Source: Croceicoccus naphthovorans
GTDB taxonomy: Bacteria > Pseudomonadota > Alphaproteobacteria > Sphingomonadales > Sphingomonadaceae
Assembly: GCF_001028705.1 (NCBI RefSeq)
Contig: NZ_CP011770.1
Location: forward strand, 1,987,501-2,051,500
Direction of reading: 5' to 3'
Length of the DNA: 64,000 bases
Shown here: piece by piece, positions 1 through 64,000 of the stretch
Numbering within the stretch: the first letter of the stretch is position 1
Layout of the letters: the number at the start of each line of letters is the position of its first letter
Made by a program: the position numbers and the translations under genes
The notes under the pieces: model-generated
What the model was told of the DNA's origin: nothing
Databases searched by the model: none
What the model saw: only the letters and a program-made list of their open reading frames with translations

Positions 1-524
<524 letters not shown>

Positions 525-583
525 GGGATTTGCTCCTGAGTGGGCCTGAAATTGATTGCCGCCCCTCTAGCAATTGCACTATC

Positions 584-621
584 CGGTGATAAACGGCGTT
601 TTTGGCAAAGCATTATCACCG
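584..621. promoter_or_regulatory. Perfect 9-bp inverted repeat in the adhC/LysR divergent promoter
   Basis: CGGTGATAA at 584-592 is repeated as its exact reverse complement, TTATCACCG, at 613-621. Twenty bases separate the arms. The dyad fills most of the gap between the two divergent genes and ends 14 bases before the LysR start codon. Position and spacing suit a LysR-type recognition/activation site that also represses its own gene. This is inference from symmetry and place. Confidence 0.6.
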
Positions 622-635
622 AGAGGCAATAATAA

Positions 636-1529
636 ATGATCGGAGGCTGGGACGGGATCGAGGAGTTCGTCGCCGTCGCGCGGGCAGGTTCGTTCACCGC
701 CGGGGCCAAGGCCTTCGGCGCTTCTGTCACGCATATGAGCCGCGCCGTCGCCCGGCTGGAGGCGCGGCTGGAGACGCAGCTGTTCAACCGCACGACCCGC
801 TCGCTCTATCTTACCGACACGGGGCGCATTTTTCTCGACCAATGCCAGCGGCTGGTGGACGAGCGCGAGGAAGCCATCGCGGGCATCGCATCGCAGGGCG
901 AGCCGCGCGGGGCCTTGCGGCTAACCTGCTCCTATGCCTTGGGCGAGCAATTCGTCGCGCCGCTGGTCCGCGAATTCGCGCAGGAGAACCCCGGCTTGTC
1001 GGTGACGCTCGACCTCGACAACGATGTCGTCGATATCGTCAGCCGGGGCTACGACCTTGCCGTTCGCACCGGCCACCTTGAAGATTCGCGCCTGATCGCT
1101 ACCCGCGTCGCACAGCGCGAACTCGTCACCGTCGCTTCGCGCCACTACCTGTCCGAACATGGCGAACCGCGAGAGATCGCGGAACTGACCGCGCACGACT
1201 GCCTCGTCGGATCGGCCTCGCAATGGCATTTCCGCCGGGGCCAGACGTTCCGCCCGCATGGCCGTTGGCATTGCAACAGCGGGACCACGGTGGTCGAGGC
1301 CTGCCTTGCCGGAATGGGCGTGTGCCAGTTGCCCGCCTTCTACGTGCGCGAACACATCGCCGCCGGTCGCTTGCAGGAAGTGCTGGAGGACGAGCGGCCA
1401 GAGGACGAGCCGATCTGGGCGATCTATCCCACCCGCCGCCACCTTTCGCCCAAGATCAGCGGCATGGTCGCCCTGTTGCGCAGCGGGTTGCAGGCGCGGC
1501 TGGACGCGGCGAAGAGCCGCTACGCCTGA
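636..1529 (+). CDS. LysR-family transcriptional regulator
   Basis: 297-residue DNA-binding regulator of the usual LTTR length. The winged helix-turn-helix occupies about residues 1-65 (EEFVAVARAGSFTAGAKAFGASVTHMSRAVARLEARL), followed by the type 2 periplasmic-binding-like effector domain from about residue 90. The helix-turn-helix and linker resemble the AaeR/DsdC-like branch, but the effector cannot be read from sequence. It is transcribed away from the glutathione-dependent formaldehyde dehydrogenase gene, and a perfect inverted repeat lies between them, so it probably controls that gene and itself. The ATG at 636 follows GAGAGG at 621-626. The 3' end overlaps the convergent GNAT gene by ten bases. 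Confidence 0.92.
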   Translation: MIGGWDGIEEFVAVARAGSFTAGAKAFGASVTHMSRAVARLEARLETQLFNRTTRSLYLTDTGRIFLDQCQRLVDEREEAIAGIASQGEPRGALRLTCSYALGEQFVAPLVREFAQENPGLSVTLDLDNDVVDIVSRGYDLAVRTGHLEDSRLIATRVAQRELVTVASRHYLSEHGEPREIAELTAHDCLVGSASQWHFRRGQTFRPHGRWHCNSGTTVVEACLAGMGVCQLPAFYVREHIAAGRLQEVLEDERPEDEPIWAIYPTRRHLSPKISGMVALLRSGLQARLDAAKSRYA

Positions 1530-2110
1530 AGATCGCGCAGCCAGTACTGCATCGCCTTCTCGGTCTCACCCGCTTCGCGGTGATCCTTCCACGCCAGCCA
1601 CGTGATCAGCCCCGGAACCGGCGCATAGCCCCGCCCTCGCCAGAACGCGTCGAGCGGGCGATAGCCCTCTGGCCGGTCGGGATGACCCTCAGGCCGGATT
1701 ACGGCGGCAAAACAGGTCGTCTTCGCGCCCCATTCGCGCGCCCGTGCCTCGCGGTGGTCGAAGAAGGCATGGCCGATCCCCTGCCCGCGATATCCGGGCA
1801 GCAACACGCTTTCCCCGAAATAGAACATCGTCGCGGTATCCAGTCCGCGTTCCTCGAAAGGCCGCCGAAACTCCGCCTTTTGCGACGGCATCGGCGAAGC
1901 GGTCGCCGCGCCGACGATCCGGTCCCCATCGAACGCCGCGACCATGACCGACCCCGGCTCGGACACGAATTCGCGCAGGTACTCCGCCTCGTAAGCAGGG
2001 TCGCCGTCATAGAGATAGGGAAAGGCCGCGAACACCGCGATGCGCAGCGCGGCCAGATCGTCGGTCGCCGCCGCGATCTCCGGTCCCGTCAGTGCCCTTA
2101 TCTCGACCAT
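1520..2110 (-). CDS. GNAT-family N-acetyltransferase
   Basis: 196-residue acetyl-CoA-dependent N-acyltransferase. The GNAT fold shows in the central strand-turn motif LPGYRGQGIGHAFFDHRE (the Q/RxxGxG/A pyrophosphate-binding loop) near residues 100-117, preceded by the strand that ends FYFGESVL. The substrate is unknown. I take the ATG at 2110 (MVEIRALTGPEI) because alignment-like residues begin there; an upstream in-frame ATG at 2164 would add 18 basic residues that look like noise. It converges on the LysR gene with a ten-base overlap and is probably monocistronic. Confidence 0.85.
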   Translation of the reverse strand: MVEIRALTGPEIAAATDDLAALRIAVFAAFPYLYDGDPAYEAEYLREFVSEPGSVMVAAFDGDRIVGAATASPMPSQKAEFRRPFEERGLDTATMFYFGESVLLPGYRGQGIGHAFFDHREARAREWGAKTTCFAAVIRPEGHPDRPEGYRPLDAFWRGRGYAPVPGLITWLAWKDHREAGETEKAMQYWLRDLQA

Positions 2111-2235
2111 GTTCGCCCTTATGCCATTGCGCGCGACAGATAGGGCACGACGCGCCGTCGCCAAGATTTTATTTTCCTACACCCCGCCCGATCTGGCCTT
2201 GGCAGTTGCCCCCTATGCCTCAGGAGCCCGCCCCT

Positions 2236-2649
2236 ATGCCCGTTCTCGATTCGCTGATCGTTCCCATCACCCGCATTATCGACAAGGTCATCCCCGACCG
2301 CGAAGCACGCGAAAAGGCCAAGCTGGAACTGCTGAAACTGCAAGGCTCGCAAGAGATGGAGATGGTGGAGGCCCGCCTGTCCGCCATCGTCGCCGAAGCC
2401 AATTCGAAAGACCCGTGGACCAGCCGCGCCCGTCCGGCATTTCTCTATGTGATGTATGCGCTGGTCCTGTTCGCGATCCCGATGGGCCTGATCGCGGCGT
2501 TCAATCCGCAGACCGCCGTCGCCATTGCCGATGGCATGACGCGCTATCTCAACGGCTTGCCCGAACCGCTCTACGCCCTCTTCGGCACCGGCTATCTCGG
2601 CTATACCGTCGCCCGCCAGTGGGGAAAGGTTAAGGGAGTGGATCGGTAA
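2236..2649 (+). CDS. 3TM holin of the gene-transfer-agent release type
   Basis: 137-residue membrane protein of the family annotated as holin of 3TMs, for gene-transfer release. An amphipathic N-terminal segment (IVPITRIIDKVIPDREAREK) and a short charged helix precede two clear hydrophobic segments (FLYVMYALVLFAIPMGLIAAF and a region around LYALFGTGYLGYTVARQW). Such holins help release gene-transfer-agent particles by opening the inner membrane. No GTA capsid genes are nearby, so it is an isolated copy. The start at 2236 is chosen because AGGAG at 2221-2225 is correctly spaced; an ATG at 2215 lacks this. Confidence 0.75.
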   Translation: MPVLDSLIVPITRIIDKVIPDREAREKAKLELLKLQGSQEMEMVEARLSAIVAEANSKDPWTSRARPAFLYVMYALVLFAIPMGLIAAFNPQTAVAIADGMTRYLNGLPEPLYALFGTGYLGYTVARQWGKVKGVDR

Positions 2650-2751
2650 GCCTTCCCTACCTTGCGGGGCAAATTGCCCATGCGCCCCCTTGCGATTGGC
2701 TGCGGACACGCGTAGCGCCCAGCCAATCGCAAACCGCACAGACGGGGAAAC

Positions 2752-3249
2752 ATGGGCGACACCAAGCCTTCCGCAAGCGCCGGCGCACGCCGCTCCGGCA
2801 TGAATGTTGACAGCACGCTCGTCCGCGAGCTTGCCGAATTGCTGGCCGAAACGGGTCTGACAGAGATCGAGGTCGAAGACGGCGATCGCAAGATCAAGGT
2901 CTCGCGCGCGGCTACCATGGCTGCCGCGCCGATCGCGATGCATGCGCCCGCCGCTCTGGCTGCGCCTGCCCCCCCGGCTGCGCCCGCCGCCGAAGCCGCG
3001 CCTGCCGCCGCTCCGGTCGATGCGGTGAAGTCGCCGATGGTCGGCACCGCATATCTCTCGCCCGAACCCGGCGCGGCCAACTTCGTCGAAGTCGGCAAGG
3101 CGGTGAAGGCGGGTGAGACGCTGCTGATCGTAGAGGCGATGAAGGTGATGAACGCCATCCCCGCGCCCAAGGCCGGCACGATCAGCAAGATCCTTGTCGG
3201 GAACGCCGAACCGGTCGAATTCGACCAGCCTCTCGTCGTCATCGACTAA
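2752..3249 (+). CDS. accB: Acetyl-CoA carboxylase biotin carboxyl carrier protein
   Basis: 165-residue carrier that holds biotin for acetyl-CoA carboxylase, the first step of fatty-acid synthesis. The C-terminal biotinyl domain carries EAMKVMNAI, in which the Lys is the biotinylation site (the family norm is EAMKMMN). An Ala/Pro-rich linker (residues about 65-88) separates it from the N-terminal helix [18 protein letters not shown]. accC follows after 14 bases, the usual accBC operon. The ATG at 2752 has a weak GGGG ribosome site; an alternative ATG at 2800 ([11 protein letters not shown]) matches the usual BCCP start better but has no ribosome site. Confidence 0.95.
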
Positions 3250-3263
3250 GCAGGGGCGAAGAC

Positions 3264-4613
3264 ATGGCCATTACCCGGATCCTGATCGCCAACCGCGGCG
3301 AGATCGCGCTGCGCGTCCACCGCGCCGCGCACGAGATGGGGATCGAGACGGTCGCGGTTCACTCGACCGCGGATGCCGATGCAATGCACGTGCGCCTGGC
3401 CGATCAGGCCGTGTGCATCGGCCCGCCTGCGGCTGCCGACAGTTATCTCAACATGGCGGCGATCATCTCCGCCGCAGAGATCACCGGGGCAGACGCGGTG
3501 CATCCGGGCTATGGCTTCCTGTCGGAAAACGCCAAGTTCGCAGAAATCGTCGAGGCGCACGGGCTGAAATGGATCGGGCCGAAGCCTGAACATATCCGCA
3601 CCATGGGCGACAAGATCGCGGCCAAGGAAACGGCGGGCGCACTGGGCCTGCCGCTGGTGCCGGGGTCCGACGGCGCGGTTTCCGAAGTGGAAGAAGCGCG
3701 CAAGATCGCGGCCGAGATCGGCTATCCGGTCATCATCAAGGCGGCCAGCGGCGGCGGTGGTCGCGGCATGAAGGTGTGCGAGGGCGAAGACACCCTCGAA
3801 ACGCTGATGAAGCAGGCCGGAAGCGAAGCGAAAGCCGCGTTTGGCGATGCCACGGTCTATATCGAGAAATACCTCGGCAATCCGCGCCATATCGAATTTC
3901 AGGTGTTTGGCGACGGTGAAGGCAACGCGATCCATCTGGGTGAGCGCGACTGCTCGCTGCAGCGCCGCCACCAGAAGGTTCTGGAAGAAGCGCCCTCCCC
4001 CGTCATCGGCAATGCCGAGCGCGAGCGGATGGGCAGCATCTGCGCCAAGGCGATGGCCGAAATGGGCTATCGCGGTGCGGGGACGATCGAGTTCCTGTGG
4101 GAAAACGGAGAGTTCTACTTCATCGAGATGAACACCCGTTTGCAGGTGGAGCATCCGGTGACAGAGGCGATCACCGGCGTCGACCTTGTCCGTGAACAAA
4201 TTCGGATCGCCGACGGCAAACCGCTCTCGGTGCGTCAGGAAGAACTGCACTTCACCGGCCACGCCATCGAGTGTCGGATCAATGCGGAAAACGCGTTCAC
4301 CTTCGCGCCGAGCCCGGGCCTGGTGACAAGCTATCACGCGGCAGGCGGCATGCACGTGCGCGTCGATTCCGGCCTCTATGCCGGGTACCGCATCCCGCCG
4401 TACTACGATTCGATGATCGCCAAGCTGATCGTTTATGGCCGCACGCGCGAAGGCTGCATCATGCGGTTGAAGCGCGCGCTGGAAGAAATGGTTGTCGAAG
4501 GCGTTCAGACTTCGATCCCGCTGCATCAGGAACTGATCCGGCAGAACGACGTGCTGAACGGCGACTATTCGATCAAGTGGCTCGAGGAGTGGCTGGCCAA
4601 GCGCGAGGTCTGA
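3264..4613 (+). CDS. accC: Acetyl-CoA carboxylase, biotin carboxylase subunit
   Basis: 449-residue ATP-grasp enzyme that carboxylates the biotin on AccB using bicarbonate and ATP. The length is that of a stand-alone AccC. Visible features are the N-terminal [18 protein letters not shown], the glycine-rich ATP loop [13 protein letters not shown], the catalytic [19 protein letters not shown] region, and [16 protein letters not shown] with its metal and bicarbonate residues. It forms an operon with accB. It ends seven bases before the convergent lipoprotein gene. Confidence 0.97.
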
Positions 4614-4620
4614 CCCGCGC

Positions 4621-5202
4621 TCAGCTTAGCACCGACGCTTCCGAAACGAGGATAATCTCGCACGCGCCCGCGCCCTGATCGGTGCGGGTGCGCGATGTTT
4701 TCCAGCGCCCGCCATCGGGCGCGAAAATATCGACCAGGTGCCCGCGCAGCCGCACGACATCGCCACGCCCGATCCCGTCGATCGCATCGGCAACGTCGTC
4801 GTTGGCGGGGACAAGGTGCCAGTTGGCGGAATGCTTGCCGAACCGCCGCACGCGCGGGTCCTGCCACGCCTCCGGCCCGGCGCGCCAGTAATAGAACCGG
4901 CCCGACTGGCGGATCGAAATACGCCCATGAACATCGGCCCGCGCGCCCTCTCCCCACGCCACGGCCAGATCGGTCGGCGCATATTCGGCGAAATCATCCG
5001 CGATCCAACCGTCGTAGTCTGCACGTGCCAGTACCAGCACATCGGCCTGAAACGTCGCCACCTTGCGGATACCGCGCACGTCGGTCGCCACCTCTGACAT
5101 CATCGATTGCTGCGGCGTGCCGACATGGGGATCGCGCGACTCCGCGTTACAGGCGGCCAGCGTCAAGAACGACAGGAAAGCCAGTCGCCGCAAAGACACC
5201 AT
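4621..5202 (-). CDS. Putative lipoprotein of unknown function
   Basis: 193 residues with a short signal peptide ending in a lipobox (FLTLAAC, Cys at about residue 18), so it is probably anchored to a membrane facing the periplasm. The body is rich in Trp, Tyr and acidic residues, with a motif YYWRAGPEAWQDPRVRRF and a later DVVRLRGHLVDIF; nothing identifies a catalytic function. It starts only three bases after the stop of the Lrp-type regulator, so the two are probably one operon. I do not recognise the family. Confidence 0.7.
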   Translation of the reverse strand: MVSLRRLAFLSFLTLAACNAESRDPHVGTPQQSMMSEVATDVRGIRKVATFQADVLVLARADYDGWIADDFAEYAPTDLAVAWGEGARADVHGRISIRQSGRFYYWRAGPEAWQDPRVRRFGKHSANWHLVPANDDVADAIDGIGRGDVVRLRGHLVDIFAPDGGRWKTSRTRTDQGAGACEIILVSEASVLS

Positions 5203-5205
5203 GTG

Positions 5206-5667
5206 TCACCCCAGGGGCACGCCCGGCAGGTTCTTGGCGTTGCGGATGACAAGACTGGTCTTCACGCTGGCGACATTTGGCGCGGGCGTCAGGTGGCTGG
5301 TCAGGAATTCCTGAAAGCTTTGCAGGTCCTTGCTCACGATTTTCAGGATAAAGTCGATCTCACCGTTCAGCATGTGACATTCGCGCACTTCCGGCAGGGT
5401 CGCGACATGCTCTTCGAAGGCGCGCAGCGATTCCTCGGCCTGGCTCTTCAGGCTGACCATGGCGAAGACGGTGATCGTAAATCCCAGCGTCGCGGGGTCG
5501 AGATCGGCGTGATAGCCACGGATCGCACCGCTTTCCTCCAGCGCGCGGACCCGTCGCAGGCACGGCGGCGCGGTCAGGCCGACGCGGCCCGCCAATTCGA
5601 CATTCGTGATCCGCCCCTCTTCCTGCAATTCGGACAGAAGCCGGCGGTCTATCTCGTCAAATTCCAT
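5206..5667 (-). CDS. Lrp/AsnC-family transcriptional regulator
   Basis: 153-residue regulator of standard Lrp length. An N-terminal winged helix (DEIDRRLLSELQEEGRITNVELAGRVGLTAPPCLRRVRALE) binds DNA. The C-terminal RAM domain (AMVSLKSQ and VRECHMLNGEIDFILKIVSKDL) binds an amino acid and oligomerises. The start MEFDEID at 5667 is the family start; an upstream in-frame ATG at 5712 adds 15 residues without similarity. It precedes a lipoprotein gene by three bases and diverges from the sensor kinase gene. Confidence 0.92.
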   Translation of the reverse strand: MEFDEIDRRLLSELQEEGRITNVELAGRVGLTAPPCLRRVRALEESGAIRGYHADLDPATLGFTITVFAMVSLKSQAEESLRAFEEHVATLPEVRECHMLNGEIDFILKIVSKDLQSFQEFLTSHLTPAPNVASVKTSLVIRNAKNLPGVPLG

Positions 5668-5928
5668 CGCATGCACCTTCAAGCAAAACGACCGGTCGCG
5701 CCCGCGAAGCACGATCAGCGAAACTAAACTGCCCCAGCGTAGTCTCGACAGGCATTTTAATGGCCGTGTCGAGCAATTTTGTAACTATGCCGACCACTGT
5801 CCCTTTTTGCAACGCGTTCCGCAGGGGCTTTGCGCAAACTTAACCCCGCGTTTACCGAAGCTGCGGGACGGAATCACGGCTGCAAGAGACCCCTTGATCG
5901 CGCGGCTGCCGTCCCAACCGGGGGTTTG

Positions 5929-7608
5929 ATGACACTGGACGATCGCTTGCGTACTGTGCTCGAAGTCGCTGCCGACAGCGATGGTTCGGCGCGCGCGCAA
6001 TATCGTCAACTGGTCGACTTGCTTGGCAGCGGCAAGACCGTTGCCGACGGCTCTCTGATCGCCGCCGCGTTCCTTCGGCTGGGCGCACTGGCGCGCCGCA
6101 TCCCGGCCGGCGAACGCGCGGCGATCCTTGCCGATCCGGCCCTGCGCCTTCGCTCCCCACCGCTTGTGGCCCAACTGTGCGAGGGCGAGCAGCCAGTGGC
6201 CGACGCCGCCATCGATGCCGCCGATCTAGACGAAGACGGCTGGACGGTGCTGACCAGCGTGCTGGACGACAGGTTGCAGGCGCGTGTGCGCAATGCCCGG
6301 TTGAAGGGCCGTGCGCGCCAGGGAGAGAACAAGCCGCCACTCCTGATGCAGCGCACCGCGCACCGAAGCTCGATCCTCGACGACCTGACGCCAAGCGCGC
6401 CGATGCCCAGCCGCCTGCCCAAGGCCGAGCCTGCCCAACCGAAAACGCCAGAGTTGCACGACATTTCCGACATCGTCGCGCGCATCGAACGCTTTCGCCT
6501 GAAACGCCGCGAACAGGCAGTAGACGAGGCATTGGGCAAACCGCGCGAGGAAGAGCCACTGGAACTGACCGACGCGATCGAGCCGGAGGCCGCCGCTCCG
6601 CCGATCGCCGCGCGCGAAGTGGACTGCATGATTTCGCCAGAGGGCCGGATCAACTGGGCCGACCGCCTCGCCCCGATGCTATCGGGCCTGATCCTCTCGG
6701 CATCCGGCGACGCCGCCGCGCGTCTGGACGAGGCGACTGCCACGGCACTGCGCCGCCAACAGGCCGTGCGCGGCGGCAAGGTCACGATTGCCGCATCCCC
6801 GGTCATATCGGGCGAATGGCGGCTTGATGCCGCGCCCAATTTCGATCCGGTGGGCCGCTTCCTTGGCCACCATGCCCGTCTGACCCGCAGGCTGGACACA
6901 GAGACCGACGCACGCGGCACGCTGGTGCGACAGGCGCTGCATGAACTGCGCACGCCGATAAACGCGTTGCAGGGTTTTTCGGAGATCATTCAGCAGCAGC
7001 TGTTCGGCCCCGTTCCGCACCAATACCGCGCACTGGCCGCCGGGATCGCGGGCGAGACGGCTGCGCTGCTGGCCGGATTGGACGAGGTGGACCGGCTGGT
7101 CCGGCTGCGGCTGGGCAATCGCAAGTTGGCGGAGGGTGAGACCGCGCTTGGTCCCCTCGTTGCCTCGCTGGCCGAACAGGTCCGCCCAATGCTGGGATCG
7201 CGCGGCGCGCTTCTGGTCGGGCAGTGGGCCGATCCCGATGTCGTCGTCTCTGTCGCCCGCGCGGAACTGGAACGCAGCTTCTGGCGCGTCCTCGCCGTCG
7301 CGGCGGCGGCAGCTGGCGACGGAGATCGCGTGGCGATGGGCCTGACCGCGCAGGACGACCGCGCAACGCTGTCGATTTCGCTTCCCGCTGCGCTGGCGGC
7401 GATGGACGACGAAGCGCTCTACGGTGCCTCGGCCAAGGACGAACGGTCGCTGGCCGTCGGTCTGCTCGGTCGCGGCTTCGCCTTGCGGCTGGCGGCGGCA
7501 GAGGCCCGCGCGGCTGGCGGCTCGCTGGAACGGCAAGACGATGCGCTGATCTTTACGCTGCCCTGCCACAATGCAGAGGCCGAATCTCACAGCGAAGTAG
7601 CGGCCTGA
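5929..7608 (+). CDS. Sensor histidine kinase, cytoplasmic
   Basis: 559 residues. The dimerisation/phosphoacceptor helix is clear: LVRQALHELRTPINALQGFSEII, with the His before ELRTP, at about residues 325-347. A C-terminal ATPase-like domain follows, with weak glycine boxes (the last near SLAVGLLGRGFALRLAAA). The N-terminal 300 residues are Ala- and Arg-rich, lack membrane segments and contain a possible PAS-like part (DCMISPEGRINWADRLAPML). No response regulator is adjacent, so it is an orphan. The start at 5929 follows a G-rich stretch; an earlier ATG (5830) would add 33 residues of non-homologous sequence. Confidence 0.82.
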   Translation: MTLDDRLRTVLEVAADSDGSARAQYRQLVDLLGSGKTVADGSLIAAAFLRLGALARRIPAGERAAILADPALRLRSPPLVAQLCEGEQPVADAAIDAADLDEDGWTVLTSVLDDRLQARVRNARLKGRARQGENKPPLLMQRTAHRSSILDDLTPSAPMPSRLPKAEPAQPKTPELHDISDIVARIERFRLKRREQAVDEALGKPREEEPLELTDAIEPEAAAPPIAAREVDCMISPEGRINWADRLAPMLSGLILSASGDAAARLDEATATALRRQQAVRGGKVTIAASPVISGEWRLDAAPNFDPVGRFLGHHARLTRRLDTETDARGTLVRQALHELRTPINALQGFSEIIQQQLFGPVPHQYRALAAGIAGETAALLAGLDEVDRLVRLRLGNRKLAEGETALGPLVASLAEQVRPMLGSRGALLVGQWADPDVVVSVARAELERSFWRVLAVAAAAAGDGDRVAMGLTAQDDRATLSISLPAALAAMDDEALYGASAKDERSLAVGLLGRGFALRLAAAEARAAGGSLERQDDALIFTLPCHNAEAESHSEVAA

Positions 7609-7669
7609 CACCTCCGATCCGCACAATCGCTTGCCATGCCGCCCAGCCTTGGCTAGGCGCGCTTGCCAC

Positions 7670-7742
7670 GGGCCTGTAGCTCAGCGGTTAGAGCTGGCCG
7701 CTCATAACGGCTAGGTCGCGGGTTCGAATCCTGCCGGGCCCA
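7670..7742 (+). tRNA. tRNA with CAT anticodon, probably tRNA-Ile2
   Basis: The cloverleaf is complete: acceptor arms GGGCCTG and CGGGCCC, D arm AGCTCAGCGGTTAGAGCT, anticodon loop CTCATAA, T arm with GGTTCGAATCC. The anticodon CAT could be Met or the lysidine-modified Ile2. The C4-C5 acceptor bases and the compact D loop resemble E. coli ileX rather than elongator tRNA-Met. The 3' CCA is not encoded (ACCG follows the acceptor). Confidence 0.9.
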
Positions 7743-7789
7743 CCGTGATAGTTTTTCCGAACCTGAAATCAGGAACGGAACGAAAGGGT

Positions 7790-7866
<77 letters not shown>

Positions 7867-8058
7867 ATTCTTTCAATGACTTAGTCGGCAAATAGCGCGC
7901 GGCTACGGGCCACGGGTAGGCATCAAGTGCGGTCTGCCAAGACCCACCACCTTGGTCTACGGCAGTCGCCTTGGGGCGTAGCCGATGTTCGCTTCGAAAA
8001 ATCAGAAGCGGCCCGGCGATCGCTTACGCCTCGAAATGCCCGATGCGTCACCGATCTT

Positions 8059-9240
8059 TCAAAACCAGAACCGCACGCCGACAACGTAGTTCGTCACGCT
8101 CGGGTCTTCGCCCGCAATGCGGGCATAGTCCGCGCTTTGGTCCAATTTCCATTCCTGTTCGATGCCAACATAGGGAGCGAACTCGCGCGCAAATTCATAG
8201 CGCAGCCGCAATCCCAGTTCGATCGAATCGAGACCAGCCCCAATCCCCAGCTCCGGGACATCTTGCGCAGACAGGCTCAGTTCGGCGCGCGGCTGCAGGA
8301 TGAGGCGCTGGGTGACGCGTTGGTCCAGCTCGGCCTCGATCCGCGCGGTCAGGTCGCCTTTGGTCGAGAGGAATGCAGCCGCGTCAACCTCGAACATGTA
8401 AGGCGCCAGACCCTGTACGCCGATGGCGGCATGCGTGCGCCTGGGGCCGGTCAAATCCTGCCGGACACCGGCCTGCAAGTCCCACCAAGGCCCGATCGCA
8501 TGGCTCCACATGGCCTGGATTTCGGCGGACTCGGGGCTTTCGCCGAACGTGCCCTCGCCCTCGCTCTTGAACCAGAACTTGTCGAGGTCGCCGCCGTAAT
8601 AGCCCTGTACGTCCCACAAGTAGCCATCGCCGCCTTCCCGCACGCGATATTCGGCGCGGTCGCCTTGGAACCAGAACACGGTCATCCCGCCATTCTCTTT
8701 ACGCAGAGCGCTACGCGAGGCTCGCATGGCTTCGGCGCCCCAGATCGCGTCGGCGGCGCGTGGCGGTCCCGATCCCGCCGAAGCGGGAGGCGGACCTTGC
8801 GGAATTGGCGTCATGTCCATCGCGCCATGATCCATGGTACCGTGATCCTTGGTACGGTGATCCATGGACGCTTCTTCATGCGATTGCATACTTTCGTGGC
8901 CCATCGCGGAATGGTCCATGTCTTCCATGGCGGATTGGTCCATCCCGTGCATCTGGCCATGATCCATCGCCGAATGGTCCATCACGGAATGGTCCATGCC
9001 GGAGTGGTCCATGCCGGAATGGCCATCAGTCCGATCGGCGGGGACGGGTTCGGCCGGTTGCGCCGCCGGCGCGCAAGCCCCCTCGGCTACCGGATGGCCC
9101 ATGGCACGATGACGCGCGGCCTCCGCCTCGCATTCGGTCTGGGCGGATGGTTGCGCGTCAGGCATTGCGTGGCCCGAATGATCCTGCGCGACAGCGGGGG
9201 TGGCAGTGCCCACAAGGAGCATGAAGGCGAGCCAGCGCAT
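8059..9240 (-). CDS. copB: Copper resistance protein B, outer-membrane
   Basis: 393-residue CopB/PcoB family protein. A signal peptide (MRWLAFMLLVGTATPAVAQ) is followed by a Met/His-rich segment at about residues 80-145, built from MDHSGMDHS-like units that are typical Cu(I)/Cu(II)-binding stretches. The last about 200 residues form the conserved CopB beta-barrel domain (GDRAEYRVREGG, LWDVQGYYGGDLDKFWFKSEGE) and end in a hydrophobic-aromatic VVGVRFWF, usual for an outer-membrane barrel. Its ATG shares one base with the copA stop (TGATG), so translation is coupled. It is expected to be induced by copper through the CsoR operators upstream of copA. Confidence 0.93.
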   Translation of the reverse strand: MRWLAFMLLVGTATPAVAQDHSGHAMPDAQPSAQTECEAEAARHRAMGHPVAEGACAPAAQPAEPVPADRTDGHSGMDHSGMDHSVMDHSAMDHGQMHGMDQSAMEDMDHSAMGHESMQSHEEASMDHRTKDHGTMDHGAMDMTPIPQGPPPASAGSGPPRAADAIWGAEAMRASRSALRKENGGMTVFWFQGDRAEYRVREGGDGYLWDVQGYYGGDLDKFWFKSEGEGTFGESPESAEIQAMWSHAIGPWWDLQAGVRQDLTGPRRTHAAIGVQGLAPYMFEVDAAAFLSTKGDLTARIEAELDQRVTQRLILQPRAELSLSAQDVPELGIGAGLDSIELGLRLRYEFAREFAPYVGIEQEWKLDQSADYARIAGEDPSVTNYVVGVRFWF

Positions 9241-11036
9241 CAGTCTTCTCCCACCCGCTTGACATCGCCCTGATTGCCCCGTGGCGCGACAGTCACGATC
9301 TGAAACATGCCCGAATGCATGTGATAGAGCAGGTGACAGTGGAAGGCCCAGTCGCCCTCCTCATCGGCGGTAAGGTCGAACATGGCACTGCCGCCGGGCT
9401 GCACGATCACGGTATGCTTCTGCGGCTGCCGATCGGCGGGCGCGCCGTTGACCAATTCGAAAAAGTGCCCGTGCAAATGGATCGGGTGCGCCATCATCGT
9501 ATCGTTGACCAGCTTCACGCGCACCCGCTCGTTGTAGGCGAAGCGGATCGGATCATCGCTTACGGCGGTAAACTTCTTGCCGTCGAACGACCACATATAG
9601 CGTTCCATGTTGCCGGTCAGATGGATTTCCATCTGCCGGGTCGGGCGGCGCAAATCGTCATTCGGTGCAAGCGCGACCAGATCTTTGTAGGTCAGGACCC
9701 TGTGAGCAACCTTGTCGAGGCCAAGTCCGGGATCCCCCATGCGATCGACCGGGTTCATCGATACCATGTCGATGCCGGGGCCGACCTTTACGTCCGGCGG
9801 TAGCAGGGACGTATCACGCATGTTCATGCCGCCCATGTCCATTCCGCCCGTCGTTTCAGAGGCCGCGCCATGCGAAGGCATGTCATGGCCCATGGCGGAA
9901 TGATCCATCCCGGTCATGCCATCTCCCCCGTGGTTCATACCCATGTCGGCCATGGTCAGAAGCGGCGGATCGCGCAGCGCGGGAACCGCTGCACGCGCAC
10001 CGGGTCGCGAAGCAAGTGTCGCCACCGCCATGCCGGACCGGTCCATGCTCTCGGCAACAATCGTCCGGGCTTCGCCGGTCGGCTCGACGACGATATCGTA
10101 GGTTTCCGCCGTGCCGATCTGAAATTCCTCGACTTCGACCGGGCGCACGTTCTGGCCGTCGGCGGCGACGACCCAGAACTTCGCTCCGGGAATGCGGACG
10201 TTGAAGAAGGTCATCCCGCTGCCGTTGATCACGCGCAGCCGCACTCGTTCGCCGGGATTGAACAGGAACTCCAAGCCCTCTTCCGGCCCCCGTCCGTTGG
10301 CAAGATAGGTGTATGTCGAACCGGTCACATCCAAGATGTCGGTGGCCATCATCCGCATGCGTGCCCACATGCGCCGATCCTCGCCCGACAACGGATAATC
10401 GTCGGTCCAGGTATTCTGCTGGCGATTGAAGTAGCCTTCGCCCTTCTTGAGCTTGTCCAAGATCGTGTGCGGATGGAGCGGGGTGAACTCGCTCAGCAGC
10501 AGGACGTAATCCCGATCAACCTGTACAGGATCGGTTCCTGCCGGTTCGACCACGATGGGCCCATAATGGCCCGCCTGCTCCTGCAGTCCCGAATGGCTAT
10601 GCCACCAGTAAGTGCCGTGCTGGCGTAGCGCGGGAATGTCGTAGACGAAGGTCTCGCCCGGCTTGATCCCGGCGAAGCTAACGCCCGGAACGCCATCGAA
10701 CTGGAATGGCAGCAGCAGCCCGTGCCAATGGATAGAGCTGTCTTCGTCAAGCGTGTTCGTGACCGCCAGACGAACCGGCTGACCTTCGCGCAAGCGCACG
10801 AGCGGCCCCGGCACGCTGCCGTTGACGGCAACCGCGTGCCCGCGGCGCCCCTGAACGACACGCGATCCTTCGCCGATTGTCAGCGCGATGTCGCGGCCAG
10901 AGACCTCGTCAAAGCCCGGTCGGATCGATTCGCTGTGCAGATCGGCGCCGCGAGCCCAGGCGGGCATGGCCATGGCGCCCGCACCAAGCGCCCCGGCTCC
11001 TAGCAATCGGCGACGTGAAACCAGCAATTCGGACAT
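9240..11036 (-). CDS. copA: Periplasmic multicopper oxidase, copper resistance protein A
   Basis: About 598-residue multicopper oxidase. A twin-arginine signal (SRRRLLGAGALGAGAMAMPAWA) directs export of the folded enzyme. The four copper-binding clusters are visible: SIHWHGLLLP, YWWHSHSGLQEQ, HPIHLHGHFFEL and the C-terminal HCHLLYHMHSGM. Between them lies a Met-rich loop (MADMGMNHGGDGMTGMDHSAMGHDMPSHG), as in CopA/PcoA. It oxidises Cu(I) to the less toxic Cu(II) in the periplasm. The start at 11036 has GAGGAG upstream and gives a proper Tat signal. It diverges from csoR across two palindromic sites. Confidence 0.95.
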   Translation of the reverse strand: MSELLVSRRRLLGAGALGAGAMAMPAWARGADLHSESIRPGFDEVSGRDIALTIGEGSRVVQGRRGHAVAVNGSVPGPLVRLREGQPVRLAVTNTLDEDSSIHWHGLLLPFQFDGVPGVSFAGIKPGETFVYDIPALRQHGTYWWHSHSGLQEQAGHYGPIVVEPAGTDPVQVDRDYVLLLSEFTPLHPHTILDKLKKGEGYFNRQQNTWTDDYPLSGEDRRMWARMRMMATDILDVTGSTYTYLANGRGPEEGLEFLFNPGERVRLRVINGSGMTFFNVRIPGAKFWVVAADGQNVRPVEVEEFQIGTAETYDIVVEPTGEARTIVAESMDRSGMAVATLASRPGARAAVPALRDPPLLTMADMGMNHGGDGMTGMDHSAMGHDMPSHGAASETTGGMDMGGMNMRDTSLLPPDVKVGPGIDMVSMNPVDRMGDPGLGLDKVAHRVLTYKDLVALAPNDDLRRPTRQMEIHLTGNMERYMWSFDGKKFTAVSDDPIRFAYNERVRVKLVNDTMMAHPIHLHGHFFELVNGAPADRQPQKHTVIVQPGGSAMFDLTADEEGDWAFHCHLLYHMHSGMFQIVTVAPRGNQGDVKRVGED

Positions 11037-11068
11037 GGAACTTGAAACTCCTCTGCTCCTTGTCTTTA

Positions 11069-11107
11069 ATACCCCCAAGGAGTATTGCAAGATACCCCTT
11101 GGGGTAT
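11069..11107. promoter_or_regulatory. Tandem CsoR-type operators in the copA/csoR divergent promoter
   Basis: Two palindromes lie about two helical turns apart: ATACCCCCAAGGAGTAT at 11069-11085 and ATACCCCTTGGGGTAT at 11092-11107. The second has perfect seven-base arms; the first has one mismatch. TACCCC/GGGGTA arms are the established CsoR/RcnR operator form. Being between copA and csoR, they should repress both until Cu(I) binds CsoR. Confidence 0.85.
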
Positions 11108-11132
11108 TTTTTAGCAGACGGAGTTCCAAAGC

Positions 11133-11405
11133 GTGTCAGCAACCAATGGCCGCATCGTCAACCGCCTTCGCAGGATCGAGGGGCAGGTGCGCGGAGTAGC
11201 GCAGATGATCGAGAATGATCGTTACTGCATCGACGTGCTGAATCAGGTCCAGGCGATCAAGGCTGCTCTTGGCAGGGCGGAAAGCGAAATACTCAAACGC
11301 CATGCGGCCTGCTGCGTGGCAGAGGCCATCGCCAGCGGCGATGCCGAAGAGCAAAAACAGAAGTTTGGCGAACTGGTCGACCTGTTCGAGAAGGCCAAGC
11401 GCTGA
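11133..11405 (+). CDS. csoR: Copper-sensing repressor, CsoR family
   Basis: 90-residue all-helical metal-sensing repressor (DUF156). The Cu(I) ligands of CsoR are present at the family spacing: Cys32, His57 and Cys61 (Cys-x24-His-x3-Cys), in YCIDVLNQVQAIKAAL and LKRHAACCVAEA. The conserved start of the family, GRIVNRLRRIEGQVRG, forms the basic DNA-binding surface. Cu(I) binding should release it from the two palindromes immediately upstream, switching on copAB and itself. The start is GTG at 11133, with CGGAG at 11119-11123. Confidence 0.93.
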   Translation: MSATNGRIVNRLRRIEGQVRGVAQMIENDRYCIDVLNQVQAIKAALGRAESEILKRHAACCVAEAIASGDAEEQKQKFGELVDLFEKAKR

Positions 11406-11560
11406 AATCCATCCTGCACGCCGGCCAAAACGACTTGCGGAAGAATTGCTATACCGTGCGGAGGCGCGCCGCATTGCAGCAACGCCCTGCCCCGCGGCTC
11501 TGGACCTTTCGAGTGTTCGTCCCCAAGTAGCCGCGCGAACACACACAGGAGCGACCCGAC

Positions 11561-12121
11561 GTGAACAAATTCCTTCCCGCCGTTGCCAGCATCGCGCTGG
11601 CCGCCTCGCTTGCCGCGTGCAGCGGTTCCGAAGAGCCTGCGGGCGAAGCCACCGCCGAACCCGTTGCCGAAGAGACCGCCAGCGAACTGGGCACCGCCGA
11701 ACTGAAGGACGCCGAGGGCAATGTCGTCGGCGTGGCGATGGTCACGGGCACGGACGGTGCGTTGAACGTCAAGATCGACGTCGACGGCCTGCCCGCCGGA
11801 ACGCACGGCGCGCACATCCACACCACCGGCGATTGCTCTGCAGCGGACTTCACCAGCGCCGGCGGCCACTGGAATCCCACCGAAGCCAACCACGGCACCG
11901 AAAGCGAAGCGCCCAACCCGCATGCGGGCGACACCGGCAATATCGAGATAGACGAGAATGGCGCGGGCACGCTGTCCAACACGTCGACCGGCACTTGGGC
12001 CGGGCTGTTCGACACCGACGGTTCCGCCTTCGTCATCCACGCCGACGCGGACGACATGAAGAGCCAGCCTTCGGGCAATGCAGGCGCGCGGATCGCCTGC
12101 GGGGTCTTCGTAAAGGGCTGA
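11561..12121 (+). CDS. Cu/Zn superoxide dismutase-family lipoprotein
   Basis: 186 residues. A signal peptide ends with a lipobox (ASLAACSG, Cys at about 20), then an Ala/Glu-rich linker and a SodC domain: GTHGAHIHTTGDC, AGGHWNP, NPHAGDTGNIEIDENG and GNAGARIACGVF. These give the His and Asp metal ligands and the Cys pair of the fold. It would dismutate superoxide in the periplasm, but several SodC-like proteins in this order are poorly characterised, so activity is inferred. It sits downstream of csoR by 155 bases; co-regulation by copper is possible but unproven. Confidence 0.88.
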   Translation: MNKFLPAVASIALAASLAACSGSEEPAGEATAEPVAEETASELGTAELKDAEGNVVGVAMVTGTDGALNVKIDVDGLPAGTHGAHIHTTGDCSAADFTSAGGHWNPTEANHGTESEAPNPHAGDTGNIEIDENGAGTLSNTSTGTWAGLFDTDGSAFVIHADADDMKSQPSGNAGARIACGVFVKG

Positions 12122-12161
12122 TTCTTCGCCGGGGGGATTGCCCTCGAGCCCGAAAATTGCG

Positions 12162-12193
12162 CCGCCCGATCCTGTCCGGGGTCGGGCGGTTTG
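12162..12193 (+). terminator. Rho-independent terminator after the SodC-like gene
   Basis: An eight-base perfect stem, CCGCCCGA paired with TCGGGCGG, encloses a 12-base loop and is followed by TTT. It lies 40 bases after the stop codon. Confidence 0.7.
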
Positions 12194-12278
12194 CTATTGG
12201 GTTGCCCGTTCGGCGCATAACCCCTATCTGCGCGGCAACTTTCCGACACAGACGAATCCTCGCCCCAAAGGACGATAC

Positions 12279-13952
<1,674 letters not shown>

Positions 13953-13963
13953 CCGCAAATCAT

Positions 13964-13999
13964 CGCCGTTCATGTAAACTATCCGAAACATGAACGGCG
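13964..13999. repeat. Perfect 12-bp inverted repeat downstream of ettA
   Basis: CGCCGTTCATGT at 13964-13975 is matched exactly by ACATGAACGGCG at 13988-13999 around a 12-base loop. It begins 12 bases after the ettA stop. No T-run follows, so it is not a standard terminator; it may be an operator for the next gene (ATG at 14102) or a transcript-stabilising hairpin. Confidence 0.75.
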
Positions 14000-14101
14000 G
14001 TCTGCGGGCCGGTTCAGGACCGCGACAGACGGTTACTTCTAAATACTCTTCATGCGACCGACGACGCGCATCCGGTGCGTCATCCCTGTGGAGAGTATTC
14101 A

Positions 14102-15034
14102 ATGTTTCGGATCACAAATTTGAAAGCGGCGACGGGGGCCTTGCTGGCCACGTCGATGCTCGCAGGTGCACCGGTTGCCCAAGCCGCCGACATCGCACCG
14201 CAAAGCAGCGTGCGCGCCGACGGGACCGCTCAATTGGCGGATCGTGGCGACCGTGAAAACCGTGGCAATCGCGGCACCCGAAGCCAGCGTTCGGAAAGCC
14301 GTTCCGACCGTGGCGACCGCATCCGCCCCACCCGCTCGGCCAATAACGACAGCCAACGTTCCAGCCGTTCCGACGAGAGGTCGGGCCGCGACTGGAACCG
14401 GTCTGACCGGCGCAGCGAAACCGCGCAGGCCCGCAACTATGGCCAACGTGGCGATGCACAGCGCAACGCGCAGCGTCAGCCCAGCGTGCGCGAAACGTGG
14501 GAGCGTGGCACGCGCGAGATAGAGCGCAACCGCACGTATTCCAGCAACGACCGCAATCGCACCTATTCCGGCCGCGACCGCAATGACGGTCCGCGCGACT
14601 GGAGCCGGGACCGCGACGGCTGGCGCGACCGCGACGGCAACCGCACCTCATACCGTGGCGACCGCGATCGTGATCGCGACTATCGCGGACGCGACGGCTA
14701 TCGCGATCGGGATCGGGATGGCCACCGGTGGGATCGCCGCTGGCGCGACAATCACCGCTACGACTGGCACCGCTATCGCGCCAGCAACCGCAACCTCTAT
14801 CGCGTGGGCCGGTATTACTCGCCCTATCGCAGCTACAACTATCGCCGGTTGAGCATCGGGTTCACGCTGGGCTCGCTGTTCTACAGCTCGCGGTACTGGA
14901 TCAGCGATCCGTGGCGCTATCGCCTGCCCGAAGTCTACGGCCCCTACCGCTGGGTCCGCTATTACGACGACGTGCTGCTGGTCGATATGTACAGCGGCGA
15001 AGTGGTCGACGTGATCTACGACTTCTTCTGGTAA
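14102..15034 (+). CDS. RcnB-like secreted protein with an Arg/Asp-rich repeat region
   Basis: 310 residues. A signal peptide (about residues 1-27, ending AQAAD) leads into about 190 residues of low-complexity Arg/Asp/Asn/Ser sequence with many RDRD, GDR and RNRTYS units. The C-terminal 75 residues (GRYYSPYRSYNYRRLSIGF, LPEVYGPYRWVRYYDDVLLVD, VVDVIYDFFW) form the RcnB domain, a periplasmic family first known from nickel/cobalt homeostasis. The charged middle is probably disordered. Function here is unknown. A perfect inverted repeat lies about 100 bases upstream, and a strong terminator follows. Confidence 0.85.
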   Translation: MFRITNLKAATGALLATSMLAGAPVAQAADIAPQSSVRADGTAQLADRGDRENRGNRGTRSQRSESRSDRGDRIRPTRSANNDSQRSSRSDERSGRDWNRSDRRSETAQARNYGQRGDAQRNAQRQPSVRETWERGTREIERNRTYSSNDRNRTYSGRDRNDGPRDWSRDRDGWRDRDGNRTSYRGDRDRDRDYRGRDGYRDRDRDGHRWDRRWRDNHRYDWHRYRASNRNLYRVGRYYSPYRSYNYRRLSIGFTLGSLFYSSRYWISDPWRYRLPEVYGPYRWVRYYDDVLLVDMYSGEVVDVIYDFFW

Positions 15035-15064
15035 GGTCAGGGTCGCAGACCTTAGCCGGAAGAG

Positions 15065-15099
15065 ACGGCCCCTCGGATTTCGATCCGTGGGGCCGTTTT
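15065..15099 (+). terminator. Rho-independent terminator with a UUCG tetraloop
   Basis: The stem has ACGGCCCC (15065-15072) paired with GGGGCCGT (15089-15096), and an inner CGGAT/ATCCG stem capped by TTCG. A T-run follows. It ends the RcnB-like transcript. Confidence 0.88.
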
Positions 15100-15119
15100 C
15101 GTATCAGAGATGGGGCCGG

Positions 15120-15638
15120 TCAGCGCTTTCCAAGCCCCGGGATCATCCGGCCCAGCTCGCCATCCTTATCGATGAAGTGATGCTTCAATGCGCCAAGGAT
15201 ATGCAGCGCCACAAGGATCAGCATCGGCGTCCACAGCGCCTTGTGAATGCCGATCACCCACTTGCCCGCATCGGGATCGTTCGCCACGGGCAGCGCGGGC
15301 ACCTGGAACAGCCCGAACATGTCTACCCCGTACCCGAAGGACGAACTGGCGATCCAGCCCAGCAAGGGAATCGCGATCAGCAGGATATAGAAAAGCGCAT
15401 GCACGGTCTTGGCCAGCATGCGTTCCCACGTCGCCATGTCGGTGCGCAGCGCCGGGGGCGGGTTCACCAGACGCCAGACGATACGCAGCACGGTAAGAAC
15501 CAGCACCGTGATGCCCAGCGCCTTGTGCGGGTTCATATAGGCAGCGGCGGCGGGCCCCTCCAGATGCTCTGCCGCTCCGGCCAGCCGCCAGTTGACGATA
15601 ATCGCGATTGCGATCAGCCAGTGCAGGATTATCGCCAC
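15120..15638 (-). CDS. Cytochrome b561-family di-haem membrane protein, N-terminus interrupted by an amber codon
   Basis: 172-residue inner-membrane cytochrome b with four hydrophobic helices. Haem-ligand histidines sit in VAIILHWLIAIAIIV, NPHKALGITVL, KTVHALFYILL and LVALHILGALKHHF. It probably passes electrons between quinone and a periplasmic partner. The usual start is not open: reading back from the first helix gives family-like ARYSTV, then a TAG codon at 15654-15656, then ATG at 15677 seven codons earlier. Translation could begin at the GTG at 15638, just before the first helix, or the gene carries a nonsense mutation. No paired gene is adjacent. Confidence 0.82.
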   Translation of the reverse strand: MAIILHWLIAIAIIVNWRLAGAAEHLEGPAAAAYMNPHKALGITVLVLTVLRIVWRLVNPPPALRTDMATWERMLAKTVHALFYILLIAIPLLGWIASSSFGYGVDMFGLFQVPALPVANDPDAGKWVIGIHKALWTPMLILVALHILGALKHHFIDKDGELGRMIPGLGKR

Positions 15639-15754
15639 AGTAGAGTAGCGCGCCTACGAAGTGTTGATTGTTGCCATGTCGCTGTGCTTAGCCTTCGTCA
15701 CGATGCCCCGGGCGAAATGATTAACCCGACTTTTCCATTCCACCAAACCGCACG

Positions 15755-16435
15755 ATGAAAATGGCCAAGACCGGACGAACCGACAAACAGAACCAGCTGG
15801 AAATCGCCGCGATGAACACGGCGGTGCTGAACCGACTGCATGCCGACGATACGGTGCAGGTGCTTTGCGACGATGGGCTGCAATTGTTCGGCGTGCCCGA
15901 ATTCTTTTCGCCAGAGGAATGTCAGCGCCTGATGGAGCGGATCGATTCGGTCGCCCGCCCTTCACCCACCTTCGATGTCGATTACGGCAAGGGCGCGCGC
16001 ACCAGCTATTCGGGCGATCTCGACGCGGCCGATCCCTTCGTGCGGATGCTGCACCGACGGATGGACGACCTGATCGGGGTGGAGGAAAACTGGGGCGAGA
16101 CGATGCAGGGCCAGCGCTATGCCGTGGGCCAGCAGTTCAAGGCGCATCACGACTGGTTCGACACCAGCCAGAAATACTGGACCGGCGAAGTCGCGATGGG
16201 CGGCCAGCGGGCGTGGACGCTGATGGTCTATCTGAACGATGTGGAGGCCGGCGGCGCGACCGAATTTCCCAAGGCACAGATCGCGGTACCGCCGCAGCAG
16301 GGGACGCTGATCGCGTGGAGCAATGCGAACGCCGACGGCAAGGTCAACATGGACACGCTGCACGCCGGAACGCCGGTGGTGGCGGGGACGAAATACGTGG
16401 TGACGCGCTGGTACCGCGCGCGGCCTTGGTACTAG
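15755..16435 (+). CDS. 2-oxoglutarate/Fe(II) oxygenase, prolyl 4-hydroxylase type
   Basis: 226 residues. The double-stranded beta-helix fold shows the iron triad: HxD in YAVGQQFKAHHDWFD and the distal His in NMDTLHAGTPV. A Lys nine residues on (GTKYVVTRWYR) binds the 2-oxoglutarate carboxylate. The family hydroxylates prolyl residues; bacterial members are known to act on elongation factor Tu or small molecules, and the substrate here is unknown. The ATG at 15755 is used; MNTAVLNRL at 15812 is an alternative start. Confidence 0.9.
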   Translation: MKMAKTGRTDKQNQLEIAAMNTAVLNRLHADDTVQVLCDDGLQLFGVPEFFSPEECQRLMERIDSVARPSPTFDVDYGKGARTSYSGDLDAADPFVRMLHRRMDDLIGVEENWGETMQGQRYAVGQQFKAHHDWFDTSQKYWTGEVAMGGQRAWTLMVYLNDVEAGGATEFPKAQIAVPPQQGTLIAWSNANADGKVNMDTLHAGTPVVAGTKYVVTRWYRARPWY

Positions 16436-16442
16436 GGCAACG

Positions 16443-16847
16443 CTAGCGGACGCTGTCTTCCAGCGCGTGCATATCCTCGTCGCTCAGCCCGAAGTGATGG
16501 CCTATTTCATGCACCACGACGTGGGTGATCAACGCCTCCAGTGTCACGCCCGTTTCGCACCATTCCGCCAATAGCGGCTGGCGATAGAGCGTGACGCGCG
16601 GCGGCATGCTGGCGCTGTCCCACACCGATTGTTCGGTCAGTGGCTGACCGTGGTAGAGGCCGGTCAGGTCCCACTCGTTCTCGATGCCCATCGCCGCCAG
16701 GGTTTCGGCATCGGCGAAGTCCTCCACCGCGATCACGATGTCCTCAAGATGCTGCGCAAAAGGCGTGGGCAGGCGCGTCAGCGCGGCGCGGGCCAGTCGT
16801 TCGAAATCCGCGATGCCGGGCGCGCCACCGATCGGCCCGGCGTTCAT
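16443..16847 (-). CDS. Zincin-like metallopeptidase family protein (minigluzincin type)
   Basis: 134 residues, the normal size for this compact family. The zinc signature HEIGHHFGLSDEDMHALE near the C-terminus supplies two His ligands, the catalytic Glu and the downstream acidic ligand. The substrate is unknown. It starts three bases after the lysK stop on the same strand, so it is probably cotranscribed with lysK. Confidence 0.9.
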   Translation of the reverse strand: MNAGPIGGAPGIADFERLARAALTRLPTPFAQHLEDIVIAVEDFADAETLAAMGIENEWDLTGLYHGQPLTEQSVWDSASMPPRVTLYRQPLLAEWCETGVTLEALITHVVVHEIGHHFGLSDEDMHALEDSVR

Positions 16848-16850
16848 CGA

Positions 16851-18497
16851 TCAGGCCTGCTTCGCTTCGGTGCGCATCAGCGCCTTGGCAATCAGGCGGC
16901 GGGTGTTTTTCACACCGTACAGCGCGATGAAACTGCCCATGCGCGGCCCCTGGCTCGATCCCAAAAGCGTTTCGTAAAGCGCCCGGAACCAGTCGCGCAG
17001 GCTGGCGAATTCGAACTCTTCACGCTTGCCGATTTCGTAGACCGCGGTCTGCAAGTCTTCTGCCGAGGTCTCTTCATCAAACCCGGAAAGCGCACCGTCG
17101 AGCGCGTTCAGCGCCCGCGCTTCGTTCGCGGCGGGCGGGCGCTTGACCAAAGTCGGCACCACGAAGTCGCGGTTATAGGCGACGGCCGCCGCGATCAGAG
17201 CGTCCAGTTCCGCACTATGCGTCCGCGTGCCGATATAGTTGTCGAGGTAGTCGGTAATGCTCTCCGCCGTCGCCTCGCTCCCCAGCACGCTGGCAAGGTT
17301 CAGCAGCAGTCCGAACGTCACCGGCAGGCTATCGCCCGCGCCCGGCACCTGCGCCCCGTCATGCCCGCCGTTCGCGCCCAGCAGGTGCCACACGGCATTG
17401 CCCAACTGCTGCTCCAGCGGCTGGCTCGGCAACTTCTCGCGGAACTGCCAGTACTCGTCGACCGCCTTGGGGATGATGCCGACGTGCAATTGCTTCGCGC
17501 TCTTCGGCTCGCGGAACAGGTAAAAGCCAAGGCTCTCCTCGCTGCCATAGGTCAGCCATTCCTCGATGGTCAGGCCATTGCCCTTGGACTTCGAAATCTT
17601 TTCGCCATTGGCGTCAAGGAACAGTTCGTAGATCATCCCCTCCGGCTTCCGCCCGCCGAGGATCTTGGCGATCTTGCCCGATTGCGTGACAGAGTCGGTC
17701 AGGTCCTTGCCGCACATCTCGTAATCGACGCCCAGCGCGACCCAGCGCATCGCCCAGTCGACCTTCCACTGCAACTTCGCCTGACCGCCCAGCACCGACT
17801 GTATGACTTGCGCGCCGTCGGCATCCTTGAAGCTGATCGTACCCGCTTCGGCATCCACAACCTCGACCGGCACCTGCAAAACCACGCCCGTCGTCGGGCT
17901 GACCGGCAGGACCGGCGAGTAGGTCGCGCGGCGTTCTTCGCGCAAGGTCGGCAGCATCACGCCCATGATCGCGTCGTAATGCCGCAGCACGTTCTTCAGC
18001 GCATCGTCGAACGCGCCCGAATTGTACCGGTCACTTGCCGCGACGAACTCGTAGTCGAAACCGAACCGGTCCAGAAAATCGCGCAGCATCGCGTTGTTGC
18101 GGCCCGCAAAGCTGTCGTCGCTGCCGAAGGGGTCGGGAATGCGGCTGAGCGGCTTGCCGAGATTCGCCTCCAGCACCTCCTTGTTCGGAACGTTGTCGGG
18201 CACTTTGCGCAGCCCGTCCATATCGTCCGAAAACGCCACCAACCGGGTCGGATGCCCACCCGTCAGCACTTCATAGGCGCGGCGAACCAGCGTGGTGCGC
18301 AGCACTTCCTGAAACGTGCCGATATGCGGCAACCCGCTGGGGCCATAGCCGGTTTCGAACAGCACCGGCACAAGGTTGCCCTCGGCATCGCGCTTGCCGC
18401 CCGGAAAGCGTTTGGCCAGCCGCTGCGCCTCTTGAAAGGGCCATGCTTTCGAGGTTGCGGCTGCCGCTTGCAGCTGGTCTTGGGTCACGCTGTTCAT
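16851..18497 (-). CDS. lysK: Lysyl-tRNA synthetase, class I
   Basis: 548-residue class I enzyme that charges tRNA-Lys; alphaproteobacteria commonly use this archaeal-type form instead of class II LysS. The HIGH-equivalent is GPSGLPHIGTF and the KMSKS-equivalent is GEKISKSKGNGL. The C-terminal helical anticodon-binding region follows. The start at 18497 (MNSVTQDQLQ) matches family members; an upstream ATG at 18569 adds 24 Arg/Pro-rich residues. The metallopeptidase gene follows directly. Confidence 0.96.
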   Translation of the reverse strand: MNSVTQDQLQAAAATSKAWPFQEAQRLAKRFPGGKRDAEGNLVPVLFETGYGPSGLPHIGTFQEVLRTTLVRRAYEVLTGGHPTRLVAFSDDMDGLRKVPDNVPNKEVLEANLGKPLSRIPDPFGSDDSFAGRNNAMLRDFLDRFGFDYEFVAASDRYNSGAFDDALKNVLRHYDAIMGVMLPTLREERRATYSPVLPVSPTTGVVLQVPVEVVDAEAGTISFKDADGAQVIQSVLGGQAKLQWKVDWAMRWVALGVDYEMCGKDLTDSVTQSGKIAKILGGRKPEGMIYELFLDANGEKISKSKGNGLTIEEWLTYGSEESLGFYLFREPKSAKQLHVGIIPKAVDEYWQFREKLPSQPLEQQLGNAVWHLLGANGGHDGAQVPGAGDSLPVTFGLLLNLASVLGSEATAESITDYLDNYIGTRTHSAELDALIAAAVAYNRDFVVPTLVKRPPAANEARALNALDGALSGFDEETSAEDLQTAVYEIGKREEFEFASLRDWFRALYETLLGSSQGPRMGSFIALYGVKNTRRLIAKALMRTEAKQA

Positions 18498-18626
18498 GGC
18501 TGCGTGCCTTGGCCTTCGCAGGCGCAATAGGCAAGAGGGTAGCGGGCCAAGACCCGTCCGGGCTGTCAATTTGCCGCCGATGGCTTACCTTGGTTTGCAA
18601 CCGATAAAGCAAAGGGAATGTGCGAA

Positions 18627-19028
18627 ATGATCAGGGCCCTTGGAATTGCCGTGACGGCGCTGCTGGCGGCGGGATGCGCGACGATGGAGGACGAACCGAT
18701 GGCCACCCCGGTATGCCCCACCGAAACGCGCGGCTGGGCGGCGTGGATCAACGCGATGCCGGGGCCGGATGCCACGCCGACGCTGATCGTGACCGGAGAG
18801 GCTTTGATGCCCGAGGATGCAACCGCGACGCTGACCGCCGGGCCGACCGACCGGATGATGCCGCCGGGACAGCGCGTTACGCTGGCGGTAGAGCCTTCGG
18901 ATCAGGCCGCGGGGTGGCAGTCGGTGCGGCTGGAAATCCGCCCTGCCCTGCCCGCCTACTCCAGCGTCATCGTCGGGTGCGACGGGCGGACGGTGGCGGC
19001 AATCAGCCCGGTTGAAACGGCCCAGTGA
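18627..19028 (+). CDS. Putative lipoprotein of unknown function
   Basis: 133 residues with a lipoprotein signal (IRALGIAVTALLAAGCATM, Cys after AAG). The rest reads as one small beta domain (TPTLIVTGEALMPEDATATLTAGPTD, then QSVRLEIRP). I choose the ATG at 18627 because AAAGGG at 18611-18616 is well spaced from it; an ATG at 18618 is too close. PPK2 begins ten bases after the stop, so they are probably cotranscribed. No function can be assigned. Confidence 0.78.
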   Translation: MIRALGIAVTALLAAGCATMEDEPMATPVCPTETRGWAAWINAMPGPDATPTLIVTGEALMPEDATATLTAGPTDRMMPPGQRVTLAVEPSDQAAGWQSVRLEIRPALPAYSSVIVGCDGRTVAAISPVETAQ

Positions 19029-19038
19029 AGGGGCCGCA

Positions 19039-19812
19039 ATGAAAAACGGGGCTTACGACGACGCGCTGGACGAACTGGCGCTCGAACTGGTCGGCATGGC
19101 GCGGTGGGCGCGGGCCAAGGGGGAGCGGATCGTCGTCGTGTTCGAGGGGCGCGATACCGCCGGCAAGGGCGGCGCGATCAAGGCTATTCACGGCCGCCTC
19201 GATCCGCGCCAGTGCCGCATCGCCGCCCTGCCCAAACCCAGCGAGGACGAGCGGACGCAGTGGTATTTCCAACGCTACACCTCTCACCTGCCCGCCGCCG
19301 GGGAGATCGTGCTGTTCGACCGCAGCTGGTACAACCGCGCCGGGGTCGAACGCGTGATGGGCTGGGCCAGCGAGCGCCAGGTCGCCGAATTCCTGCGGGC
19401 CGCACCGATATTCGAAAAGATGCTGGTCGACGATGGCATCCGGCTGTTCAAATACTGGCTCTCCGCCAGTCAGGAATCGCAGGAAGAGCGGTTTCGGGAG
19501 CGGCTGGACGATCCGCTGAAGCGCTGGAAACTGTCGCCCACCGATGTCGCGGCGCGGGCGAAATATGCCGACTATACCGCTGCGCGAGAGGCGATTTTCG
19601 CCGCGACGCATACGGCGTGGGCGCCGTGGACGGTGGTGAATTTCAACGACCAGAAGCGCGGGCGGCTGACGCTGATCCGGCATTTGCTGGACCGTTTGCC
19701 CGATACGCATGTGGAGCCGGAGCCGATCGACTGGCCCGATCTGGGCCACGATCCGCTGACCGAGGAATTTGGCGTGCTGAGCCCGATCCCGGATTTCCCG
19801 GACGGGGAATAA
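19039..19812 (+). CDS. ppk2: Polyphosphate kinase 2 family
   Basis: 257-residue P-loop enzyme that transfers phosphate between polyphosphate and nucleotides. Walker A is FEGRDTAGKGGAIKAI, Walker B FDRSWYNRAGVERVMG, and the lid contains RFRERLDDPLKRWKLSPTD. This is the short one-domain form; nucleotide preference cannot be read off. The start at 19039 has GAAGGGG upstream. The preceding lipoprotein gene is ten bases away. Beyond its stop lie the remains of a gene cut by an IS3 element. Confidence 0.93.
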   Translation: MKNGAYDDALDELALELVGMARWARAKGERIVVVFEGRDTAGKGGAIKAIHGRLDPRQCRIAALPKPSEDERTQWYFQRYTSHLPAAGEIVLFDRSWYNRAGVERVMGWASERQVAEFLRAAPIFEKMLVDDGIRLFKYWLSASQESQEERFRERLDDPLKRWKLSPTDVAARAKYADYTAAREAIFAATHTAWAPWTVVNFNDQKRGRLTLIRHLLDRLPDTHVEPEPIDWPDLGHDPLTEEFGVLSPIPDFPDGE

Positions 19813-19821
19813 TCGGAGGGA

Positions 19822-19994
19822 TCAGTCCGCGAAGTCGCAGGCTATGCCGGTGGCGGTGGTTTTGCCGTCGCAGGTCGATCCGGCGGGCTGCACATTGGCC
19901 ACCGGGCCACTGGCCTGATCGACCGTCCACGGGTTGCCTTCGGACATATAGACCGGCTCGTCACTGCCGCCGCCGCGCCAGCTGAGCGCGCCTG
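19822..19994 (-). pseudogene. 3' part of a small gene disrupted by the IS3 element
   Basis: Minus-strand reading downstream of the IS gives SGALSWRGGGSDEPVYMSEG and, later, STCDGKTTATGIACDFAD then stop. The sequence continues a reading frame that starts on the other side of the IS (see 21261-21480). Function unknown; paired Cys residues suggest a small secreted or disulfide-bearing domain. Confidence 0.6.
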
Positions 19995-20058
19995 ACGTGA
20001 CCCCCTGATTTTCCTCCAATTTGGATTAGAGTCCGGCCCTTACAGAAGGACGGACGAG

Positions 20059-20325
20059 ATGAAGAGAACGAGGTTTTCCGAAGAGCAGATCATCGGTGTG
20101 CTGAAGGAGGCTGAGGCGGGTGCGAAGACCGCTGACCTGGCCCGGCGACACGGAGTGTCGGAAGCGACGATCTACAACTGGAAGTCGAAGTATGGCGGGC
20201 TGGAGGTGTCCGATGCCCGCCGACTGAAGGAGCTCGAGAGCGAGAACGCGAAGCTGAAGCGGTTGCTCGCCGATGCCATGTTGGACCAGGCCGCGTTGAA
20301 GGATCTTCTGGCAAAAAAGTTCTGA
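20059..20325 (+). CDS. IS3-family transposase OrfA
   Basis: 88 residues: a helix-turn-helix ([17 protein letters not shown]... [16 protein letters not shown]) that binds the IS ends, then a leucine-zipper-like helix ([20 protein letters not shown]). Near the end, six A then G at 20313-20319 form a slippery site for -1 frameshifting into OrfB, which lies in the -1 frame. Confidence 0.95.
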
Positions 20326-20375
20326 CGCCCGCCGCCAAGCGGGAAGCTGTCGCTCATCTCCAGGCCTGCCACGGG

Positions 20376-21230
20376 ATGAGCGAGCGGCGGGCGTGCCGTG
20401 TCATCGATGCTGATCGCAAGAGCGTGCGTTACCGTTCCACCCGGGACGATGACGCCGATCTGCGTGAGAAGCTGCGCGAGCTGGCCAACCAGCGTCGGCG
20501 GTTCGGCTATCGCCGTCTGCACATCCTGCTGCGCCGGGAGGGGATCATGATCAACCGGAAGAAGACCCAGAGGCTCTACCGTGAGGAAGGGTTGGCGGTC
20601 AGACGACGACGCAGTCGCAGGCGTGCTGTGGGCACGAGAGCACCTGCTCCGGTGCTGGCGCTGCCGAACCAGCGCTGGAGCCTGGACTTTGTTCACGACC
20701 AGATGGCTTCGGGAAGACGATTCCGGGTGCTCAACGTGGTCGATGATGTGACGAGGGAGTGCCTGGCAGCGGTGCCGGATACGTCGATCTCCGGGCGCCG
20801 TGTCGTGCGCGAACTGACTGAGCTGATCGCGCAGCGTGGCAAGCCCGGCATGATCGTCAGCGACAATGGCACCGAGCTCACCAGCAATGCGGTGCTGGCA
20901 TGGTGTGGGGAGATCGGTGTGGAGTGGCATTACATCGCACCGGGAAGGCCAATGCAAAACGCTTACGTCGAGAGCTTTAATGGCCGCATGCGGGACGAAC
21001 TGCTCAATGAGACTTTGTTCCTCAGCATGGCTCACGCCCGCGTCGAGATCGCTGCCTGGGTGGAGGACTACAACCGGGAGAGGCCGCATTCTTCCCTCGA
21101 CTACGACACCCCGGCGGCGTTCGCCGCCAAACTGGATAAGCAATGGCCAGCTTCGCTACGCCCTACGGGCTCCGCTACGCAGCCCATTGCTTCAACCGCG
21201 CTCATGCGCAACAACGCGGTCCGGCTCTAA
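20376..21230 (+). CDS. IS3-family transposase OrfB (DDE integrase domain)
   Basis: 284 residues counted from the ATG at 20376; as part of the OrfAB fusion it is entered by a -1 frameshift at 20313-20319, about 60 bases earlier. The retroviral-integrase core shows the catalytic acids: [21 protein letters not shown] and the Glu in [14 protein letters not shown]. An HTH_21-like part precedes it ([20 protein letters not shown]). No internal stop is seen. Confidence 0.95.
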
Positions 21231-21260
21231 TCCCAGCTGGGGGAAAGCTGGGGGTCACGT

Positions 21261-21480
21261 CACATTCGATTGCCCTTGCGGGAGTTCCGGTCCGGTCGCC
21301 TTTACAATAGTAACGGCTAGCGCCAACGTTGCCAGCCAATTCAACATGATTGCCGTTGACGATTTCAGGCAAGATTTCAGTGAGTTCAAGCGGAAACATT
21401 TCCCCCTGCCCCGGTTCCCGTTGGGCTGAGGGTTGTTGCGACTTCAAACTCGCCATCCAATCGTCGAATTGCTTTTGCAT
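21261..21480 (-). pseudogene. 5' part of a small gene disrupted by the IS3 element
   Basis: Minus-strand sequence downstream of nrdB. The frame beginning MQKQFDDWMASLKSQQPS at 21480, 23 bases after the nrdB stop, contains a CKGDRTGTPARAIECD stretch. This resembles the CDGKTTATGIACD stretch on the far side of the IS, as if they were two repeats of one protein. Simple excision with the ACGT duplication puts the two halves out of frame; excision at TG...CA ends puts them in frame. A second frame (MLNWLATLALAVTIVKATGPE) joins in frame with the ACGT model. I cannot decide which is the real one. Confidence 0.5.
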
Positions 21481-21503
21481 ATCACACTATCGTGGGAAAA
21501 CCC

Positions 21504-22556
21504 TCACTCCGCCGCTTCGGTATCCCCGAACAGGCCCGGGCCGTCGTCCTGTGCGTCGTTGGCCTGTTCGCCCTTGCTCGCCTTGCGGCGGCTGTCGAAG
21601 TTGGACCACACGTCCTGCCAGTTGCCCTTGGTCGCGCCCTTCGAATACTCGGTCGCGCGGGTTTCGAAGAAGTTGGCGTGCTCCACCCCGTTGAGCAGCG
21701 GGGTCAGCCACGGCAGCGGGTGTTCCTCGATCATATAGATTTCGGGCAGGCCCAGCTGGCCCAGACGCCAGTCGGCGATATAGCGGATATAGCGCTTGAT
21801 CTCTTTCGCGCTCATCCCCGGAACCGGGCCCTGTTCGAAGGCAAGGTCGATGAACGCATCTTCCAGCCGCACCGTTTTCTGGCAGGTGTCGATGATGTCT
21901 TCTTTAACGGCCTTGGTCAGGCAGCCGCGTTCGGCGCAGAAGGCGTGGAACAGGCGGGTGATGCCTTCGCAGTGCAGCGATTCGTCGCGCACCGACCATG
22001 ACACGATCTGGCCCATGCCCTTCATCTTGTTGAAGCGCGGAAAATTCATCAGCATCGCAAAGCTGGCGAACAGCTGAAGCCCTTCGGTAAAGCCGCCGAA
22101 CATCGCCAGTGTGCGGGCGATATCCTCGTCATTCTCTACCCCGAACTGCTGCAGGTAATCGTGCTTGTCACGCATTTCCTGATATTCGAGGAACATGCCG
22201 TATTCGCTTTCGGGCATGCCGATCGTGTCCAGCAGGTGCGAATAGGCGGCGATGTGGATCGTTTCCATGTTGGAGAACGCGGCCAGCATCATCTTCACCT
22301 CTGTCGGCTTGAAGACGCGGCCGTATTTTTCGTGATAGCAATCCTGCACTTCCACGTCGGCTTGCGTGAAAAAGCGAAAGATCTGCGTCAGCAGGTTGCG
22401 TTCGTGATCCGACAGCTTCTGCGCCCAGTCGCGGCAGTCTTCGCCCAGGGGAACTTCCTCGGGCATCCAGTGGACCTGCTGCTGACGCTTCCAGAACTCG
22501 TACGCCCAAGGGTATTCGAACGGCTTGTAGGTCTTGCGGGCTTCGAGAAGCGGCAT
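21504..22556 (-). CDS. nrdB: Ribonucleoside-diphosphate reductase class Ia, beta subunit
   Basis: 350-residue radical-generating subunit. The di-iron ligands sit in conserved segments: the first acidic ligand near QADVEVQDCYHEKYG, the ExxH pair in FSNMETIHIAAYSHLL, and the second pair in WSVRDESLHCEGITRLFHAF. It works with NrdA, encoded about 7 kb away on the same strand, to make deoxyribonucleotides. The start at 22556 (MPLLEARKTYKPFEYPW) is the family start. A likely NrdR box lies 48 bases upstream. Confidence 0.96.
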   Translation of the reverse strand: MPLLEARKTYKPFEYPWAYEFWKRQQQVHWMPEEVPLGEDCRDWAQKLSDHERNLLTQIFRFFTQADVEVQDCYHEKYGRVFKPTEVKMMLAAFSNMETIHIAAYSHLLDTIGMPESEYGMFLEYQEMRDKHDYLQQFGVENDEDIARTLAMFGGFTEGLQLFASFAMLMNFPRFNKMKGMGQIVSWSVRDESLHCEGITRLFHAFCAERGCLTKAVKEDIIDTCQKTVRLEDAFIDLAFEQGPVPGMSAKEIKRYIRYIADWRLGQLGLPEIYMIEEHPLPWLTPLLNGVEHANFFETRATEYSKGATKGNWQDVWSNFDSRRKASKGEQANDAQDDGPGLFGDTEAAE

Positions 22557-22603
22557 CGGGGCCTCCGGGTTCTGGCAGTAGTAGGGCGGTCGGTTTACAG
22601 GCC

Positions 22604-22613
22604 CTATATATAG
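22604..22613. promoter_or_regulatory. Candidate NrdR box upstream of nrdB
   Basis: CTATATATAG is a perfect palindrome in a GC-rich setting and fits the core of the known NrdR box (C-W-A-T-A-T-A-T-W-G). NrdR normally binds two boxes; a second one is not obvious here. Confidence 0.5.
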
Positions 22614-22874
22614 TATGGGCCGGGCGAAATGTCTTGGAGCGGAGGGGGCTTTTCCGCAGCCGCAATCGGCACGCGACACGAATCGTCCCCACCCGTCCGC
22701 AAGCGCCAAGGCTATGCCCCGCGCCGCGCCCTGCCCAGCCCCGGTGCGGGCCGTTGCTGGGGATAAGCGGTGGAAGGCGGGGCGCGCGCATTCGGCCCGT
22801 CGCAAGCCGTTGTCGGCCCGGCCCGCAAAAGGGCGGAAGGAGGCGGAATATGGCGGAAATCGGGCGTTTTCGGT

Positions 22875-22900
22875 GGAACGGCGGAGGCACCCGGCGCGTT
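22875..22900 (+). promoter_or_regulatory. EcfG (general stress response sigma) type promoter
   Basis: GGAAC at 22875-22879 and CGTT at 22897-22900 are separated by 17 bases. This is the established alphaproteobacterial EcfG promoter form. It lies 75 bases upstream of the DUF2171 gene start. Confidence 0.7.
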
Positions 22901-22975
22901 TACCATCTAAGTCGTCCGGCCGTGTCCTTCCCCTTCGCGGCCGGCGACACCCAATCCATCAGAGGACACCGAACG

Positions 22976-23239
22976 ATGAGCGAAGAGCAAGCCAAGGGCA
23001 TTCGCGAACACATGGAAGTGATCGGCGCAGACGGCGTGCACGTCGGCACCGTCGATGGCGTGGAAGGCGACCGGATCAAGCTGACCAAGAATGACAGCGA
23101 CGCCGGGTTCGAACAGGAAAGCCACCATGGCCACCATCACTACCTGTCGCTGGGCCTCGTCGCAGGGGTAGAGGGCGACAAGGTTCGCCTGTCCGCCAGC
23201 GGCGCCAACGCAGCGGAGCTGTTTATAGAAGAGGCCTGA
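22976..23239 (+). CDS. DUF2171 (PRC-barrel-like) small protein
   Basis: 87 residues: IREHMEVIGADGVHVGTVDGVEGDRIKLTKND is the DUF2171 core, followed by a His-rich HHGHHHYLSL and a closing beta strand. Such proteins are small stress-induced PRC-barrel-like proteins without a known activity. AGAGGA at 22961-22966 supports the ATG. An EcfG-type promoter precedes it and its own terminator follows. A paralogue lies at 23862. Confidence 0.88.
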   Translation: MSEEQAKGIREHMEVIGADGVHVGTVDGVEGDRIKLTKNDSDAGFEQESHHGHHHYLSLGLVAGVEGDKVRLSASGANAAELFIEEA

Positions 23240-23263
23240 ACCGGCCGATTTGCGACCGAGAGG

Positions 23264-23298
23264 CCCCCTGCCCCGCCCCGTGCGAGGCAGGGGGTTTT
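23264..23298 (+). terminator. Rho-independent terminator
   Basis: CCCCCTGCC pairs with GGCAGGGGG around a 13-base loop, then TTTT. It ends the DUF2171 gene transcript. Confidence 0.9.
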
Positions 23299-23543
23299 CG
23301 CATGCGCCGCGTGTTTCGCAAATTCATGCAGGAAATGCGTAATCGGGACGGGTGGCGGCGGTTCGGCTGGCATGGGGCCGACGGCTGGAGCACGCCTTTC
23401 TTGCGACCTTGCGTGGTTACCCGCACGGTAAGCAAACCCATCGCAATCGTGGGCAACCACACCTTTTTGAACTTGGTTCAAGGTCCGCTGGCACATTCAC
23501 CCTCGCGTCTTTCCATACGCACGACAGACCAGAGGAGTTGAAC

Positions 23544-23717
23544 ATGCTTGAGAAACTCGGATTGAAAAGCGGCATGGCCGTATACGACGCGGCAGGCCAG
23601 TCGGTGGGCAGCGTCGAGAGTATCTCGGACAACGATTTTACCGCGGGCGGTCGCGGCTTTACCGTCAACGACGTTCAGATGGTGGAACCGAGCGGGGTTT
23701 ACCTGTCGACCAAGTAA
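23544..23717 (+). CDS. Small PRC-barrel-like protein
   Basis: 57 residues (MLEKLGLKSGMAVYDAAGQSVGSVESISDNDF..., ending VQMVEPSGVYLSTK). The pattern of a start strand, DAAGQSVGSVESI turn and a closing VYL strand matches the DUF2171 neighbours in shortened form, so it is probably a PRC-barrel relative. AGAGGAG at 23531-23537 supports the start. It has its own terminator. Confidence 0.75.
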   Translation: MLEKLGLKSGMAVYDAAGQSVGSVESISDNDFTAGGRGFTVNDVQMVEPSGVYLSTK

Positions 23718-23727
23718 TCCGCCCCAC

Positions 23728-23764
23728 GCCGGTCGGTTTTCGCACGCCCGACCGGCAGACTTTT
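23728..23764 (+). terminator. Rho-independent terminator
   Basis: GCCGGTCGG (23728-23736) pairs with CCGACCGGC (23748-23756), followed by AGACTTTTC. Confidence 0.82.
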
Positions 23765-23804
23765 CGCCACCGCTGTCACCCGTTGCATGGCTGCGGCGAG
23801 GCGT

Positions 23805-23829
23805 GGACCGAACAATGCTCCTGCTCGTT
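23805..23829 (+). promoter_or_regulatory. Possible EcfG-type promoter, one mismatch
   Basis: GGACC-N16-CGTT differs from the GGAAC-N16/17-CGTT consensus at one base of the -35. It lies 33 bases before the DUF2171 gene at 23862. Confidence 0.35.
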
Positions 23830-23861
23830 AATATAGTAAATACAGAGATATAGGAGCATTT

Positions 23862-24083
23862 ATGTTTGAGAAGCTACGCATCAAGGAACACATGGAAGTC
23901 ACCGACGCCAACGGGCGCCATCTGGGCACCGTAGACGAGGTGGAGGACGACCGGATCAAGCTGACCCGCACCGATTCCAGCGACAATATGCATCACTTCC
24001 TGTCACTGAACGATGTGGACAAGATCGACGACAACCGTGTCTATCTGAAAAGCGCGGCGGTGATCCCGGAGGGCGTCGCCTGA
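23862..24083 (+). CDS. DUF2171 (PRC-barrel-like) small protein
   Basis: 73 residues, a paralogue of the protein at 22976: both share the frame KEHMEV/REHMEV, DANGRHLGTVDEVEDDRIKLTR, a short polar loop and a HxFLSL strand. It lacks the His-rich insert. TAGGAG lies directly upstream. It is monocistronic, with a terminator at 24131, and may be under stress sigma control. Confidence 0.88.
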   Translation: MFEKLRIKEHMEVTDANGRHLGTVDEVEDDRIKLTRTDSSDNMHHFLSLNDVDKIDDNRVYLKSAAVIPEGVA

Positions 24084-24130
24084 CCTAACAATACAGCTAA
24101 AGCCCGCACGCCCTGACTGTGCGGCGCGAG

Positions 24131-24164
24131 AGCCCGGCGGAGACCCCCTCGACGCCGGGCTTTT
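24131..24164 (+). terminator. Rho-independent terminator
   Basis: AGCCCGGCG (24131-24139) pairs with CGCCGGGCT (24153-24161) and is followed by T residues. It ends the DUF2171 gene and sits just before the convergent kinase gene. Confidence 0.85.
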
Positions 24165-24173
24165 CGTGCGTGA

Positions 24174-27100
24174 TCAGGGCTGGGCGTTAAGGCCCGGCAG
24201 GACCAGCCGCCGGTGGAACTGGTGCGGATCCTGGTCGCCGTCCAGCTTTGCATCCAGTTGCCGGACCGACGCTTCTACCAGACGCGTGCCAAAGCCTTGG
24301 CCGTTAACGGCTTCCTTGGCCTCTGTCGTCGTCTCTCGCCAGTCGATCACGGTATCGTTCCCTTCGCGAGAGACAGAGATCGTCAGCGTGCCATCTTCTT
24401 CCGACAGCACCCCGTATTTCGCCGCATTGGTCGCCCATTCGTGGAAGATCAGCGCCAGCGGGGTCAGCTTCCCCGCCGGGATCATCGCTTCTTCACCATC
24501 AATCCGGATTTCCTGACCGCCGCGCGCGGGGGTCAGCACCGCGTCGATAATCTCACGCAGGCCGACCAGTTCGTCGACATTGCGCCGCTGGGTCAGCGCA
24601 TGGGCGCGGCCCATGGCCGAAATGCGCCGCCGCAGTTCCTGTGCGAAGCCTGCGACATCGTCGGCCTCACGCTCGCAAATACCGATCATCGCGCTGATCA
24701 CCGCAAACAGGTTCTTGATGCGGTGGTTCATCTCGCGCAGCAACAGGTCGCGCTCGGCCAGTGCCTCACGCTCTGGCGAAACGTCGTAGGTCACGCCGAT
24801 GAAATGGTAATCGTCACCCAGCCGGACCCGACGCGCCAATCCATGCAGCCAGCGAATACCCTCCGCCTCATCGCGGATTCGGAAGGTCTGGTCATAATGC
24901 TTTTGGCCGTCCATCGCCTGACGCAGCGCGGCGTTCACATCGTCTCGGTCGTCCTCGTGAACGTGCGTCAGGATCCGTTCGATATCGGTTGCGTCGTCAT
25001 CCGACACGGCCAGCAATTGCTGCTCCACCGGATCCAGCTTCGTCTTGCCCGTCGCCGGGTCGTATTCCCACACGCCGATCCCCGCGACCCGCAGCGCGAG
25101 CTCCAACCGCTCCCGCTGTTCCGCCAACTGGTTTTCCAGCTCCAGCGGCGCGGTAATGTCGGTAAACACCAGCGTCGCCCCGTCGACCGACCCGTCCGGG
25201 CGGCGATAGGGCAGGATGCGCAGCGAAAAGACGCGGCCCGTCGGCTTGTCACGCACCCGCTCGTCCAGCGTTTGCCCGGTGCGCGCCACCTTGCGCGCCA
25301 GATCGATGCAATCGTTGCGGTCCAGGTTGGTGGTAACGTCCGAAAGGTTGCGGCCCTGGTCGCCGGGTTGCAGCGGGAACAGTTCGCAGGCCGCGTCGGT
25401 AAAACTGCGCACCCGCATTTCGGCATCCAGAACGATCACGGCCAGCTGCGTGGACTCGAAGAAATTCTCAAGATCGGAATTGGCGACGATCAGCTGATCG
25501 ACCTTGTTCTTTAACTCGTCGTTGACCGTCGTCAGCTCTTCGTTCGTCGACTGAAGCTCCTCGTTCATCGACATCATTTCTTCGTTGGAGCTCTTCAGCT
25601 CCTCGTTCGCGGTTTCCAGCTCCTCTACCGTGGAACGCAGACGGTGCCGCGTGATGCGCAGTTCGTCTTCCAGCAGGTGAACCTGATCGTCCACTTCGCC
25701 CAGTTCGACCATCTCACCGCCGTCCAGCGGCACGAAAGGCGCGGTTTCGCGGACGACGACAAGGTAGGTTCCGTCCCGCACCGGGTCGCAGATCACCTGC
25801 ACCTGCTGATCGCCGAAATCGGTATGGACGTTGATGTCGCGCGCTACGTGGCGCTGGTTGCCGTCCGCCGCCTGCCGCACCAGCACGCCAATCACTTCGC
25901 GCAGGCCCGGTTTGGCCAGTGTGGTGGCGTTTAGCCGCCGTTCGCGCTCTACGGGAAAATCGAAATAACGACCCACTGGGCCCCAACTCGACACGATCCC
26001 GCCCTCGCGATCCACCAGCAGGGTGGGCGAGGTATAGGTAGAGGTCAACTTGCGCAGCGCCTCTCCCTCAACCCAGCTCGGTTCGCGCGAATGGGACGTG
26101 GCCTCGACCGGCTTGCGCGATCGGCGCTTGCTGACGCTGGGCAGTTCCAGTGGGTAGTTGGTGTGGCTGGTCCGACGCAGGAAGATGCGTTCCTTGGCAT
26201 CCACTGTTTCGAACAAATCCTCGTACCGCCCGATCGTTTCCGACGGGCCGAGGAACAGCCAGCCTTCGGGCCTTAGCGAATAGTGGAACAGCGGCAGGAC
26301 CTGCTGTTGCAGCTTGTCATCGAAATAGATCAGCAGGTTGCGACAGGAAATCAGGTCCACGCGGCTGAACGGCGGATCCTTGATCACGCTGTGCAGCGAG
26401 AACCGGACCATGTCGCGCACCGACGCGTTGATCGCGAAGGTATCGCCGTGGCCCACGGTATAGCGGCTGCGCAGCGGTTCGGGAATGTCGGCCAGCGCGG
26501 CAATGGGGTACTGCCCTTCGCGGGCGATACGCAGCATCTGGTCATCGATGTCGCTGGCGATCACCTGCACCGGGACCTGCCGCCCCTGTTCGCGCATCGC
26601 GTCGGCCAACAGCATGGCGATGGTCCACGCCTCTTCCCCGCTTGAACAGCCCGGCACCCAGACACGCACACCGTGCCCGCTGTCGGCATTGCGGACCATC
26701 GGTTCGATCACTTGTTCGCGCAGTTTTTCGAACGCGTCGGTGTCGCGGAAAAAGCGGGTGACGTTGATCAGCAAGTCACGGAACAGCGCCTGGCACTCCT
26801 CCGCATCCTTGCGGATACGGCGCAGGTATTCCTCGTGGCTGTCGATGCCCAGCACCTGCATCCGGCGTTCGATCCGGCGGCCCAGCGTGGTGCGCTTGTA
26901 ACCGGTGAAATCGTGCCCGATCTGGTCGCGCAGCGCGTCGCACAAGTCGTCGATATTGTCGATCAGCCGCTGCGCCGCATCGCGCGTATCCTCGGTCTCT
27001 ACCCCGCGTGAGAAAAATTCGCGCAGGCAGGGAATGATGTCGTTGGATTCGCGAATAAAATCGACCAGACCCGTGCCCACCGCCGAGAGCGGCATTCCAT

Positions 27101-27602
27101 CGTACCGCGCACCTTGCGGTTCCTGCGCGATGGAAACGCCGTGATGTTCCTTTATCGCGCGCAGACCCCGGCTGCCGTCGGCGCCGGTACCCGATACGAT
27201 AACGCAGGCCGCGCGCGGGCCAAGATCAACCGCCAGTGCCTCGAAAAAATCGTCGATAGGCCGGCGCATTCCGCGTGGGTCGGTAAACTCGGTCAGGTGC
27301 AAAACGCCGTCTTCCACCGTAAGCCCGTGGCCCGGCGGAATGATATAGACGTTGTCGATCTCGATCTTCTCACCGCCGACGATCTGGCGCACCGGCATCG
27401 CGGTATACCGCTCGATCAACTGCGCCATCAGCGATTCATGGTTGGGATCGAGATGCTGCACGATCACGAAGGCCATGCCGGGATTACCCGAAAAGTCGCG
27501 AAACATCTCGCGCAGCGCTTCCAGCCCGCCGGCAGAGGCCCCTACCCCGACGACCGGAAATTCGTCTTTGTCCATCGGCTGCGACCCCGTCTGCGTACCC
27601 AT
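24174..27602 (-). CDS. CheB-CheR-PAS-HWE histidine kinase fusion
   Basis: 1142 residues. Order: CheB methylesterase (about 15-195; catalytic Ser23, His50 and Asp142 in GASAGG, VQHLDP and GTGADGS), CheR methyltransferase (about 215-470; SAM loop VWVPGCSSGEEAWTIAMLLAD), a long coiled coil (about 640-720; ELETANEELKSSNEEMMSMN), one or two PAS domains (about 725-945), then an HWE-type kinase with phosphoacceptor His960 (REMNHRIKNLF), N-box HEWATNAAKYG and a later WRE. No transmembrane segments are seen. Such fusions occur away from chemotaxis operons and may feed the PhyR/EcfG stress pathway. No response regulator is adjacent. Confidence 0.94.
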   Translation of the reverse strand: MGTQTGSQPMDKDEFPVVGVGASAGGLEALREMFRDFSGNPGMAFVIVQHLDPNHESLMAQLIERYTAMPVRQIVGGEKIEIDNVYIIPPGHGLTVEDGVLHLTEFTDPRGMRRPIDDFFEALAVDLGPRAACVIVSGTGADGSRGLRAIKEHHGVSIAQEPQGARYDGMPLSAVGTGLVDFIRESNDIIPCLREFFSRGVETEDTRDAAQRLIDNIDDLCDALRDQIGHDFTGYKRTTLGRRIERRMQVLGIDSHEEYLRRIRKDAEECQALFRDLLINVTRFFRDTDAFEKLREQVIEPMVRNADSGHGVRVWVPGCSSGEEAWTIAMLLADAMREQGRQVPVQVIASDIDDQMLRIAREGQYPIAALADIPEPLRSRYTVGHGDTFAINASVRDMVRFSLHSVIKDPPFSRVDLISCRNLLIYFDDKLQQQVLPLFHYSLRPEGWLFLGPSETIGRYEDLFETVDAKERIFLRRTSHTNYPLELPSVSKRRSRKPVEATSHSREPSWVEGEALRKLTSTYTSPTLLVDREGGIVSSWGPVGRYFDFPVERERRLNATTLAKPGLREVIGVLVRQAADGNQRHVARDINVHTDFGDQQVQVICDPVRDGTYLVVVRETAPFVPLDGGEMVELGEVDDQVHLLEDELRITRHRLRSTVEELETANEELKSSNEEMMSMNEELQSTNEELTTVNDELKNKVDQLIVANSDLENFFESTQLAVIVLDAEMRVRSFTDAACELFPLQPGDQGRNLSDVTTNLDRNDCIDLARKVARTGQTLDERVRDKPTGRVFSLRILPYRRPDGSVDGATLVFTDITAPLELENQLAEQRERLELALRVAGIGVWEYDPATGKTKLDPVEQQLLAVSDDDATDIERILTHVHEDDRDDVNAALRQAMDGQKHYDQTFRIRDEAEGIRWLHGLARRVRLGDDYHFIGVTYDVSPEREALAERDLLLREMNHRIKNLFAVISAMIGICEREADDVAGFAQELRRRISAMGRAHALTQRRNVDELVGLREIIDAVLTPARGGQEIRIDGEEAMIPAGKLTPLALIFHEWATNAAKYGVLSEEDGTLTISVSREGNDTVIDWRETTTEAKEAVNGQGFGTRLVEASVRQLDAKLDGDQDPHQFHRRLVLPGLNAQP

Positions 27603-27681
27603 GGGCGCTAGGGATAGCGAGGAGGGGCCGCGGTTACAATTGCCATAATTTGAGATTTATAGAATTAACATCAGATCAATA

Positions 27682-28440
27682 TCACATCGCATCCAGCGCG
27701 TGCCCGATGTGCAAGTCGCCATCACCATATAGATAGGAATCGTCAAACCGGGCGACTTCCTTCAACCGCTCCATATCGGTGATCATCACCCGCCCGCGCG
27801 CGAAATCGAGGATGCCCGCCTCTCGCATCGCGCGCACCGTGCGGTTCATGTGGATCGCGGTCGTGCCGCAGGCATCGGCCAGTTCAACCTGTGTCAGCGG
27901 CATGGCACAACTGTTCGGCTCTGCCAGCCCGATGAAGTTCAACCGGGTCCACAATTCGACGATCAGGTGCGCCAACCGCCCGTCGGCGTTCAGGTTTTCC
28001 AGCTTCAAGATCCATTCTCGATGGATCGCGGCATCCAGCAGCGTCGAAAACCACAGCAGCCGCGTCAGGTGCGGTTCGCCCCGCAACACGTCGACCAACC
28101 GGCTGTGGGGGACATAGCCCAGCTTCGTATGACCCAGCGTGACGATATCGTGATCCAGCCGCTTCAGCGCGAACCCGTGAAGGTCGACGAAATCTCCGGG
28201 TACGTGCACGCTGATGATATGGCGCTTGCCGTCGCGGGTGATCGACCGGACGATGAACCCGTCGATCAGCATCGTCGACTGGTCCACGCACTGCCCACGG
28301 TTCAGCACCGTCTGCGGCGCGGCGAACAGTTCGGTTCGCTCGACCAGATCTTCCAGCAACTGCTTTTCACTATCGCGCATGGCATGTCGCAACCGGCCCA
28401 TCATGAAGCGTCCGGTTTTAGGATATGCGGCAGATCCCAT
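27682..28440 (-). CDS. Crp/Fnr-family transcriptional regulator
   Basis: 252 residues. The N-terminal cyclic-nucleotide-binding fold (about 40-145; SITRDGKRHIISVHVPGDFVDLHG) is followed by a dimerisation helix and a C-terminal winged helix with the recognition region LTQVELADACGTTAIHMNRTVRAMREAGIL. There is no Cys cluster of the Fnr type, so it is not an oxygen-sensing Fe-S protein. Its ATG overlaps the stop of the LOV gene (TAATG), so the two are translationally coupled. Confidence 0.9.
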   Translation of the reverse strand: MGSAAYPKTGRFMMGRLRHAMRDSEKQLLEDLVERTELFAAPQTVLNRGQCVDQSTMLIDGFIVRSITRDGKRHIISVHVPGDFVDLHGFALKRLDHDIVTLGHTKLGYVPHSRLVDVLRGEPHLTRLLWFSTLLDAAIHREWILKLENLNADGRLAHLIVELWTRLNFIGLAEPNSCAMPLTQVELADACGTTAIHMNRTVRAMREAGILDFARGRVMITDMERLKEVARFDDSYLYGDGDLHIGHALDAM

Positions 28441-28961
28441 TATTCCCCCAATCGGGCTTCGGCGATGATCGCGGCGCTGGACGCCAGGGACCGAAACGTC
28501 CCCAGCGTCACTATGCCCATCTCACCGGTGAGCGCGGACAATTCGCGGATGTCTTCGCGCAAGGCGCGGTCGTAACTGTCGGGGCGCATCCGGTCATGCC
28601 GCGAAAAATCGAATTGCGAACCAAGGATATAGGCATCCTTGCCGAGCTGGGTCATGCGCGTGAGGTAAAGCAGGTTGAGGAACGGCGTACCGTCCTTTCG
28701 CTCGTTCGGCAGCAGGACACGCTCTTCGCGCTTTGCGGGGTCGACCAGAAAGTCGCGAATGCGCTGCGTGGCGGGCCCGCCGCCTTCCTTCGGTTGCAAA
28801 AACCGGCAATTCTTGCCGATCACTTCATCGCGGTCATAGCCCGACAGATCGAGGAAAGCCTGATTGGCGAGCACCAACGGAAAGTCTTCGGCCTGCGCAT
28901 CGGCAAGGGTCAGCGCGATTCCGCTGCCTTCCATAAATCTGCGCAGCCCATCAGACAGCAT
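28440..28961 (-). CDS. Short LOV-domain blue-light photoreceptor
   Basis: 173 residues. The PAS/LOV core contains GKNCRFLQ with the photoactive Cys52, plus the downstream LOV features (RIRDFLVDPAKREERVLLPNERKDGTPFLNLLYLTRM and the flavin-contacting GSQFDFS). A C-terminal helical extension of about 45 residues follows, with no output domain, so it is a short LOV protein that must signal through a partner. The coupled Crp/Fnr gene is the obvious candidate. The flavin is FMN in characterised relatives. Confidence 0.92.
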   Translation of the reverse strand: MLSDGLRRFMEGSGIALTLADAQAEDFPLVLANQAFLDLSGYDRDEVIGKNCRFLQPKEGGGPATQRIRDFLVDPAKREERVLLPNERKDGTPFLNLLYLTRMTQLGKDAYILGSQFDFSRHDRMRPDSYDRALREDIRELSALTGEMGIVTLGTFRSLASSAAIIAEARLGE

Positions 28962-29061
28962 TTTGCGTTCCTTGCCCCCGGAAGTTTCGCAACGCCCTAT
29001 AGGTATGGGCGAGATTCACAAATGTTAATCCGTTAATTACAAAGCCGTTCCGGTCGTTTTG

Positions 29062-29230
29062 CGCAAATGCGACGAACCGCACCGCCAATTTGCGGAATTC
29101 CCAGCCTCAGGGCCGTCGGGATGCGGATATTCGGTCGCAGTCGCATCTATCGCAATTGACGAACGCGCCGCAGTTCGGTTCCGCCAAATGCGACGAACCG
29201 CCGAACCCGTGCGGGTCGGCGGTTCGCATT
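29062..29230 (-). repeat. Two hairpin-forming copies of AAATGCGACGAACCGC downstream of nrdA
   Basis: The 16-base unit occurs at 29065-29080 and again at 29186-29201. The second copy folds into a long hairpin (29187-29230: GCGAACCGCCGA paired across a CCCGTGCGGG top). The first forms a smaller one, CGCAAAT (29062-29068) with ATTTGCG (29088-29094). They lie 27 and about 160 bases past the nrdA stop and are probably its terminator region, although no strong T-run is seen in the nrdA direction. Confidence 0.6.
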
Positions 29231-29256
29231 GTTTCGTTTCGAACCGGGTCAGCCGG

Positions 29257-31320
29257 TTACTGGCAGGCGAGACACTCTTCGTAGTCGGTTTCGCCAGCGG
29301 CAAGGTTGAACTGCGCGGCGTTCTTGGTGTTGTCCGCCTCGACACCGCCCGCGAACCCGGCGCGCTGCACCGACTTCGAGCGGAGGTAATAAAGCGATTT
29401 GATGCCCATTTCCCAAGCGCGGAAATGCAGCATCATCAGGTCCCACTTGTCGACATCGGCAGGAATGTAGAGGTTGAGGCTCTGCGCCTGGTCGATGAAC
29501 GGCGTGCGATCGGCCGCGAATTCGAGCAGCCAGCGCTGGTCGATCTCGAAACTGGTCTTGTAGGTCGCCTTTTCCTCCGGCGAGAGGAAGTCGAGGTGCT
29601 GGACCGACCCGCCGTGTTCGAGGATCGAGTTCCACACATTGGTGGAATCCTTCGACTTTTCGGCCAAGAGCTTCTGCAGGTAGGGGTTTTTCACCACGAA
29701 GTTCCCCGACAGCGTCTTGTGCGTATAGATATTGGCCGGGATCGGTTCGATACACGCGCTGGTGCCGCCGCAGATGATCGAAATCGACGCGGTCGGTGCG
29801 ATCGCCATCTTGCAGCTGAAGCGTTCCATCACGCCGACATCTTCCGCATCGGGGCACGGGCCGCGTTCGTGGGCCAGCATCATCGACGCCTCGTTGGCCT
29901 TGGCGTTGATCTGCTTGAACATCTGCAGGTTCATCGCCTTGGCCATCGCGCTTTCGAAGGCGATGCCCTTGGACTGCAGGTACGAATGGAAACCCATCAC
30001 GCCCATGCCGACGCTGCGTTCGCGCATCGCCGAATACTTGGCGCGGGCCATCTCGTCCGGCGCGCGGTCGATATAGTCCTGCAACACGTTGTCGAGCATG
30101 CGCATCACATCCTCGACGAACTGCTTGTCGCTCTTCCACTCGTCCCAGGTTTCCAGGTTGAGCGAGGACAGGCAGCAGACCGCCGTGCGATCGTTGCCAA
30201 GGTGGTCGCGGCCCGTCGGCAGCGTGATTTCGCTGCACAGGTTGGAGGTGGAGACCTTCAAACCCAGCTCGCGGTGATGCGCGGGCATCATGCGGTTCAC
30301 CGTGTCGTTGAACACGATATAGGGCTCGCCCGTGGCTAGGCGGGTTTCAACCAGCTTCTGGAACAGCGCCCGCGCGTCCACGGTCTTGCGGACCGAACCG
30401 TCACGCGGGGACACAAGGTCGAACTCACCGCCATCGCGAACCGCTTCCATGAACTTGTCGGTCAGCAACACGCCGTGGTGCAGGTTCAGCGCCTTGCGGT
30501 TGAAATCGCCTGACGGCTTACGGATTTCGAGAAACTCCTCGATCTCCGGGTGGCTGACATCGATATAGCACGCCGCCGACCCGCGCCGCAGCGAACCCTG
30601 CGAGATCGCGAGCGTCAGGCTGTCCATCACGCGGACGAAGGGAATGATGCCGCTGGTCTTGCCGTTCAGGCCCACCGGCTCGCCGATTCCGCGCACCTGG
30701 CCCCAATAGGTGCCGATGCCGCCGCCGCGGCTGGCCAGCCACACGTTCTCGTTCCAGGTGCCGACGATCCCGTCGAGGCTGTCCTCGACCGAGTTCAGAT
30801 AGCACGAGATCGGCAAACCGCGACCGGTACCGCCGTTCGACAGGACAGGCGTTGCGGGCATGAACCACAGCTTCGAGATATAGTCATACAGCCGCTGCGC
30901 GTGGTCCTGATCGTCGGCGTAGGCATCGGCCACGCGGGCGAACAGGTCCTGATAGGTTTCGTTCGGCAGCAGGTAGCGGTCTTCAAGCGTGTCCTTGCCG
31001 AAATCGGTCAGCTTCGCATCGCGGCTGGCATCCGTGACGATGGTAAACCGGCGCGGCATCACGTCCTTCGACGACAGCTTGGGCGCGGCGGCGGCCTTCA
31101 TGGCGCTGGCAACGGCATTGCCCATCGCCTCGGCTGCGGCTTCGGCCACCGGTGCGTCGGCGGCCGCCAGCAGATCCTTTTCTTCGCTTGCAGTCACTGC
31201 CTTCTTCTCCTTGCCCGCAGCCTTACGGGGCGCGGGTGTCATCTCGGTTTCAACGCCCGTATCGGTCTCGCTCACGTCCGCAGCACTCACGCGCGTTTCG
31301 TCCCCGTTCCTGAAATCCAT
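29257..31320 (-). CDS. nrdA: Ribonucleoside-diphosphate reductase class Ia, alpha subunit
   Basis: 687-residue catalytic subunit that reduces ribonucleotides together with NrdB. Conserved parts include PATPVLSNGGTGRGLPISCYLNSV (active-site Cys), NLCSEITLP with the NxCxE catalytic residues, and the C-terminal redox Cys pair in YEECLACQ. An N-terminal Lys/Ala/Glu-rich extension of about 85 residues is without similarity. The ATG at 31320 follows 560 bases with no gene; an upstream in-frame ATG at 31401 is less likely. Confidence 0.95.
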   Translation of the reverse strand: MDFRNGDETRVSAADVSETDTGVETEMTPAPRKAAGKEKKAVTASEEKDLLAAADAPVAEAAAEAMGNAVASAMKAAAAPKLSSKDVMPRRFTIVTDASRDAKLTDFGKDTLEDRYLLPNETYQDLFARVADAYADDQDHAQRLYDYISKLWFMPATPVLSNGGTGRGLPISCYLNSVEDSLDGIVGTWNENVWLASRGGGIGTYWGQVRGIGEPVGLNGKTSGIIPFVRVMDSLTLAISQGSLRRGSAACYIDVSHPEIEEFLEIRKPSGDFNRKALNLHHGVLLTDKFMEAVRDGGEFDLVSPRDGSVRKTVDARALFQKLVETRLATGEPYIVFNDTVNRMMPAHHRELGLKVSTSNLCSEITLPTGRDHLGNDRTAVCCLSSLNLETWDEWKSDKQFVEDVMRMLDNVLQDYIDRAPDEMARAKYSAMRERSVGMGVMGFHSYLQSKGIAFESAMAKAMNLQMFKQINAKANEASMMLAHERGPCPDAEDVGVMERFSCKMAIAPTASISIICGGTSACIEPIPANIYTHKTLSGNFVVKNPYLQKLLAEKSKDSTNVWNSILEHGGSVQHLDFLSPEEKATYKTSFEIDQRWLLEFAADRTPFIDQAQSLNLYIPADVDKWDLMMLHFRAWEMGIKSLYYLRSKSVQRAGFAGGVEADNTKNAAQFNLAAGETDYEECLACQ

Positions 31321-31883
31321 GTCATACCGCCCCGTGTTGCAGCCGGCGATATGCGCCAGCGCGTTGCCATCCGGTCCGAACCCGTGCCGCCGGCGGCCCA
31401 CCCCTGCCCGGATCGCCCGAAAGCTCTCCCGTCAGGGCCGCGGCGGCACGGTATTCGAAGGCCCCTCGTCCGCAAATCCATGGCGCAGGCGGGGCGGCGT
31501 GCGTCTCATTCCCGTATCCAGCCCTTGGGCCATATATGGGTAGAGGTGCCCCTGAACGCTAGGTCTTGCGGTCCTCCCATCGAACCGACCGCTAGGGATA
31601 GTGCCGCAACGCGCGAGCCAAGCAAGCGCAACTTATCCACCGGCAGTGGCGAAGACATGGGGTGCAGCGCAGCGACGCGTGGACCAACCTTGGCTCGCGT
31701 CGGACGCAAGAGGCGAAGTCGCGCTAAAAAAACTTTTGCACAGTTTGGTGAACGGGGCGCGAACCAATCCAGACTAGGCCCGAATCCCTAAGAATGCGTT
31801 GGCACTTGCGCCATCTTGTCAGGCCGGTCGAGGTGCCTTAGCCCTATAGAACACCCATTGCAGACGCGAATCGGACCAGACCC
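31321..31883. other. Gene-free stretch upstream of nrdA, with an AT-rich palindrome
   Basis: No gene is supported here. CCATATATGG at 31530-31539 is a perfect palindrome resembling, but not fully matching, the NrdR core; it is about 210 bases before the nrdA start. A long leader or an unrecognised small element is possible. Confidence 0.4.
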
Positions 31884-32123
31884 ATGCTCAACATCATCGG
31901 CGCCATCATCTCGGGCCTTATCGTCGGCGTGCTCGCCCGCTTCTTCTATCCGGGCGATGTCGATCTGGGCTTTTTCGCCACAATCGCGCTGGGCATCGGC
32001 GGCTCGCTGTTTGCAGGCCTGATCACCAGCCGCGGGCGCAAGGAATTTTCGAAACCCGGCTGCCTCGCCTCGGTGCTGGGCGCGATGGTGCTGATTCTGG
32101 CGGGGCGCCTGCTACTCGGCTGA
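31884..32123 (+). CDS. GlsB/YeaQ/YmgE-family stress-response membrane protein
   Basis: 79 residues with three hydrophobic segments separated by glycine-rich turns (IIGAIISGLIVGVLARFFYPG, FFATIALGIGGSLFAGLI, VLGAMVLILAGRLLLG). The family is also called transglycosylase-associated and is induced by stress in many bacteria; its activity is unknown. It ends four bases before the convergent cyclase gene. Confidence 0.9.
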   Translation: MLNIIGAIISGLIVGVLARFFYPGDVDLGFFATIALGIGGSLFAGLITSRGRKEFSKPGCLASVLGAMVLILAGRLLLG

Positions 32124-32127
32124 TCGC

Positions 32128-32967
32128 TCAGGCTGCGCGGCGTTCTTCCTTCACCTGATAGAGCCGTTGGTCGGCCAGCTTCATCGCCGATTCCAGCGTA
32201 TCGCCCCGCCGGCGTTCAACCGAGGCGACGCCCCATGAGAACGTAACCGGCTCTCCCTCCACCATCGCGTCGGGGTGCGCGCAGATCGCGTCGAAGATGC
32301 GGCGCAGGATTTCGTTCGCGGCGGCCTCGCCAAGGCTAGGGAAGAACATCACGAATTCGTCCCCGCCCCAGCGGCCCGCGACATCGCCTGCGCGCATGTT
32401 GCCAACCATGCGCTGCGCCAGTCCGCACAGGACGCGATCGCCCTCGGCATGGCCCAGTTCGTCGTTCACCTTCTTGAACCGATCACCGTCAAGCACCGCC
32501 AGCGTGCCGCCACCGCCACCGCGCAGCACCGCAGCGACCGTCTCCTCGAAACCCCGACGGTTGAGCAGGCCGGTCAGCATGTCGGTCCCTGCCTCCGACC
32601 GCAGCTCGTCCATCCGCGACACGGTTTCGCGCGCCGCGCGGGCCACGCCTTCCAACAGCTTGCCCGCCATGTCCGGCCCGCCCTTGGGAATGTCGGCAAC
32701 GACCTCGCCCCGCTCCAGACGCGCCAAGCCATCGGTCGCCACACGCAGCGGTGCCATCAGGGCATAGAGCCCCGCAATCCCGACGCCGGTTCCGACCAGC
32801 GTCGCCAGCAGAAGCGGCAGGAAAATCGACCACTGCCATTCGCCCAGCGCCACTTCAACCAGTCCGAATGCCACGATCGGGACGTGGACCGATGCAAAAC
32901 AGACGGAGAAGATGCGGGCCGAGTAGCTGTGCGGAAACACGAACCGGCTGGCGTTGTAGAACTTCAT
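32128..32967 (-). CDS. Membrane-bound diguanylate cyclase (GGDEF)
   Basis: 279 residues. Two hydrophobic helices (IFSVCFASVHVPIVAFGLVEV and WSIFLPLLLATLVGTGVGIAGLYAL) are followed by a HAMP-like segment and a GGDEF domain with the intact active site GRWGGDEFVMFF, plus FDAICAHPD further on. It makes c-di-GMP. A classical RxxD inhibitory site is not seen before GGDEF. The ATG at 32967 is chosen (MKFYNASRF); an ATG at 33015 would add 16 residues. Confidence 0.9.
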   Translation of the reverse strand: MKFYNASRFVFPHSYSARIFSVCFASVHVPIVAFGLVEVALGEWQWSIFLPLLLATLVGTGVGIAGLYALMAPLRVATDGLARLERGEVVADIPKGGPDMAGKLLEGVARAARETVSRMDELRSEAGTDMLTGLLNRRGFEETVAAVLRGGGGGTLAVLDGDRFKKVNDELGHAEGDRVLCGLAQRMVGNMRAGDVAGRWGGDEFVMFFPSLGEAAANEILRRIFDAICAHPDAMVEGEPVTFSWGVASVERRRGDTLESAMKLADQRLYQVKEERRAA

Positions 32968-33110
32968 CGCTGGGGTGCTCCATCTTTCTCTTTGCGATGA
33001 AGCATGCCCAGTCAAGGCTGAAGGATTTGATGTAGTATCGTGGTTTAGGCACCGTAAATCTTCGTAACAGAACCGGCGGTTTACGAAGACCTGCGCCGAA
33101 TTACGTCAAA

Positions 33111-34712
33111 TTACGGCACCAGTATCGTATCGCGCGCCACCGGATCCACCTGCGGATAGTCGGCGTTGTAATGCAGCCCCCGGCTTTCCTTGCGACGCCG
33201 CGCAGACCGCACGATCAGGTCGGCGGTCTTGAGCAGGTTGCGCAATTCGATCAGGTCTTTCGACACGCGGAAATTGCCGTAATATTCGTCCACCTCCTCG
33301 GTCAGCAGGCGGATGCGGCTGGCGGCGCGCTCCATCCGCTTGTCGGTGCGCACGATGCCGACATAGTTCCACATAAAGCGGCGGATCTCGGTCCAGTTCT
33401 GCTTGATGACGACTTCCTCGTCGGGTGTCGTCACCCGGCTTTCGTCCCACATCCGCACCGGCGGCGGCGGCGGCAGATCGTCATAGCGGTCGAGGATGTC
33501 ACGCGCCGAGGCATCGCCAAACACAAAGCATTCCAGCAGCGAGTTCGACGCCAGCCGGTTCGCACCGTGCAACCCGCTCTCGCTACATTCGCCGATGGCA
33601 TAGAGCGCAGGCAGATCGGTCCGCCCCTTCAGATCGACGCGCACCCCGCCACAGGTATAGTGCTGCGCGGGCACGACCGGGATCGGTGCTTTGGTCATAT
33701 CAATGCCAAGGCCAATCAGGCGCTCGTAGATAGTCGGAAAGTGTTCACGCACGAATTCGGGTTCGTGGTGGCTGATGTCGAGGTGGACGTAATCGAGGCC
33801 CAGCCGCTTGATCTCATGGTCGATGGCGCGGGCGACGATGTCGCGCGGGGCCAGTTCCATCCGCTCGTCGAAATCGGGCATGAAGCGTTTGCCCGCCTCC
33901 GGCCCGGCCTCTGGCGGCAGTTTCAGGATACCGCCCTCGCCCCGCACCGCCTCAGTGATCAAGAAGTTCTTGACCTCTAGATTATACAGGCAGGTCGGGT
34001 GGAACTGCATGAATTCCATGTTGGATACACGGCAACCCGCGCGCCACGCCATCGCGATGCCATCGCCGGTCGCCCCGCGCGGCGCGGTGGAGAACAAATA
34101 GGTCCGCCCCGCCCCGCCGGTGGCAAGGATCGTCGCACGTCCGGTAAACGCCTCTACGCCGCCTTTACCGGAATCGAGCGCGTAAACACCCCAAACCTGC
34201 CGCCCGCCCTGCGGATCGACGGCGTTGCGATCACGGATCAGGTCGATCGCCACCATGTCGGGGCGCAGGGTGATGTTGGGATTGGCCTCGGCGGCGCGCA
34301 GAAGCGCGCTCTGCACCGCCCAGCCGGTCGCATCGTCGACATGCACGATACGGCGGTGCGAATGCCCGCCCTCACGCGTCAGGTGCAGCGATCCGGCCTC
34401 TGTATTGAACGGAACGCCCAGTTCGATCAGGCGATTGATCGATGCGGGCGCTTGCTCGATCACGTACTCGACCGTCTCGCGCCGATTGAGGCCCGCCCCG
34501 GCGACCATCGTGTCGCGGATGTGATCCTCGAACGTGTCGCCTGCGTCCAGCACCGCCGCTATGCCGCCCTGCGCCCATGCGGTCGATCCCGAATCGAGCG
34601 AGCCCTTGGCCAGCACCATGACCTTGCACTTTTCGGCAAGGACCAGCGCGGCACTAAGTCCCGCCGCCCCCGATCCTACGATCACGACATCGTGTTGATA
34701 CTGGCTGGCCAT
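33111..34712 (-). CDS. nadB: L-aspartate oxidase
   Basis: 533-residue flavoprotein that oxidises L-aspartate to iminoaspartate in NAD synthesis. The N-terminal FAD fold (HDVVIVGSGAAGLSAALVLAE), catalytic regions (GGHSHRRIVHVDDATG, HYTCGGVRVD, GLHGANRLASNSLLECFVFG) and the C-terminal helical domain are all present at the normal length. nadA and nadC are not next to it. The start at 34712 (MASQYQHDVVIVG) is the natural one. Confidence 0.96.
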   Translation of the reverse strand: MASQYQHDVVIVGSGAAGLSAALVLAEKCKVMVLAKGSLDSGSTAWAQGGIAAVLDAGDTFEDHIRDTMVAGAGLNRRETVEYVIEQAPASINRLIELGVPFNTEAGSLHLTREGGHSHRRIVHVDDATGWAVQSALLRAAEANPNITLRPDMVAIDLIRDRNAVDPQGGRQVWGVYALDSGKGGVEAFTGRATILATGGAGRTYLFSTAPRGATGDGIAMAWRAGCRVSNMEFMQFHPTCLYNLEVKNFLITEAVRGEGGILKLPPEAGPEAGKRFMPDFDERMELAPRDIVARAIDHEIKRLGLDYVHLDISHHEPEFVREHFPTIYERLIGLGIDMTKAPIPVVPAQHYTCGGVRVDLKGRTDLPALYAIGECSESGLHGANRLASNSLLECFVFGDASARDILDRYDDLPPPPPVRMWDESRVTTPDEEVVIKQNWTEIRRFMWNYVGIVRTDKRMERAASRIRLLTEEVDEYYGNFRVSKDLIELRNLLKTADLIVRSARRRKESRGLHYNADYPQVDPVARDTILVP

Positions 34713-34959
34713 TCGTCTTGCGCGCCCATTCCCTTTTTGCCTTCGGCGACAGGGCCGTAGCGTCATTGCCGCCGCCTTGCCACCGTCATCCGCCAGTCAC
34801 AAGCGCCTGCGGCCATGCCTTTGGTTCATGGCAGACCTTTGGCGGGCTGGACGGGGGCGGGATTCGTGCCTATTCGCACCCGCAACGTAACCGGTCAGGC
34901 ACCGTTCCACGGGGATAGGCGCCGCCGTTGCACAGACCAGAGGGCTGAAAGGAACGACC

Positions 34960-36144
34960 ATGAACGCTGTCTATCTAGTATCCGCCGCGCGCACCGCCGT
35001 TGGCACCTTCGGCGGATCGCTCAAGGATGCGAACCCCGGTTCGCTGGGCGCCGTCGCGATCAAGGGCGCGCTGGCCCGCGCGGGCGTCTCGCCCGAACTG
35101 GTCGAACACACCATTCTGGGCAGTGTCATTCCCTGCGAACCGCGCGACGCCTATGTCAGCCGCATCGCCGCGGTAGAGGCGGGCATCCCCCACGGTGCCC
35201 CGGCAATGACCGTCAACCGCCTGTGCGGTTCAGGCATGCAGGCCATCGTTTCGGCGGCGCAGCACCTGATGCTGGGCGATCATGCCATCGCCGTCGGCGG
35301 CGGTGCCGAAGTCATGAGCCGCGCCCCCTACTTCGCGATGGGCGTACGCTGGGGCCTGAAGATGGGCGACAGCCCGATGATGGACGGCATGCTGGGTGCG
35401 CTGCAGGATCCGTTCCACCGCTATCACATGGGCATCACGGCAGAGAACGTGGCCGAAAAGTACGAGATCACCCGCGAACAGCAGGACGCCTTCGCCGCCG
35501 AATCGCACCGCCGTGCAGCCGCCGCGATCGAGGCCGGGTACTTCAAGGATCAGATCGAGCCGGTCGAGATCATGGTAAAGCGCAAGCCCGCGATGTTCGA
35601 AGTGGACGAGCATGTGAAGGCCGGCACCACGGCAGAGGGCCTGGCTGGCCTGCGCCCGGTGTTCAAGAAGGACGGCGGCACGGTTACCGCCGGTAACGCA
35701 TCGGGCATCAACGACGGCGCGGGCGCGGTCGTTCTGGCGACCGAAGCGGCGGTCAAGGAACACGGGCTGAAGCCGATGGCGCGCCTCGTTTCGTACGGCC
35801 ACGCGGGCGTTGATCCGGCCTACATGGGCATCGGCCCGGTTCCGGCCAGCCAGATCGCCATCGAAAAGTCGGGCCTGTCGAAGGACCAGCTGGACGTGAT
35901 CGAATCGAACGAAGCCTTCGCCGCACAGGCCTGCGCCGTGTCGAAGCAACTGGATCTGGATCCGGCCAAGGTCAACCCGAACGGTTCGGGCATTTCGCTG
36001 GGCCACCCGATCGGCGGCACCGGTGCGATCATCGTGACCAAGCTGGCCTACGAACTGCAGCGCACCGGCGGCAAGTACGGCCTTGCCACGATGTGCATCG
36101 GCGGTGGCCAAGGTATTGCGACGGTCTGGGAAAACCTGGCCTGA
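34960..36144 (+). CDS. Acetyl-CoA C-acetyltransferase (thiolase)
   Basis: 394-residue biosynthetic-type thiolase. Catalytic Cys in NRLCGSGMQAI (about residue 89), His in NPNGSGISLGHPIGGTG and the second Cys in TMCIGGGQG are intact. It condenses or cleaves acetoacetyl-CoA, for polyhydroxybutyrate or ketone-body metabolism; no phaB or phaC lies nearby to decide. A strong terminator follows. Confidence 0.95.
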   Translation: MNAVYLVSAARTAVGTFGGSLKDANPGSLGAVAIKGALARAGVSPELVEHTILGSVIPCEPRDAYVSRIAAVEAGIPHGAPAMTVNRLCGSGMQAIVSAAQHLMLGDHAIAVGGGAEVMSRAPYFAMGVRWGLKMGDSPMMDGMLGALQDPFHRYHMGITAENVAEKYEITREQQDAFAAESHRRAAAAIEAGYFKDQIEPVEIMVKRKPAMFEVDEHVKAGTTAEGLAGLRPVFKKDGGTVTAGNASGINDGAGAVVLATEAAVKEHGLKPMARLVSYGHAGVDPAYMGIGPVPASQIAIEKSGLSKDQLDVIESNEAFAAQACAVSKQLDLDPAKVNPNGSGISLGHPIGGTGAIIVTKLAYELQRTGGKYGLATMCIGGGQGIATVWENLA

Positions 36145-36166
36145 CGCGCCCCGTCATCCAAATGCG

Positions 36167-36203
36167 AAAGGGCGGCTTCCCGTGGGGGAGGCCGCCCTTT
36201 TTC
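36167..36203 (+). terminator. Rho-independent terminator after the thiolase gene
   Basis: AAAGGGCGGC (36167-36176) pairs with GCCGCCCTTT (36191-36200), followed by more T. Confidence 0.92.
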
Positions 36204-36210
36204 GTTGAAC

Positions 36211-36405
36211 TCAATGCAAAATTGCCGAGGGAAAGACAGAAAAGGTGAAAACCGACAGCTGCGCTATTAGGATGAGGATAGCGGAAGCCAGACCAGCAAA
36301 TGCCCAGATAAATTGCCTGCACCTGAAGTCGCGTATTGATCGCGCCACACAATAAATCAGCGCCGCCGTCAGCGTCACGGGCCAGATCATGGACAGTAAT
36401 TCCAC
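36211..36405 (-). CDS. Small two-helix membrane protein, unknown
   Basis: 64 residues from the GTG at 36405, or 59 from the ATG at 36390. Two hydrophobic segments (MIWPVTLTAALIYCVARS and FAGLASAILILIAQLSVFTFSVF) span the membrane. It follows the gene at 36419 by 13 bases on the same strand. No family is recognised, and the ribosome site is weak. Confidence 0.5.
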   Translation of the reverse strand: MELLSMIWPVTLTAALIYCVARSIRDFRCRQFIWAFAGLASAILILIAQLSVFTFSVFPSAILH

Positions 36406-36418
36406 TGCTATTGCTGGT

Positions 36419-36643
36419 TTACGCGAACAGGTCGTGATCCATGTCTTTTTGATGCGCGTTGGGCACCGGCAACTGCTTGTGCGCGCACTTTCGATCGATC
36501 TCCGGCTCGTCATCGGCAACGGGGCTGGTCATGCCCATCATCCGGGCCATCATCGTGACGGGCATCATCCAGAATTCGATCCACCCGGCCAAAAGCGGCA
36601 GGCTGGCGTCCATATAGGGCGTATCGGGCTGTTCCTTGGCCAT
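36419..36643 (-). CDS. Small hypothetical protein
   Basis: 74 residues (MAKEQPDTPYMDASLPLLAGWIEFWMMPVTMMARMMGMTSPVADDEPE..., ending HQKDMDHDLFA). The Met-rich middle could lie on a membrane surface. GGAGAG upstream supports the ATG at 36643. It probably forms a small operon with the two-helix protein. No function is recognised. Confidence 0.55.
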   Translation of the reverse strand: MAKEQPDTPYMDASLPLLAGWIEFWMMPVTMMARMMGMTSPVADDEPEIDRKCAHKQLPVPNAHQKDMDHDLFA

Positions 36644-36645
36644 CG

Positions 36646-37038
36646 TTTCAGCTCTCTCCGACGATCGGCGCGCGGGCGGTGCGCCGTTTACCTGCGGGCC
36701 CATATTCGATCCGCTATAGCCATGATCGGTCATTTCGCGGCAAAAATCCACCGCCGCGCGTCAACCTTCTGATTTACCAGCGAAAGCATGGTCATCCGGC
36801 GCTGGGGCGAGCTTGACGTAGGACGAAATTCACCAAATCCGGTAACGTCATCTCAACCGTTCCCGCACACGCCTATGCAGTCTTTCCCTATGTAGGATTG
36901 CCTAAGGAAGGGTCGCGCCCCTGCAAGGCGCGCCAAAGCCATCTTCGCGGGGCAGCGCGATCCTTCCGCCCAAACCGGCGTCACCGCTTTACCGCACGCG
37001 AGCGAACGCCCCAGGACCAGAATGCAAGGAGAAGACAC
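36646..37038. other. Gene-free stretch
   Basis: About 390 bases between the divergent small gene (36643) and the secreted-protein gene (37039). I see no gene, RNA or clear motif beyond a good ribosome site (AAGGAGA) just before 37039. Confidence 0.5.
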
Positions 37039-37437
37039 ATGAAAACTTGCCTGACCCGGGTCGCAGCCGCTGCCGCTATCGGCACGCTCGCCCTTTCGCC
37101 GCAGGTCGCGTTGGCGGATTCGGATAATGCCGCAGTCGTCATTCACGACAATAAGTGCACCGGTTTCATCCCGACGGCCGAGGGCGGCCTGCCGATCTAC
37201 AACGGCAGGTGGGACATGACGCAGCTGATCTCTGCACCCGGACATGTCCAGAAGATCGCGAACAAGAACATGCAGATGTCGGTCTGCACGTTCGACGTAC
37301 CCGAAGAAGTGGCGCCGGGCGAAGTGCGCCAGGCTGAGAACTTCGCCTGCAGGATGTGGACCGGGGAAACCGCGACGGAAAGCGTCATGCACGTCAGCCC
37401 CGGCGGCAAGGCGACGATGATTTGCCGCAAGCGTTGA
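37039..37437 (+). CDS. Secreted four-cysteine protein, unknown
   Basis: 132 residues. A signal peptide (MKTCLTRVAAAAAIGTLALSPQVALA) leads to a mature part with Cys in NKCTGFIP, MSVCTFDV, NFACRMWTG and TMICRKR, likely two disulfides in the periplasm. It is preceded by AAGGAGA. I do not recognise a family. Confidence 0.75.
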   Translation: MKTCLTRVAAAAAIGTLALSPQVALADSDNAAVVIHDNKCTGFIPTAEGGLPIYNGRWDMTQLISAPGHVQKIANKNMQMSVCTFDVPEEVAPGEVRQAENFACRMWTGETATESVMHVSPGGKATMICRKR

Positions 37438-37513
37438 TCGCAACCCTTCGGGTGTCCGCGCCCGCCGCAACGGGGCCCCTGCCCCGGCGAGGTTTACGGT
37501 GCGGACGTCCGGT

Positions 37514-37547
37514 CGGGCGGGAGCGTTAGTGCGGACGATCCCGCCCG
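37514..37547. terminator. Possible bidirectional terminator
   Basis: CGGGCGGGA (37514-37522) is the exact inverse of TCCCGCCCG (37539-37547). It sits between two convergent genes. There is no T-run on either side, so this is tentative. Confidence 0.4.
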
Positions 37548-37604
37548 GCCACGGTCAATTCCTTGGCCACGCGCAATCGCACTTTTCCGCCTATTGGCCC
37601 GAGA

Positions 37605-39137
37605 TCAGGCGGCCTTGAACCAGCTGCCGCAGGTGTCGGTCTTTTCCGTCTGCTTCGCACACACGTCGGCCATCCGCGTGCCCAGCGAATCCAGCACCGC
37701 CGCGCCGTCATGCTCCTTCGCCCATGCGACCAGCGCCGTGCCCCACCGGTCTGCGACCGATTGCGTGCGCTGGTAATAGTTGTCCGGGCTCTTCGCCAAT
37801 TCGGCCAGCACCGCCTCTGAACTCGCCTTCACCGCGTCCCTGTCCTCTGGCGTAAGGCGCATGACGCGCAGCGCATATCCAGCCGCCCACTGGACACGCG
37901 TGGCCGGACCTTCCGAAGCTTCATAGGCCTTGCGCGCCCAATCGATGGCAGCGGCCTTGTCGCCCTCATCCTCAGCCATCGCGGCAAGGCCCAGCATATA
38001 GTAATAGGGCGTTTCGGACCGATCGATCTCGGCCAGCAGCATGTCCTTCGCCGCCTTGCGGTCGCCGATCTGGTCCAGCAGTTCCGCCGCGTAGGAAATG
38101 ACCGACTTGCGCACCAGCGCGTCGCTCGCCTGCTTGTCGACGATGGCCGCCCACTTGCGGACCTCCGCCTTCAACGGCTCGCCCGGCGCTTCGTCGGTCA
38201 GATCAACCCGGGCCGACAGCGCAAAGGTCCGCTCTGCCAACGACAGGTTCGTATCGGCGACCAAACCCTCCAAAGCCTTGTCGAGCAAGGCGGTCAGGTC
38301 CTCTTTAGCCTCGCCACCGGGCAGTGCCAGCACCATGCCCGGCGCGTAGTAGGACAGCACATCGCGGTTCGCCATCACCTGCTGCGGCGCGCCGAGGATG
38401 CCGGGCAATACGCCCTCCACCGTCTCCGCCTGCGCGTCGGTCAGCGTTACCTTGCCGTCGCCATCGCGCGCCGCCAGCCGTGCCAGCGACAGCAGCGCGA
38501 AACGGCTCCGCATCGCCGGATCGGGTGCGTTGCGGGCCAGCGTGTCGAGCATCTCGCCCTCGGCCTTTCCCTCCTCGAACCGTTTGGGATCGTTGCCCCA
38601 GTCGAAGCCGGCCAAAATCTTCCAGTCCTCTGCCGACAGCGTCGCCGGATCGGCCTTGGCATCGGCCAGCACCGCGTCGATAGACCGCGTACGCCCGGCG
38701 GCCAGCGTCAGCAGGGCGGGCAGTTCGGAGGCCATCGTGGCACTGGAGATGCGGGTAATTTCGCTACCGTCGGGGGCCAGCGCAATCACGGTGGGATATC
38801 CGCTGGTACCGAACCGATCGCCCCACTTTTGCGCGCCCGCGGTATCACCGTCGAGGTAAACCGGAATGAAATCCTGCGTTTTGGCGATGAAGTTCGGGTC
38901 CTTGAACAGGCCCGCCTTCATCTCTGCACAAGGTGGGCACCATTCCGCGCCCCAATAGAGTAGCACCGGCTTGCCCGTTTCCTTAGCCTCGGCCAGCGCG
39001 TCTTCGACATCGCCGTGGCGCCACGCGATCTCTGCGGCCTGTGCTTCGGTGGCGACGGGGGCGCTCTCGCTGCATCCGGTCAGTGTCGTTGCCGCAAGGG
39101 CCAGTGCCAGCCCGGTTGCCAGGATCGGAGTTCTCAT
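37605..39137 (-). CDS. Thioredoxin-family lipoprotein with a large helical domain
   Basis: 510 residues. A lipobox ends at TLTGC (Cys22). A thioredoxin domain (about 35-150) has the active site WCPPC (Cys67, Cys70) and the cis-Pro in SGYPTVIAL. The remaining 350 residues are a helix-rich region with weak TPR-like repeats and no similarity that I recognise. It is probably an outer- or inner-membrane anchored periplasmic reductase or disulfide partner. No DsbD-like gene is adjacent. Confidence 0.85.
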   Translation of the reverse strand: MRTPILATGLALALAATTLTGCSESAPVATEAQAAEIAWRHGDVEDALAEAKETGKPVLLYWGAEWCPPCAEMKAGLFKDPNFIAKTQDFIPVYLDGDTAGAQKWGDRFGTSGYPTVIALAPDGSEITRISSATMASELPALLTLAAGRTRSIDAVLADAKADPATLSAEDWKILAGFDWGNDPKRFEEGKAEGEMLDTLARNAPDPAMRSRFALLSLARLAARDGDGKVTLTDAQAETVEGVLPGILGAPQQVMANRDVLSYYAPGMVLALPGGEAKEDLTALLDKALEGLVADTNLSLAERTFALSARVDLTDEAPGEPLKAEVRKWAAIVDKQASDALVRKSVISYAAELLDQIGDRKAAKDMLLAEIDRSETPYYYMLGLAAMAEDEGDKAAAIDWARKAYEASEGPATRVQWAAGYALRVMRLTPEDRDAVKASSEAVLAELAKSPDNYYQRTQSVADRWGTALVAWAKEHDGAAVLDSLGTRMADVCAKQTEKTDTCGSWFKAA

Positions 39138-39205
39138 GGGTTGCGCCCTTGTGCCAATTGGGGCGGCAAGCTAGTCGCAAATGCAACCTTTGCAAAGCGC
39201 CGGGA

Positions 39206-40048
39206 TCAGGGTTTGCGCAAGGTCAGGACGATCCCGCCGACGATCAGCAACCCCGCGATCCCGATGCGCAAGGTGAGTGGTTCGGCCAGCGTCACGGCGG
39301 CAACCAGCGCGGCGGCAACCGGCGTGGCAAGCTGGACCGTGGCGACCGTGGCAAGGCCGAGGCGCGGCGCGACAGCGTACCACGCGACATAGCCAAGGCC
39401 CGACGTGATCGCGCCCGCCCCGACCGCCAGCGCGCTGCCCTGCCAAGTCCAGCCCGCTGCGGAATCGAGCAGGACCAGAGGCAGAGCCAGCGGCGCGGCC
39501 AGCAGGAAGTTCGCCGCCGTCCGCCGCGCCGGATTGCCCGCCCCCCGGCCCAGCAATGTATAGACACCCCACGCCGCCCCCGCGATGGCCATCAGCAACG
39601 CCGCAAACGGATCGGCAGAGGCGCTCGCCCCCGGCAGCAGCAAGTAGGCAACGCCCGCCAGTGCCAGCGCCAGCCCAAGGTAGCCCAATGGCGCGGGCCG
39701 CTCGCCCCCGGCGATGCCGACACCCATGATCGTGGCCTGCACGCAGGCGAACAGGATCAACGCGCCTGTGCCCGCGGGCAGAGCGACATAGGCAAAGGAA
39801 AACGCGGCGGCGTAAAGGAACAGCGAAAACGCCCCACGCCAGTCAGACGCTTTCGGCGACCCGCCAAGAAACGGCAACAAGACCACCGCCCCGCTGAACA
39901 GCCGGAGCATCGTATAGCCGCCCGCCGGGATCGCGCCGCTGCCGATGGCCGCGCGGGCAAGCAGCGAATTGCCCGCAAAGGCCGCGATGGCCAGCACCGC
40001 CAGCAACAGCAGCACGGCGGGGCGCATCGCGCGTTGGTTTTCGGGCAT
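39206..40048 (-). CDS. DMT-superfamily transporter (EamA family)
   Basis: 280 residues, about ten transmembrane helices in two EamA repeats (first from VLLLLAVLAIAAFAGNSLLARAAIGSGAIPAGGYTMLR..., second from about 140). These export metabolites; the substrate is unknown. It lies just left of the probable island boundary. Confidence 0.9.
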   Translation of the reverse strand: MPENQRAMRPAVLLLLAVLAIAAFAGNSLLARAAIGSGAIPAGGYTMLRLFSGAVVLLPFLGGSPKASDWRGAFSLFLYAAAFSFAYVALPAGTGALILFACVQATIMGVGIAGGERPAPLGYLGLALALAGVAYLLLPGASASADPFAALLMAIAGAAWGVYTLLGRGAGNPARRTAANFLLAAPLALPLVLLDSAAGWTWQGSALAVGAGAITSGLGYVAWYAVAPRLGLATVATVQLATPVAAALVAAVTLAEPLTLRIGIAGLLIVGGIVLTLRKP

Positions 40049-40123
40049 CGGCTCTCCTCTTTGCCGCGCAGACTAACGCGGCAGAGGGGTTACGCCATTG
40101 TCAAAAGGTCGCGGGTTGAGCCT

Positions 40124-40140
40124 TATTACTCCCACTCGAT
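40124..40140 (-). other. Probable attachment site: 3' end of guaA without the gene
   Basis: On the minus strand the sequence reads ATCGAGTGGGAGTAATAA, i.e. Ile-Glu-Trp-Glu-stop. This is the conserved C-terminus of GMP synthetase (guaA), a well-known integration site for genomic islands. No guaA gene precedes it; AT-rich island DNA does instead. It is most easily read as the distal attachment copy of an island whose other end carries guaA outside the window. Confidence 0.55.
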
Positions 40141-40429
40141 TATTGATTGTCAGCATAACACCTTGAAATATCGCCATTAAAAATATTTTTCGCGACGATA
40201 TGCCGTCAGCTATCCCGGCAATTCCGCTGGCTTTTGAAATTATTGGATTTTTCCGGGATACCCCGAAAAACCGTACTTTCGGGATCTATCGTCAAGCGAG
40301 GAACGCAGGAAACAATCCGACGCGATCCGTGCATTCCGCCGATTTCACGACGTAGTCCTATCATCAAAGCCGTCGATTGTCACTGGCCCGTCGCGCGTAG
40401 GACGATGGCTACGATCAAAGCAAGCAGCG
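40141..40429. other. AT-rich stretch at the island edge
   Basis: Unusually AT-rich for this window at its left end (for example CATTAAAAATATTTTTCGCG near 40172). No gene is seen. It probably holds the inner arm of the attachment site. Confidence 0.45.
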
Positions 40430-40753
40430 TTAGAAGGCTCTTGCCCGATTGACCGTCTCGACAACTCCGGCCTCGCCCGCTTGTTGTCGATGAGGTGCCG
40501 CCGGAGGTGACTGCTGAGTGTGACGGCACTCAAGAAATTGATTGCAGCCGTAAAAGGTGGTGTCGTTGCGACCTTTGCGCTCAACCAATTCCCCGACCAG
40601 GCAACTGGGACACTGGTCGAGTTCCTTCCCATCGATGGTTTCAAACCGGACCTCATTGCCGGCGATTTCGCAAAGCTCGCGAATGTAGCGTGAGGGCTTG
40701 CGCCTATTGCAGAGGATGCGCGCGATACGCTTCCTCTTCCTGCTCAGAGTCAA
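40430..40753 (-). pseudogene. Zinc-ribbon protein fragment, helicase- or topoisomerase-like
   Basis: The clear part is CPSCLVGELVERKGRNDTTFYGCNQFLECRHT, a four-Cys zinc ribbon (CxxC...C...C) like those at the end of topoisomerase I or UvrD-like plasmid helicases. The preceding residues (ILCNRRKPSRYIRELCEIAG) resemble the tail of such a helicase. The rest of the protein is missing, so this is a remnant, part of the mobile-element debris. Confidence 0.55.
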
Positions 40754-40768
40754 AATCCTCTGAAGGGT

Positions 40769-41218
40769 CGTTCACCAAACTGGAGGATCGCCGACCTCGT
40801 CGAGGGCAGGTCGCCGGTCTCGCTCTACCTTGTCGTGCCGCCCTCTGACATCAGCCGCACCAAGCCGCTTATTCGCTTGGTGCTCAACCAGATCGGCCGC
40901 CGACTGACCGAGCATCTTCAAGCAGAGAATGGGGCGAACGCGGCTGCCCGGCACAAGCTTCTGATGATGCTCGACGAGTTTCCCGCTCTCGGTCGCCTGG
41001 ACTTCTTCGAGACCAGCCTCGCCTTTCTCGCCGGCTATGGCGTGCGCGCCTTCCTGATCGCGCAAAGCCTCAACCAGATCGAGAAGGCCTATGGCGAGCA
41101 CAACGCGATCCTCGACAATTGCCATGTCCGTGTCGCTTTCGCGACCAATGACGAGCGGACGGCGAAGCGCATCTCCGAGAGCCGTGGCTCGACCGTATAT
41201 TGCATCGGTCGAGCATAG
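40769..41218 (+). pseudogene. traG: Truncated TraG/VirD4 conjugal coupling protein
   Basis: From NWRIADLVEGRSPVSLYLVVPPSDISRTKPLIRLVLNQIGRRL to DNCHVRVAFATNDERTAKRIS the residues match the central part of a TraG coupling ATPase, with Walker B LLMMLDEFPALGRLDF. The N-terminal Walker A half and the C-terminus are absent; after SESRGS (about 41185) homology ends. It marks past conjugative DNA. Confidence 0.85.
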
Positions 41219-41757
41219 AGGACAGCAAGGCGCGGCGTGAGGGGCGCGAGGATGTTTGGCGCGTGTGGCGCGCCGCTCGGCGATGTCAGATTGTGATAGA
41301 AACCGTCGCCGAACACGAATTCGCGGTCAGGCGACAAAATGGCGGTGGCCTTGTCGCGCACCCCGAACGCCTGCACCGCGCGGGCGTGCATATCCCGCAT
41401 GTTCATCGCGATCAGGCTGTTACGCTCCCACTCAGGCAAGGGGCCGCGAAAGCGCTCCGCGATGCCCACACAAGCTTCGCGCGTCATCGGGCTGCGGATG
41501 GCGAGCGACGTAAGAGACTCGACCATCTGGCCGAAGCGCACGTCAGAAGAGGGCTGCGGCAGGAACCGACTTCGGCGCGGCTGACCAGGTCGCGCCTCGA
41601 AGGTGAGGCCTTCCAGCCAGTCGATCACCGCCGGGAATCCGGCGTCGGCTTGATGAAAAACTGTCTCGAAATTCTGATCCCAGGGAGTCGGTTCACCGGG
41701 CTTGTTGCCCAGCTTCCCCCAGGTTCGCGGTGCCAGGCGAAGCCGCGTGTCGGACAC
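41089..41757 (-). pseudogene. DUF4238-like protein fragment
   Basis: From MSDTRLRLAPRTWGKLG the frame runs to EFVFGDGFYHNLTSPSG and PNILAPLTPRLAVLYARP, typical of the C-terminal region of DUF4238 proteins. Only the residues encoded right of about 41195 belong to it; the rest of this frame is antisense to the TraG remnant. No good start is visible upstream because a stop lies five codons before the GTG at 41757. The role of the family is unknown. Confidence 0.5.
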
Positions 41758-41815
41758 GCGGAAACAAACTCACGCACGCGGATGAACGGCCTTCACCGTT
41801 CCAATCCGCCGGTCC

Positions 41816-43273
41816 CTATTTTCGCATGGCAAGATTATAGGCCTTCTGCTCGGTGTAGCTCAGCATCTCCTCGATGCCTTCTTCACGCCCCGTGCCGCTG
41901 TTCTTCATTCCGCCATAGGGCATGGCGGGGTAATGCGGTCCGACGCTGTTGATCCACACATAGCCGGAGCGCACGCGGCGCGCGGCGGCGAAGGCGTCGT
42001 CGATGTTGTTGGCATAGATCGACGCGGTCAGGCCGAGGTCGGTCGCGTTGGCGATCGTGATCGCCTGGTCGAGCGTCGACCATTTCATTACCGAAAGAAC
42101 CGGGCCGAACACCTCCTGCTGCGCGATACGCATCGATTGCTCGACGTCACCAAACAGCGTCGGCTGGACCCAAAAGCCCTTGCGGAACTCCTCTCCCTCG
42201 GGCCGGCCGCCGCCGGCGAGCAGCCGGGCGCCGTCCTCGCGCGCGTTTGCGATATGGCGCAGAACCTTGTCGTACTGACCCTTCGAATTGATCGCGCCCA
42301 TCTGACTGGCCGGATCCATCGGATCGCCCACCCGGATCGCGCGGATGCGCTCGACCAGCCCAGCGACGACATCGTCATGGATCGATTCGTGCAGCAGGAG
42401 CCTGCTGGTCGATCCGCACGACTGGCCCTGCCACGAGAAGTTCATCCCGGCGATCGCGGCGTCGATCACGGTCGCCGGATCGACGTCGGGGAAGGCGATC
42501 AGTGGGTTCTTTCCGCCAAGCTCCAGCGTGACGTGCTTGACCGCGCTCTCCGCCGCCATGCGCTGAATCGCCATGCCGGTCTCGACTGAACCGATAAACG
42601 CGATCCGCTTGACACCGGGATGGCGCACCAGCGGCGCGCCCGCGCCCGCTCCGGTGCCGGTGACGATATTGAACACGCCCGGCGGCAGCGCATCGCGCGC
42701 GATCTCAGACAGGATCAGCGCGGAGAGCGAGCTCGTCTCGGGCGGCTTTACCACCACCGAATTGCCGGCCATCAGCGCGGCCGCGGTGCGGGCGGTGGCG
42801 AACATCACCGGATGGTTGAACGGCACGATCCGAGCGACCACGCCGTAAGGCTCGCGCGTGGTGAAGTGCAGGTTGCCGGGCGTCGCCGGGATCGTATCGC
42901 CCTTCAGTTCATAGGCGAGGCCAGCATAATAGTTCATCCCCTCCACACCGGTGCGCACGTCGCCGCGCATCGGCGCGATCGTATTGCCGGTGTCGCGGAC
43001 CTCGACCTCCAGCAGCTCTTCGGCGCGTTCCAGCATCTTGCGGCCGAACGCGCGGAGTGCCTCGGCGCGGGCGGCGACGCCGATCCCGTTCCACGCCGCC
43101 CACGCACGATCCGCCGCCTCCACCGCCCGGGCCACGTCGCGCGCGTCGCCATTGGGAATGCGCCCGATCACCTCCTCCGTCGCGGGATCGACCGAATCTA
43201 TCCATTCGCCGCTCTCGCTGGCCACCAGTTCGCCGCCGATCAACATGTGCGACGCCGTCGTCACCGGGTTCAT
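41816..43273 (-). CDS. NAD(P)-dependent aldehyde dehydrogenase
   Basis: 485 residues, normal length. Catalytic Cys in NFSWQGQSCGSTSR and general-base Glu in VTLELGGKNPLIAF are intact, and the cofactor motif is FIGSVETGM. Being in a cluster with a hydratase-aldolase, it may oxidise the aldehyde that the aldolase releases, as NahF does for salicylaldehyde; that is inference. A copy of the shared palindrome (43315-43330) lies 42 bases upstream of its ATG, so it probably belongs to the TetR regulon. Confidence 0.92.
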   Translation of the reverse strand: MNPVTTASHMLIGGELVASESGEWIDSVDPATEEVIGRIPNGDARDVARAVEAADRAWAAWNGIGVAARAEALRAFGRKMLERAEELLEVEVRDTGNTIAPMRGDVRTGVEGMNYYAGLAYELKGDTIPATPGNLHFTTREPYGVVARIVPFNHPVMFATARTAAALMAGNSVVVKPPETSSLSALILSEIARDALPPGVFNIVTGTGAGAGAPLVRHPGVKRIAFIGSVETGMAIQRMAAESAVKHVTLELGGKNPLIAFPDVDPATVIDAAIAGMNFSWQGQSCGSTSRLLLHESIHDDVVAGLVERIRAIRVGDPMDPASQMGAINSKGQYDKVLRHIANAREDGARLLAGGGRPEGEEFRKGFWVQPTLFGDVEQSMRIAQQEVFGPVLSVMKWSTLDQAITIANATDLGLTASIYANNIDDAFAAARRVRSGYVWINSVGPHYPAMPYGGMKNSGTGREEGIEEMLSYTEQKAYNLAMRK

Positions 43274-43314
43274 TAGGTCTCTCCAGCTTTCTGGTTATGC
43301 AGTTGTTCAAATTT

Positions 43315-43330
43315 AATGGACGTGTCCATT
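43315..43330. promoter_or_regulatory. Palindromic operator, copy A
   Basis: AATGGACGTGTCCATT has perfect seven-base arms around GT. It is in front of the aldehyde dehydrogenase gene. The same palindrome recurs at 44934 and, in weaker form, at 53124, 54321 and 55194. Confidence 0.8.
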
Positions 43331-43387
43331 TCTAGGGCGCTGGACGATCGCGTCAACCTTTCGGATGGCGCGGCCCGAAATTTGCCG

Positions 43388-44818
43388 TCAGCCGCCGCGT
43401 TTTGCGTTGCGGCGCAAGATCGGGACCGCGCCGCTCGATAGCCCGATTGCCACTGCGAGGGCAGCCATGCCGGCGGCTGTCGCGAAGGTGGCCCTGAGTC
43501 CGTGCGCCGCGGCGAGTCCGCCCGGAGCTCCATCGTGCGCGGTGGCGGAAAAGATCGAGGCCATCACCGACGCGCCGGTGACCAATCCGATATTGCGCGA
43601 CAGGTTCATCAGTCCGGCGAAGGTGCCGCGCGTTGCAGAAGAGGATTTCGCCATCACCGCGGCGTTGTTGGAGATCTGAAACACGCCATAGCCGCCCATC
43701 ACCACGATCAGCGAGCCGATGAAGCGCGGCAGGCCGACGATCCCCTCGCTGAAAGCCAGCCCCGCCGCTCCCGCCGCCATGATCGCCAGCCCGGCAAGGC
43801 TCATCGCGACGATGCCGAGCCGGTCGACCAGCCGCCCGATCGGCACGCCCCCGACAGCCGAGATGACCGGCCCGACCGAAAGCGCCAGCCCCGCCTGGGC
43901 GGGTGTCATGTGCAGACCCTCGACCAGATAGAAGGGGCCGACGACCAGCGTCGCCATGATCACGGTCGAGCCGATCACGCTCATCGCCAGATTGCCGCAC
44001 AGGGAGATGTCGCGGAACATCCCCATCCGCAACAGGGGATCGGCGGCACGCCGCTCGACCAGAATGAAAGTTGCCACGCCGACCACCGCGAGCGCAAGCG
44101 CGATGATGTTGCCGGCGGCGAAGCGTCCGCTCGCAAGCGTGGCCGCGTAGCAATAGGCGCACAGTGCCGAGATGAGCAGAAAGGTGCCAGCCCAATCCGG
44201 CCGCCACGGCGTGGCCGCCGGATGGAGCGTTCGGGGCACCGTGCGATAGACCATCCAGGCGATCGCGATGCAGACCGGCACGTTGACGAGAAACAGTGCG
44301 CGCCAGCCCAACCCCGCGATCAGCAGCCCGCCCAGTGACGGCCCGGCGGCAGTTCCCAACCCAGACATCGCGCCCAGCAAGCCCAGCACGCTGCCAAGTC
44401 GTGCAGGGCGCACGATGTCGCAAACAAGCGCAAACGCCAGCACCAGCATGATCGCGCCGCCCATACCTTGCAGCGCCCGCGCCGCGATCAGGAACCAGAA
44501 GCTCCATGCCACGCCCGCGCCGATCGAAGCTAGGCCGAACAGTGCCAGTCCGGCGAGCAGCAGGCGCTGTCGGCCCACGCTGTCCGCGAGGCGACCAGCA
44601 TTTATGATCAGGCTGATGACCGCGAGGAAATAGGCGATCACGATCCATTGCGCTTGCGGGAAGCTGATCCCGAAGGTGCGCGACAGCGTCGGCAAGCCGA
44701 CATTCGCCACGCTGCCGCCCAAAGAAGACAGGAAGATCGTGGCGGACAAGCTGGCAATGGCGCCGGGCGAAGATTTCGCCAGCCTGCCTCCATCTCCGTT
44801 ACCGCCAGTGTCGTTCAA
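43388..44818 (-). CDS. MFS transporter, DHA2-like
   Basis: 476 residues with about 14 hydrophobic helices. Motif A is GRLADSVGRQRLLLAG, and motif C-like PSLGGLLIAGLGWRALF follows. It probably moves an aromatic acid or pathway product. I use a TTG start at 44818, because GGAGG sits six bases upstream; frames further upstream (to 44923) add Arg-rich residues without similarity. It diverges from the Rieske operon across operator copy B. Confidence 0.85.
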   Translation of the reverse strand: MNDTGGNGDGGRLAKSSPGAIASLSATIFLSSLGGSVANVGLPTLSRTFGISFPQAQWIVIAYFLAVISLIINAGRLADSVGRQRLLLAGLALFGLASIGAGVAWSFWFLIAARALQGMGGAIMLVLAFALVCDIVRPARLGSVLGLLGAMSGLGTAAGPSLGGLLIAGLGWRALFLVNVPVCIAIAWMVYRTVPRTLHPAATPWRPDWAGTFLLISALCAYCYAATLASGRFAAGNIIALALAVVGVATFILVERRAADPLLRMGMFRDISLCGNLAMSVIGSTVIMATLVVGPFYLVEGLHMTPAQAGLALSVGPVISAVGGVPIGRLVDRLGIVAMSLAGLAIMAAGAAGLAFSEGIVGLPRFIGSLIVVMGGYGVFQISNNAAVMAKSSSATRGTFAGLMNLSRNIGLVTGASVMASIFSATAHDGAPGGLAAAHGLRATFATAAGMAALAVAIGLSSGAVPILRRNAKRGG

Positions 44819-44933
44819 CCTCGTCCTCCGGTCCGTTGGTCCGATAAGCCTTTTTGTAGCGCGGACATCCAATTTTGCACGCGTACCCGTTCGATGGAAA
44901 GCAACTCGGAACCGCCTTGACATCGGCCAATTT

Positions 44934-44949
44934 AATGGACATGTCCATT
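44934..44949. promoter_or_regulatory. Palindromic operator, copy B, perfect
   Basis: AATGGACATGTCCATT is a perfect 16-bp palindrome. It lies between the divergent MFS gene and the Rieske operon, about 115 and 168 bases from their starts. A TTGACA at 44918-44923 is just upstream. Confidence 0.85.
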
Positions 44950-45116
44950 TAAGATTGAAAGCGGCGCGACTTCGAACGGGGTTGGCGGCGCGATCTTGGA
45001 AAGAGCATTTCTCGGATTCGGTGCGGCATCGCGCGCGCGGCTGTCTGCCGAACTCAGATTCGTGATGCGCCCGTTATGACAGAGCCGACCTGCGGGTCAC
45101 CAATGGAGAGTATAGT

Positions 45117-46475
45117 GTGACCGAGCAGGCCTTTGCCGTTCCCGTTTCGATCGAAAACATGGTGGACGATCTGCGCGAGGGACTACTCCCCGCTGCGGTG
45201 TTTCACGATCGTGAAGTCTACGATCTCGAGTTGCGGCGCATCTTCGCGAAATCCTGGGTGTATATCGGGCATGAGACCGAAATCCCGAACCGCGGGGATT
45301 TCGTCACCCGCAACATTGGCGAGGATCCCTTCATCCTGATTCGCGACGAACAGGACGAGTTGCGCGTGCTACTCAATGCCTGCCGCCACCGCGGCGCACA
45401 GGTGTGCCGGGTGCAAGCGGGCAATACCAAGGGTTTCGTCTGTCCATTCCATGGCTGGGCGTATCGCAATAGCGGCGAATTGATCGGCGTGCCGGTGCGA
45501 AGCCAGGGATATGCGTCGCTGGACCTCAAGGAATGGAATTTGTTCGCAGCGCCGCACGTCACCAATTACATGGGGCTGATTTTCGCCAACCTCGATCCGG
45601 ATGCCGTGCCGTTCGAAGAGTATCTCGGCGACTACAAATGGTATTTCGACATCCAGTTCGCGCTGTCCGACGGCGGCATGGAGGTGCTGGGCGAGCCGCA
45701 TCGCTGGCTGGTCGATGCGAACTGGAAGCAGGGCGCGGAGAATTTCTGCGGCGACAGCTCGCATACTCAAATGACCCACCGATCGGTGCTGGAAGCCGGC
45801 ATCATCGACAGCGTCGCTGCCGGGGCGCCCAAGGAGGGAACGGGCCTCCATGTCCATGATTGCAGCGGCCATGCGATCAGCATCCGTCAGCTCCCCGGCG
45901 AGGCACCGTTCATCTCCTACCCGGAAGAGGTGACCCACCATTTCCATACCGGCGTGCTTAGCCAGGACCAGTTCGATCTGGCCAAGCGATCGCTGCTGCA
46001 CAACGGCACCTTGTTTCCCAATTTCTCCTTCCTCCATATTGGCCTGAGCGACAGCCCGCAAAAGCCGCAGACAGGGTTTCTCACACTGCGCGTATGGCAG
46101 CCCAAGGGGCCGGGCCAGATGGAAATCTGGAACTGGGTGCTGGCACCGAGAGAGGCCTCTCCCGAGTATAAGCGCCGTGCCTATCAGGTGGGAATGAGCA
46201 GTTTTAGCCCCTCGGGCAGCTTCGAGCAGGACGATGTCGCGGTGTGGCCGGGCGTCACCCGCACCGCCGGCACTGTGTTCGCCGAGCTCAACAAGGTGCG
46301 TTTCAACTATCAGATGGGAATGGGGGACATGAGCACCAGCAAACCGCTGACGGACTGGGTCGGACCAGGCGTCGCCAACTCGACCAATGCGGGCGAGGGC
46401 GGCCTGAGGACGTTCCATAAGACCTGGTACGAACGCATGACCAACACCAAGATCGAGATCGGCGATCATGACTGA
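45117..46475 (+). CDS. Aromatic ring-hydroxylating Rieske dioxygenase, alpha subunit
   Basis: 452-residue catalytic subunit. The Rieske 2Fe-2S ligands are Cys89, His91, Cys109 and His112. The mononuclear iron site has His216 and His221, with the bridging Asp213 (GDSSHTQMTH), and a third acidic ligand likely in SFEQDDVAVW. It would add O2 across an aromatic bond to give a cis-dihydrodiol. The beta subunit overlaps its end. The start is GTG at 45117 with a GGAG-like site. No ferredoxin or reductase gene is next to it. Confidence 0.93.
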   Translation: MTEQAFAVPVSIENMVDDLREGLLPAAVFHDREVYDLELRRIFAKSWVYIGHETEIPNRGDFVTRNIGEDPFILIRDEQDELRVLLNACRHRGAQVCRVQAGNTKGFVCPFHGWAYRNSGELIGVPVRSQGYASLDLKEWNLFAAPHVTNYMGLIFANLDPDAVPFEEYLGDYKWYFDIQFALSDGGMEVLGEPHRWLVDANWKQGAENFCGDSSHTQMTHRSVLEAGIIDSVAAGAPKEGTGLHVHDCSGHAISIRQLPGEAPFISYPEEVTHHFHTGVLSQDQFDLAKRSLLHNGTLFPNFSFLHIGLSDSPQKPQTGFLTLRVWQPKGPGQMEIWNWVLAPREASPEYKRRAYQVGMSSFSPSGSFEQDDVAVWPGVTRTAGTVFAELNKVRFNYQMGMGDMSTSKPLTDWVGPGVANSTNAGEGGLRTFHKTWYERMTNTKIEIGDHD

Positions 46476-47022
46476 AGCGGCGACCATCCATCCCGCGGCT
46501 GCGCCTGCGAGCCAGCTGGTCGATATCACCCTCCAGCAGGCTTGCGAGGAATTCCTCAAGAAGGAAGCCGAGTATCTCGACGATCGCCGGTTCGCCGAAT
46601 GGTTCGAGCTGCTCGATCCGGCGATCGATTATTCAGCGCCGGTGCGAACTGCCCGCGAGAACTGGGACGGCACGGGTATCAGTGGCACCGCCTTCTACCT
46701 GAAAGAGGATCATGCCTCGATCGAAATGCGCGTAAAGCGACTTCGCTCGCGCTATGCTTGGTCGGAAAGCCCGGCGACGCGTACGCGGCGCATGGTCTCC
46801 AACATCCGCGTGACGCCGCACGGCAGCGATCCGGCACTGGTGGCGGCGCGCAGCAACCTGGTGGTCTTCTGCCATCGTGGCGACGCGGCGCACCCTCAGA
46901 TTCTCACGGCCGAGCGGTTCGACGAGATCCGTATCGGCACCGAAGCGTCACGGCTCGTCAAACGCACCGCCATCCTCGATTCCACGGTGCTCGGCCTTGA
47001 ATCGCTGTCGATCTTTCTCTGA
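46468..47022 (+). CDS. Aromatic ring-hydroxylating dioxygenase, beta subunit
   Basis: 184-residue SnoaL-like beta subunit that shapes the alpha3beta3 complex. Typical residues are ACEEFLKKEAEYLDDRRFAEWFELLDPAIDYSAPVR and RTRRMVSNIRVT. It overlaps the alpha gene by eight bases and is followed after eight bases by the decarboxylase-like gene, so it lies in one operon. Confidence 0.92.
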   Translation: MTEAATIHPAAAPASQLVDITLQQACEEFLKKEAEYLDDRRFAEWFELLDPAIDYSAPVRTARENWDGTGISGTAFYLKEDHASIEMRVKRLRSRYAWSESPATRTRRMVSNIRVTPHGSDPALVAARSNLVVFCHRGDAAHPQILTAERFDEIRIGTEASRLVKRTAILDSTVLGLESLSIFL

Positions 47023-47030
47023 GGCGGCGC

Positions 47031-48020
47031 GTGGCAAGACTCTCGCTCAGCTATGCGGGCCACCTCTCGGACCGCGTCCGCGCTCTCTATCATGGCACGG
47101 TCGTGCCCGAGGGAATCGACCTGCACTTTCTTCCGATGTCGCCTGTGCAGGCGTTCAACCGCGTGTTGCGCGGCGAATTCGCTTGCGGCGAGATGTCGTT
47201 CTCGACCTATGTTCTGCGTGTCGCGCAGGGCAACGCCCCGTTTGTCGCGATCCCGGTTTTTCCTTCGCGCACGTTCCGCCACGGCGCGATCTATGTCAAC
47301 GCGGCCGCCGGCATTGCCGCGCCTGCCGATCTGAAGGGGCGGCGCGTGGGCGTGCCCGAATATTCGATGACCGCAGCCGTCTGGGCGCGGGGCGCGCTGA
47401 TGCACGAATATGGCGTCCAACCGGGTGACATTCATTGGATCACCGGCGGACTCCAAACAGCGGGCCGCCGCCCGCTCACCGAAGTGCGAATCGACGGTGT
47501 CAAGATTGAGCATGAGGAGCAGCGGGCGCTGAATAATATGCTCGCGGACGGCGCCATCGACGCGCTGATCGCACCGCAGACGCCGCCGGCGCTTCTCGCT
47601 GGCGATGCGCGGATCGGCTATCTCTTTCCCGACGTGCCGAGCGTCGAGCGTGCCTATTTCGCGAAGACCCGCATTTTTCCGATCATGCATACCGTCGTTA
47701 TCCGCCGCGACGTGTGGGAACGCGATCCCTGGATTGCGATTAGTCTCCAGCAGGCGTTCGAACGGAGCAAGGCGAACTGCTTGGCCGAACTGGCTATCGA
47801 CGAGCCGCTTCCCATATCGCTGCCTTGGATCGGGCAATATGTTCGCTCGATCCGCGATACGTTCGGCGACGATTTCTGGCCCTATGGTGTCGAACCCAAC
47901 CGGCCCACCATTGAGGCGCTGTGCGCCTTTCTCCATGAGCAAGGGCTGGTGTCGCGCCGAGTCGAGGTCGATGAACTGTTCGCGGCCAACGTCCAGTCAA
48001 ACGCTGGTATCCGCCTGTGA
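47031..48020 (+). CDS. 4,5-dihydroxyphthalate decarboxylase-like protein (Pht5 family)
   Basis: 329 residues of periplasmic-binding-protein fold. The pattern LSYAGHLSDRVRALYHGTVVPEGIDLHFLPMSPVQAFNRVLRGEFACGEMSFSTYV and the later RIFPIMHTVVIRRDVW match Pht5-type decarboxylases, which remove CO2 from an ortho-dihydroxylated aromatic acid. It has no signal peptide, as for Pht5. GTG start. The next gene, a Pht4-type dehydrogenase, overlaps it by four bases. The exact substrate is inferred. Confidence 0.8.
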   Translation: MARLSLSYAGHLSDRVRALYHGTVVPEGIDLHFLPMSPVQAFNRVLRGEFACGEMSFSTYVLRVAQGNAPFVAIPVFPSRTFRHGAIYVNAAAGIAAPADLKGRRVGVPEYSMTAAVWARGALMHEYGVQPGDIHWITGGLQTAGRRPLTEVRIDGVKIEHEEQRALNNMLADGAIDALIAPQTPPALLAGDARIGYLFPDVPSVERAYFAKTRIFPIMHTVVIRRDVWERDPWIAISLQQAFERSKANCLAELAIDEPLPISLPWIGQYVRSIRDTFGDDFWPYGVEPNRPTIEALCAFLHEQGLVSRRVEVDELFAANVQSNAGIRL

Positions 48021-49222
48021 ACGATCGGGCGATGCCGACGATGCGGCTGGGAATCATCGGTCTGGGCGGTGCCGCCAAGCAGATGGTGCCGAGCTTCCTC
48101 AGCCATCCGTATGTCGCGATCACTGCCGCCGCCGATCCGCGTGATGATGCGCGCAGTGCCTTCGCGGCCGAGTTCGGCGCGCGCACCCACGCGACAGCGG
48201 AGGCGCTGTGCGCCGATCGGGAGGTGGACGTGGTCTATATCGCTACGCCCCATCAGATGCACCGCGATCATGCCGCGTTGGCGGCGCGTGCGGGAAAGCA
48301 CATCATCATCGAGAAGCCGATGGCGCTTACGCTGGAAGAATGCGGCGACATCATCGCGGTTGCGGAAGCGAACGGCGTCCACTTGCTCGTCGGCCATACG
48401 CATGCCTTCGACGCGCCAATCCTCAAGATGCGCGCTTTGATCCGCGAAGGCGTGATCGGGCCGGTTTCGATGATCAATTCGTGGAACTACGGCAATTTCC
48501 TCTACCGTCCCCGTCGGCCTGAGGAATTGCGCACCGACGCGGGCGGCGGCATCATCTACAACCAGGTTCCGCATCAGGTAGACGTGGCGCGCCTGCTCGG
48601 GGGCGGCATGGTGCGCAGCGTGCGCTCGATGGCTTGGACGCTCGATCCCACCCGGCCGACCGAGGGGGCGCACGTTACGTTCCTGCAGTTCGAAAACGGC
48701 AGCGCAGCGTCGCTGGTCTATAGTGGATACGACTATTTCGACACCGACGAGTTCCACTACTGGATCGGCGAGTTGGGCGAGCCCAAGCGCCCCGATTGTC
48801 ATGCAGCTTCGCGCAGAGCGCTGGAGGCGATGACAGGCACCGGCTCGGAAGTCGCGGCCAAGGCTGGGGGCGGCTTCGGCGGCGGCCGCCGGCTGACAGT
48901 TCCACCCCAGAACGAATGGAACCACCCGCATTTCGGCGTGACGGTCGTCAGCGGGCCTGACGGCGATCTACGGCAGTCGGCACGTGGTGTCACACATTAT
49001 GGCAGGCGGGGCGCGGTCGAGCATCCGCTCGATCCGCCGCGCGTCTTTCCGGACAAGAGCGGCGTCATCGACGAGATGTACGACGCCTTCGCCGGGCTGC
49101 GCCCAATCCTGCACGACGGCGCCTGGGGGCGAGCGACAATGGAAGTAAGCGAGGCGATTCTGCGGTCCGCGCGCGAAGGGCGCGAAGTCGGCATGTCGCA
49201 CCAAGTACCGGTTAGGGATTGA
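48017..49222 (+). CDS. Gfo/Idh/MocA oxidoreductase, Pht4-like dihydrodiol dehydrogenase
   Basis: 401 residues. The N-terminal Rossmann fold (MRLGIIGLGGAAKQMVPSF) and EKPMALTLEEC with the conserved Lys are intact, followed by the beta-sheet substrate domain. Pht4, which oxidises the cis-dihydrodiol of phthalate, belongs to this family, and its pairing with a Pht5-like decarboxylase and a Rieske dioxygenase supports that role. A GTG start is translationally coupled to the upstream gene. Confidence 0.8.
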   Translation: MNDRAMPTMRLGIIGLGGAAKQMVPSFLSHPYVAITAAADPRDDARSAFAAEFGARTHATAEALCADREVDVVYIATPHQMHRDHAALAARAGKHIIIEKPMALTLEECGDIIAVAEANGVHLLVGHTHAFDAPILKMRALIREGVIGPVSMINSWNYGNFLYRPRRPEELRTDAGGGIIYNQVPHQVDVARLLGGGMVRSVRSMAWTLDPTRPTEGAHVTFLQFENGSAASLVYSGYDYFDTDEFHYWIGELGEPKRPDCHAASRRALEAMTGTGSEVAAKAGGGFGGGRRLTVPPQNEWNHPHFGVTVVSGPDGDLRQSARGVTHYGRRGAVEHPLDPPRVFPDKSGVIDEMYDAFAGLRPILHDGAWGRATMEVSEAILRSAREGREVGMSHQVPVRD

Positions 49223-49236
49223 GGAGAGTAGTCTTG

Positions 49237-50232
49237 ATGCAGGCGCAGGATTTCAAGGGACTTTACGCGATCATCCCGACGCCGGCGCGCGCCGGTGCAC
49301 AGGCGATCGACGCCACCGACACCGTGGCGCTGGACGAAACCGAGCGGCTGGTTCGCGCGCTGATCGATGATGGGGCGAACGGCCTGATCATACTGGGTAC
49401 CACGGGCGAATGCGCGACCATATCGAACGAGGACTATCGCAGCTTCGTCGCCACCGTCGCTCAGACTGTCGGCAAGCGCATTCCGCTGTTCGTTGGGGCG
49501 ACCGCGATGGGGGGGCACGAAGCCTATAAACGGCTAGCGTTCGCACGCGAACAGGGTGCCGACGGTACCTTGCTTGGCTTGCCGATGTGGCAGCCTTGCA
49601 CTGTCGATATGGCCGTCCGCTTCTATGCCGAGGTCGGGCAGGCGTTTCCCGATCTCGCGGTGATGGCCTATGCCAATGCGCGCGCCTTCCGCTTCTCCTT
49701 TCCCACCGAGTTCTGGGCGCGGATCGCGAAGGAAGCGCCGACGGTAACCTCGGTGAAATCGTCCCAGCCGACCAACCTGGCCGAGAATATCGCCGCGACC
49801 GAAGGCCGCATCCACTTCATGCCGAGCGACATGGTCGCCGCCAAGTTCCAGGCGATCTCGCCGGCCGCGACCACTTCCTGCTGGGCGACTGCGGCCGCTA
49901 TGGGGCCGGAGCCGTCACGTGCGCTAATCGACGCGATTCTGGCCGGCGATGCCGATCGGACCCGGCATATTGACGAACGAATCGCATGGAGCATCGCGTC
50001 GCTGGCCCCAATGCTCGGCAATCCGGAACTGTTCGCCAGCTATAACACCCAGATGGAAAAGACACGGATCGCGGAGGCAGGCTATTGCGACCCCGGCCCC
50101 ATCCGCCCGCCATATGATATCTTCCCCGCCGACTATGCCGAGGCCTCGCGTGAGGCCGGGCGGCGCTGGAACCAGCTTCGGGACGAATTCGCCGGCGGTC
50201 GCGCGGCCGCAGCGGCGGAGGCGGTATCGTGA
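49237..50232 (+). CDS. DapA-family hydratase-aldolase, trans-o-hydroxybenzylidenepyruvate type
   Basis: 331-residue TIM barrel. GTTGEC, the Schiff-base Lys in VTSVKSSQPTN and the C-terminal YNTQMEKTRIAEAGYCDPGPIRPPY strongly recall NahE/PhdJ, which split the aryl-pyruvate product of naphthalene-type ring opening into an aromatic aldehyde and pyruvate. It would do the same here. The ATG at 49237 follows GAGGAGAG. Together with an extradiol dioxygenase and an aldehyde dehydrogenase it implies a bicyclic substrate. Confidence 0.82.
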   Translation: MQAQDFKGLYAIIPTPARAGAQAIDATDTVALDETERLVRALIDDGANGLIILGTTGECATISNEDYRSFVATVAQTVGKRIPLFVGATAMGGHEAYKRLAFAREQGADGTLLGLPMWQPCTVDMAVRFYAEVGQAFPDLAVMAYANARAFRFSFPTEFWARIAKEAPTVTSVKSSQPTNLAENIAATEGRIHFMPSDMVAAKFQAISPAATTSCWATAAAMGPEPSRALIDAILAGDADRTRHIDERIAWSIASLAPMLGNPELFASYNTQMEKTRIAEAGYCDPGPIRPPYDIFPADYAEASREAGRRWNQLRDEFAGGRAAAAAEAVS

Positions 50233-50675
50233 CGATCGGCGTCCCCATCAAAGACGCGGCGCTGCGCGCCGAACTCGAGACGCTGATCACAGAGCACGCC
50301 TATCGGCTCGACATGAACTGCTCCGAAAATCTGGCCGAGCTCTATACCGAGGACGGGCGCTTGCTTGCCCCCAACTTCGATTGCGATGGACCCGAAGCGA
50401 TCAATGCCTATGGCCGCGAGCGCGCGGCGGCGAAGAATCGCCGCGTCCGTCACGTCTGCACCAACTTCCGCTTCTGGGAGGACGGACCCGATCAGGCGCG
50501 CGGCCTCTGCTTCATCCTCCTATTCCGTTCCAACGGGCCGGAGCTGTCACCCGCCGAGCCGATCGCGCTGGCCGACGCGCACGATATCTATCGGCGTGGG
50601 CCGGATCGGATCTGGCGAATTCAGGAGCGCCGCATCGTCCTGTCGTTCGAATCCGCAGCACACAAATCGAGCTGA
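50229..50675 (+). CDS. NTF2/SnoaL-like protein
   Basis: 148 residues with a cone fold as in nuclear transport factor 2 and SnoaL (ELETLITEHAYRLDMNCSENLAELYTEDGRL...). Members include small isomerases, dehydratases and dioxygenase beta subunits, so its role here is open: a ring-processing step or a second beta-like subunit. GTG start, four bases of overlap with the aldolase gene. Confidence 0.75.
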   Translation: MTIGVPIKDAALRAELETLITEHAYRLDMNCSENLAELYTEDGRLLAPNFDCDGPEAINAYGRERAAAKNRRVRHVCTNFRFWEDGPDQARGLCFILLFRSNGPELSPAEPIALADAHDIYRRGPDRIWRIQERRIVLSFESAAHKSS

Positions 50676-50720
50676 TTCCAACGGGAGCAGACGCGAACAA
50701 GTATTTTCCGCGCGGAGCAG

Positions 50721-52091
50721 ATGATTATGCCTGGCGGAGTCCCTTCCGATACCGAACATTCGGCAATAGCCGCGCTCGACCAAGGTCGGCTGCGGGCAAT
50801 CCAGATTCGTGTATTCCTGTTGTGCGCGCTGGTGACAATGCTCGACGGGATAGACAATCAGTCGATCGGGGTAGTCGCTCCCCTTATGAGCGCAGAACTC
50901 GGCTTGAACAAGGCAGCGATGGGCCTCATCTTTTCGCTGACCCAAGTAGGCGCCACCATCGGAGCACTGGCACTTGGACCGTTCGGCGATCGCTTCGGGC
51001 GCAGGCCGGCGATCATTCTCAGTGTCTCGACGATGACGGTCTTCACCCTGCTGACGGCGCTCGTTCCTTCATTCGGGCTTCTGCTCGCCACTCGGTTTCT
51101 GGCGGGCATCGGGCTTGCCGGAGTTTTCGCGTCGGCGCTGGCATTGACGTCGGAATATGCGCCCACCCGGCTGCGCGGAACGATGGTCTCGGTCGTTTAC
51201 GCCGGCTATCCGGCCGGGGCTGCTCTGGGCGGCGTGATGGCCGCGGTGATTCTCCAGCAGCACGACTGGCGCCTTGTTCTTTACATGGGCGCAGCGCTCG
51301 GCGCTCTCGTGATTGCGCTCGTCCTGTTGCTCCTGCCGGAATCGCCTCGCTTTCTGATTGAAGCGGGCACCCACCGCGAACGACTCGACCGCCTGCTCAT
51401 GAAGCTGGGGCTGGATCCCGCTGCTGCGGGTGTATCGCCGGCCGCGGTCTCGTCCCAGCCTCGACCTCGTCAGTCTCTTTGGTCGGTTTTCGAGGGAGGG
51501 CTAGCACCGCTCACGGTCTTACTTTGCCTGCTCAACCTTTTCGTATCCGCGACCACCAAGATCATGGTCGTGTGGTTTCCCTCGGTCCTTGCAGATAGCG
51601 GCTTCTCGATATCACAGGCCGCATTTTCGCAAGCGGCGTTCAATATTGGCTGTGTTGCCGCCATGCTGATCGCGGGCTGGTTGGTTGACCGCTTCGGCGC
51701 GTTGCGCACGATCGTACCGGCGTTGTTCTTCGATGCGCTATCCATCTGGTGCCTTGGCTTTACCGCGGGCAATTTCGCGGTCACGATTATCGTGGCCAGT
51801 CTAGTTGGCGCATTTATAGGAATAGGCGCGTCCGGAGCGCAGGCGCTGGCAGCGCAGCTGTTTCCGGTTCGGGTGCGCTCTACAGGAATCGGTTGGGCGA
51901 CCTCAGCTGCGCGCTTCGGCCAGGTGATCTCGCCGTTGCTGGTCGGCGTGGTTCTCGCGGGCGGTATGAGCGCATCGCGCATCTTTGCGGGTCTCGCGCT
52001 CAGTCCGCTGCTTGCTGCGCTTGTCGCCGCCGCGTTCGTCCATGCCACGCGCCGTCGCGAGGAAAAGGCGCGCGCTCAGTCCGAGGGGTGA
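50721..52091 (+). CDS. MFS aromatic acid transporter, AAHS/PcaK type
   Basis: 456 residues, twelve hydrophobic helices. The signature of aromatic acid:H+ symporters is LDGIDNQSIGVVAP at the start of helix 1, with FGDRFGRRPAIILS as motif A after helix 2, and LPESPRFLIEAG in the central loop. It should take up an aromatic carboxylate. It ends the operon that starts with the Rieske alpha gene. Confidence 0.9.
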   Translation: MIMPGGVPSDTEHSAIAALDQGRLRAIQIRVFLLCALVTMLDGIDNQSIGVVAPLMSAELGLNKAAMGLIFSLTQVGATIGALALGPFGDRFGRRPAIILSVSTMTVFTLLTALVPSFGLLLATRFLAGIGLAGVFASALALTSEYAPTRLRGTMVSVVYAGYPAGAALGGVMAAVILQQHDWRLVLYMGAALGALVIALVLLLLPESPRFLIEAGTHRERLDRLLMKLGLDPAAAGVSPAAVSSQPRPRQSLWSVFEGGLAPLTVLLCLLNLFVSATTKIMVVWFPSVLADSGFSISQAAFSQAAFNIGCVAAMLIAGWLVDRFGALRTIVPALFFDALSIWCLGFTAGNFAVTIIVASLVGAFIGIGASGAQALAAQLFPVRVRSTGIGWATSAARFGQVISPLLVGVVLAGGMSASRIFAGLALSPLLAALVAAAFVHATRRREEKARAQSEG

Positions 52092-52173
52092 TCGTTGCCT
52101 TCAGTTCGGAACCCGTTGGCACCAGCAATTTTCCCGTGGTCGAAACCGCGCAAAAGGTGTGGTAACGCGAACC

Positions 52174-52914
52174 ATGCAGGCGACAGGGGGCCGGATGGTG
52201 GTGCGCGTTCGGGAACGGAACAAGGCAGAGAAGCGTGAGCGTATCAGGCTGGCCGCGCTCAAGCTGTTCTCCGAGTATGGCTATGACGCAACGACTCTGC
52301 GTGATGTGGCACGCGAGGCGCATGTCGCGCTGGGAACGTTGTCGCTCTACGCGGCGGACAAGCGCGATCTCACATTGCTGGTCTTCAACGAAATCACCGT
52401 GAGCACGATGGAGACCGCGATCGACCTTACGCGTTCGCGCGAAATCCTGCTTGAGGAACGGATACTAACCTTCTTCACGCCCTTCTATCGGGACTGGGCA
52501 GGCAATCCCCGACTTGCCCGTATCTTCCTTCAGATCAACTATTATTCCGGCGGAATGCATGGGGAGGAATACACGCGAACCCGCCGCTCCATCGCCCAGC
52601 AGTTGGAGTTCATCGTCGAAGACGCGATCAATCGTGGCGAGATTCGCCCCCCCGAAACGACCGAAATCGTCGCGCAGCACTTCTTCCTAATCTTCTCGGC
52701 GACGGCGCGATGGTGGATCGGCGGAGACAATCCGGTCGCGGAGGAGGGCATCGCTTATCTGCGGCGTCTTATCCGGCTCCAGATCATGGGTTTGGTTCCA
52801 CAAGCGCGGGTTAGTGCGCTGAATCCCAAGTCGGGAGGTGACCGGTCGGGCGCCGTTGGGGATCCCGAAACACCGCGCCGGCGGCGCACCCGCGGAAGCC
52901 GCCAGAACGTCTAG
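52174..52914 (+). CDS. TetR/AcrR-family transcriptional regulator
   Basis: 246 residues. An N-terminal helix-turn-helix (ERIRLAALKLFSEYGYDATTLRDVAREAHVALGTLSLYAADKRDLTLLVF) is followed by a ligand-binding helical domain and an unusual basic tail (about residues 213-246, ending RRRRTRGSRQNV). It is the only TetR-type protein of the island and is the likely reader of the AATGGACATGTCCATT palindromes. No copy sits directly before this gene. An ATG at 52195 with a G-rich ribosome site is an alternative start. Confidence 0.88.
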   Translation: MQATGGRMVVRVRERNKAEKRERIRLAALKLFSEYGYDATTLRDVAREAHVALGTLSLYAADKRDLTLLVFNEITVSTMETAIDLTRSREILLEERILTFFTPFYRDWAGNPRLARIFLQINYYSGGMHGEEYTRTRRSIAQQLEFIVEDAINRGEIRPPETTEIVAQHFFLIFSATARWWIGGDNPVAEEGIAYLRRLIRLQIMGLVPQARVSALNPKSGGDRSGAVGDPETPRRRRTRGSRQNV

Positions 52915-53225
52915 GACATTCAGTCGGACGGGATCATCGATCGGAAGCCGCGCAAAAAACCGAAGAATATGTCGGTGTATGATCGGATCATGACCTCCCC
53001 CGAAAATGCAATCGACCGCATTTGTGCTGCAAAACCTGTTCGCATCCAGGCGATGCCGGTTCCGTCCGCGCGTCTCGCTACGCGAACCCCCAACCTTGCC
53101 CTGTGCGCCGCTACGTGCAAAAAAATGGACATGTACCTGTAATTTCGCTAAGGATGGCGGGTGGGTTATCAGCTTAGCCGACGCTTCCGGCGACGTGCGG
53201 ACAGGCGCAGCTAAAGAAAGAAAGA
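52915..53225. other. Gene-free stretch holding a degenerate palindrome copy
   Basis: No gene is supported. The left half of the operator (AATGGAC, 53124-53130) is intact and the right half is degraded. The rest shows nothing recognisable. Confidence 0.5.
53124..53139. promoter_or_regulatory. Degenerate palindromic operator, copy C
   Basis: AATGGACATGTACCTG keeps the left arm and centre; the right arm is changed at several bases. It lies about 87 bases before the VOC dioxygenase gene. Confidence 0.5.
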
Positions 53226-54107
53226 ATGACGATGCAGGAGCGGGCACGGCGAGTTCAAGGCATTCACCGGCTGGCGTTGCGCGTACCCGACCTTGGCGAG
53301 GCGCGACGTTTCTATCGGGATATCTGGCTGCTGGACGATCACGGTGCCGACCTGGATTTCGCTGGGTTTCGAAGCGGGGGAGAAGACCACGATGATCTGG
53401 TACTCGCCGAGGGATCGCCACAAATCGCGCACCTTGCCTTTCAGGTCGCCTCCACGGAAGAACTTGAAGCGATTGCTACGCAGCTCGCTGCCGCCGGCTT
53501 CTCTCCGCAGCCGGTTGCGGAACAGGGTCTGTTCCGCAGCGACCAAGCGGCAATCGCCGTGCAGGATTCCGACGGGCGTCAGGTCTGGCTCGTGGCTCCA
53601 CAGCCGGATGCATCCGAACTTGTGAAACCGCCAGCGGTTCTCGCGCCGAACCGCATCGGACATATCGTCCTATGGACACCTGACCAGGACGCGGCGGAGC
53701 GCTTCTATGCGACGCTGGGTTTCCAAGTCACCGATCGGACAAATGCAGGCATGTCGTTCCTTCGCTGCAACGCCGATCATCATTCGCTCGCGTTAATGAA
53801 GAGCCGGGAAGGCCGGACCGGACTTCAGCATGTGGCCTATGACGTCGGCTCGCTGGACAATGTAATGCGAAATTTTGCGCGATTGCGTTCGCTGGGAGTG
53901 GAGTGCATTTGGGGCGTCGGACGGCATGGCCCGGGGAACAATGTGTTCAGCTATTATACTGATCCCGCCGGCAACTATATCGAATATTACGGCGAGATGG
54001 AGCAGTTCGACGCCAACGTGCCGGTCGAAGCTCGGATATGGGGTCCGCAACATAAGGGCGATGTCTGGGGTGTTGCCGGTGTCCCGCCGCTCGGCTTCCG
54101 AGAATAA
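53226..54107 (+). CDS. VOC-family extradiol dioxygenase
   Basis: 293 residues, two vicinal-oxygen-chelate domains as in type I extradiol dioxygenases. The iron triad is in the second half: His in GHIVLWT, His in GLQHVAYDV and Glu in NYIEYYGE. It would open a catechol ring next to the two hydroxyls. Between a degenerate operator and an IS5, it follows the TetR gene by about 310 bases. Its substrate is probably the diol made by the Rieske, dehydrogenase and decarboxylase steps (inference). Confidence 0.85.
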   Translation: MTMQERARRVQGIHRLALRVPDLGEARRFYRDIWLLDDHGADLDFAGFRSGGEDHDDLVLAEGSPQIAHLAFQVASTEELEAIATQLAAAGFSPQPVAEQGLFRSDQAAIAVQDSDGRQVWLVAPQPDASELVKPPAVLAPNRIGHIVLWTPDQDAAERFYATLGFQVTDRTNAGMSFLRCNADHHSLALMKSREGRTGLQHVAYDVGSLDNVMRNFARLRSLGVECIWGVGRHGPGNNVFSYYTDPAGNYIEYYGEMEQFDANVPVEARIWGPQHKGDVWGVAGVPPLGFRE

Positions 54108-54320
54108 GCGCAGCGGACTGCGCGTCGATCATCCACATAACTGGCCGTCACATAATTGGCCGTTGTAGGCGGAGGACAGCAGGCAACTGCTGATCGATTA
54201 ACGACGCTCGTGACGCAGTGTCTGATCATTACATCACGAAACATATGGAACCCAGCTTCCTTGGCTTCGGGCCGATGGCTGCCTGCAATCAGGCAGCCCG
54301 TTTCCAGCGCCTCGAAGTTT

Positions 54321-54336
54321 AATGGACACGTCCGGT
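54321..54336. promoter_or_regulatory. Palindromic operator, copy D, partly degenerate
   Basis: AATGGACACGTCCGGT has an intact left arm and four of seven bases of the right. It directly abuts the IS5 element; copy E is at the other side. Confidence 0.6.
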
Positions 54337-54342
54337 TTTCTA

Positions 54343-55187
54343 GGCTCAGGACTCATTGATCGAGCCAGAAGATGACGGTTGCGGCGATGCAGATGGCGGA
54401 CATGAAGGTATGGGCGCAGCGGTCGTATCGCGTGTGGATGCGGCGCCAGTCCTTGAGTTTGCCGAACATGTTCTCGACCCTGTGGCGCTGGCGATAGAGT
54501 GTGCGATCGTGCGGGATCTGTACCTTTCGATTGGCCTTTGAAGGGATACAGGCGGTGATGCCGCGGTTGGCCAGAGCTGCGCGGAACCAGTCGGCATCAT
54601 AGCCTTTATCACCGAGCAGTGCCTTGGCCCTGGGCAGGGAGTCGAGCATCAGCGCAGCGCCCTTGAAGTCGCTCATCTGGCCTTCGCTGAGCAGCATGAC
54701 CAGTGGCCGCCCCTGGCCGTCGCAGACCGCATGAAGCTTGGAGTTCAAGCCGCCTTTGGTGCGTCCGATACATCTGGGAAGAGCCCCTTTTTAAAGAGGC
54801 TGGCAGCTGTTCGGTGAGCCTTGAGATGCGTGGCATCGATCATCAGTTGATCCGGCTTGCCACCCTTGGCAGCCAGCGCGGCAAAGATATTGTTGAACAC
54901 GCCCAGTCGGCTCCAGCGGATGAACCGGTTGTAGATCGTTTTGTGCGGACCATACTCGCGCGGTGCATCTCGCCAGCGCAACCCGTTCCTGATCACGAAG
55001 ATGATCCCGCTAACGATCCGACGATCATCGACCCGCGGCACTCCGTGCGACAGTGGGAAATACGGCTCGATCCGGCGCATCTGCGCCTCCGACAACCAGA
55101 TCAGATCACTCACGACAACACCTCCTCAGCGGTGCCGTTGAATCAGAATATCGAGCCCTTGGGAATCCCTTTAATAGGTCCTGAGCC
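54343..55187 (-). mobile_element. IS5-family insertion sequence, IS427-like
   Basis: 845 bases. The ends GGCTCAGGAC (left) and GTCCTGAGCC (right) are exact inverted repeats, flanked by TA duplications (54341-54342 and 55188-55189). The transposase is split in two frames joined by a -1 slip. It has inserted between operator copies D and E, ahead of the TonB receptor gene. Confidence 0.93.
54353..55113 (-). CDS. IS5-family transposase, two frames with -1 frameshift
   Basis: OrfA (54745-55113; MSDLIWLSEAQMRRIEPYFPLSHG) carries the first catalytic Asp in MIDATHLKAHRT. A run of five A before G (minus strand of 54788-54792) lets the ribosome slip back into OrfB, giving KGALPRCIGRTKGGLNSKLHAV and then the second Asp (LGDKGYDADWF) and Glu (RQRHRVENMFGKLKDWRRI). 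No other disruption is seen, so it may be active. Confidence 0.92.
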
Positions 55188-55193
55188 TAATAT

Positions 55194-55209
55194 AATGGAC
55201 ATGTTCATA
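55194..55209. promoter_or_regulatory. Palindromic operator, copy E, one arm imperfect
   Basis: AATGGACATGTTCATA lies 24 bases upstream of the TonB receptor start and two mismatches off the perfect palindrome. Before the IS5 insertion it would have stood about 25 bases from copy D, as a tandem pair. Confidence 0.65.
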
Positions 55210-55232
55210 ATAGAAAATTTGGGAGGGGTGAT

Positions 55233-57454
55233 ATGAAGACGTTGATATCTGTCGCAGTCCTGTGCGGGTCGATCAGTTTGCCGGCGATGGCGCAAACCTC
55301 GCCGGCTGTCGCCGACCCATCGGCAAGCCCTGCGACGCCGGCCCCCGAAAACCAGGATGCGGCTGCGCCAAGCCCTAATGCTCAGGCAAATGAGGATGGC
55401 ATCGCCGATTCGTGGTGACCGCCACTCGTCGCGAGGAACGCCTGCAGAAGATTCCGGTCACGGTCACCGCGGTCTCGGGCGAGGCGCTCCAGTCGAGCGG
55501 GGTGCTCGACACTCGCCAGCTAACCCAGGTCGTGCCGGGTCTGGTCGGAAGCCGCAATGCCGGCGTGAACCAGCCGGTGATCCGAGGTGTCGGCAGCGGC
55601 GGCGTGGTCGGCGACGAATCGAGCATCGCGACCTATATCGACGGCGTCTACCAGCCCGATCCTTGGACCACCAATCTCGACTTGGTCGAAATCCAGCGCG
55701 TCGAAGTGCTGCGCGGTCCTCAGGGCACGCTGTTCGGCCGCAACGCCACCGGCGGCCTGATCAACATCATCACGCCTGATCCCAGTTTCGACTTCCGCGG
55801 CCATGTCGCGGCAAGCGCGGGCGTGTTGCGCGGCGCTGGGGATTATGATCTGCGCGGCTATGTAACCGGCGGGCTTTCCGACAAGATCGCGATCGATTTT
55901 GCCGGCCTCTACAAGAAGACAGACAATTATGTCACCGATCTGGTACGGGGCGACTTGGGCTACGGTGAGGATGCCTATTTCTCACTGCGGAGCAAGCTGT
56001 TGTTTCGGCCCAGCGAAAGTGCACAGTTCGTACTCACTGGCGACTATGCCAAGCGTGATGGCGGTTCCAACGCCAACCAACTCTACCAGAACAACACGGT
56101 CGCACGCTCCTATCCGGGCGTAATCCTCCCCACCGGGCCATGGCAGGCTGCGTACAACTACGAGCCTCAGCTCAACATGGAGCGCTTCGGTCTCACCTTG
56201 CAATCGCGCTTCGATACTGGATCGGTCGGGATCGAGACCGCCACGTCGTATCAGAACGGCGAGATCTACCAGCAGCAGGATCGGGATTCGTCCAACATCA
56301 ATCTTGGGCTGGGCCAAGTGAACACGCGCCAACGAAGCTTCACTCAGGAAATTCGCGTTCTGTCGAGCAGTTCCGGTCCGTTGCAATGGCTGGCCGGCGC
56401 CTATTTCTATACCAGCCACCTCGACGGCACCGTGCCGACTACGACGCCTTCGCGCGTGCCGCCGCCGACGCTGCCGACCCTCTCAACGACGACGACGTCG
56501 CCTGACGTGCGTGTGTCCTCACTCGCCGGCTTCCTTGAGGGCACCTATTCGCTGACCAACACGCTGTTCCTGACTGCCGGCGGTCGCTACACAACCGAGG
56601 TGCGCAAGTTCGAGCAGGCTTCGAACGGCGTGGCCCTGTTTCCGCAGCAACGAAGCCGCTTCGAGAAATTTACCTATCGCGGCGCGATCCGCTGGCAGTT
56701 CGATCCCGACGTCAACATCTATCTAAACTACGGCACCGGGTTCAAGAGCGGCGTCTATAACGGCGTCGGCACCTCGCCCAAGCCTACCCGACCCGAGAGT
56801 CTCACCTCCATTGAGGGCGGTATCAAGGCCGATCCGGCTCGATGGCTGCGGACGAACTTGTCGGTCTTCCATTACGACTATAAGGACCTGCAGGTCAGCG
56901 CGCGCGACCCGTTCACCAACCTTGTGCTCCTCCAGAATGCAGCGACGGCCAAGATCTATGGCGGCGAGCTCGAACTCACCCTCATGCCGACGCGCGACCT
57001 GAACTTCACCGGCAAATTCTCTTATCTTCACGGCGAATACGAGAAATTCCCGCTCGCCCAAGGATTTACTCCCAATGCGAACGCCACCGGCAACACCGCG
57101 GTCATCGCCGACGTGTCGGGTAAACGCATCGTGGTGGCGCCGCGAACGGCCATGAACCTCGCTGCAGATTGGTCGCACGAATACGAAGTGGGCCGCTTTG
57201 GCGCGCGCCTGAACTTCTACCACAGCGACCGAATCTACTACGACTTCACCAACAATTTTTCGCAGAAGCCCTATTCGCTGCTCAATGCACAGGTTTCGTT
57301 CACGCCACCCAGTGAGAGCTTCAGCTTGAGCCTAGCCGTGACCAACATCACCAATGCAATCGTCTATCAATCGCTTCGCGTCAACGCGAGCGGCACCGAC
57401 GGTATCCTTGAGAAGCCGCGCGAAGTGAAGGGAACGATCCGCTTCAACTTTTGA
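55233..57454 (+). pseudogene. TonB-dependent outer-membrane receptor, frameshifted after the signal region
   Basis: A signal peptide (MKTLISVAVLCGSISLPAMAQ) and an Ala/Pro-rich linker end at ANEDGIADSW and a stop at 55416-55418. The receptor resumes in another frame from GTG at 55412 as VTATRREERLQKIPVTVTAV. Inserting one base near 55408 restores the usual ADIVVTATRREE. The plug (TRQLTQVVPGL, VIRGVGSGG, VEVLRGPQGTLFGRNATGGLINI) and a full beta-barrel ending in TIRFNF are otherwise intact. It would take the aromatic substrate across the outer membrane. A real inactivation or a sequencing error; the second frameshift of this kind in the window. Confidence 0.85.
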
Positions 57455-57514
57455 CCCGGTTCCGAGGCACCTTCGGGAGAGGCGTCGCCATTCCCGAGGC
57501 GCGCTCCAAGCGTC

Positions 57515-58444
57515 TCAGACGCCTTGACCGCCGCGTTTCTCCATCGCGGGAAGCGCGGCGGTCACCGTTTCCACGAATTGCATCGTCGTCGCGCTCGCCT
57601 GCTTGTGCCGCCAGGCGAGGCCGAAACGGACGTCGGCAAGGCCCGGTGCCTGCGGCGGCGGCTGCAGCGGACGAAAGGCCACGCCCCGCATACGCAGCCG
57701 CTCGGCCGAGGCCGGGACTATCGCGACGCCCTCGCCGCATGCAACAATGCCGATCACGGCCTCGGTAGTGGGCGCTTCGTGCGTGATCGTCGGATCGAAA
57801 CCGGCGAGACGGCAAAGCGCCTGCAGATCCGCGTGGACGTTGAAGCCGCGCGTCGGCTCATAGGCGACGAACCCACTGGAATCGAGGGCGTCAATTCCGA
57901 TGGCGCCGCTGTTAACGAGCAGCGGATGGCCAAGCGGAAGCGCGACGATCAGGGACTCGCTGTAGACGAAGCGCGTCTCGATCAGTTCGTCGAAAATCGG
58001 CAGCCGGACGATGCCGACATCGATCTCGCCCGAGCGCAGCGCCTCGATCTGGTGAAGCACCGACATAGCGTGAAAGACGATCTCGACTTCGGGGGTGGTT
58101 TCGCGGAAGCGTCGTACCAGCGCGGGGACCAGCGCGTAGACAGTCGATCCGCCGAAGCCAATATTGAGGGTCCCGCTCAGCCCCTCGGCGGCACGGCGCG
58201 CGCGCTCCGATCCGTCGTCCAAGATTTCCAGAGCCTTGCGTGCGTCGGCTACGAATACCGTGCCCGCCGCCGTGAGCGCAACATGGTGCTTGTCACGATC
58301 GAACAGGCGTGCGCCGATCTCGTCCTCAAGTTCGCGGATCGCCCGGCTGAGCGGGGGCTGCGAGACGTGGCACCGTTGCGCCGCCCGGGTGAAGTTCAAC
58401 TCCTCGGCGACAGCTATAACATATCGCACTTGGCGCAGATCCAT
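57515..58444 (-). CDS. LysR-family transcriptional regulator
   Basis: 309 residues, the HTH in [40 protein letters not shown] matching the CatR/BenM-type branch, and a type 2 periplasmic-binding effector domain. It diverges from the lower-pathway operon starting at 58538, with a dyad and a -10 sequence between, so it probably activates that operon when a ring-cleavage intermediate is present. Confidence 0.93.
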
Positions 58445-58460
58445 CGTGATATCTCTTTGG

Positions 58461-58481
58461 TATGACCATCGGTCTTATAAT
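58461..58481 (+). promoter_or_regulatory. LysR dyad and -10 element of the lower-pathway operon
   Basis: TATGACC (58461-58467) and GGTCTTA (58471-58477) form a near-perfect dyad around ATC, and TATAAT (58476-58481) overlaps its right arm as a -10. No strong -35 is seen, as is usual for an activator-dependent promoter. Confidence 0.55.
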
Positions 58482-58537
58482 GTATTTCACTCATAGTGCC
58501 ATCTCTCACACTACGCGTCGCGACGAGGAGAGTGGAA

Positions 58538-59092
58538 TTGAGTAATCGTATCGCACGGATGGAATTCGACGCGCTGGCGCCGCGCGTTCAGGACGTGCTT
58601 CGCGCGCGGGTCGATCGGCTCGGCTATCTGGGCGAGTTCTTCAAATGCGTCGGCGTGCAGCCTGATGTGCTGGCTCCGTTCATGGAGATGACCGAGGCGC
58701 TGAAGAAGGCCTTGCCGGACCGGCTGACCGAAACCGGTGCGCTGACCGTCGCAAAGCTGTTCGACAATCGCTACGAACTTCACCAGCACGAGCGGCTGGC
58801 AAAAAAACTGGGCTTTGGCGAGGAATGGGTGGCGGCGGTCGAGCAGCTCTCGCCGCAGGACGCCCCCTGTCTTTCGGACGCGGAGCGTGCCGTTCAGCGC
58901 TTCGTCGTCGCGATAGTCGAGCGCAGCGGCCAGGGCGTCTCCGCTGAGCGGGAAGCGTTGATCGATGCGATCGGGCCGGAACAGACGATCGCCGTCATGT
59001 TCCTAGTCGGCCGCTACATCACCCACGCGATGATTGTGAACGGGCTGGAACTGGCGCCGCCGGTGCCGTCGATATTCGAGGCCGGCACTTGA
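58538..59092 (+). CDS. Carboxymuconolactone decarboxylase-family protein
   Basis: 184 residues, all-helical CMD/AhpD-like. Conserved region: AKLFDNRYELHQHERLAKKLGFGEEWVAAVE; the CxxC of peroxidase-type AhpD is lacking, so it is closer to decarboxylase or unclassified members. The start is TTG at 58538, with AGGAGAG upstream; a GTG at 58496 is possible. It overlaps the next gene by four bases. Its chemistry in this pathway is unclear. Confidence 0.78.
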   Translation: MSNRIARMEFDALAPRVQDVLRARVDRLGYLGEFFKCVGVQPDVLAPFMEMTEALKKALPDRLTETGALTVAKLFDNRYELHQHERLAKKLGFGEEWVAAVEQLSPQDAPCLSDAERAVQRFVVAIVERSGQGVSAEREALIDAIGPEQTIAVMFLVGRYITHAMIVNGLELAPPVPSIFEAGT

Positions 59093-60084
59093 CCCAGGGG
59101 ATTTGGATCTCCGAGGCCGAGGTCGTCTCGGTCATGGCGTTGCCCGAGGCGATCGACGCCTTGCGCGCCGGGCTTCGCGAAGAGGCCGCCGGCCGCGCAA
59201 GCAACATGGTGAAAACCCACGCCGCCTGGGCGAACGGCTCTACGCTGCACGCGATCGGCGCGGTGTTCGAAGGCTGGAACATCGTCGGCGCGAAGACATG
59301 GGCCCATACGGCAGGAGGCGCGATGCCCCTGTTGATGTTGCTCGACGCCGGCACCGGTGCGCTCGTCGCGCTGATCGAAGCGTTCGCGCTTGGCCAGATG
59401 CGCACGGGCGGGATCAGCGGTGTGGGCACCGACGTGATGGCCCGGCCCGACGCATCGCGCCTGGCTATGATCGGTGCCGGCAAGCAGAGCATTACTCAGG
59501 TCGCCGCAGTTGCGGCGGTCCGGCGGCTCGACCGGGTCACCGTGTGGAGTCCGACGGCGGCCAATCGCGAGGCGCTTGCCGCCAAGGTCGAGCAGAAGCT
59601 GGGCATCGAGGCGATCGCCACCCAGACGCTTGACGAGGCGCTGGACGCCTCAGATATCGTCACTCTGGTCACGCGGGCGCGCGAGCCGGTCATTACGCGG
59701 GATATGCTGGCGCGCGGCGTGCACTTGAACGCCGTCGGCGCGATCACGCCCGAGCGGGTGGAGTTCGAACCATCCCTGCTCGAACGCGCCACCCTCATCG
59801 GCGCGGACTCCGTTCCCCAAGTGCGCAAGCTCAGCCAGGAATTCATGATCGCGTTCGGCGACGACGAAGCGCAATGGGCGCGGCTTCAGCCGCTGTCCGC
59901 GCTGGTCGCTGGCGACAGCGTACGGCCAGCCGATGCCGATCTGACCGTCTTCAAGGCGATGGGCATGGGCATTTCCGATCTGTCGCTCGGCATCGAGATT
60001 TTCCGACGGGCTCGTGAGGCCGGGCTCGGCCGCGCCATTCCCCCGATCATTCGCCAAGCGCCGCGCCTGACGCTGAACCAATAG
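59089..60084 (+). CDS. Ornithine cyclodeaminase/mu-crystallin family protein
   Basis: 331 residues. The dimer domain (MVKTHAAWANGSTLHAIG, with a likely catalytic Lys) leads to a Rossmann fold (LAMIGAGKQSITQVAAVAAV). Family members include imine and ketimine reductases and deaminases. Within an aromatic operon it may act on an amino-substituted intermediate, or on a keto acid; neither can be shown. The start is TTG, coupled to the previous gene. Confidence 0.85.
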   Translation: MTQGIWISEAEVVSVMALPEAIDALRAGLREEAAGRASNMVKTHAAWANGSTLHAIGAVFEGWNIVGAKTWAHTAGGAMPLLMLLDAGTGALVALIEAFALGQMRTGGISGVGTDVMARPDASRLAMIGAGKQSITQVAAVAAVRRLDRVTVWSPTAANREALAAKVEQKLGIEAIATQTLDEALDASDIVTLVTRAREPVITRDMLARGVHLNAVGAITPERVEFEPSLLERATLIGADSVPQVRKLSQEFMIAFGDDEAQWARLQPLSALVAGDSVRPADADLTVFKAMGMGISDLSLGIEIFRRAREAGLGRAIPPIIRQAPRLTLNQ

Positions 60085-60098
60085 AAGGATTTTTCGCC

Positions 60099-61193
60099 AT
60101 GAGCAGCAGCGTATTCGTCGATGCCACCGGCCCGATCCCGGAAAAGGAAGCGCCCTGGGAGCCGATCGTCATCTCCAAGGCGGCGATCGACGCCGAGATA
60201 TCGCGCCTCGCCGCGCTTCCGCAGCCGGCCAATGGCCGCCGCCGCTCCTATTTCCGCCACCCGATGAACCGTCGCTCGAACGGCCTCGCGCCCGGCATCG
60301 AAGTCGCGCTCGATGTTCTACTGCCGGGCGAGGAGACGGCAACCTTCCGGCAGAATTCGACGCAGGTGAATTTCGTTATCCGGGGCGAGGGCGAGACCGA
60401 GATCAGCGGTCAGCGCCGTGCCACCGCGCTCCACGACGTATGGAACACGCCGTCGATGCGGATTTATCGCCACAAGAATAACAGCGAACAAGTCTATGCG
60501 CGGCTCACCTATTCCAACGGCGCGCTGCTCGACATGCTCAACATTCATGTCGTCGAGGAAAACCCCCAGCCGATGCTGAAGTCCATCGACCGCGAAGAAG
60601 GCGGCGAGGGCGAGGACAATCGCCGCACCAGCCCATATGGCACTTTCCAGCTCACCGAGGAAGGCGCCTGGCTGATGCCGTACGAGCGGCTGATCAATCC
60701 ACCTTCGGTCACCAGCCCCGCGCTATATTGGCCCTGGGAACAGGTGAAGGAGCATCTCGACAAGCTTGAGGCGCTGGGCAAGGACTATATCGGCCGCCGC
60801 TTGTACCTGCTCTACAACCCGATGACCGGTCGCACCAACGGCACGACGCCGAACTTCTTCGCGACGATGACCGTGCGTCCGCCCAAGATCGTCGATCGCC
60901 CGCACCGCCATTCGTCTGCGGCAGTGAACTATTATTTCTCCGGCTCGGGCCGCTCGACCGTCGAGGGCAAGACCTATGAGTGGAAGGCCGGCGACCTGAT
61001 GCTTTCCGCGCCCGGCTGGTCGGTCCATAACCATGCAAGCTACGACGAGCCGGTATATGAGCTGACCATTCAGGATCAGCCGCTCAACATCGCGATGGAA
61101 TCGCTGCTGTGGCAGGAAAGCCTGAAGGAGCCGCCGGCACTGCTGGGGGCTGAGGAGGGCTTTGCCACCAATCGCGCCGCGGTGTCAGGCTGA
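60099..61193 (+). CDS. Bicupin ring-cleavage dioxygenase-like protein (gentisate/salicylate family)
   Basis: 364 residues, the length and two-cupin build of gentisate, 1-hydroxy-2-naphthoate and salicylate 1,2-dioxygenases. In those the metal ligands HxH and a later His are in the N-terminal cupin. Here the N-terminal cupin has FRQN instead (LPGEETATFRQNSTQVNFVIRGEG). The C-terminal cupin does have the triad: His269, His271 and His310 or His312 (DRPHRHSSAAVNYYF and GWSVHNHAS), at the 39-residue spacing. So the metal site seems to have moved. Next come HpaH-, HpaI- and SSADH-like genes, as expected after salicylate-type cleavage. Confidence 0.82.
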   Translation: MSSSVFVDATGPIPEKEAPWEPIVISKAAIDAEISRLAALPQPANGRRRSYFRHPMNRRSNGLAPGIEVALDVLLPGEETATFRQNSTQVNFVIRGEGETEISGQRRATALHDVWNTPSMRIYRHKNNSEQVYARLTYSNGALLDMLNIHVVEENPQPMLKSIDREEGGEGEDNRRTSPYGTFQLTEEGAWLMPYERLINPPSVTSPALYWPWEQVKEHLDKLEALGKDYIGRRLYLLYNPMTGRTNGTTPNFFATMTVRPPKIVDRPHRHSSAAVNYYFSGSGRSTVEGKTYEWKAGDLMLSAPGWSVHNHASYDEPVYELTIQDQPLNIAMESLLWQESLKEPPALLGAEEGFATNRAAVSG

Positions 61194-62035
61194 TGGCGCA
61201 GGCGCGCCGCATCGACGACTTCGGCGGCGTCACGCTCAACGACGCGGCGATCGCCGATGCGGCGAACGCCCTGGCGACGGCCGAGCGCGACCGCAGCCAG
61301 ATCCGCCTGCTCAGCGAGACCTATCCGGGGATGACGATGGACGACGCCTATGCCGTCCAGGCGGCCTGGGTGCGGATGAAGCGTGCGGCTGGCGATCCGG
61401 TGATCGGCTGGAAGATCGGCCTCACCTCAAAGGCGATGCAGGCCGCGCTTTCGATCGACATTCCCGATTCGGGCGTGCTGCTGGGCAGCATGGCTTTCGC
61501 CAACGGCGCCGACATTCCGACCGGGCGTTTCATCCAGCCGCGGGTCGAGGCAGAGATCGCCTTTGTGATAAAGGAGACGATCGACCCAGCCCGCGCGTCG
61601 ATCGAGGCGATCCTCGCCGCGACCGATTATGTCGCACCCGCGCTAGAGATACTGGATACGCGCGTCACCCGGCTGGATCCGCACAATGGCCGGCCGCGCA
61701 CCATATGCGACACGATCGCGGACAACGCAGCCAACGGCGGCATCGTAATGGGTGAGCCGGTGCGCGATCTCGCCGGCCTAGATCTGCGCTTCGTTGGCGC
61801 CGTGGTATCGCGCAACGGCGAGGTCGAGGAAACCGGCCTCGGTGCCGGCGTGCTTGGCAATCCGCTGGTGTCCCTTGCCTGGTTGGTGGAGCGGCTGGCG
61901 GCCTATGGAGATCGCATCGAGGCAGGCCAGATTGTGCTGTCCGGATCGTTCATCCGCCCCGTCGAGGCTCCGCCGGGGAGCCGCTTCCTGGGGGATTTCG
62001 GCGGCTTCGGCCGCGTTTCCTGCTGCTTCCTTTGA
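61193..62035 (+). CDS. hpaH: 2-oxo-hept-4-ene-1,7-dioate hydratase-like protein
   Basis: 280-residue HpaH/MhpD-type hydratase. Conserved: [40 protein letters not shown] and [22 protein letters not shown]. It would add water to the dienoate from ring opening. It shares one base with the cupin gene, and the aldolase follows. The real substrate could differ. Confidence 0.88.
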
Positions 62036-62058
62036 GACCGGGCCAGGATCGGGACGTC

Positions 62059-62859
62059 ATGCACAATCCCTTCAAACAGGCGATCGGCGAAGGTCGCGCG
62101 CAAATCGGCCTCTGGCAGGCTCTGGCTTCCCCTTATTGCTGTGAGATCTGTGCGGGCGCCGGCTTCGACTGGTTGCTGATCGACGGCGAGCACGCACCGA
62201 ACGACCTGCGATCGGTGCTGGCGCAGCTGCAGGCTGCGGCTGCCTATCCGGTCGAGCCGGTAGTCCGCCTGCCAGTCGGCGACGCCGTCTTGGTCAAGCA
62301 ATATCTCGATCTGGGTGCGCGGACGCTGCTGGTGCCGATGATCGAGAACGCTGGCGCCGCGGCGGCGATGGTTCGTGCCACCCGCTATCCGCCCCACGGC
62401 ATTCGCGGCGTAGGCTCCGCGATCGGGCGGGCTAGCCGCTGGAACCGGCATCGGGACTATCTGCAGGCCGCCGCAGCCGAAATCTGCCTGCTCGTCCAGA
62501 TCGAGAGCCGTGCGGCGCTCGCCGATATCGACGCGATCGCGCGTGTCGAGGGCGTCGACGGCGTCTTCATCGGCCCGTCAGATCTCGCCGCCGATCTCGG
62601 CCATCTCGGCGATCCCATGCATCCCGAGGTGCAGGCGATGATCGAGACCGGCATCGCCGCGGTGCGCGCCGCCGGCAAGCCGGTGGGCATGCTAATCGCC
62701 AATGAGCAGGCGGCACGTCGCTATCTTGGACTCGGCGCCAACTTCGTCGCGGTTGGCACCGATGTCACGCTGCTCGCGCGGGGGGCGGAGGCGCTGGCCG
62801 CAAGCTTCCGCGACGTGCCCGCGCAGGCCGCGGCCCCGCCTCCTCCCAGCGTCTATTGA
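62059..62859 (+). CDS. hpaI: 4-hydroxy-2-oxoheptanedioate aldolase-like protein
   Basis: 266-residue HpaI-type class II pyruvate aldolase of the HpcH/HpaI family. Active-site features: [26 protein letters not shown] (the conserved Arg), [36 protein letters not shown]. It splits the hydroxy-oxo diacid to pyruvate and succinic semialdehyde. The ATG at 62059 is chosen over an upstream TTG. Confidence 0.88.
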
Positions 62860-62880
62860 AAGTCAGGAAGGCAATCGACA

Positions 62881-64000
62881 TGCGGACCGAGGTCATCTCG
62901 ATCAATCCCGCCACCGGCGAGGAAATCGCGCGCTACCCCGCGCTCGACGGGCCTGCGCTGGAGAAGGTCGTGGCAGCGGCATACGCCGCCTTCGCCAGTT
63001 GGCGGACGAACGGCGTCGATCGGCGCGCCCAGGCCTTTCGCCGCCTGGCCGACATACTGGAGGCTCGCCGCGACGCGCTCGCCCCGCTGATTACGCTCGA
63101 AATGGGCAAGCCGATAAGCGCGGCGGGCGCAGAGGTCGACAAATGCGCGCGGCTGGTGCGCTGGTACGCCGATAATCTGGCCAAGCTGCTCGCCGATGAG
63201 ACGCCCGATATCGGCGGCGACGGCACGGCGGCGATCAGCTATCTCCCGCTCGGCGTGGTGCTAGGCGTGATGCCATGGAATTTCCCGCTCTGGCAGGTGC
63301 TGCGCGCCGCCGTGCCGATTATGTGCGCAGGTAACGGCTTTCTGCTCAAACATGCCGACAATGTTCAGGGTAGTGCCTGGGCGCTTAGCGAATGTTTCCG
63401 GGCGGCGGCCTTCCCCGAGGGTTTGTTCGGCATTGTCCACGCCGATCGCGCTCTGGTCACCGGTCTGCTCGCCGACCGTCGCATCGTCGGCGTCACCGTC
63501 ACCGCGGGTGTCGCCGCGGGTGCCTCGCTGGCGGCCGAGGCCGGGCGCCACATCAAGAAGTCGCTGCTCGAGCTGGGCGGGTCCGATCCCTTCATCGTCC
63601 TCGCAGATGCCGATCTCGATCTTGCCGTCGCCGCTGCCGTCGAAGCGCGGTTCCAGAACTGCGGGCAGGTGTGCATCGCGGCGAAGCGGATCATCGTCGC
63701 CGCCCCGATCATGGAAGCGTTCGTCGCCCGGTTCGTCGAGGTGGCGCGCGGGATCCGGTACGGAGATCCCCTCGATCCCGACACGTGGATGGGTCCGATG
63801 GCGCGGGTGCGCGCCCGGTCCGATGTTCACGGCCAGGTCTGCCGCAGCGTGGCGATGGGCGCGCGGCTGTTGCTCGGCGGCGAGATCCCGGAAGGGCCGG
63901 GAGCCTACTACCCGCCCACGGTCCTGGTCGACGTGACCCGCGACATGCCCGTCTGCGCCGAGGAGACGTTCGGACCCGTCGCCGCGATCATGACCGCCGA
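62881..64000 (+). CDS. Succinate-semialdehyde dehydrogenase, partial, runs off the right edge
   Basis: At least 373 residues from ATG 62881, which follows AGGAAGG. SSADH-type ALDH: PWNFPLWQVLRAAVPIMCAGN, catalytic Glu in LLELGGSDPFIVL and catalytic Cys in FQNCGQVCIAAKRI, with a later EETFGPVAAIM. It would oxidise succinic semialdehyde from the aldolase to succinate. The usual TGS in the cofactor loop reads TAG (VTVTAGVAAGAS), an unusual change. Confidence 0.92.

Follow-up and report, generated by a model that had tools for sequence, protein, structure and literature searches.

A mobile-element-bordered gene island of Croceicoccus naphthovorans with two linked modules, possibly for naphthoate-type acids

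Gene content and extent of the island

The locus described here raises the question whether a row of catabolic genes in Croceicoccus naphthovorans encodes a single pathway, and for which aromatic acid. The window, i.e. the whole stretch of 64,000 nucleotides that we analysed (contig NZ_CP011770.1, positions 1,987,501 to 2,051,500), ends in an island (41816-64000) that a first-pass annotation had read as a candidate complete set of genes for a bicyclic aromatic acid. Family and PDB searches recovered all the enzyme types listed there as long open frames at the expected places, and a gene-by-gene check gave family support for the Rieske, Pht4/Pht5, NahE-like, VOC, bicupin, HpaH/HpaI and SSADH-type proteins (Table 1). 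The SSADH gene does lie in the 22-kb stretch, but its end falls beyond the window, and the list had overlooked the SnoaL-, CMD- and OCD-like genes, an IS element and the frame split of the TonB receptor gene. The island runs on to ~72.4 kb: past the SSADH gene it encodes another HpaH and HpaI pair, together with an LLM monooxygenase, a TonB receptor, an SDR and a DLH protein.

Table 1. Features in and beside the island (window coordinates)
Feature	Position	Strand	Support
TraG/VirD4-type coupling protein fragment	40694..41215	+	Pfam T4SS-DNA_transf 106 bits, covering just 255-385 of 468 profile positions
Aldehyde dehydrogenase (ALDH1)	41816..43273	-	PF00171 508 bits
MFS transporter 1	43388..44776	-	start uncertain, ORF to 44923
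Rieske dioxygenase alpha	45117..46475	+	PF00355, PF00848
Rieske dioxygenase beta	46468..47022	+	PF00866 111.6 bits
Pht5-like decarboxylase	47031..48020	+	PDB 9jp7
Pht4-like Gfo/Idh/MocA dihydrodiol dehydrogenase	48017..49222	+	PF01408; PDB 7wzd
DHDPS-family hydratase-aldolase, NahE/PhdJ-like	49219..50232	+	PDB 6dao, 9frt, 6dan
SnoaL_4/NTF2-like protein	50229..50675	+	PF13577 38 bits
MFS transporter 2	50721..52091	+	annotated homologue
TetR-type regulator	52174..52914	+	start uncertain; annotated homologue
VOC (type I extradiol-like) dioxygenase	53226..54107	+	PF00903 88.6 bits
IS element, DDE transposase in two overlapping frames	54322..55208	-	PF01609 63 bits; inverted repeats
TonB-dependent receptor, two frames	55191..57454	+	
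LysR-type regulator, divergent from lower module	57515..58444	-	annotated homologue
CMD/AhpD (carboxymuconolactone-decarboxylase-like) protein	58496..59092	+	PF02627 22.1 bits, just under cut-off 23
OCD (ornithine cyclodeaminase/mu-crystallin-family dehydrogenase)	59089..60084	+	PF02423 144.6 bits
Bicupin ring-cleavage dioxygenase, C-terminal metal triad	60099..61193	+	
HpaH-type 2-oxohept-ene-dioate hydratase	61193..62035	+	TIGR02312
HpaI-type 4-hydroxy-2-oxoheptanedioate aldolase	62032..62859	+	TIGR02311
SSADH-type ALDH	62856..64000, to ~64256	+	NF010575

With moderate confidence we propose that the island, bordered by mobile elements, comprises two cooperating modules and serves to degrade a naphthoate- or naphthalene-dicarboxylate-type acid. 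The upper module would consist of the genes at 45117-54107 together with the ALDH gene at 41816, and the lower one of those at 58496-64256. Direct observation covers gene content, protein families, duplication, synteny, module linkage, the predicted bicupin fold and a conserved metal triad; from these we infer the substrate, the order of steps and every enzyme activity. The second copy of the enzyme genes in this genome and the synteny in other genomes (see below) argue that the island is more than a chance grouping.

Enzymes of the upper module

The closest PDB relative of the Rieske alpha subunit is the Rhodococcus naphthalene dioxygenase (2b1x, 377 bits), followed by phthalate 3,4-dioxygenase (9jp5, 307 bits). 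Its residues H216 and H221, presumably the iron ligands, are kept in all 16 aligned sequences; a search of this alignment for a carboxylate pocket found no Arg or Lys in the catalytic domain that separates the 13 Pht5-linked from the 3 SDR-linked sequences. The Pht5-like protein matches no Pfam family at E 1e-5, and its sole PDB match at E 0.01 is 4,5-dihydroxyphthalate decarboxylase (9jp7, E 2e-73), while the top PDB match of the Pht4-like protein is 4,5-dihydroxyphthalate dehydrogenase (7wzd, E 2e-103). The genes for these two proteins adjoin each other in 17 of 18 upper clusters, which fits a carboxyl group on the attacked ring. SDR genes are also found in or near several upper clusters (here one at L010:12899-13696 and one with the second copy), so that the Gfo enzyme is not necessarily the dihydrodiol dehydrogenase.

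The hydratase-aldolase ranks NahE-type structures first (6dao, E 9e-60; 9frt, E 7e-59) and PhdJ third (6dan, E 4e-50), and its K180, which we take to be the Schiff-base lysine, is invariant in 20/20 sequences. The VOC dioxygenase remains far under the cut-off of every named model (e.g. 95.7 bits against 321.4 for HpaD), and its closest PDB relative is an uncharacterised protein (3b59). ALDH1, below the HpaE equivalog cut-off (426 of 638 bits), is found next to the upper module at both copies in this genome and in G017, L025 and L027, and the SnoaL-like protein is matched in half of the upper clusters (9/18). MFS transporter 1 shows 29% identity to an A. leguminum gene annotated MFS transporter and has orthologues in L025 (88%) and L027 (76%); MFS transporter 2 shows 37% identity to a Paraburkholderia gene annotated aromatic acid/H+ symport family MFS transporter, and the TetR-type regulator 39% to an A. 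leguminum gene annotated TetR/AcrR.

The structural relatives of the Rieske, aldolase and Pht4/Pht5 proteins thus agree with the naphthalene-like upper logic, combined with a Pht4/Pht5 pair, that had been suggested for this module. The word "complete" goes too far: A. leguminum ferredoxin and reductase queries find no match within the window's cluster, two NahD-type isomerase queries (E 1e-5) find none in the cluster or in the 31 other of the 32 loci compared, and the TonB gene is split, its signal-peptide part and body lying in different frames here and in one frame in L025, L026 and L027. The sole NahD-type match (L011:2452-3138) belongs to a separate nah-like block ~15.5 kb past the SSADH gene, and the only ferredoxin match also sits in the nah-like block downstream of the island.

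Second copy and related clusters

The enzymes of the upper and the lower module are encoded a second time in the same genome (63-85% identical), in a copy whose modules stand together in another orientation; the window's MFS and TonB genes have no match there. To place the island among other genomes, 148 relatives were confirmed and the best 80 of the 148 kept, giving 79 loci, of which 48 (L025-L072) were mapped and 31 (L073-L103, 22-36% identity) lay outside the mapping; one relative search scored the 8000 candidates with most shared words. The cluster comparison covers 32 loci, i.e. 28 of the 48 mapped ones and four composite sources.

A synteny search, recommended by the first-pass annotation, revealed the block in other genomes. 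Pht5-bearing upper clusters occur at 18 places in Pseudomonadota and Actinomycetota, four of which (L026, L036, L056, L060) show no Rieske alpha, an absence that is weak since contig ends cut several loci. A bicupin is found near six of the 18, in three arrangements; five of these six are sphingomonad-type, belong to a single lineage (bicupin identities of 85-100%) and hence do not count as independent cases, and the counts exclude one further bicupin place, in G220. In the remaining 12 no bicupin was seen in the sequence compared, again with several loci cut by contig ends. In the Pseudonocardia locus L047 the row is EDO-HA-Pht5-Gfo-bicupin-ALDH-Rieske alpha-beta, this bicupin being the second one there. 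In a sample of 397 genomes from the family to which the window belongs, the aldolase was detected at E 1e-90 in two (this genome and G017) and the bicupin at E 1e-40 in 12, which include both aldolase genomes (p 8e-4, a value that depends on two genomes, including that of the window itself).

The suggested connection between the modules is borne out by their joint duplication, by the bicupins near upper clusters and by the Pseudonocardia bicupin between Gfo and ALDH. It has to be weighed against the view that an upper cluster and an independent ring-cleavage module, belonging to unrelated pathways, were joined by insertion sequences. An IS element with 36-nt terminal inverted repeats (75% complementary) indeed lies between the modules, a conjugation-gene remnant (the TraG/VirD4-type fragment) borders the island, bicupin modules are found with other neighbours (bicupin-OCD-CMD also occurs without an upper module, the aldolase being undetected at E 1e-90 in 10 of the 12 genomes with the bicupin), and most upper clusters show no bicupin. 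However, the modules also co-occur in the reoriented second copy and in G017, L025, L027 and L047, and in L027 only a TonB gene was recognised between them, which makes a fortuitous junction very unlikely.

Five other upper clusters carry a class II aldolase-family protein (AldolII) in place of the bicupin, and the one from Agrobacterium also encodes a 3-hydroxybenzoate 6-hydroxylase that scores over its cut-off. These genes suggest that the product acid of the upper module may retain a carboxyl group.

Three further Pht5 neighbourhoods were set aside as members of the cluster: on a plasmid of Sphingomonas sp. MEA3-1 no upper gene other than the Pht5-like one (69%) was matched within 28 kb, and in Sphingobium sp. 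AntQ-1 and Microbacterium sediminis the arrangements differ.

The bicupin and its partners

The bicupin is predicted to fold like salicylate 1,2-dioxygenase; it is 16% identical to SDO/GDO and falls below the NCBI equivalog cut-offs for GDO (64 bits against 442) and MabB (78 bits against 650). The catalytic metal of SDO/GDO normally resides in the N-terminal cupin, S. pomeroyi GDO having two sites, and Arg127 is described as essential in SDO (both according to the available part of PMC10306065). In contrast, the HxH...H triad of the island protein (269, 271, 310) is confined to the C-terminal cupin, which in SDO and E. coli GDO is the vestigial half, the N-terminal cupin has no triad, and Asn277 takes the place of Arg127 in 24/24 bicupins aligned. 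The protein can hardly be regarded as an ordinary salicylate dioxygenase, as had been implied. The JGI name gentisate 1,2-dioxygenase, carried by 34 of the 120 close relatives listed (69-99% identical), may likewise mislead.

HpaH (TIGR02312, 357.1 bits, cut-off 351.5; PDB 2eb4, E 5e-78) and HpaI (TIGR02311, 386.4 bits, cut-off 368.8) both exceed their equivalog cut-offs, which is consistent with a C7 dioate and with the anticipated finish via 2-oxoheptanedioates; the SSADH-type ALDH stays under its own (NF010575, 561 bits, cut-off 855). The LysR-type regulator is 28% identical to a Paraburkholderia gene annotated LysR and has a 73% orthologue beside the second copy. In 20 bicupin loci mapped, OCD is matched in 19 and a CMD-like protein in 17; these frequent partners point to further steps, and any role given to them is a guess. 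On a plasmid of Cupriavidus N-1, unannotated in this region, we observed bicupin-OCD-FAH with HpaH/HpaI-like genes and no CMD match.

These data bear on the mono-acid reading of the island, in line with the first-pass annotation, according to which a plain naphthoate would lose its sole carboxyl through Pht5 and yield salicylate, the bicupin would act as salicylate 1,2-dioxygenase, and 2-oxohepta-3,5-dienedioate would pass to HpaH and HpaI. We consider this rather unlikely: the arginine essential in SDO is replaced throughout, H312 is less than 90% conserved in the 24-bicupin set, CMD and OCD would be left without explanation, and salicylate requires neither AldolII nor the 3-hydroxybenzoate 6-hydroxylase of the related clusters.

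Proposed pathway

In the two-module route that we favour, the Rieske dioxygenase would dihydroxylate a carboxyl-bearing ring of a bicyclic aromatic acid, the Pht4-like enzyme would turn the dihydrodiol into a re-aromatised diol, and the Pht5-like enzyme would remove a carboxyl. The VOC dioxygenase would open the diol ring, the hydratase-aldolase would split off pyruvate, and ALDH would convert the released aldehyde into an ortho-hydroxy aromatic acid; in naphthalene-pathway chemistry, opening of a fused diol and aldol cleavage leave the hydroxyl and aldehyde groups ortho to each other on the second ring. Ortho-hydroxy acids are substrates of cupin dioxygenases that share the predicted bicupin fold, and the bicupin would cleave such an acid at the bond joining the carbon with the carboxyl group to that with the hydroxyl group. 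The product may then be modified by the CMD-like protein (decarboxylation or isomerisation) and the OCD-like one (reduction), hydration by HpaH and cleavage by HpaI would release another pyruvate, and a C4 semialdehyde would be oxidised to succinate or fumarate by the SSADH-type enzyme.

A more specific and rather doubtful version has a bicyclic dicarboxylate (e.g. naphthalene-1,8-dicarboxylate, an acenaphthene intermediate) degraded by two decarboxylations. Here Pht5 would take the carboxyl of the attacked ring, a hydroxyphthalate-type acid would result once that ring had been opened and the aldolase had acted, and the bicupin would open this diacid directly; the CMD-like protein would decarboxylate the product and the OCD-family enzyme reduce it to the HpaH substrate. 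These steps would replace AldolII and the 3-hydroxybenzoate/gentisate route proposed for related clusters. If true, this would amount to a novel way of cleaving aromatic rings, with new functions for three protein families.

The genome gives no match to the PF00775, LigB and Aldolase_II families (controls positive in 4, 4 and 12 of 14, respectively), nor to an AldolII protein query. The lack of these matches makes the usual protocatechuate endings less likely, with the exception of a VOC-type one, and a phthalate/protocatechuate ending was set aside as the main reading given that PF00775 and LigB are unmatched. The same result weighs on a PhdIJK order, in which the bicupin would open 1-hydroxy-2-naphthoate, aldolase and ALDH would produce phthalate, and Rieske/Pht4/Pht5 and VOC would finish it. 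The rank of phthalate 3,4-dioxygenase among the Rieske relatives and of PhdJ among the aldolase matches would suit that order, as would a phdK-pht cluster reported for Thalassospira in the accessible part of PMC9604089. Nevertheless, it appears highly improbable, since the bicupin accompanies OCD, CMD and HpaH/HpaI or FAH also where the aldolase is missing, most upper clusters show no bicupin, and HpaH/HpaI would have no role.

Relation to known systems

The alpha-beta Rieske, VOC extradiol-type, DHDPS-type hydratase-aldolase and ALDH components are common to the island and the naphthalene upper pathway (nah; nar in Rhodococcus), from which the island differs by a Gfo/Idh dehydrogenase in the row, an extra Pht5-like decarboxylase and the lack of NahD in the cluster. 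With the phthalate pathways (pht 4,5; PhtA-type 3,4-dioxygenase) it shares the Pht4-like and Pht5-like pair, to which a hydratase-aldolase is added next in the row, in a genome without their PF00775 or LigB ring-cleavage genes. The 4-hydroxyphenylacetate (homoprotocatechuate) lower pathway has equivalog HpaH and HpaI with an adjoining SSADH-type ALDH in common with the island, whereas none of the window's cluster genes was recognised as HpaF/HpaG, VOC and ALDH1 do not reach the HpaD/HpaE cut-offs, and ring opening would fall to a bicupin accompanied by OCD and CMD.

In the portions of the literature available, degradation of 1-naphthoate via 2-hydroxyisophthalate and salicylate in CSV89 and of acenaphthene via naphthalene-1,8-dicarboxylate in Acinetobacter AGAT-W is described by metabolites, with no genes named; compared at this level, both routes combine dihydroxylation with ring opening and decarboxylation, as proposed for the island. 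The island offers a testable gene set for such metabolites. The earlier statement that no described cluster has this mix agrees with the accessible parts of open-licence papers, where we found none, but the block is not unique among genomes. It is assembled from known families; newly seen are its second genomic copy, the upper clusters at 18 places and the C-terminal triad of the bicupin. As the gene set is present in two phyla, it may act on a natural compound as well as on a pollutant; anthraquinones, coumarins, kynurenate and phenazine carboxylate are natural substrates that we weighed.

Organization of the catabolic island

The catabolic island is real, conserved and duplicated, and it represents a new variant assembled from enzyme families that are already known, with a substrate that can be bounded to a range of candidates. 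Searches against family profiles and for PDB relatives found in this region of the window every enzyme named by the first-pass annotation, which had proposed a complete pathway for a bicyclic aromatic acid. In the excerpts examined from open-licence papers (PMC6362003, PMC9604089, PMC8006333, PMC11705938, PMC5006600 and PMC10306065), this gene set is not described. The genes form an upper module and a lower module, the latter proposed to open the ring of the acid made by the former.

Features of the island, its surroundings and related regions of the same genome (window numbering unless a contig or locus is given; L010 and L011 denote loci of the same genome that reach beyond the window)
Feature	Position	Strand	Content
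Window	C1:1987501-2051500		genome of 3.86 Mb
TraG-type conjugation gene piece	40694-41215		
ALDH and MFS of upper module	41816-44776	minus	
Upper module	45117-54107	plus	Rieske alpha, beta, Pht5-like, Pht4-like (Gfo), hydratase-aldolase, SnoaL-like, MFS, TetR, VOC dioxygenase, in that order
IS element after upper module	54322-55208		36-nt inverted repeats; transposase in two overlapping frames
TonB receptor	55191-57454		after IS element
Lower module	57515-64256		LysR (divergent), CMD-like, OCD-like, bicupin, HpaH, HpaI, SSADH
Second HpaH-HpaI pair, SfnG-like LLM monooxygenase	L010:7089-9898 (about 64489-67298)		
DLH-domain protein	L010:13753-14988		extra C-terminal part of ~185 residues; also in second copy
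nah-like block, downstream on same contig	L011:1096-11926		Rieske oxygenases, NahD-type (DsbA-like) isomerase, VOC dioxygenase, further oxygenases
Second, diverged copy of upper and lower enzyme genes	C1:136.9-156.3 kb (L023, L024)		~19 kb

In the TonB receptor gene the first part, with the signal peptide (55191-55415), and the body (55394-57451) lie in different frames, possibly owing to a sequencing error; the receptor is a single frame in three loci of other genomes (L025, L026 and L027), and just a short piece of it (L154) is found in the relative G017. The TraG-type piece, together with further transposases downstream of the island, suggests that the region was put together by mobile DNA. 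Elsewhere in the window we noted a multicopper oxidase gene (9240-11129) with two tRNA genes nearby (7670-7742 and 7790-7863), and a large CheB-CheR-PAS-HWE histidine kinase fusion (24174-27602).

Past the end of the window the island extends to ~72.4 kb (window numbering), with second HpaH and HpaI genes (370.1 bits, over the cut-off of 351.5, and 363.4 bits, under the cut-off of 368.8, respectively), an SfnG-like LLM monooxygenase, a TonB receptor, an SDR and the DLH-domain protein. The HpaH-HpaI pair and the LLM monooxygenase show 92-100% identity to genes adjoining the upper cluster of Novosphingobium album (L028), and the monooxygenase has a counterpart of 99% identity in N. naphthalenivorans (L026). 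An excerpt of PMC10713820 gives a coking-plant origin for N. album and Sphingobium arseniciresistens.

A second copy in the same genome

A search of the host genome with the aldolase revealed a 73% identical copy at C1:142989-143966, which belongs to the second copy of the island. Its other upper genes are also diverged from those of the window (Rieske alpha 81% identity, beta 65%, Pht5 75%, Gfo 75%, SnoaL 70%, TetR 77%, VOC 63%, ALDH 83%), as are the lower genes, which lie in the opposite orientation (SSADH 67%, HpaI 80%, HpaH 78%, bicupin 85%, OCD 78%, CMD 67%), and LysR (73%). Since both modules are present and the lower one is inverted, they have been kept together through divergence and rearrangement. 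Neighborhood mapping gave no match in this copy for the MFS and TonB genes of the window; two SDR genes and a DLH protein are present.

Distribution in other genomes

The named stretches with the nearest aldolases are a Sphingomonas MAG (99%), N. naphthalenivorans (92%) and Hephaestia caeni (88%), and on this basis the host is described as sphingomonad-like. A scan of a species-level genome collection confirmed 148 relatives by aldolase alignment, the best 80 of which yielded 79 loci, and 48 of these (L025-L072) were mapped. A Pht5-like gene of at least 54% identity occurs in 14 of the 48, with the Gfo gene adjoining in 13 of those 14; its carriers are Alpha- and Betaproteobacteria and three Actinomycetota (Pseudonocardia, Streptomyces radicis and Actinophytocola).

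Adding the Agrobacterium leguminum plasmid, G017 and the two copies of the host to the mapped Pht5 loci gave 18 upper clusters. Rieske alpha is matched in 14 and Gfo in 17 of them, the bicupin in six, a class II aldolase-family protein (AldolII) in five (one at only 29% identity), and the last two together in none, absences being weak here because contigs often stop inside the cluster. The bicupin accompanies the upper module in the window, the second copy, G017, L025 and L027, all five being sphingomonad-type, and in Pseudonocardia (L047). The DLH-domain protein is matched in five of the 18, one of them a Streptomyces, with an SDR adjoining in four.

Among 397 sampled genomes of the host's family, the aldolase (E 1e-90) was found in two and the bicupin (E 1e-40) in 12, both aldolase genomes also carrying the bicupin (p = 8e-4, kinship ignored). 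A Pht5-like protein (E 1e-40) is present in 23, exceeding 60% identity just in the host and G017.

One enzyme that stands out is the bicupin, whose metal site is in the opposite half of the protein to that of salicylate 1,2-dioxygenase. Two different members of its family share one stretch in L047 and in L161-L164; in the latter loci 5-7 kb separate them, and this gap contains an FAH-family gene and an LLM monooxygenase.

The acid passed on and the proposed order of steps

The A. leguminum cluster shares the upper genes of the window and has in addition AldolII, a hydroxylase, a gentisate-dioxygenase-type cupin, MaiA and FAH. The best NCBI model for its AldolII is the 3,4-dihydroxyphthalate decarboxylase PhtC (74 bits, under the cut-off of 200); the hydroxylase scores 571 as 3-hydroxybenzoate 6-monooxygenase, over the equivalog cut-off of 459, and the cupin 260 bits, under 442. 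At its end a Streptomyces locus (L057) carries a fragment of a hydroxylase resembling this one (130 bits over 188 residues). In a comparison of 32 loci, Pht5 travels with Gfo, and AldolII is present in 11, always alongside the aldolase and ALDH and in six of the 11 without Pht5; four actinobacterial aldolase clusters (L054, L065, L066 and L070) combine AldolII with two flavin hydroxylases, Rieske and Pht5 being unmatched. In the simplest chemistry, the upper route would yield a hydroxyphthalate-type acid and AldolII would convert it to 3-hydroxybenzoate. Should this acid also be produced in the host of the window, the bicupin would have to open a diacid; otherwise the substrate would be different.

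The proposed order of steps is one that would use most genes once, in line with the known chemistry of their families. Its weak points are the absence of NahD and of electron-transfer genes from the cluster, the hypothetical carboxylate pocket, and the putative roles of SnoaL, CMD and OCD. The ranking of the candidate readings is unaffected by the distance to the NahD-type gene, by the nearby SDR genes and by the weaker conservation of H312 across the larger bicupin set. Some functions could be borrowed from the separate downstream nah-like block, which includes a NahD-type protein; its NahE-like aldolase, in a 326-residue frame of its own, is 40% identical to that of the window.

A second contig of the genome, C2 (194,680 bases), has five Ring_hydroxyl_A places and resembles a sphingomonad catabolic plasmid.
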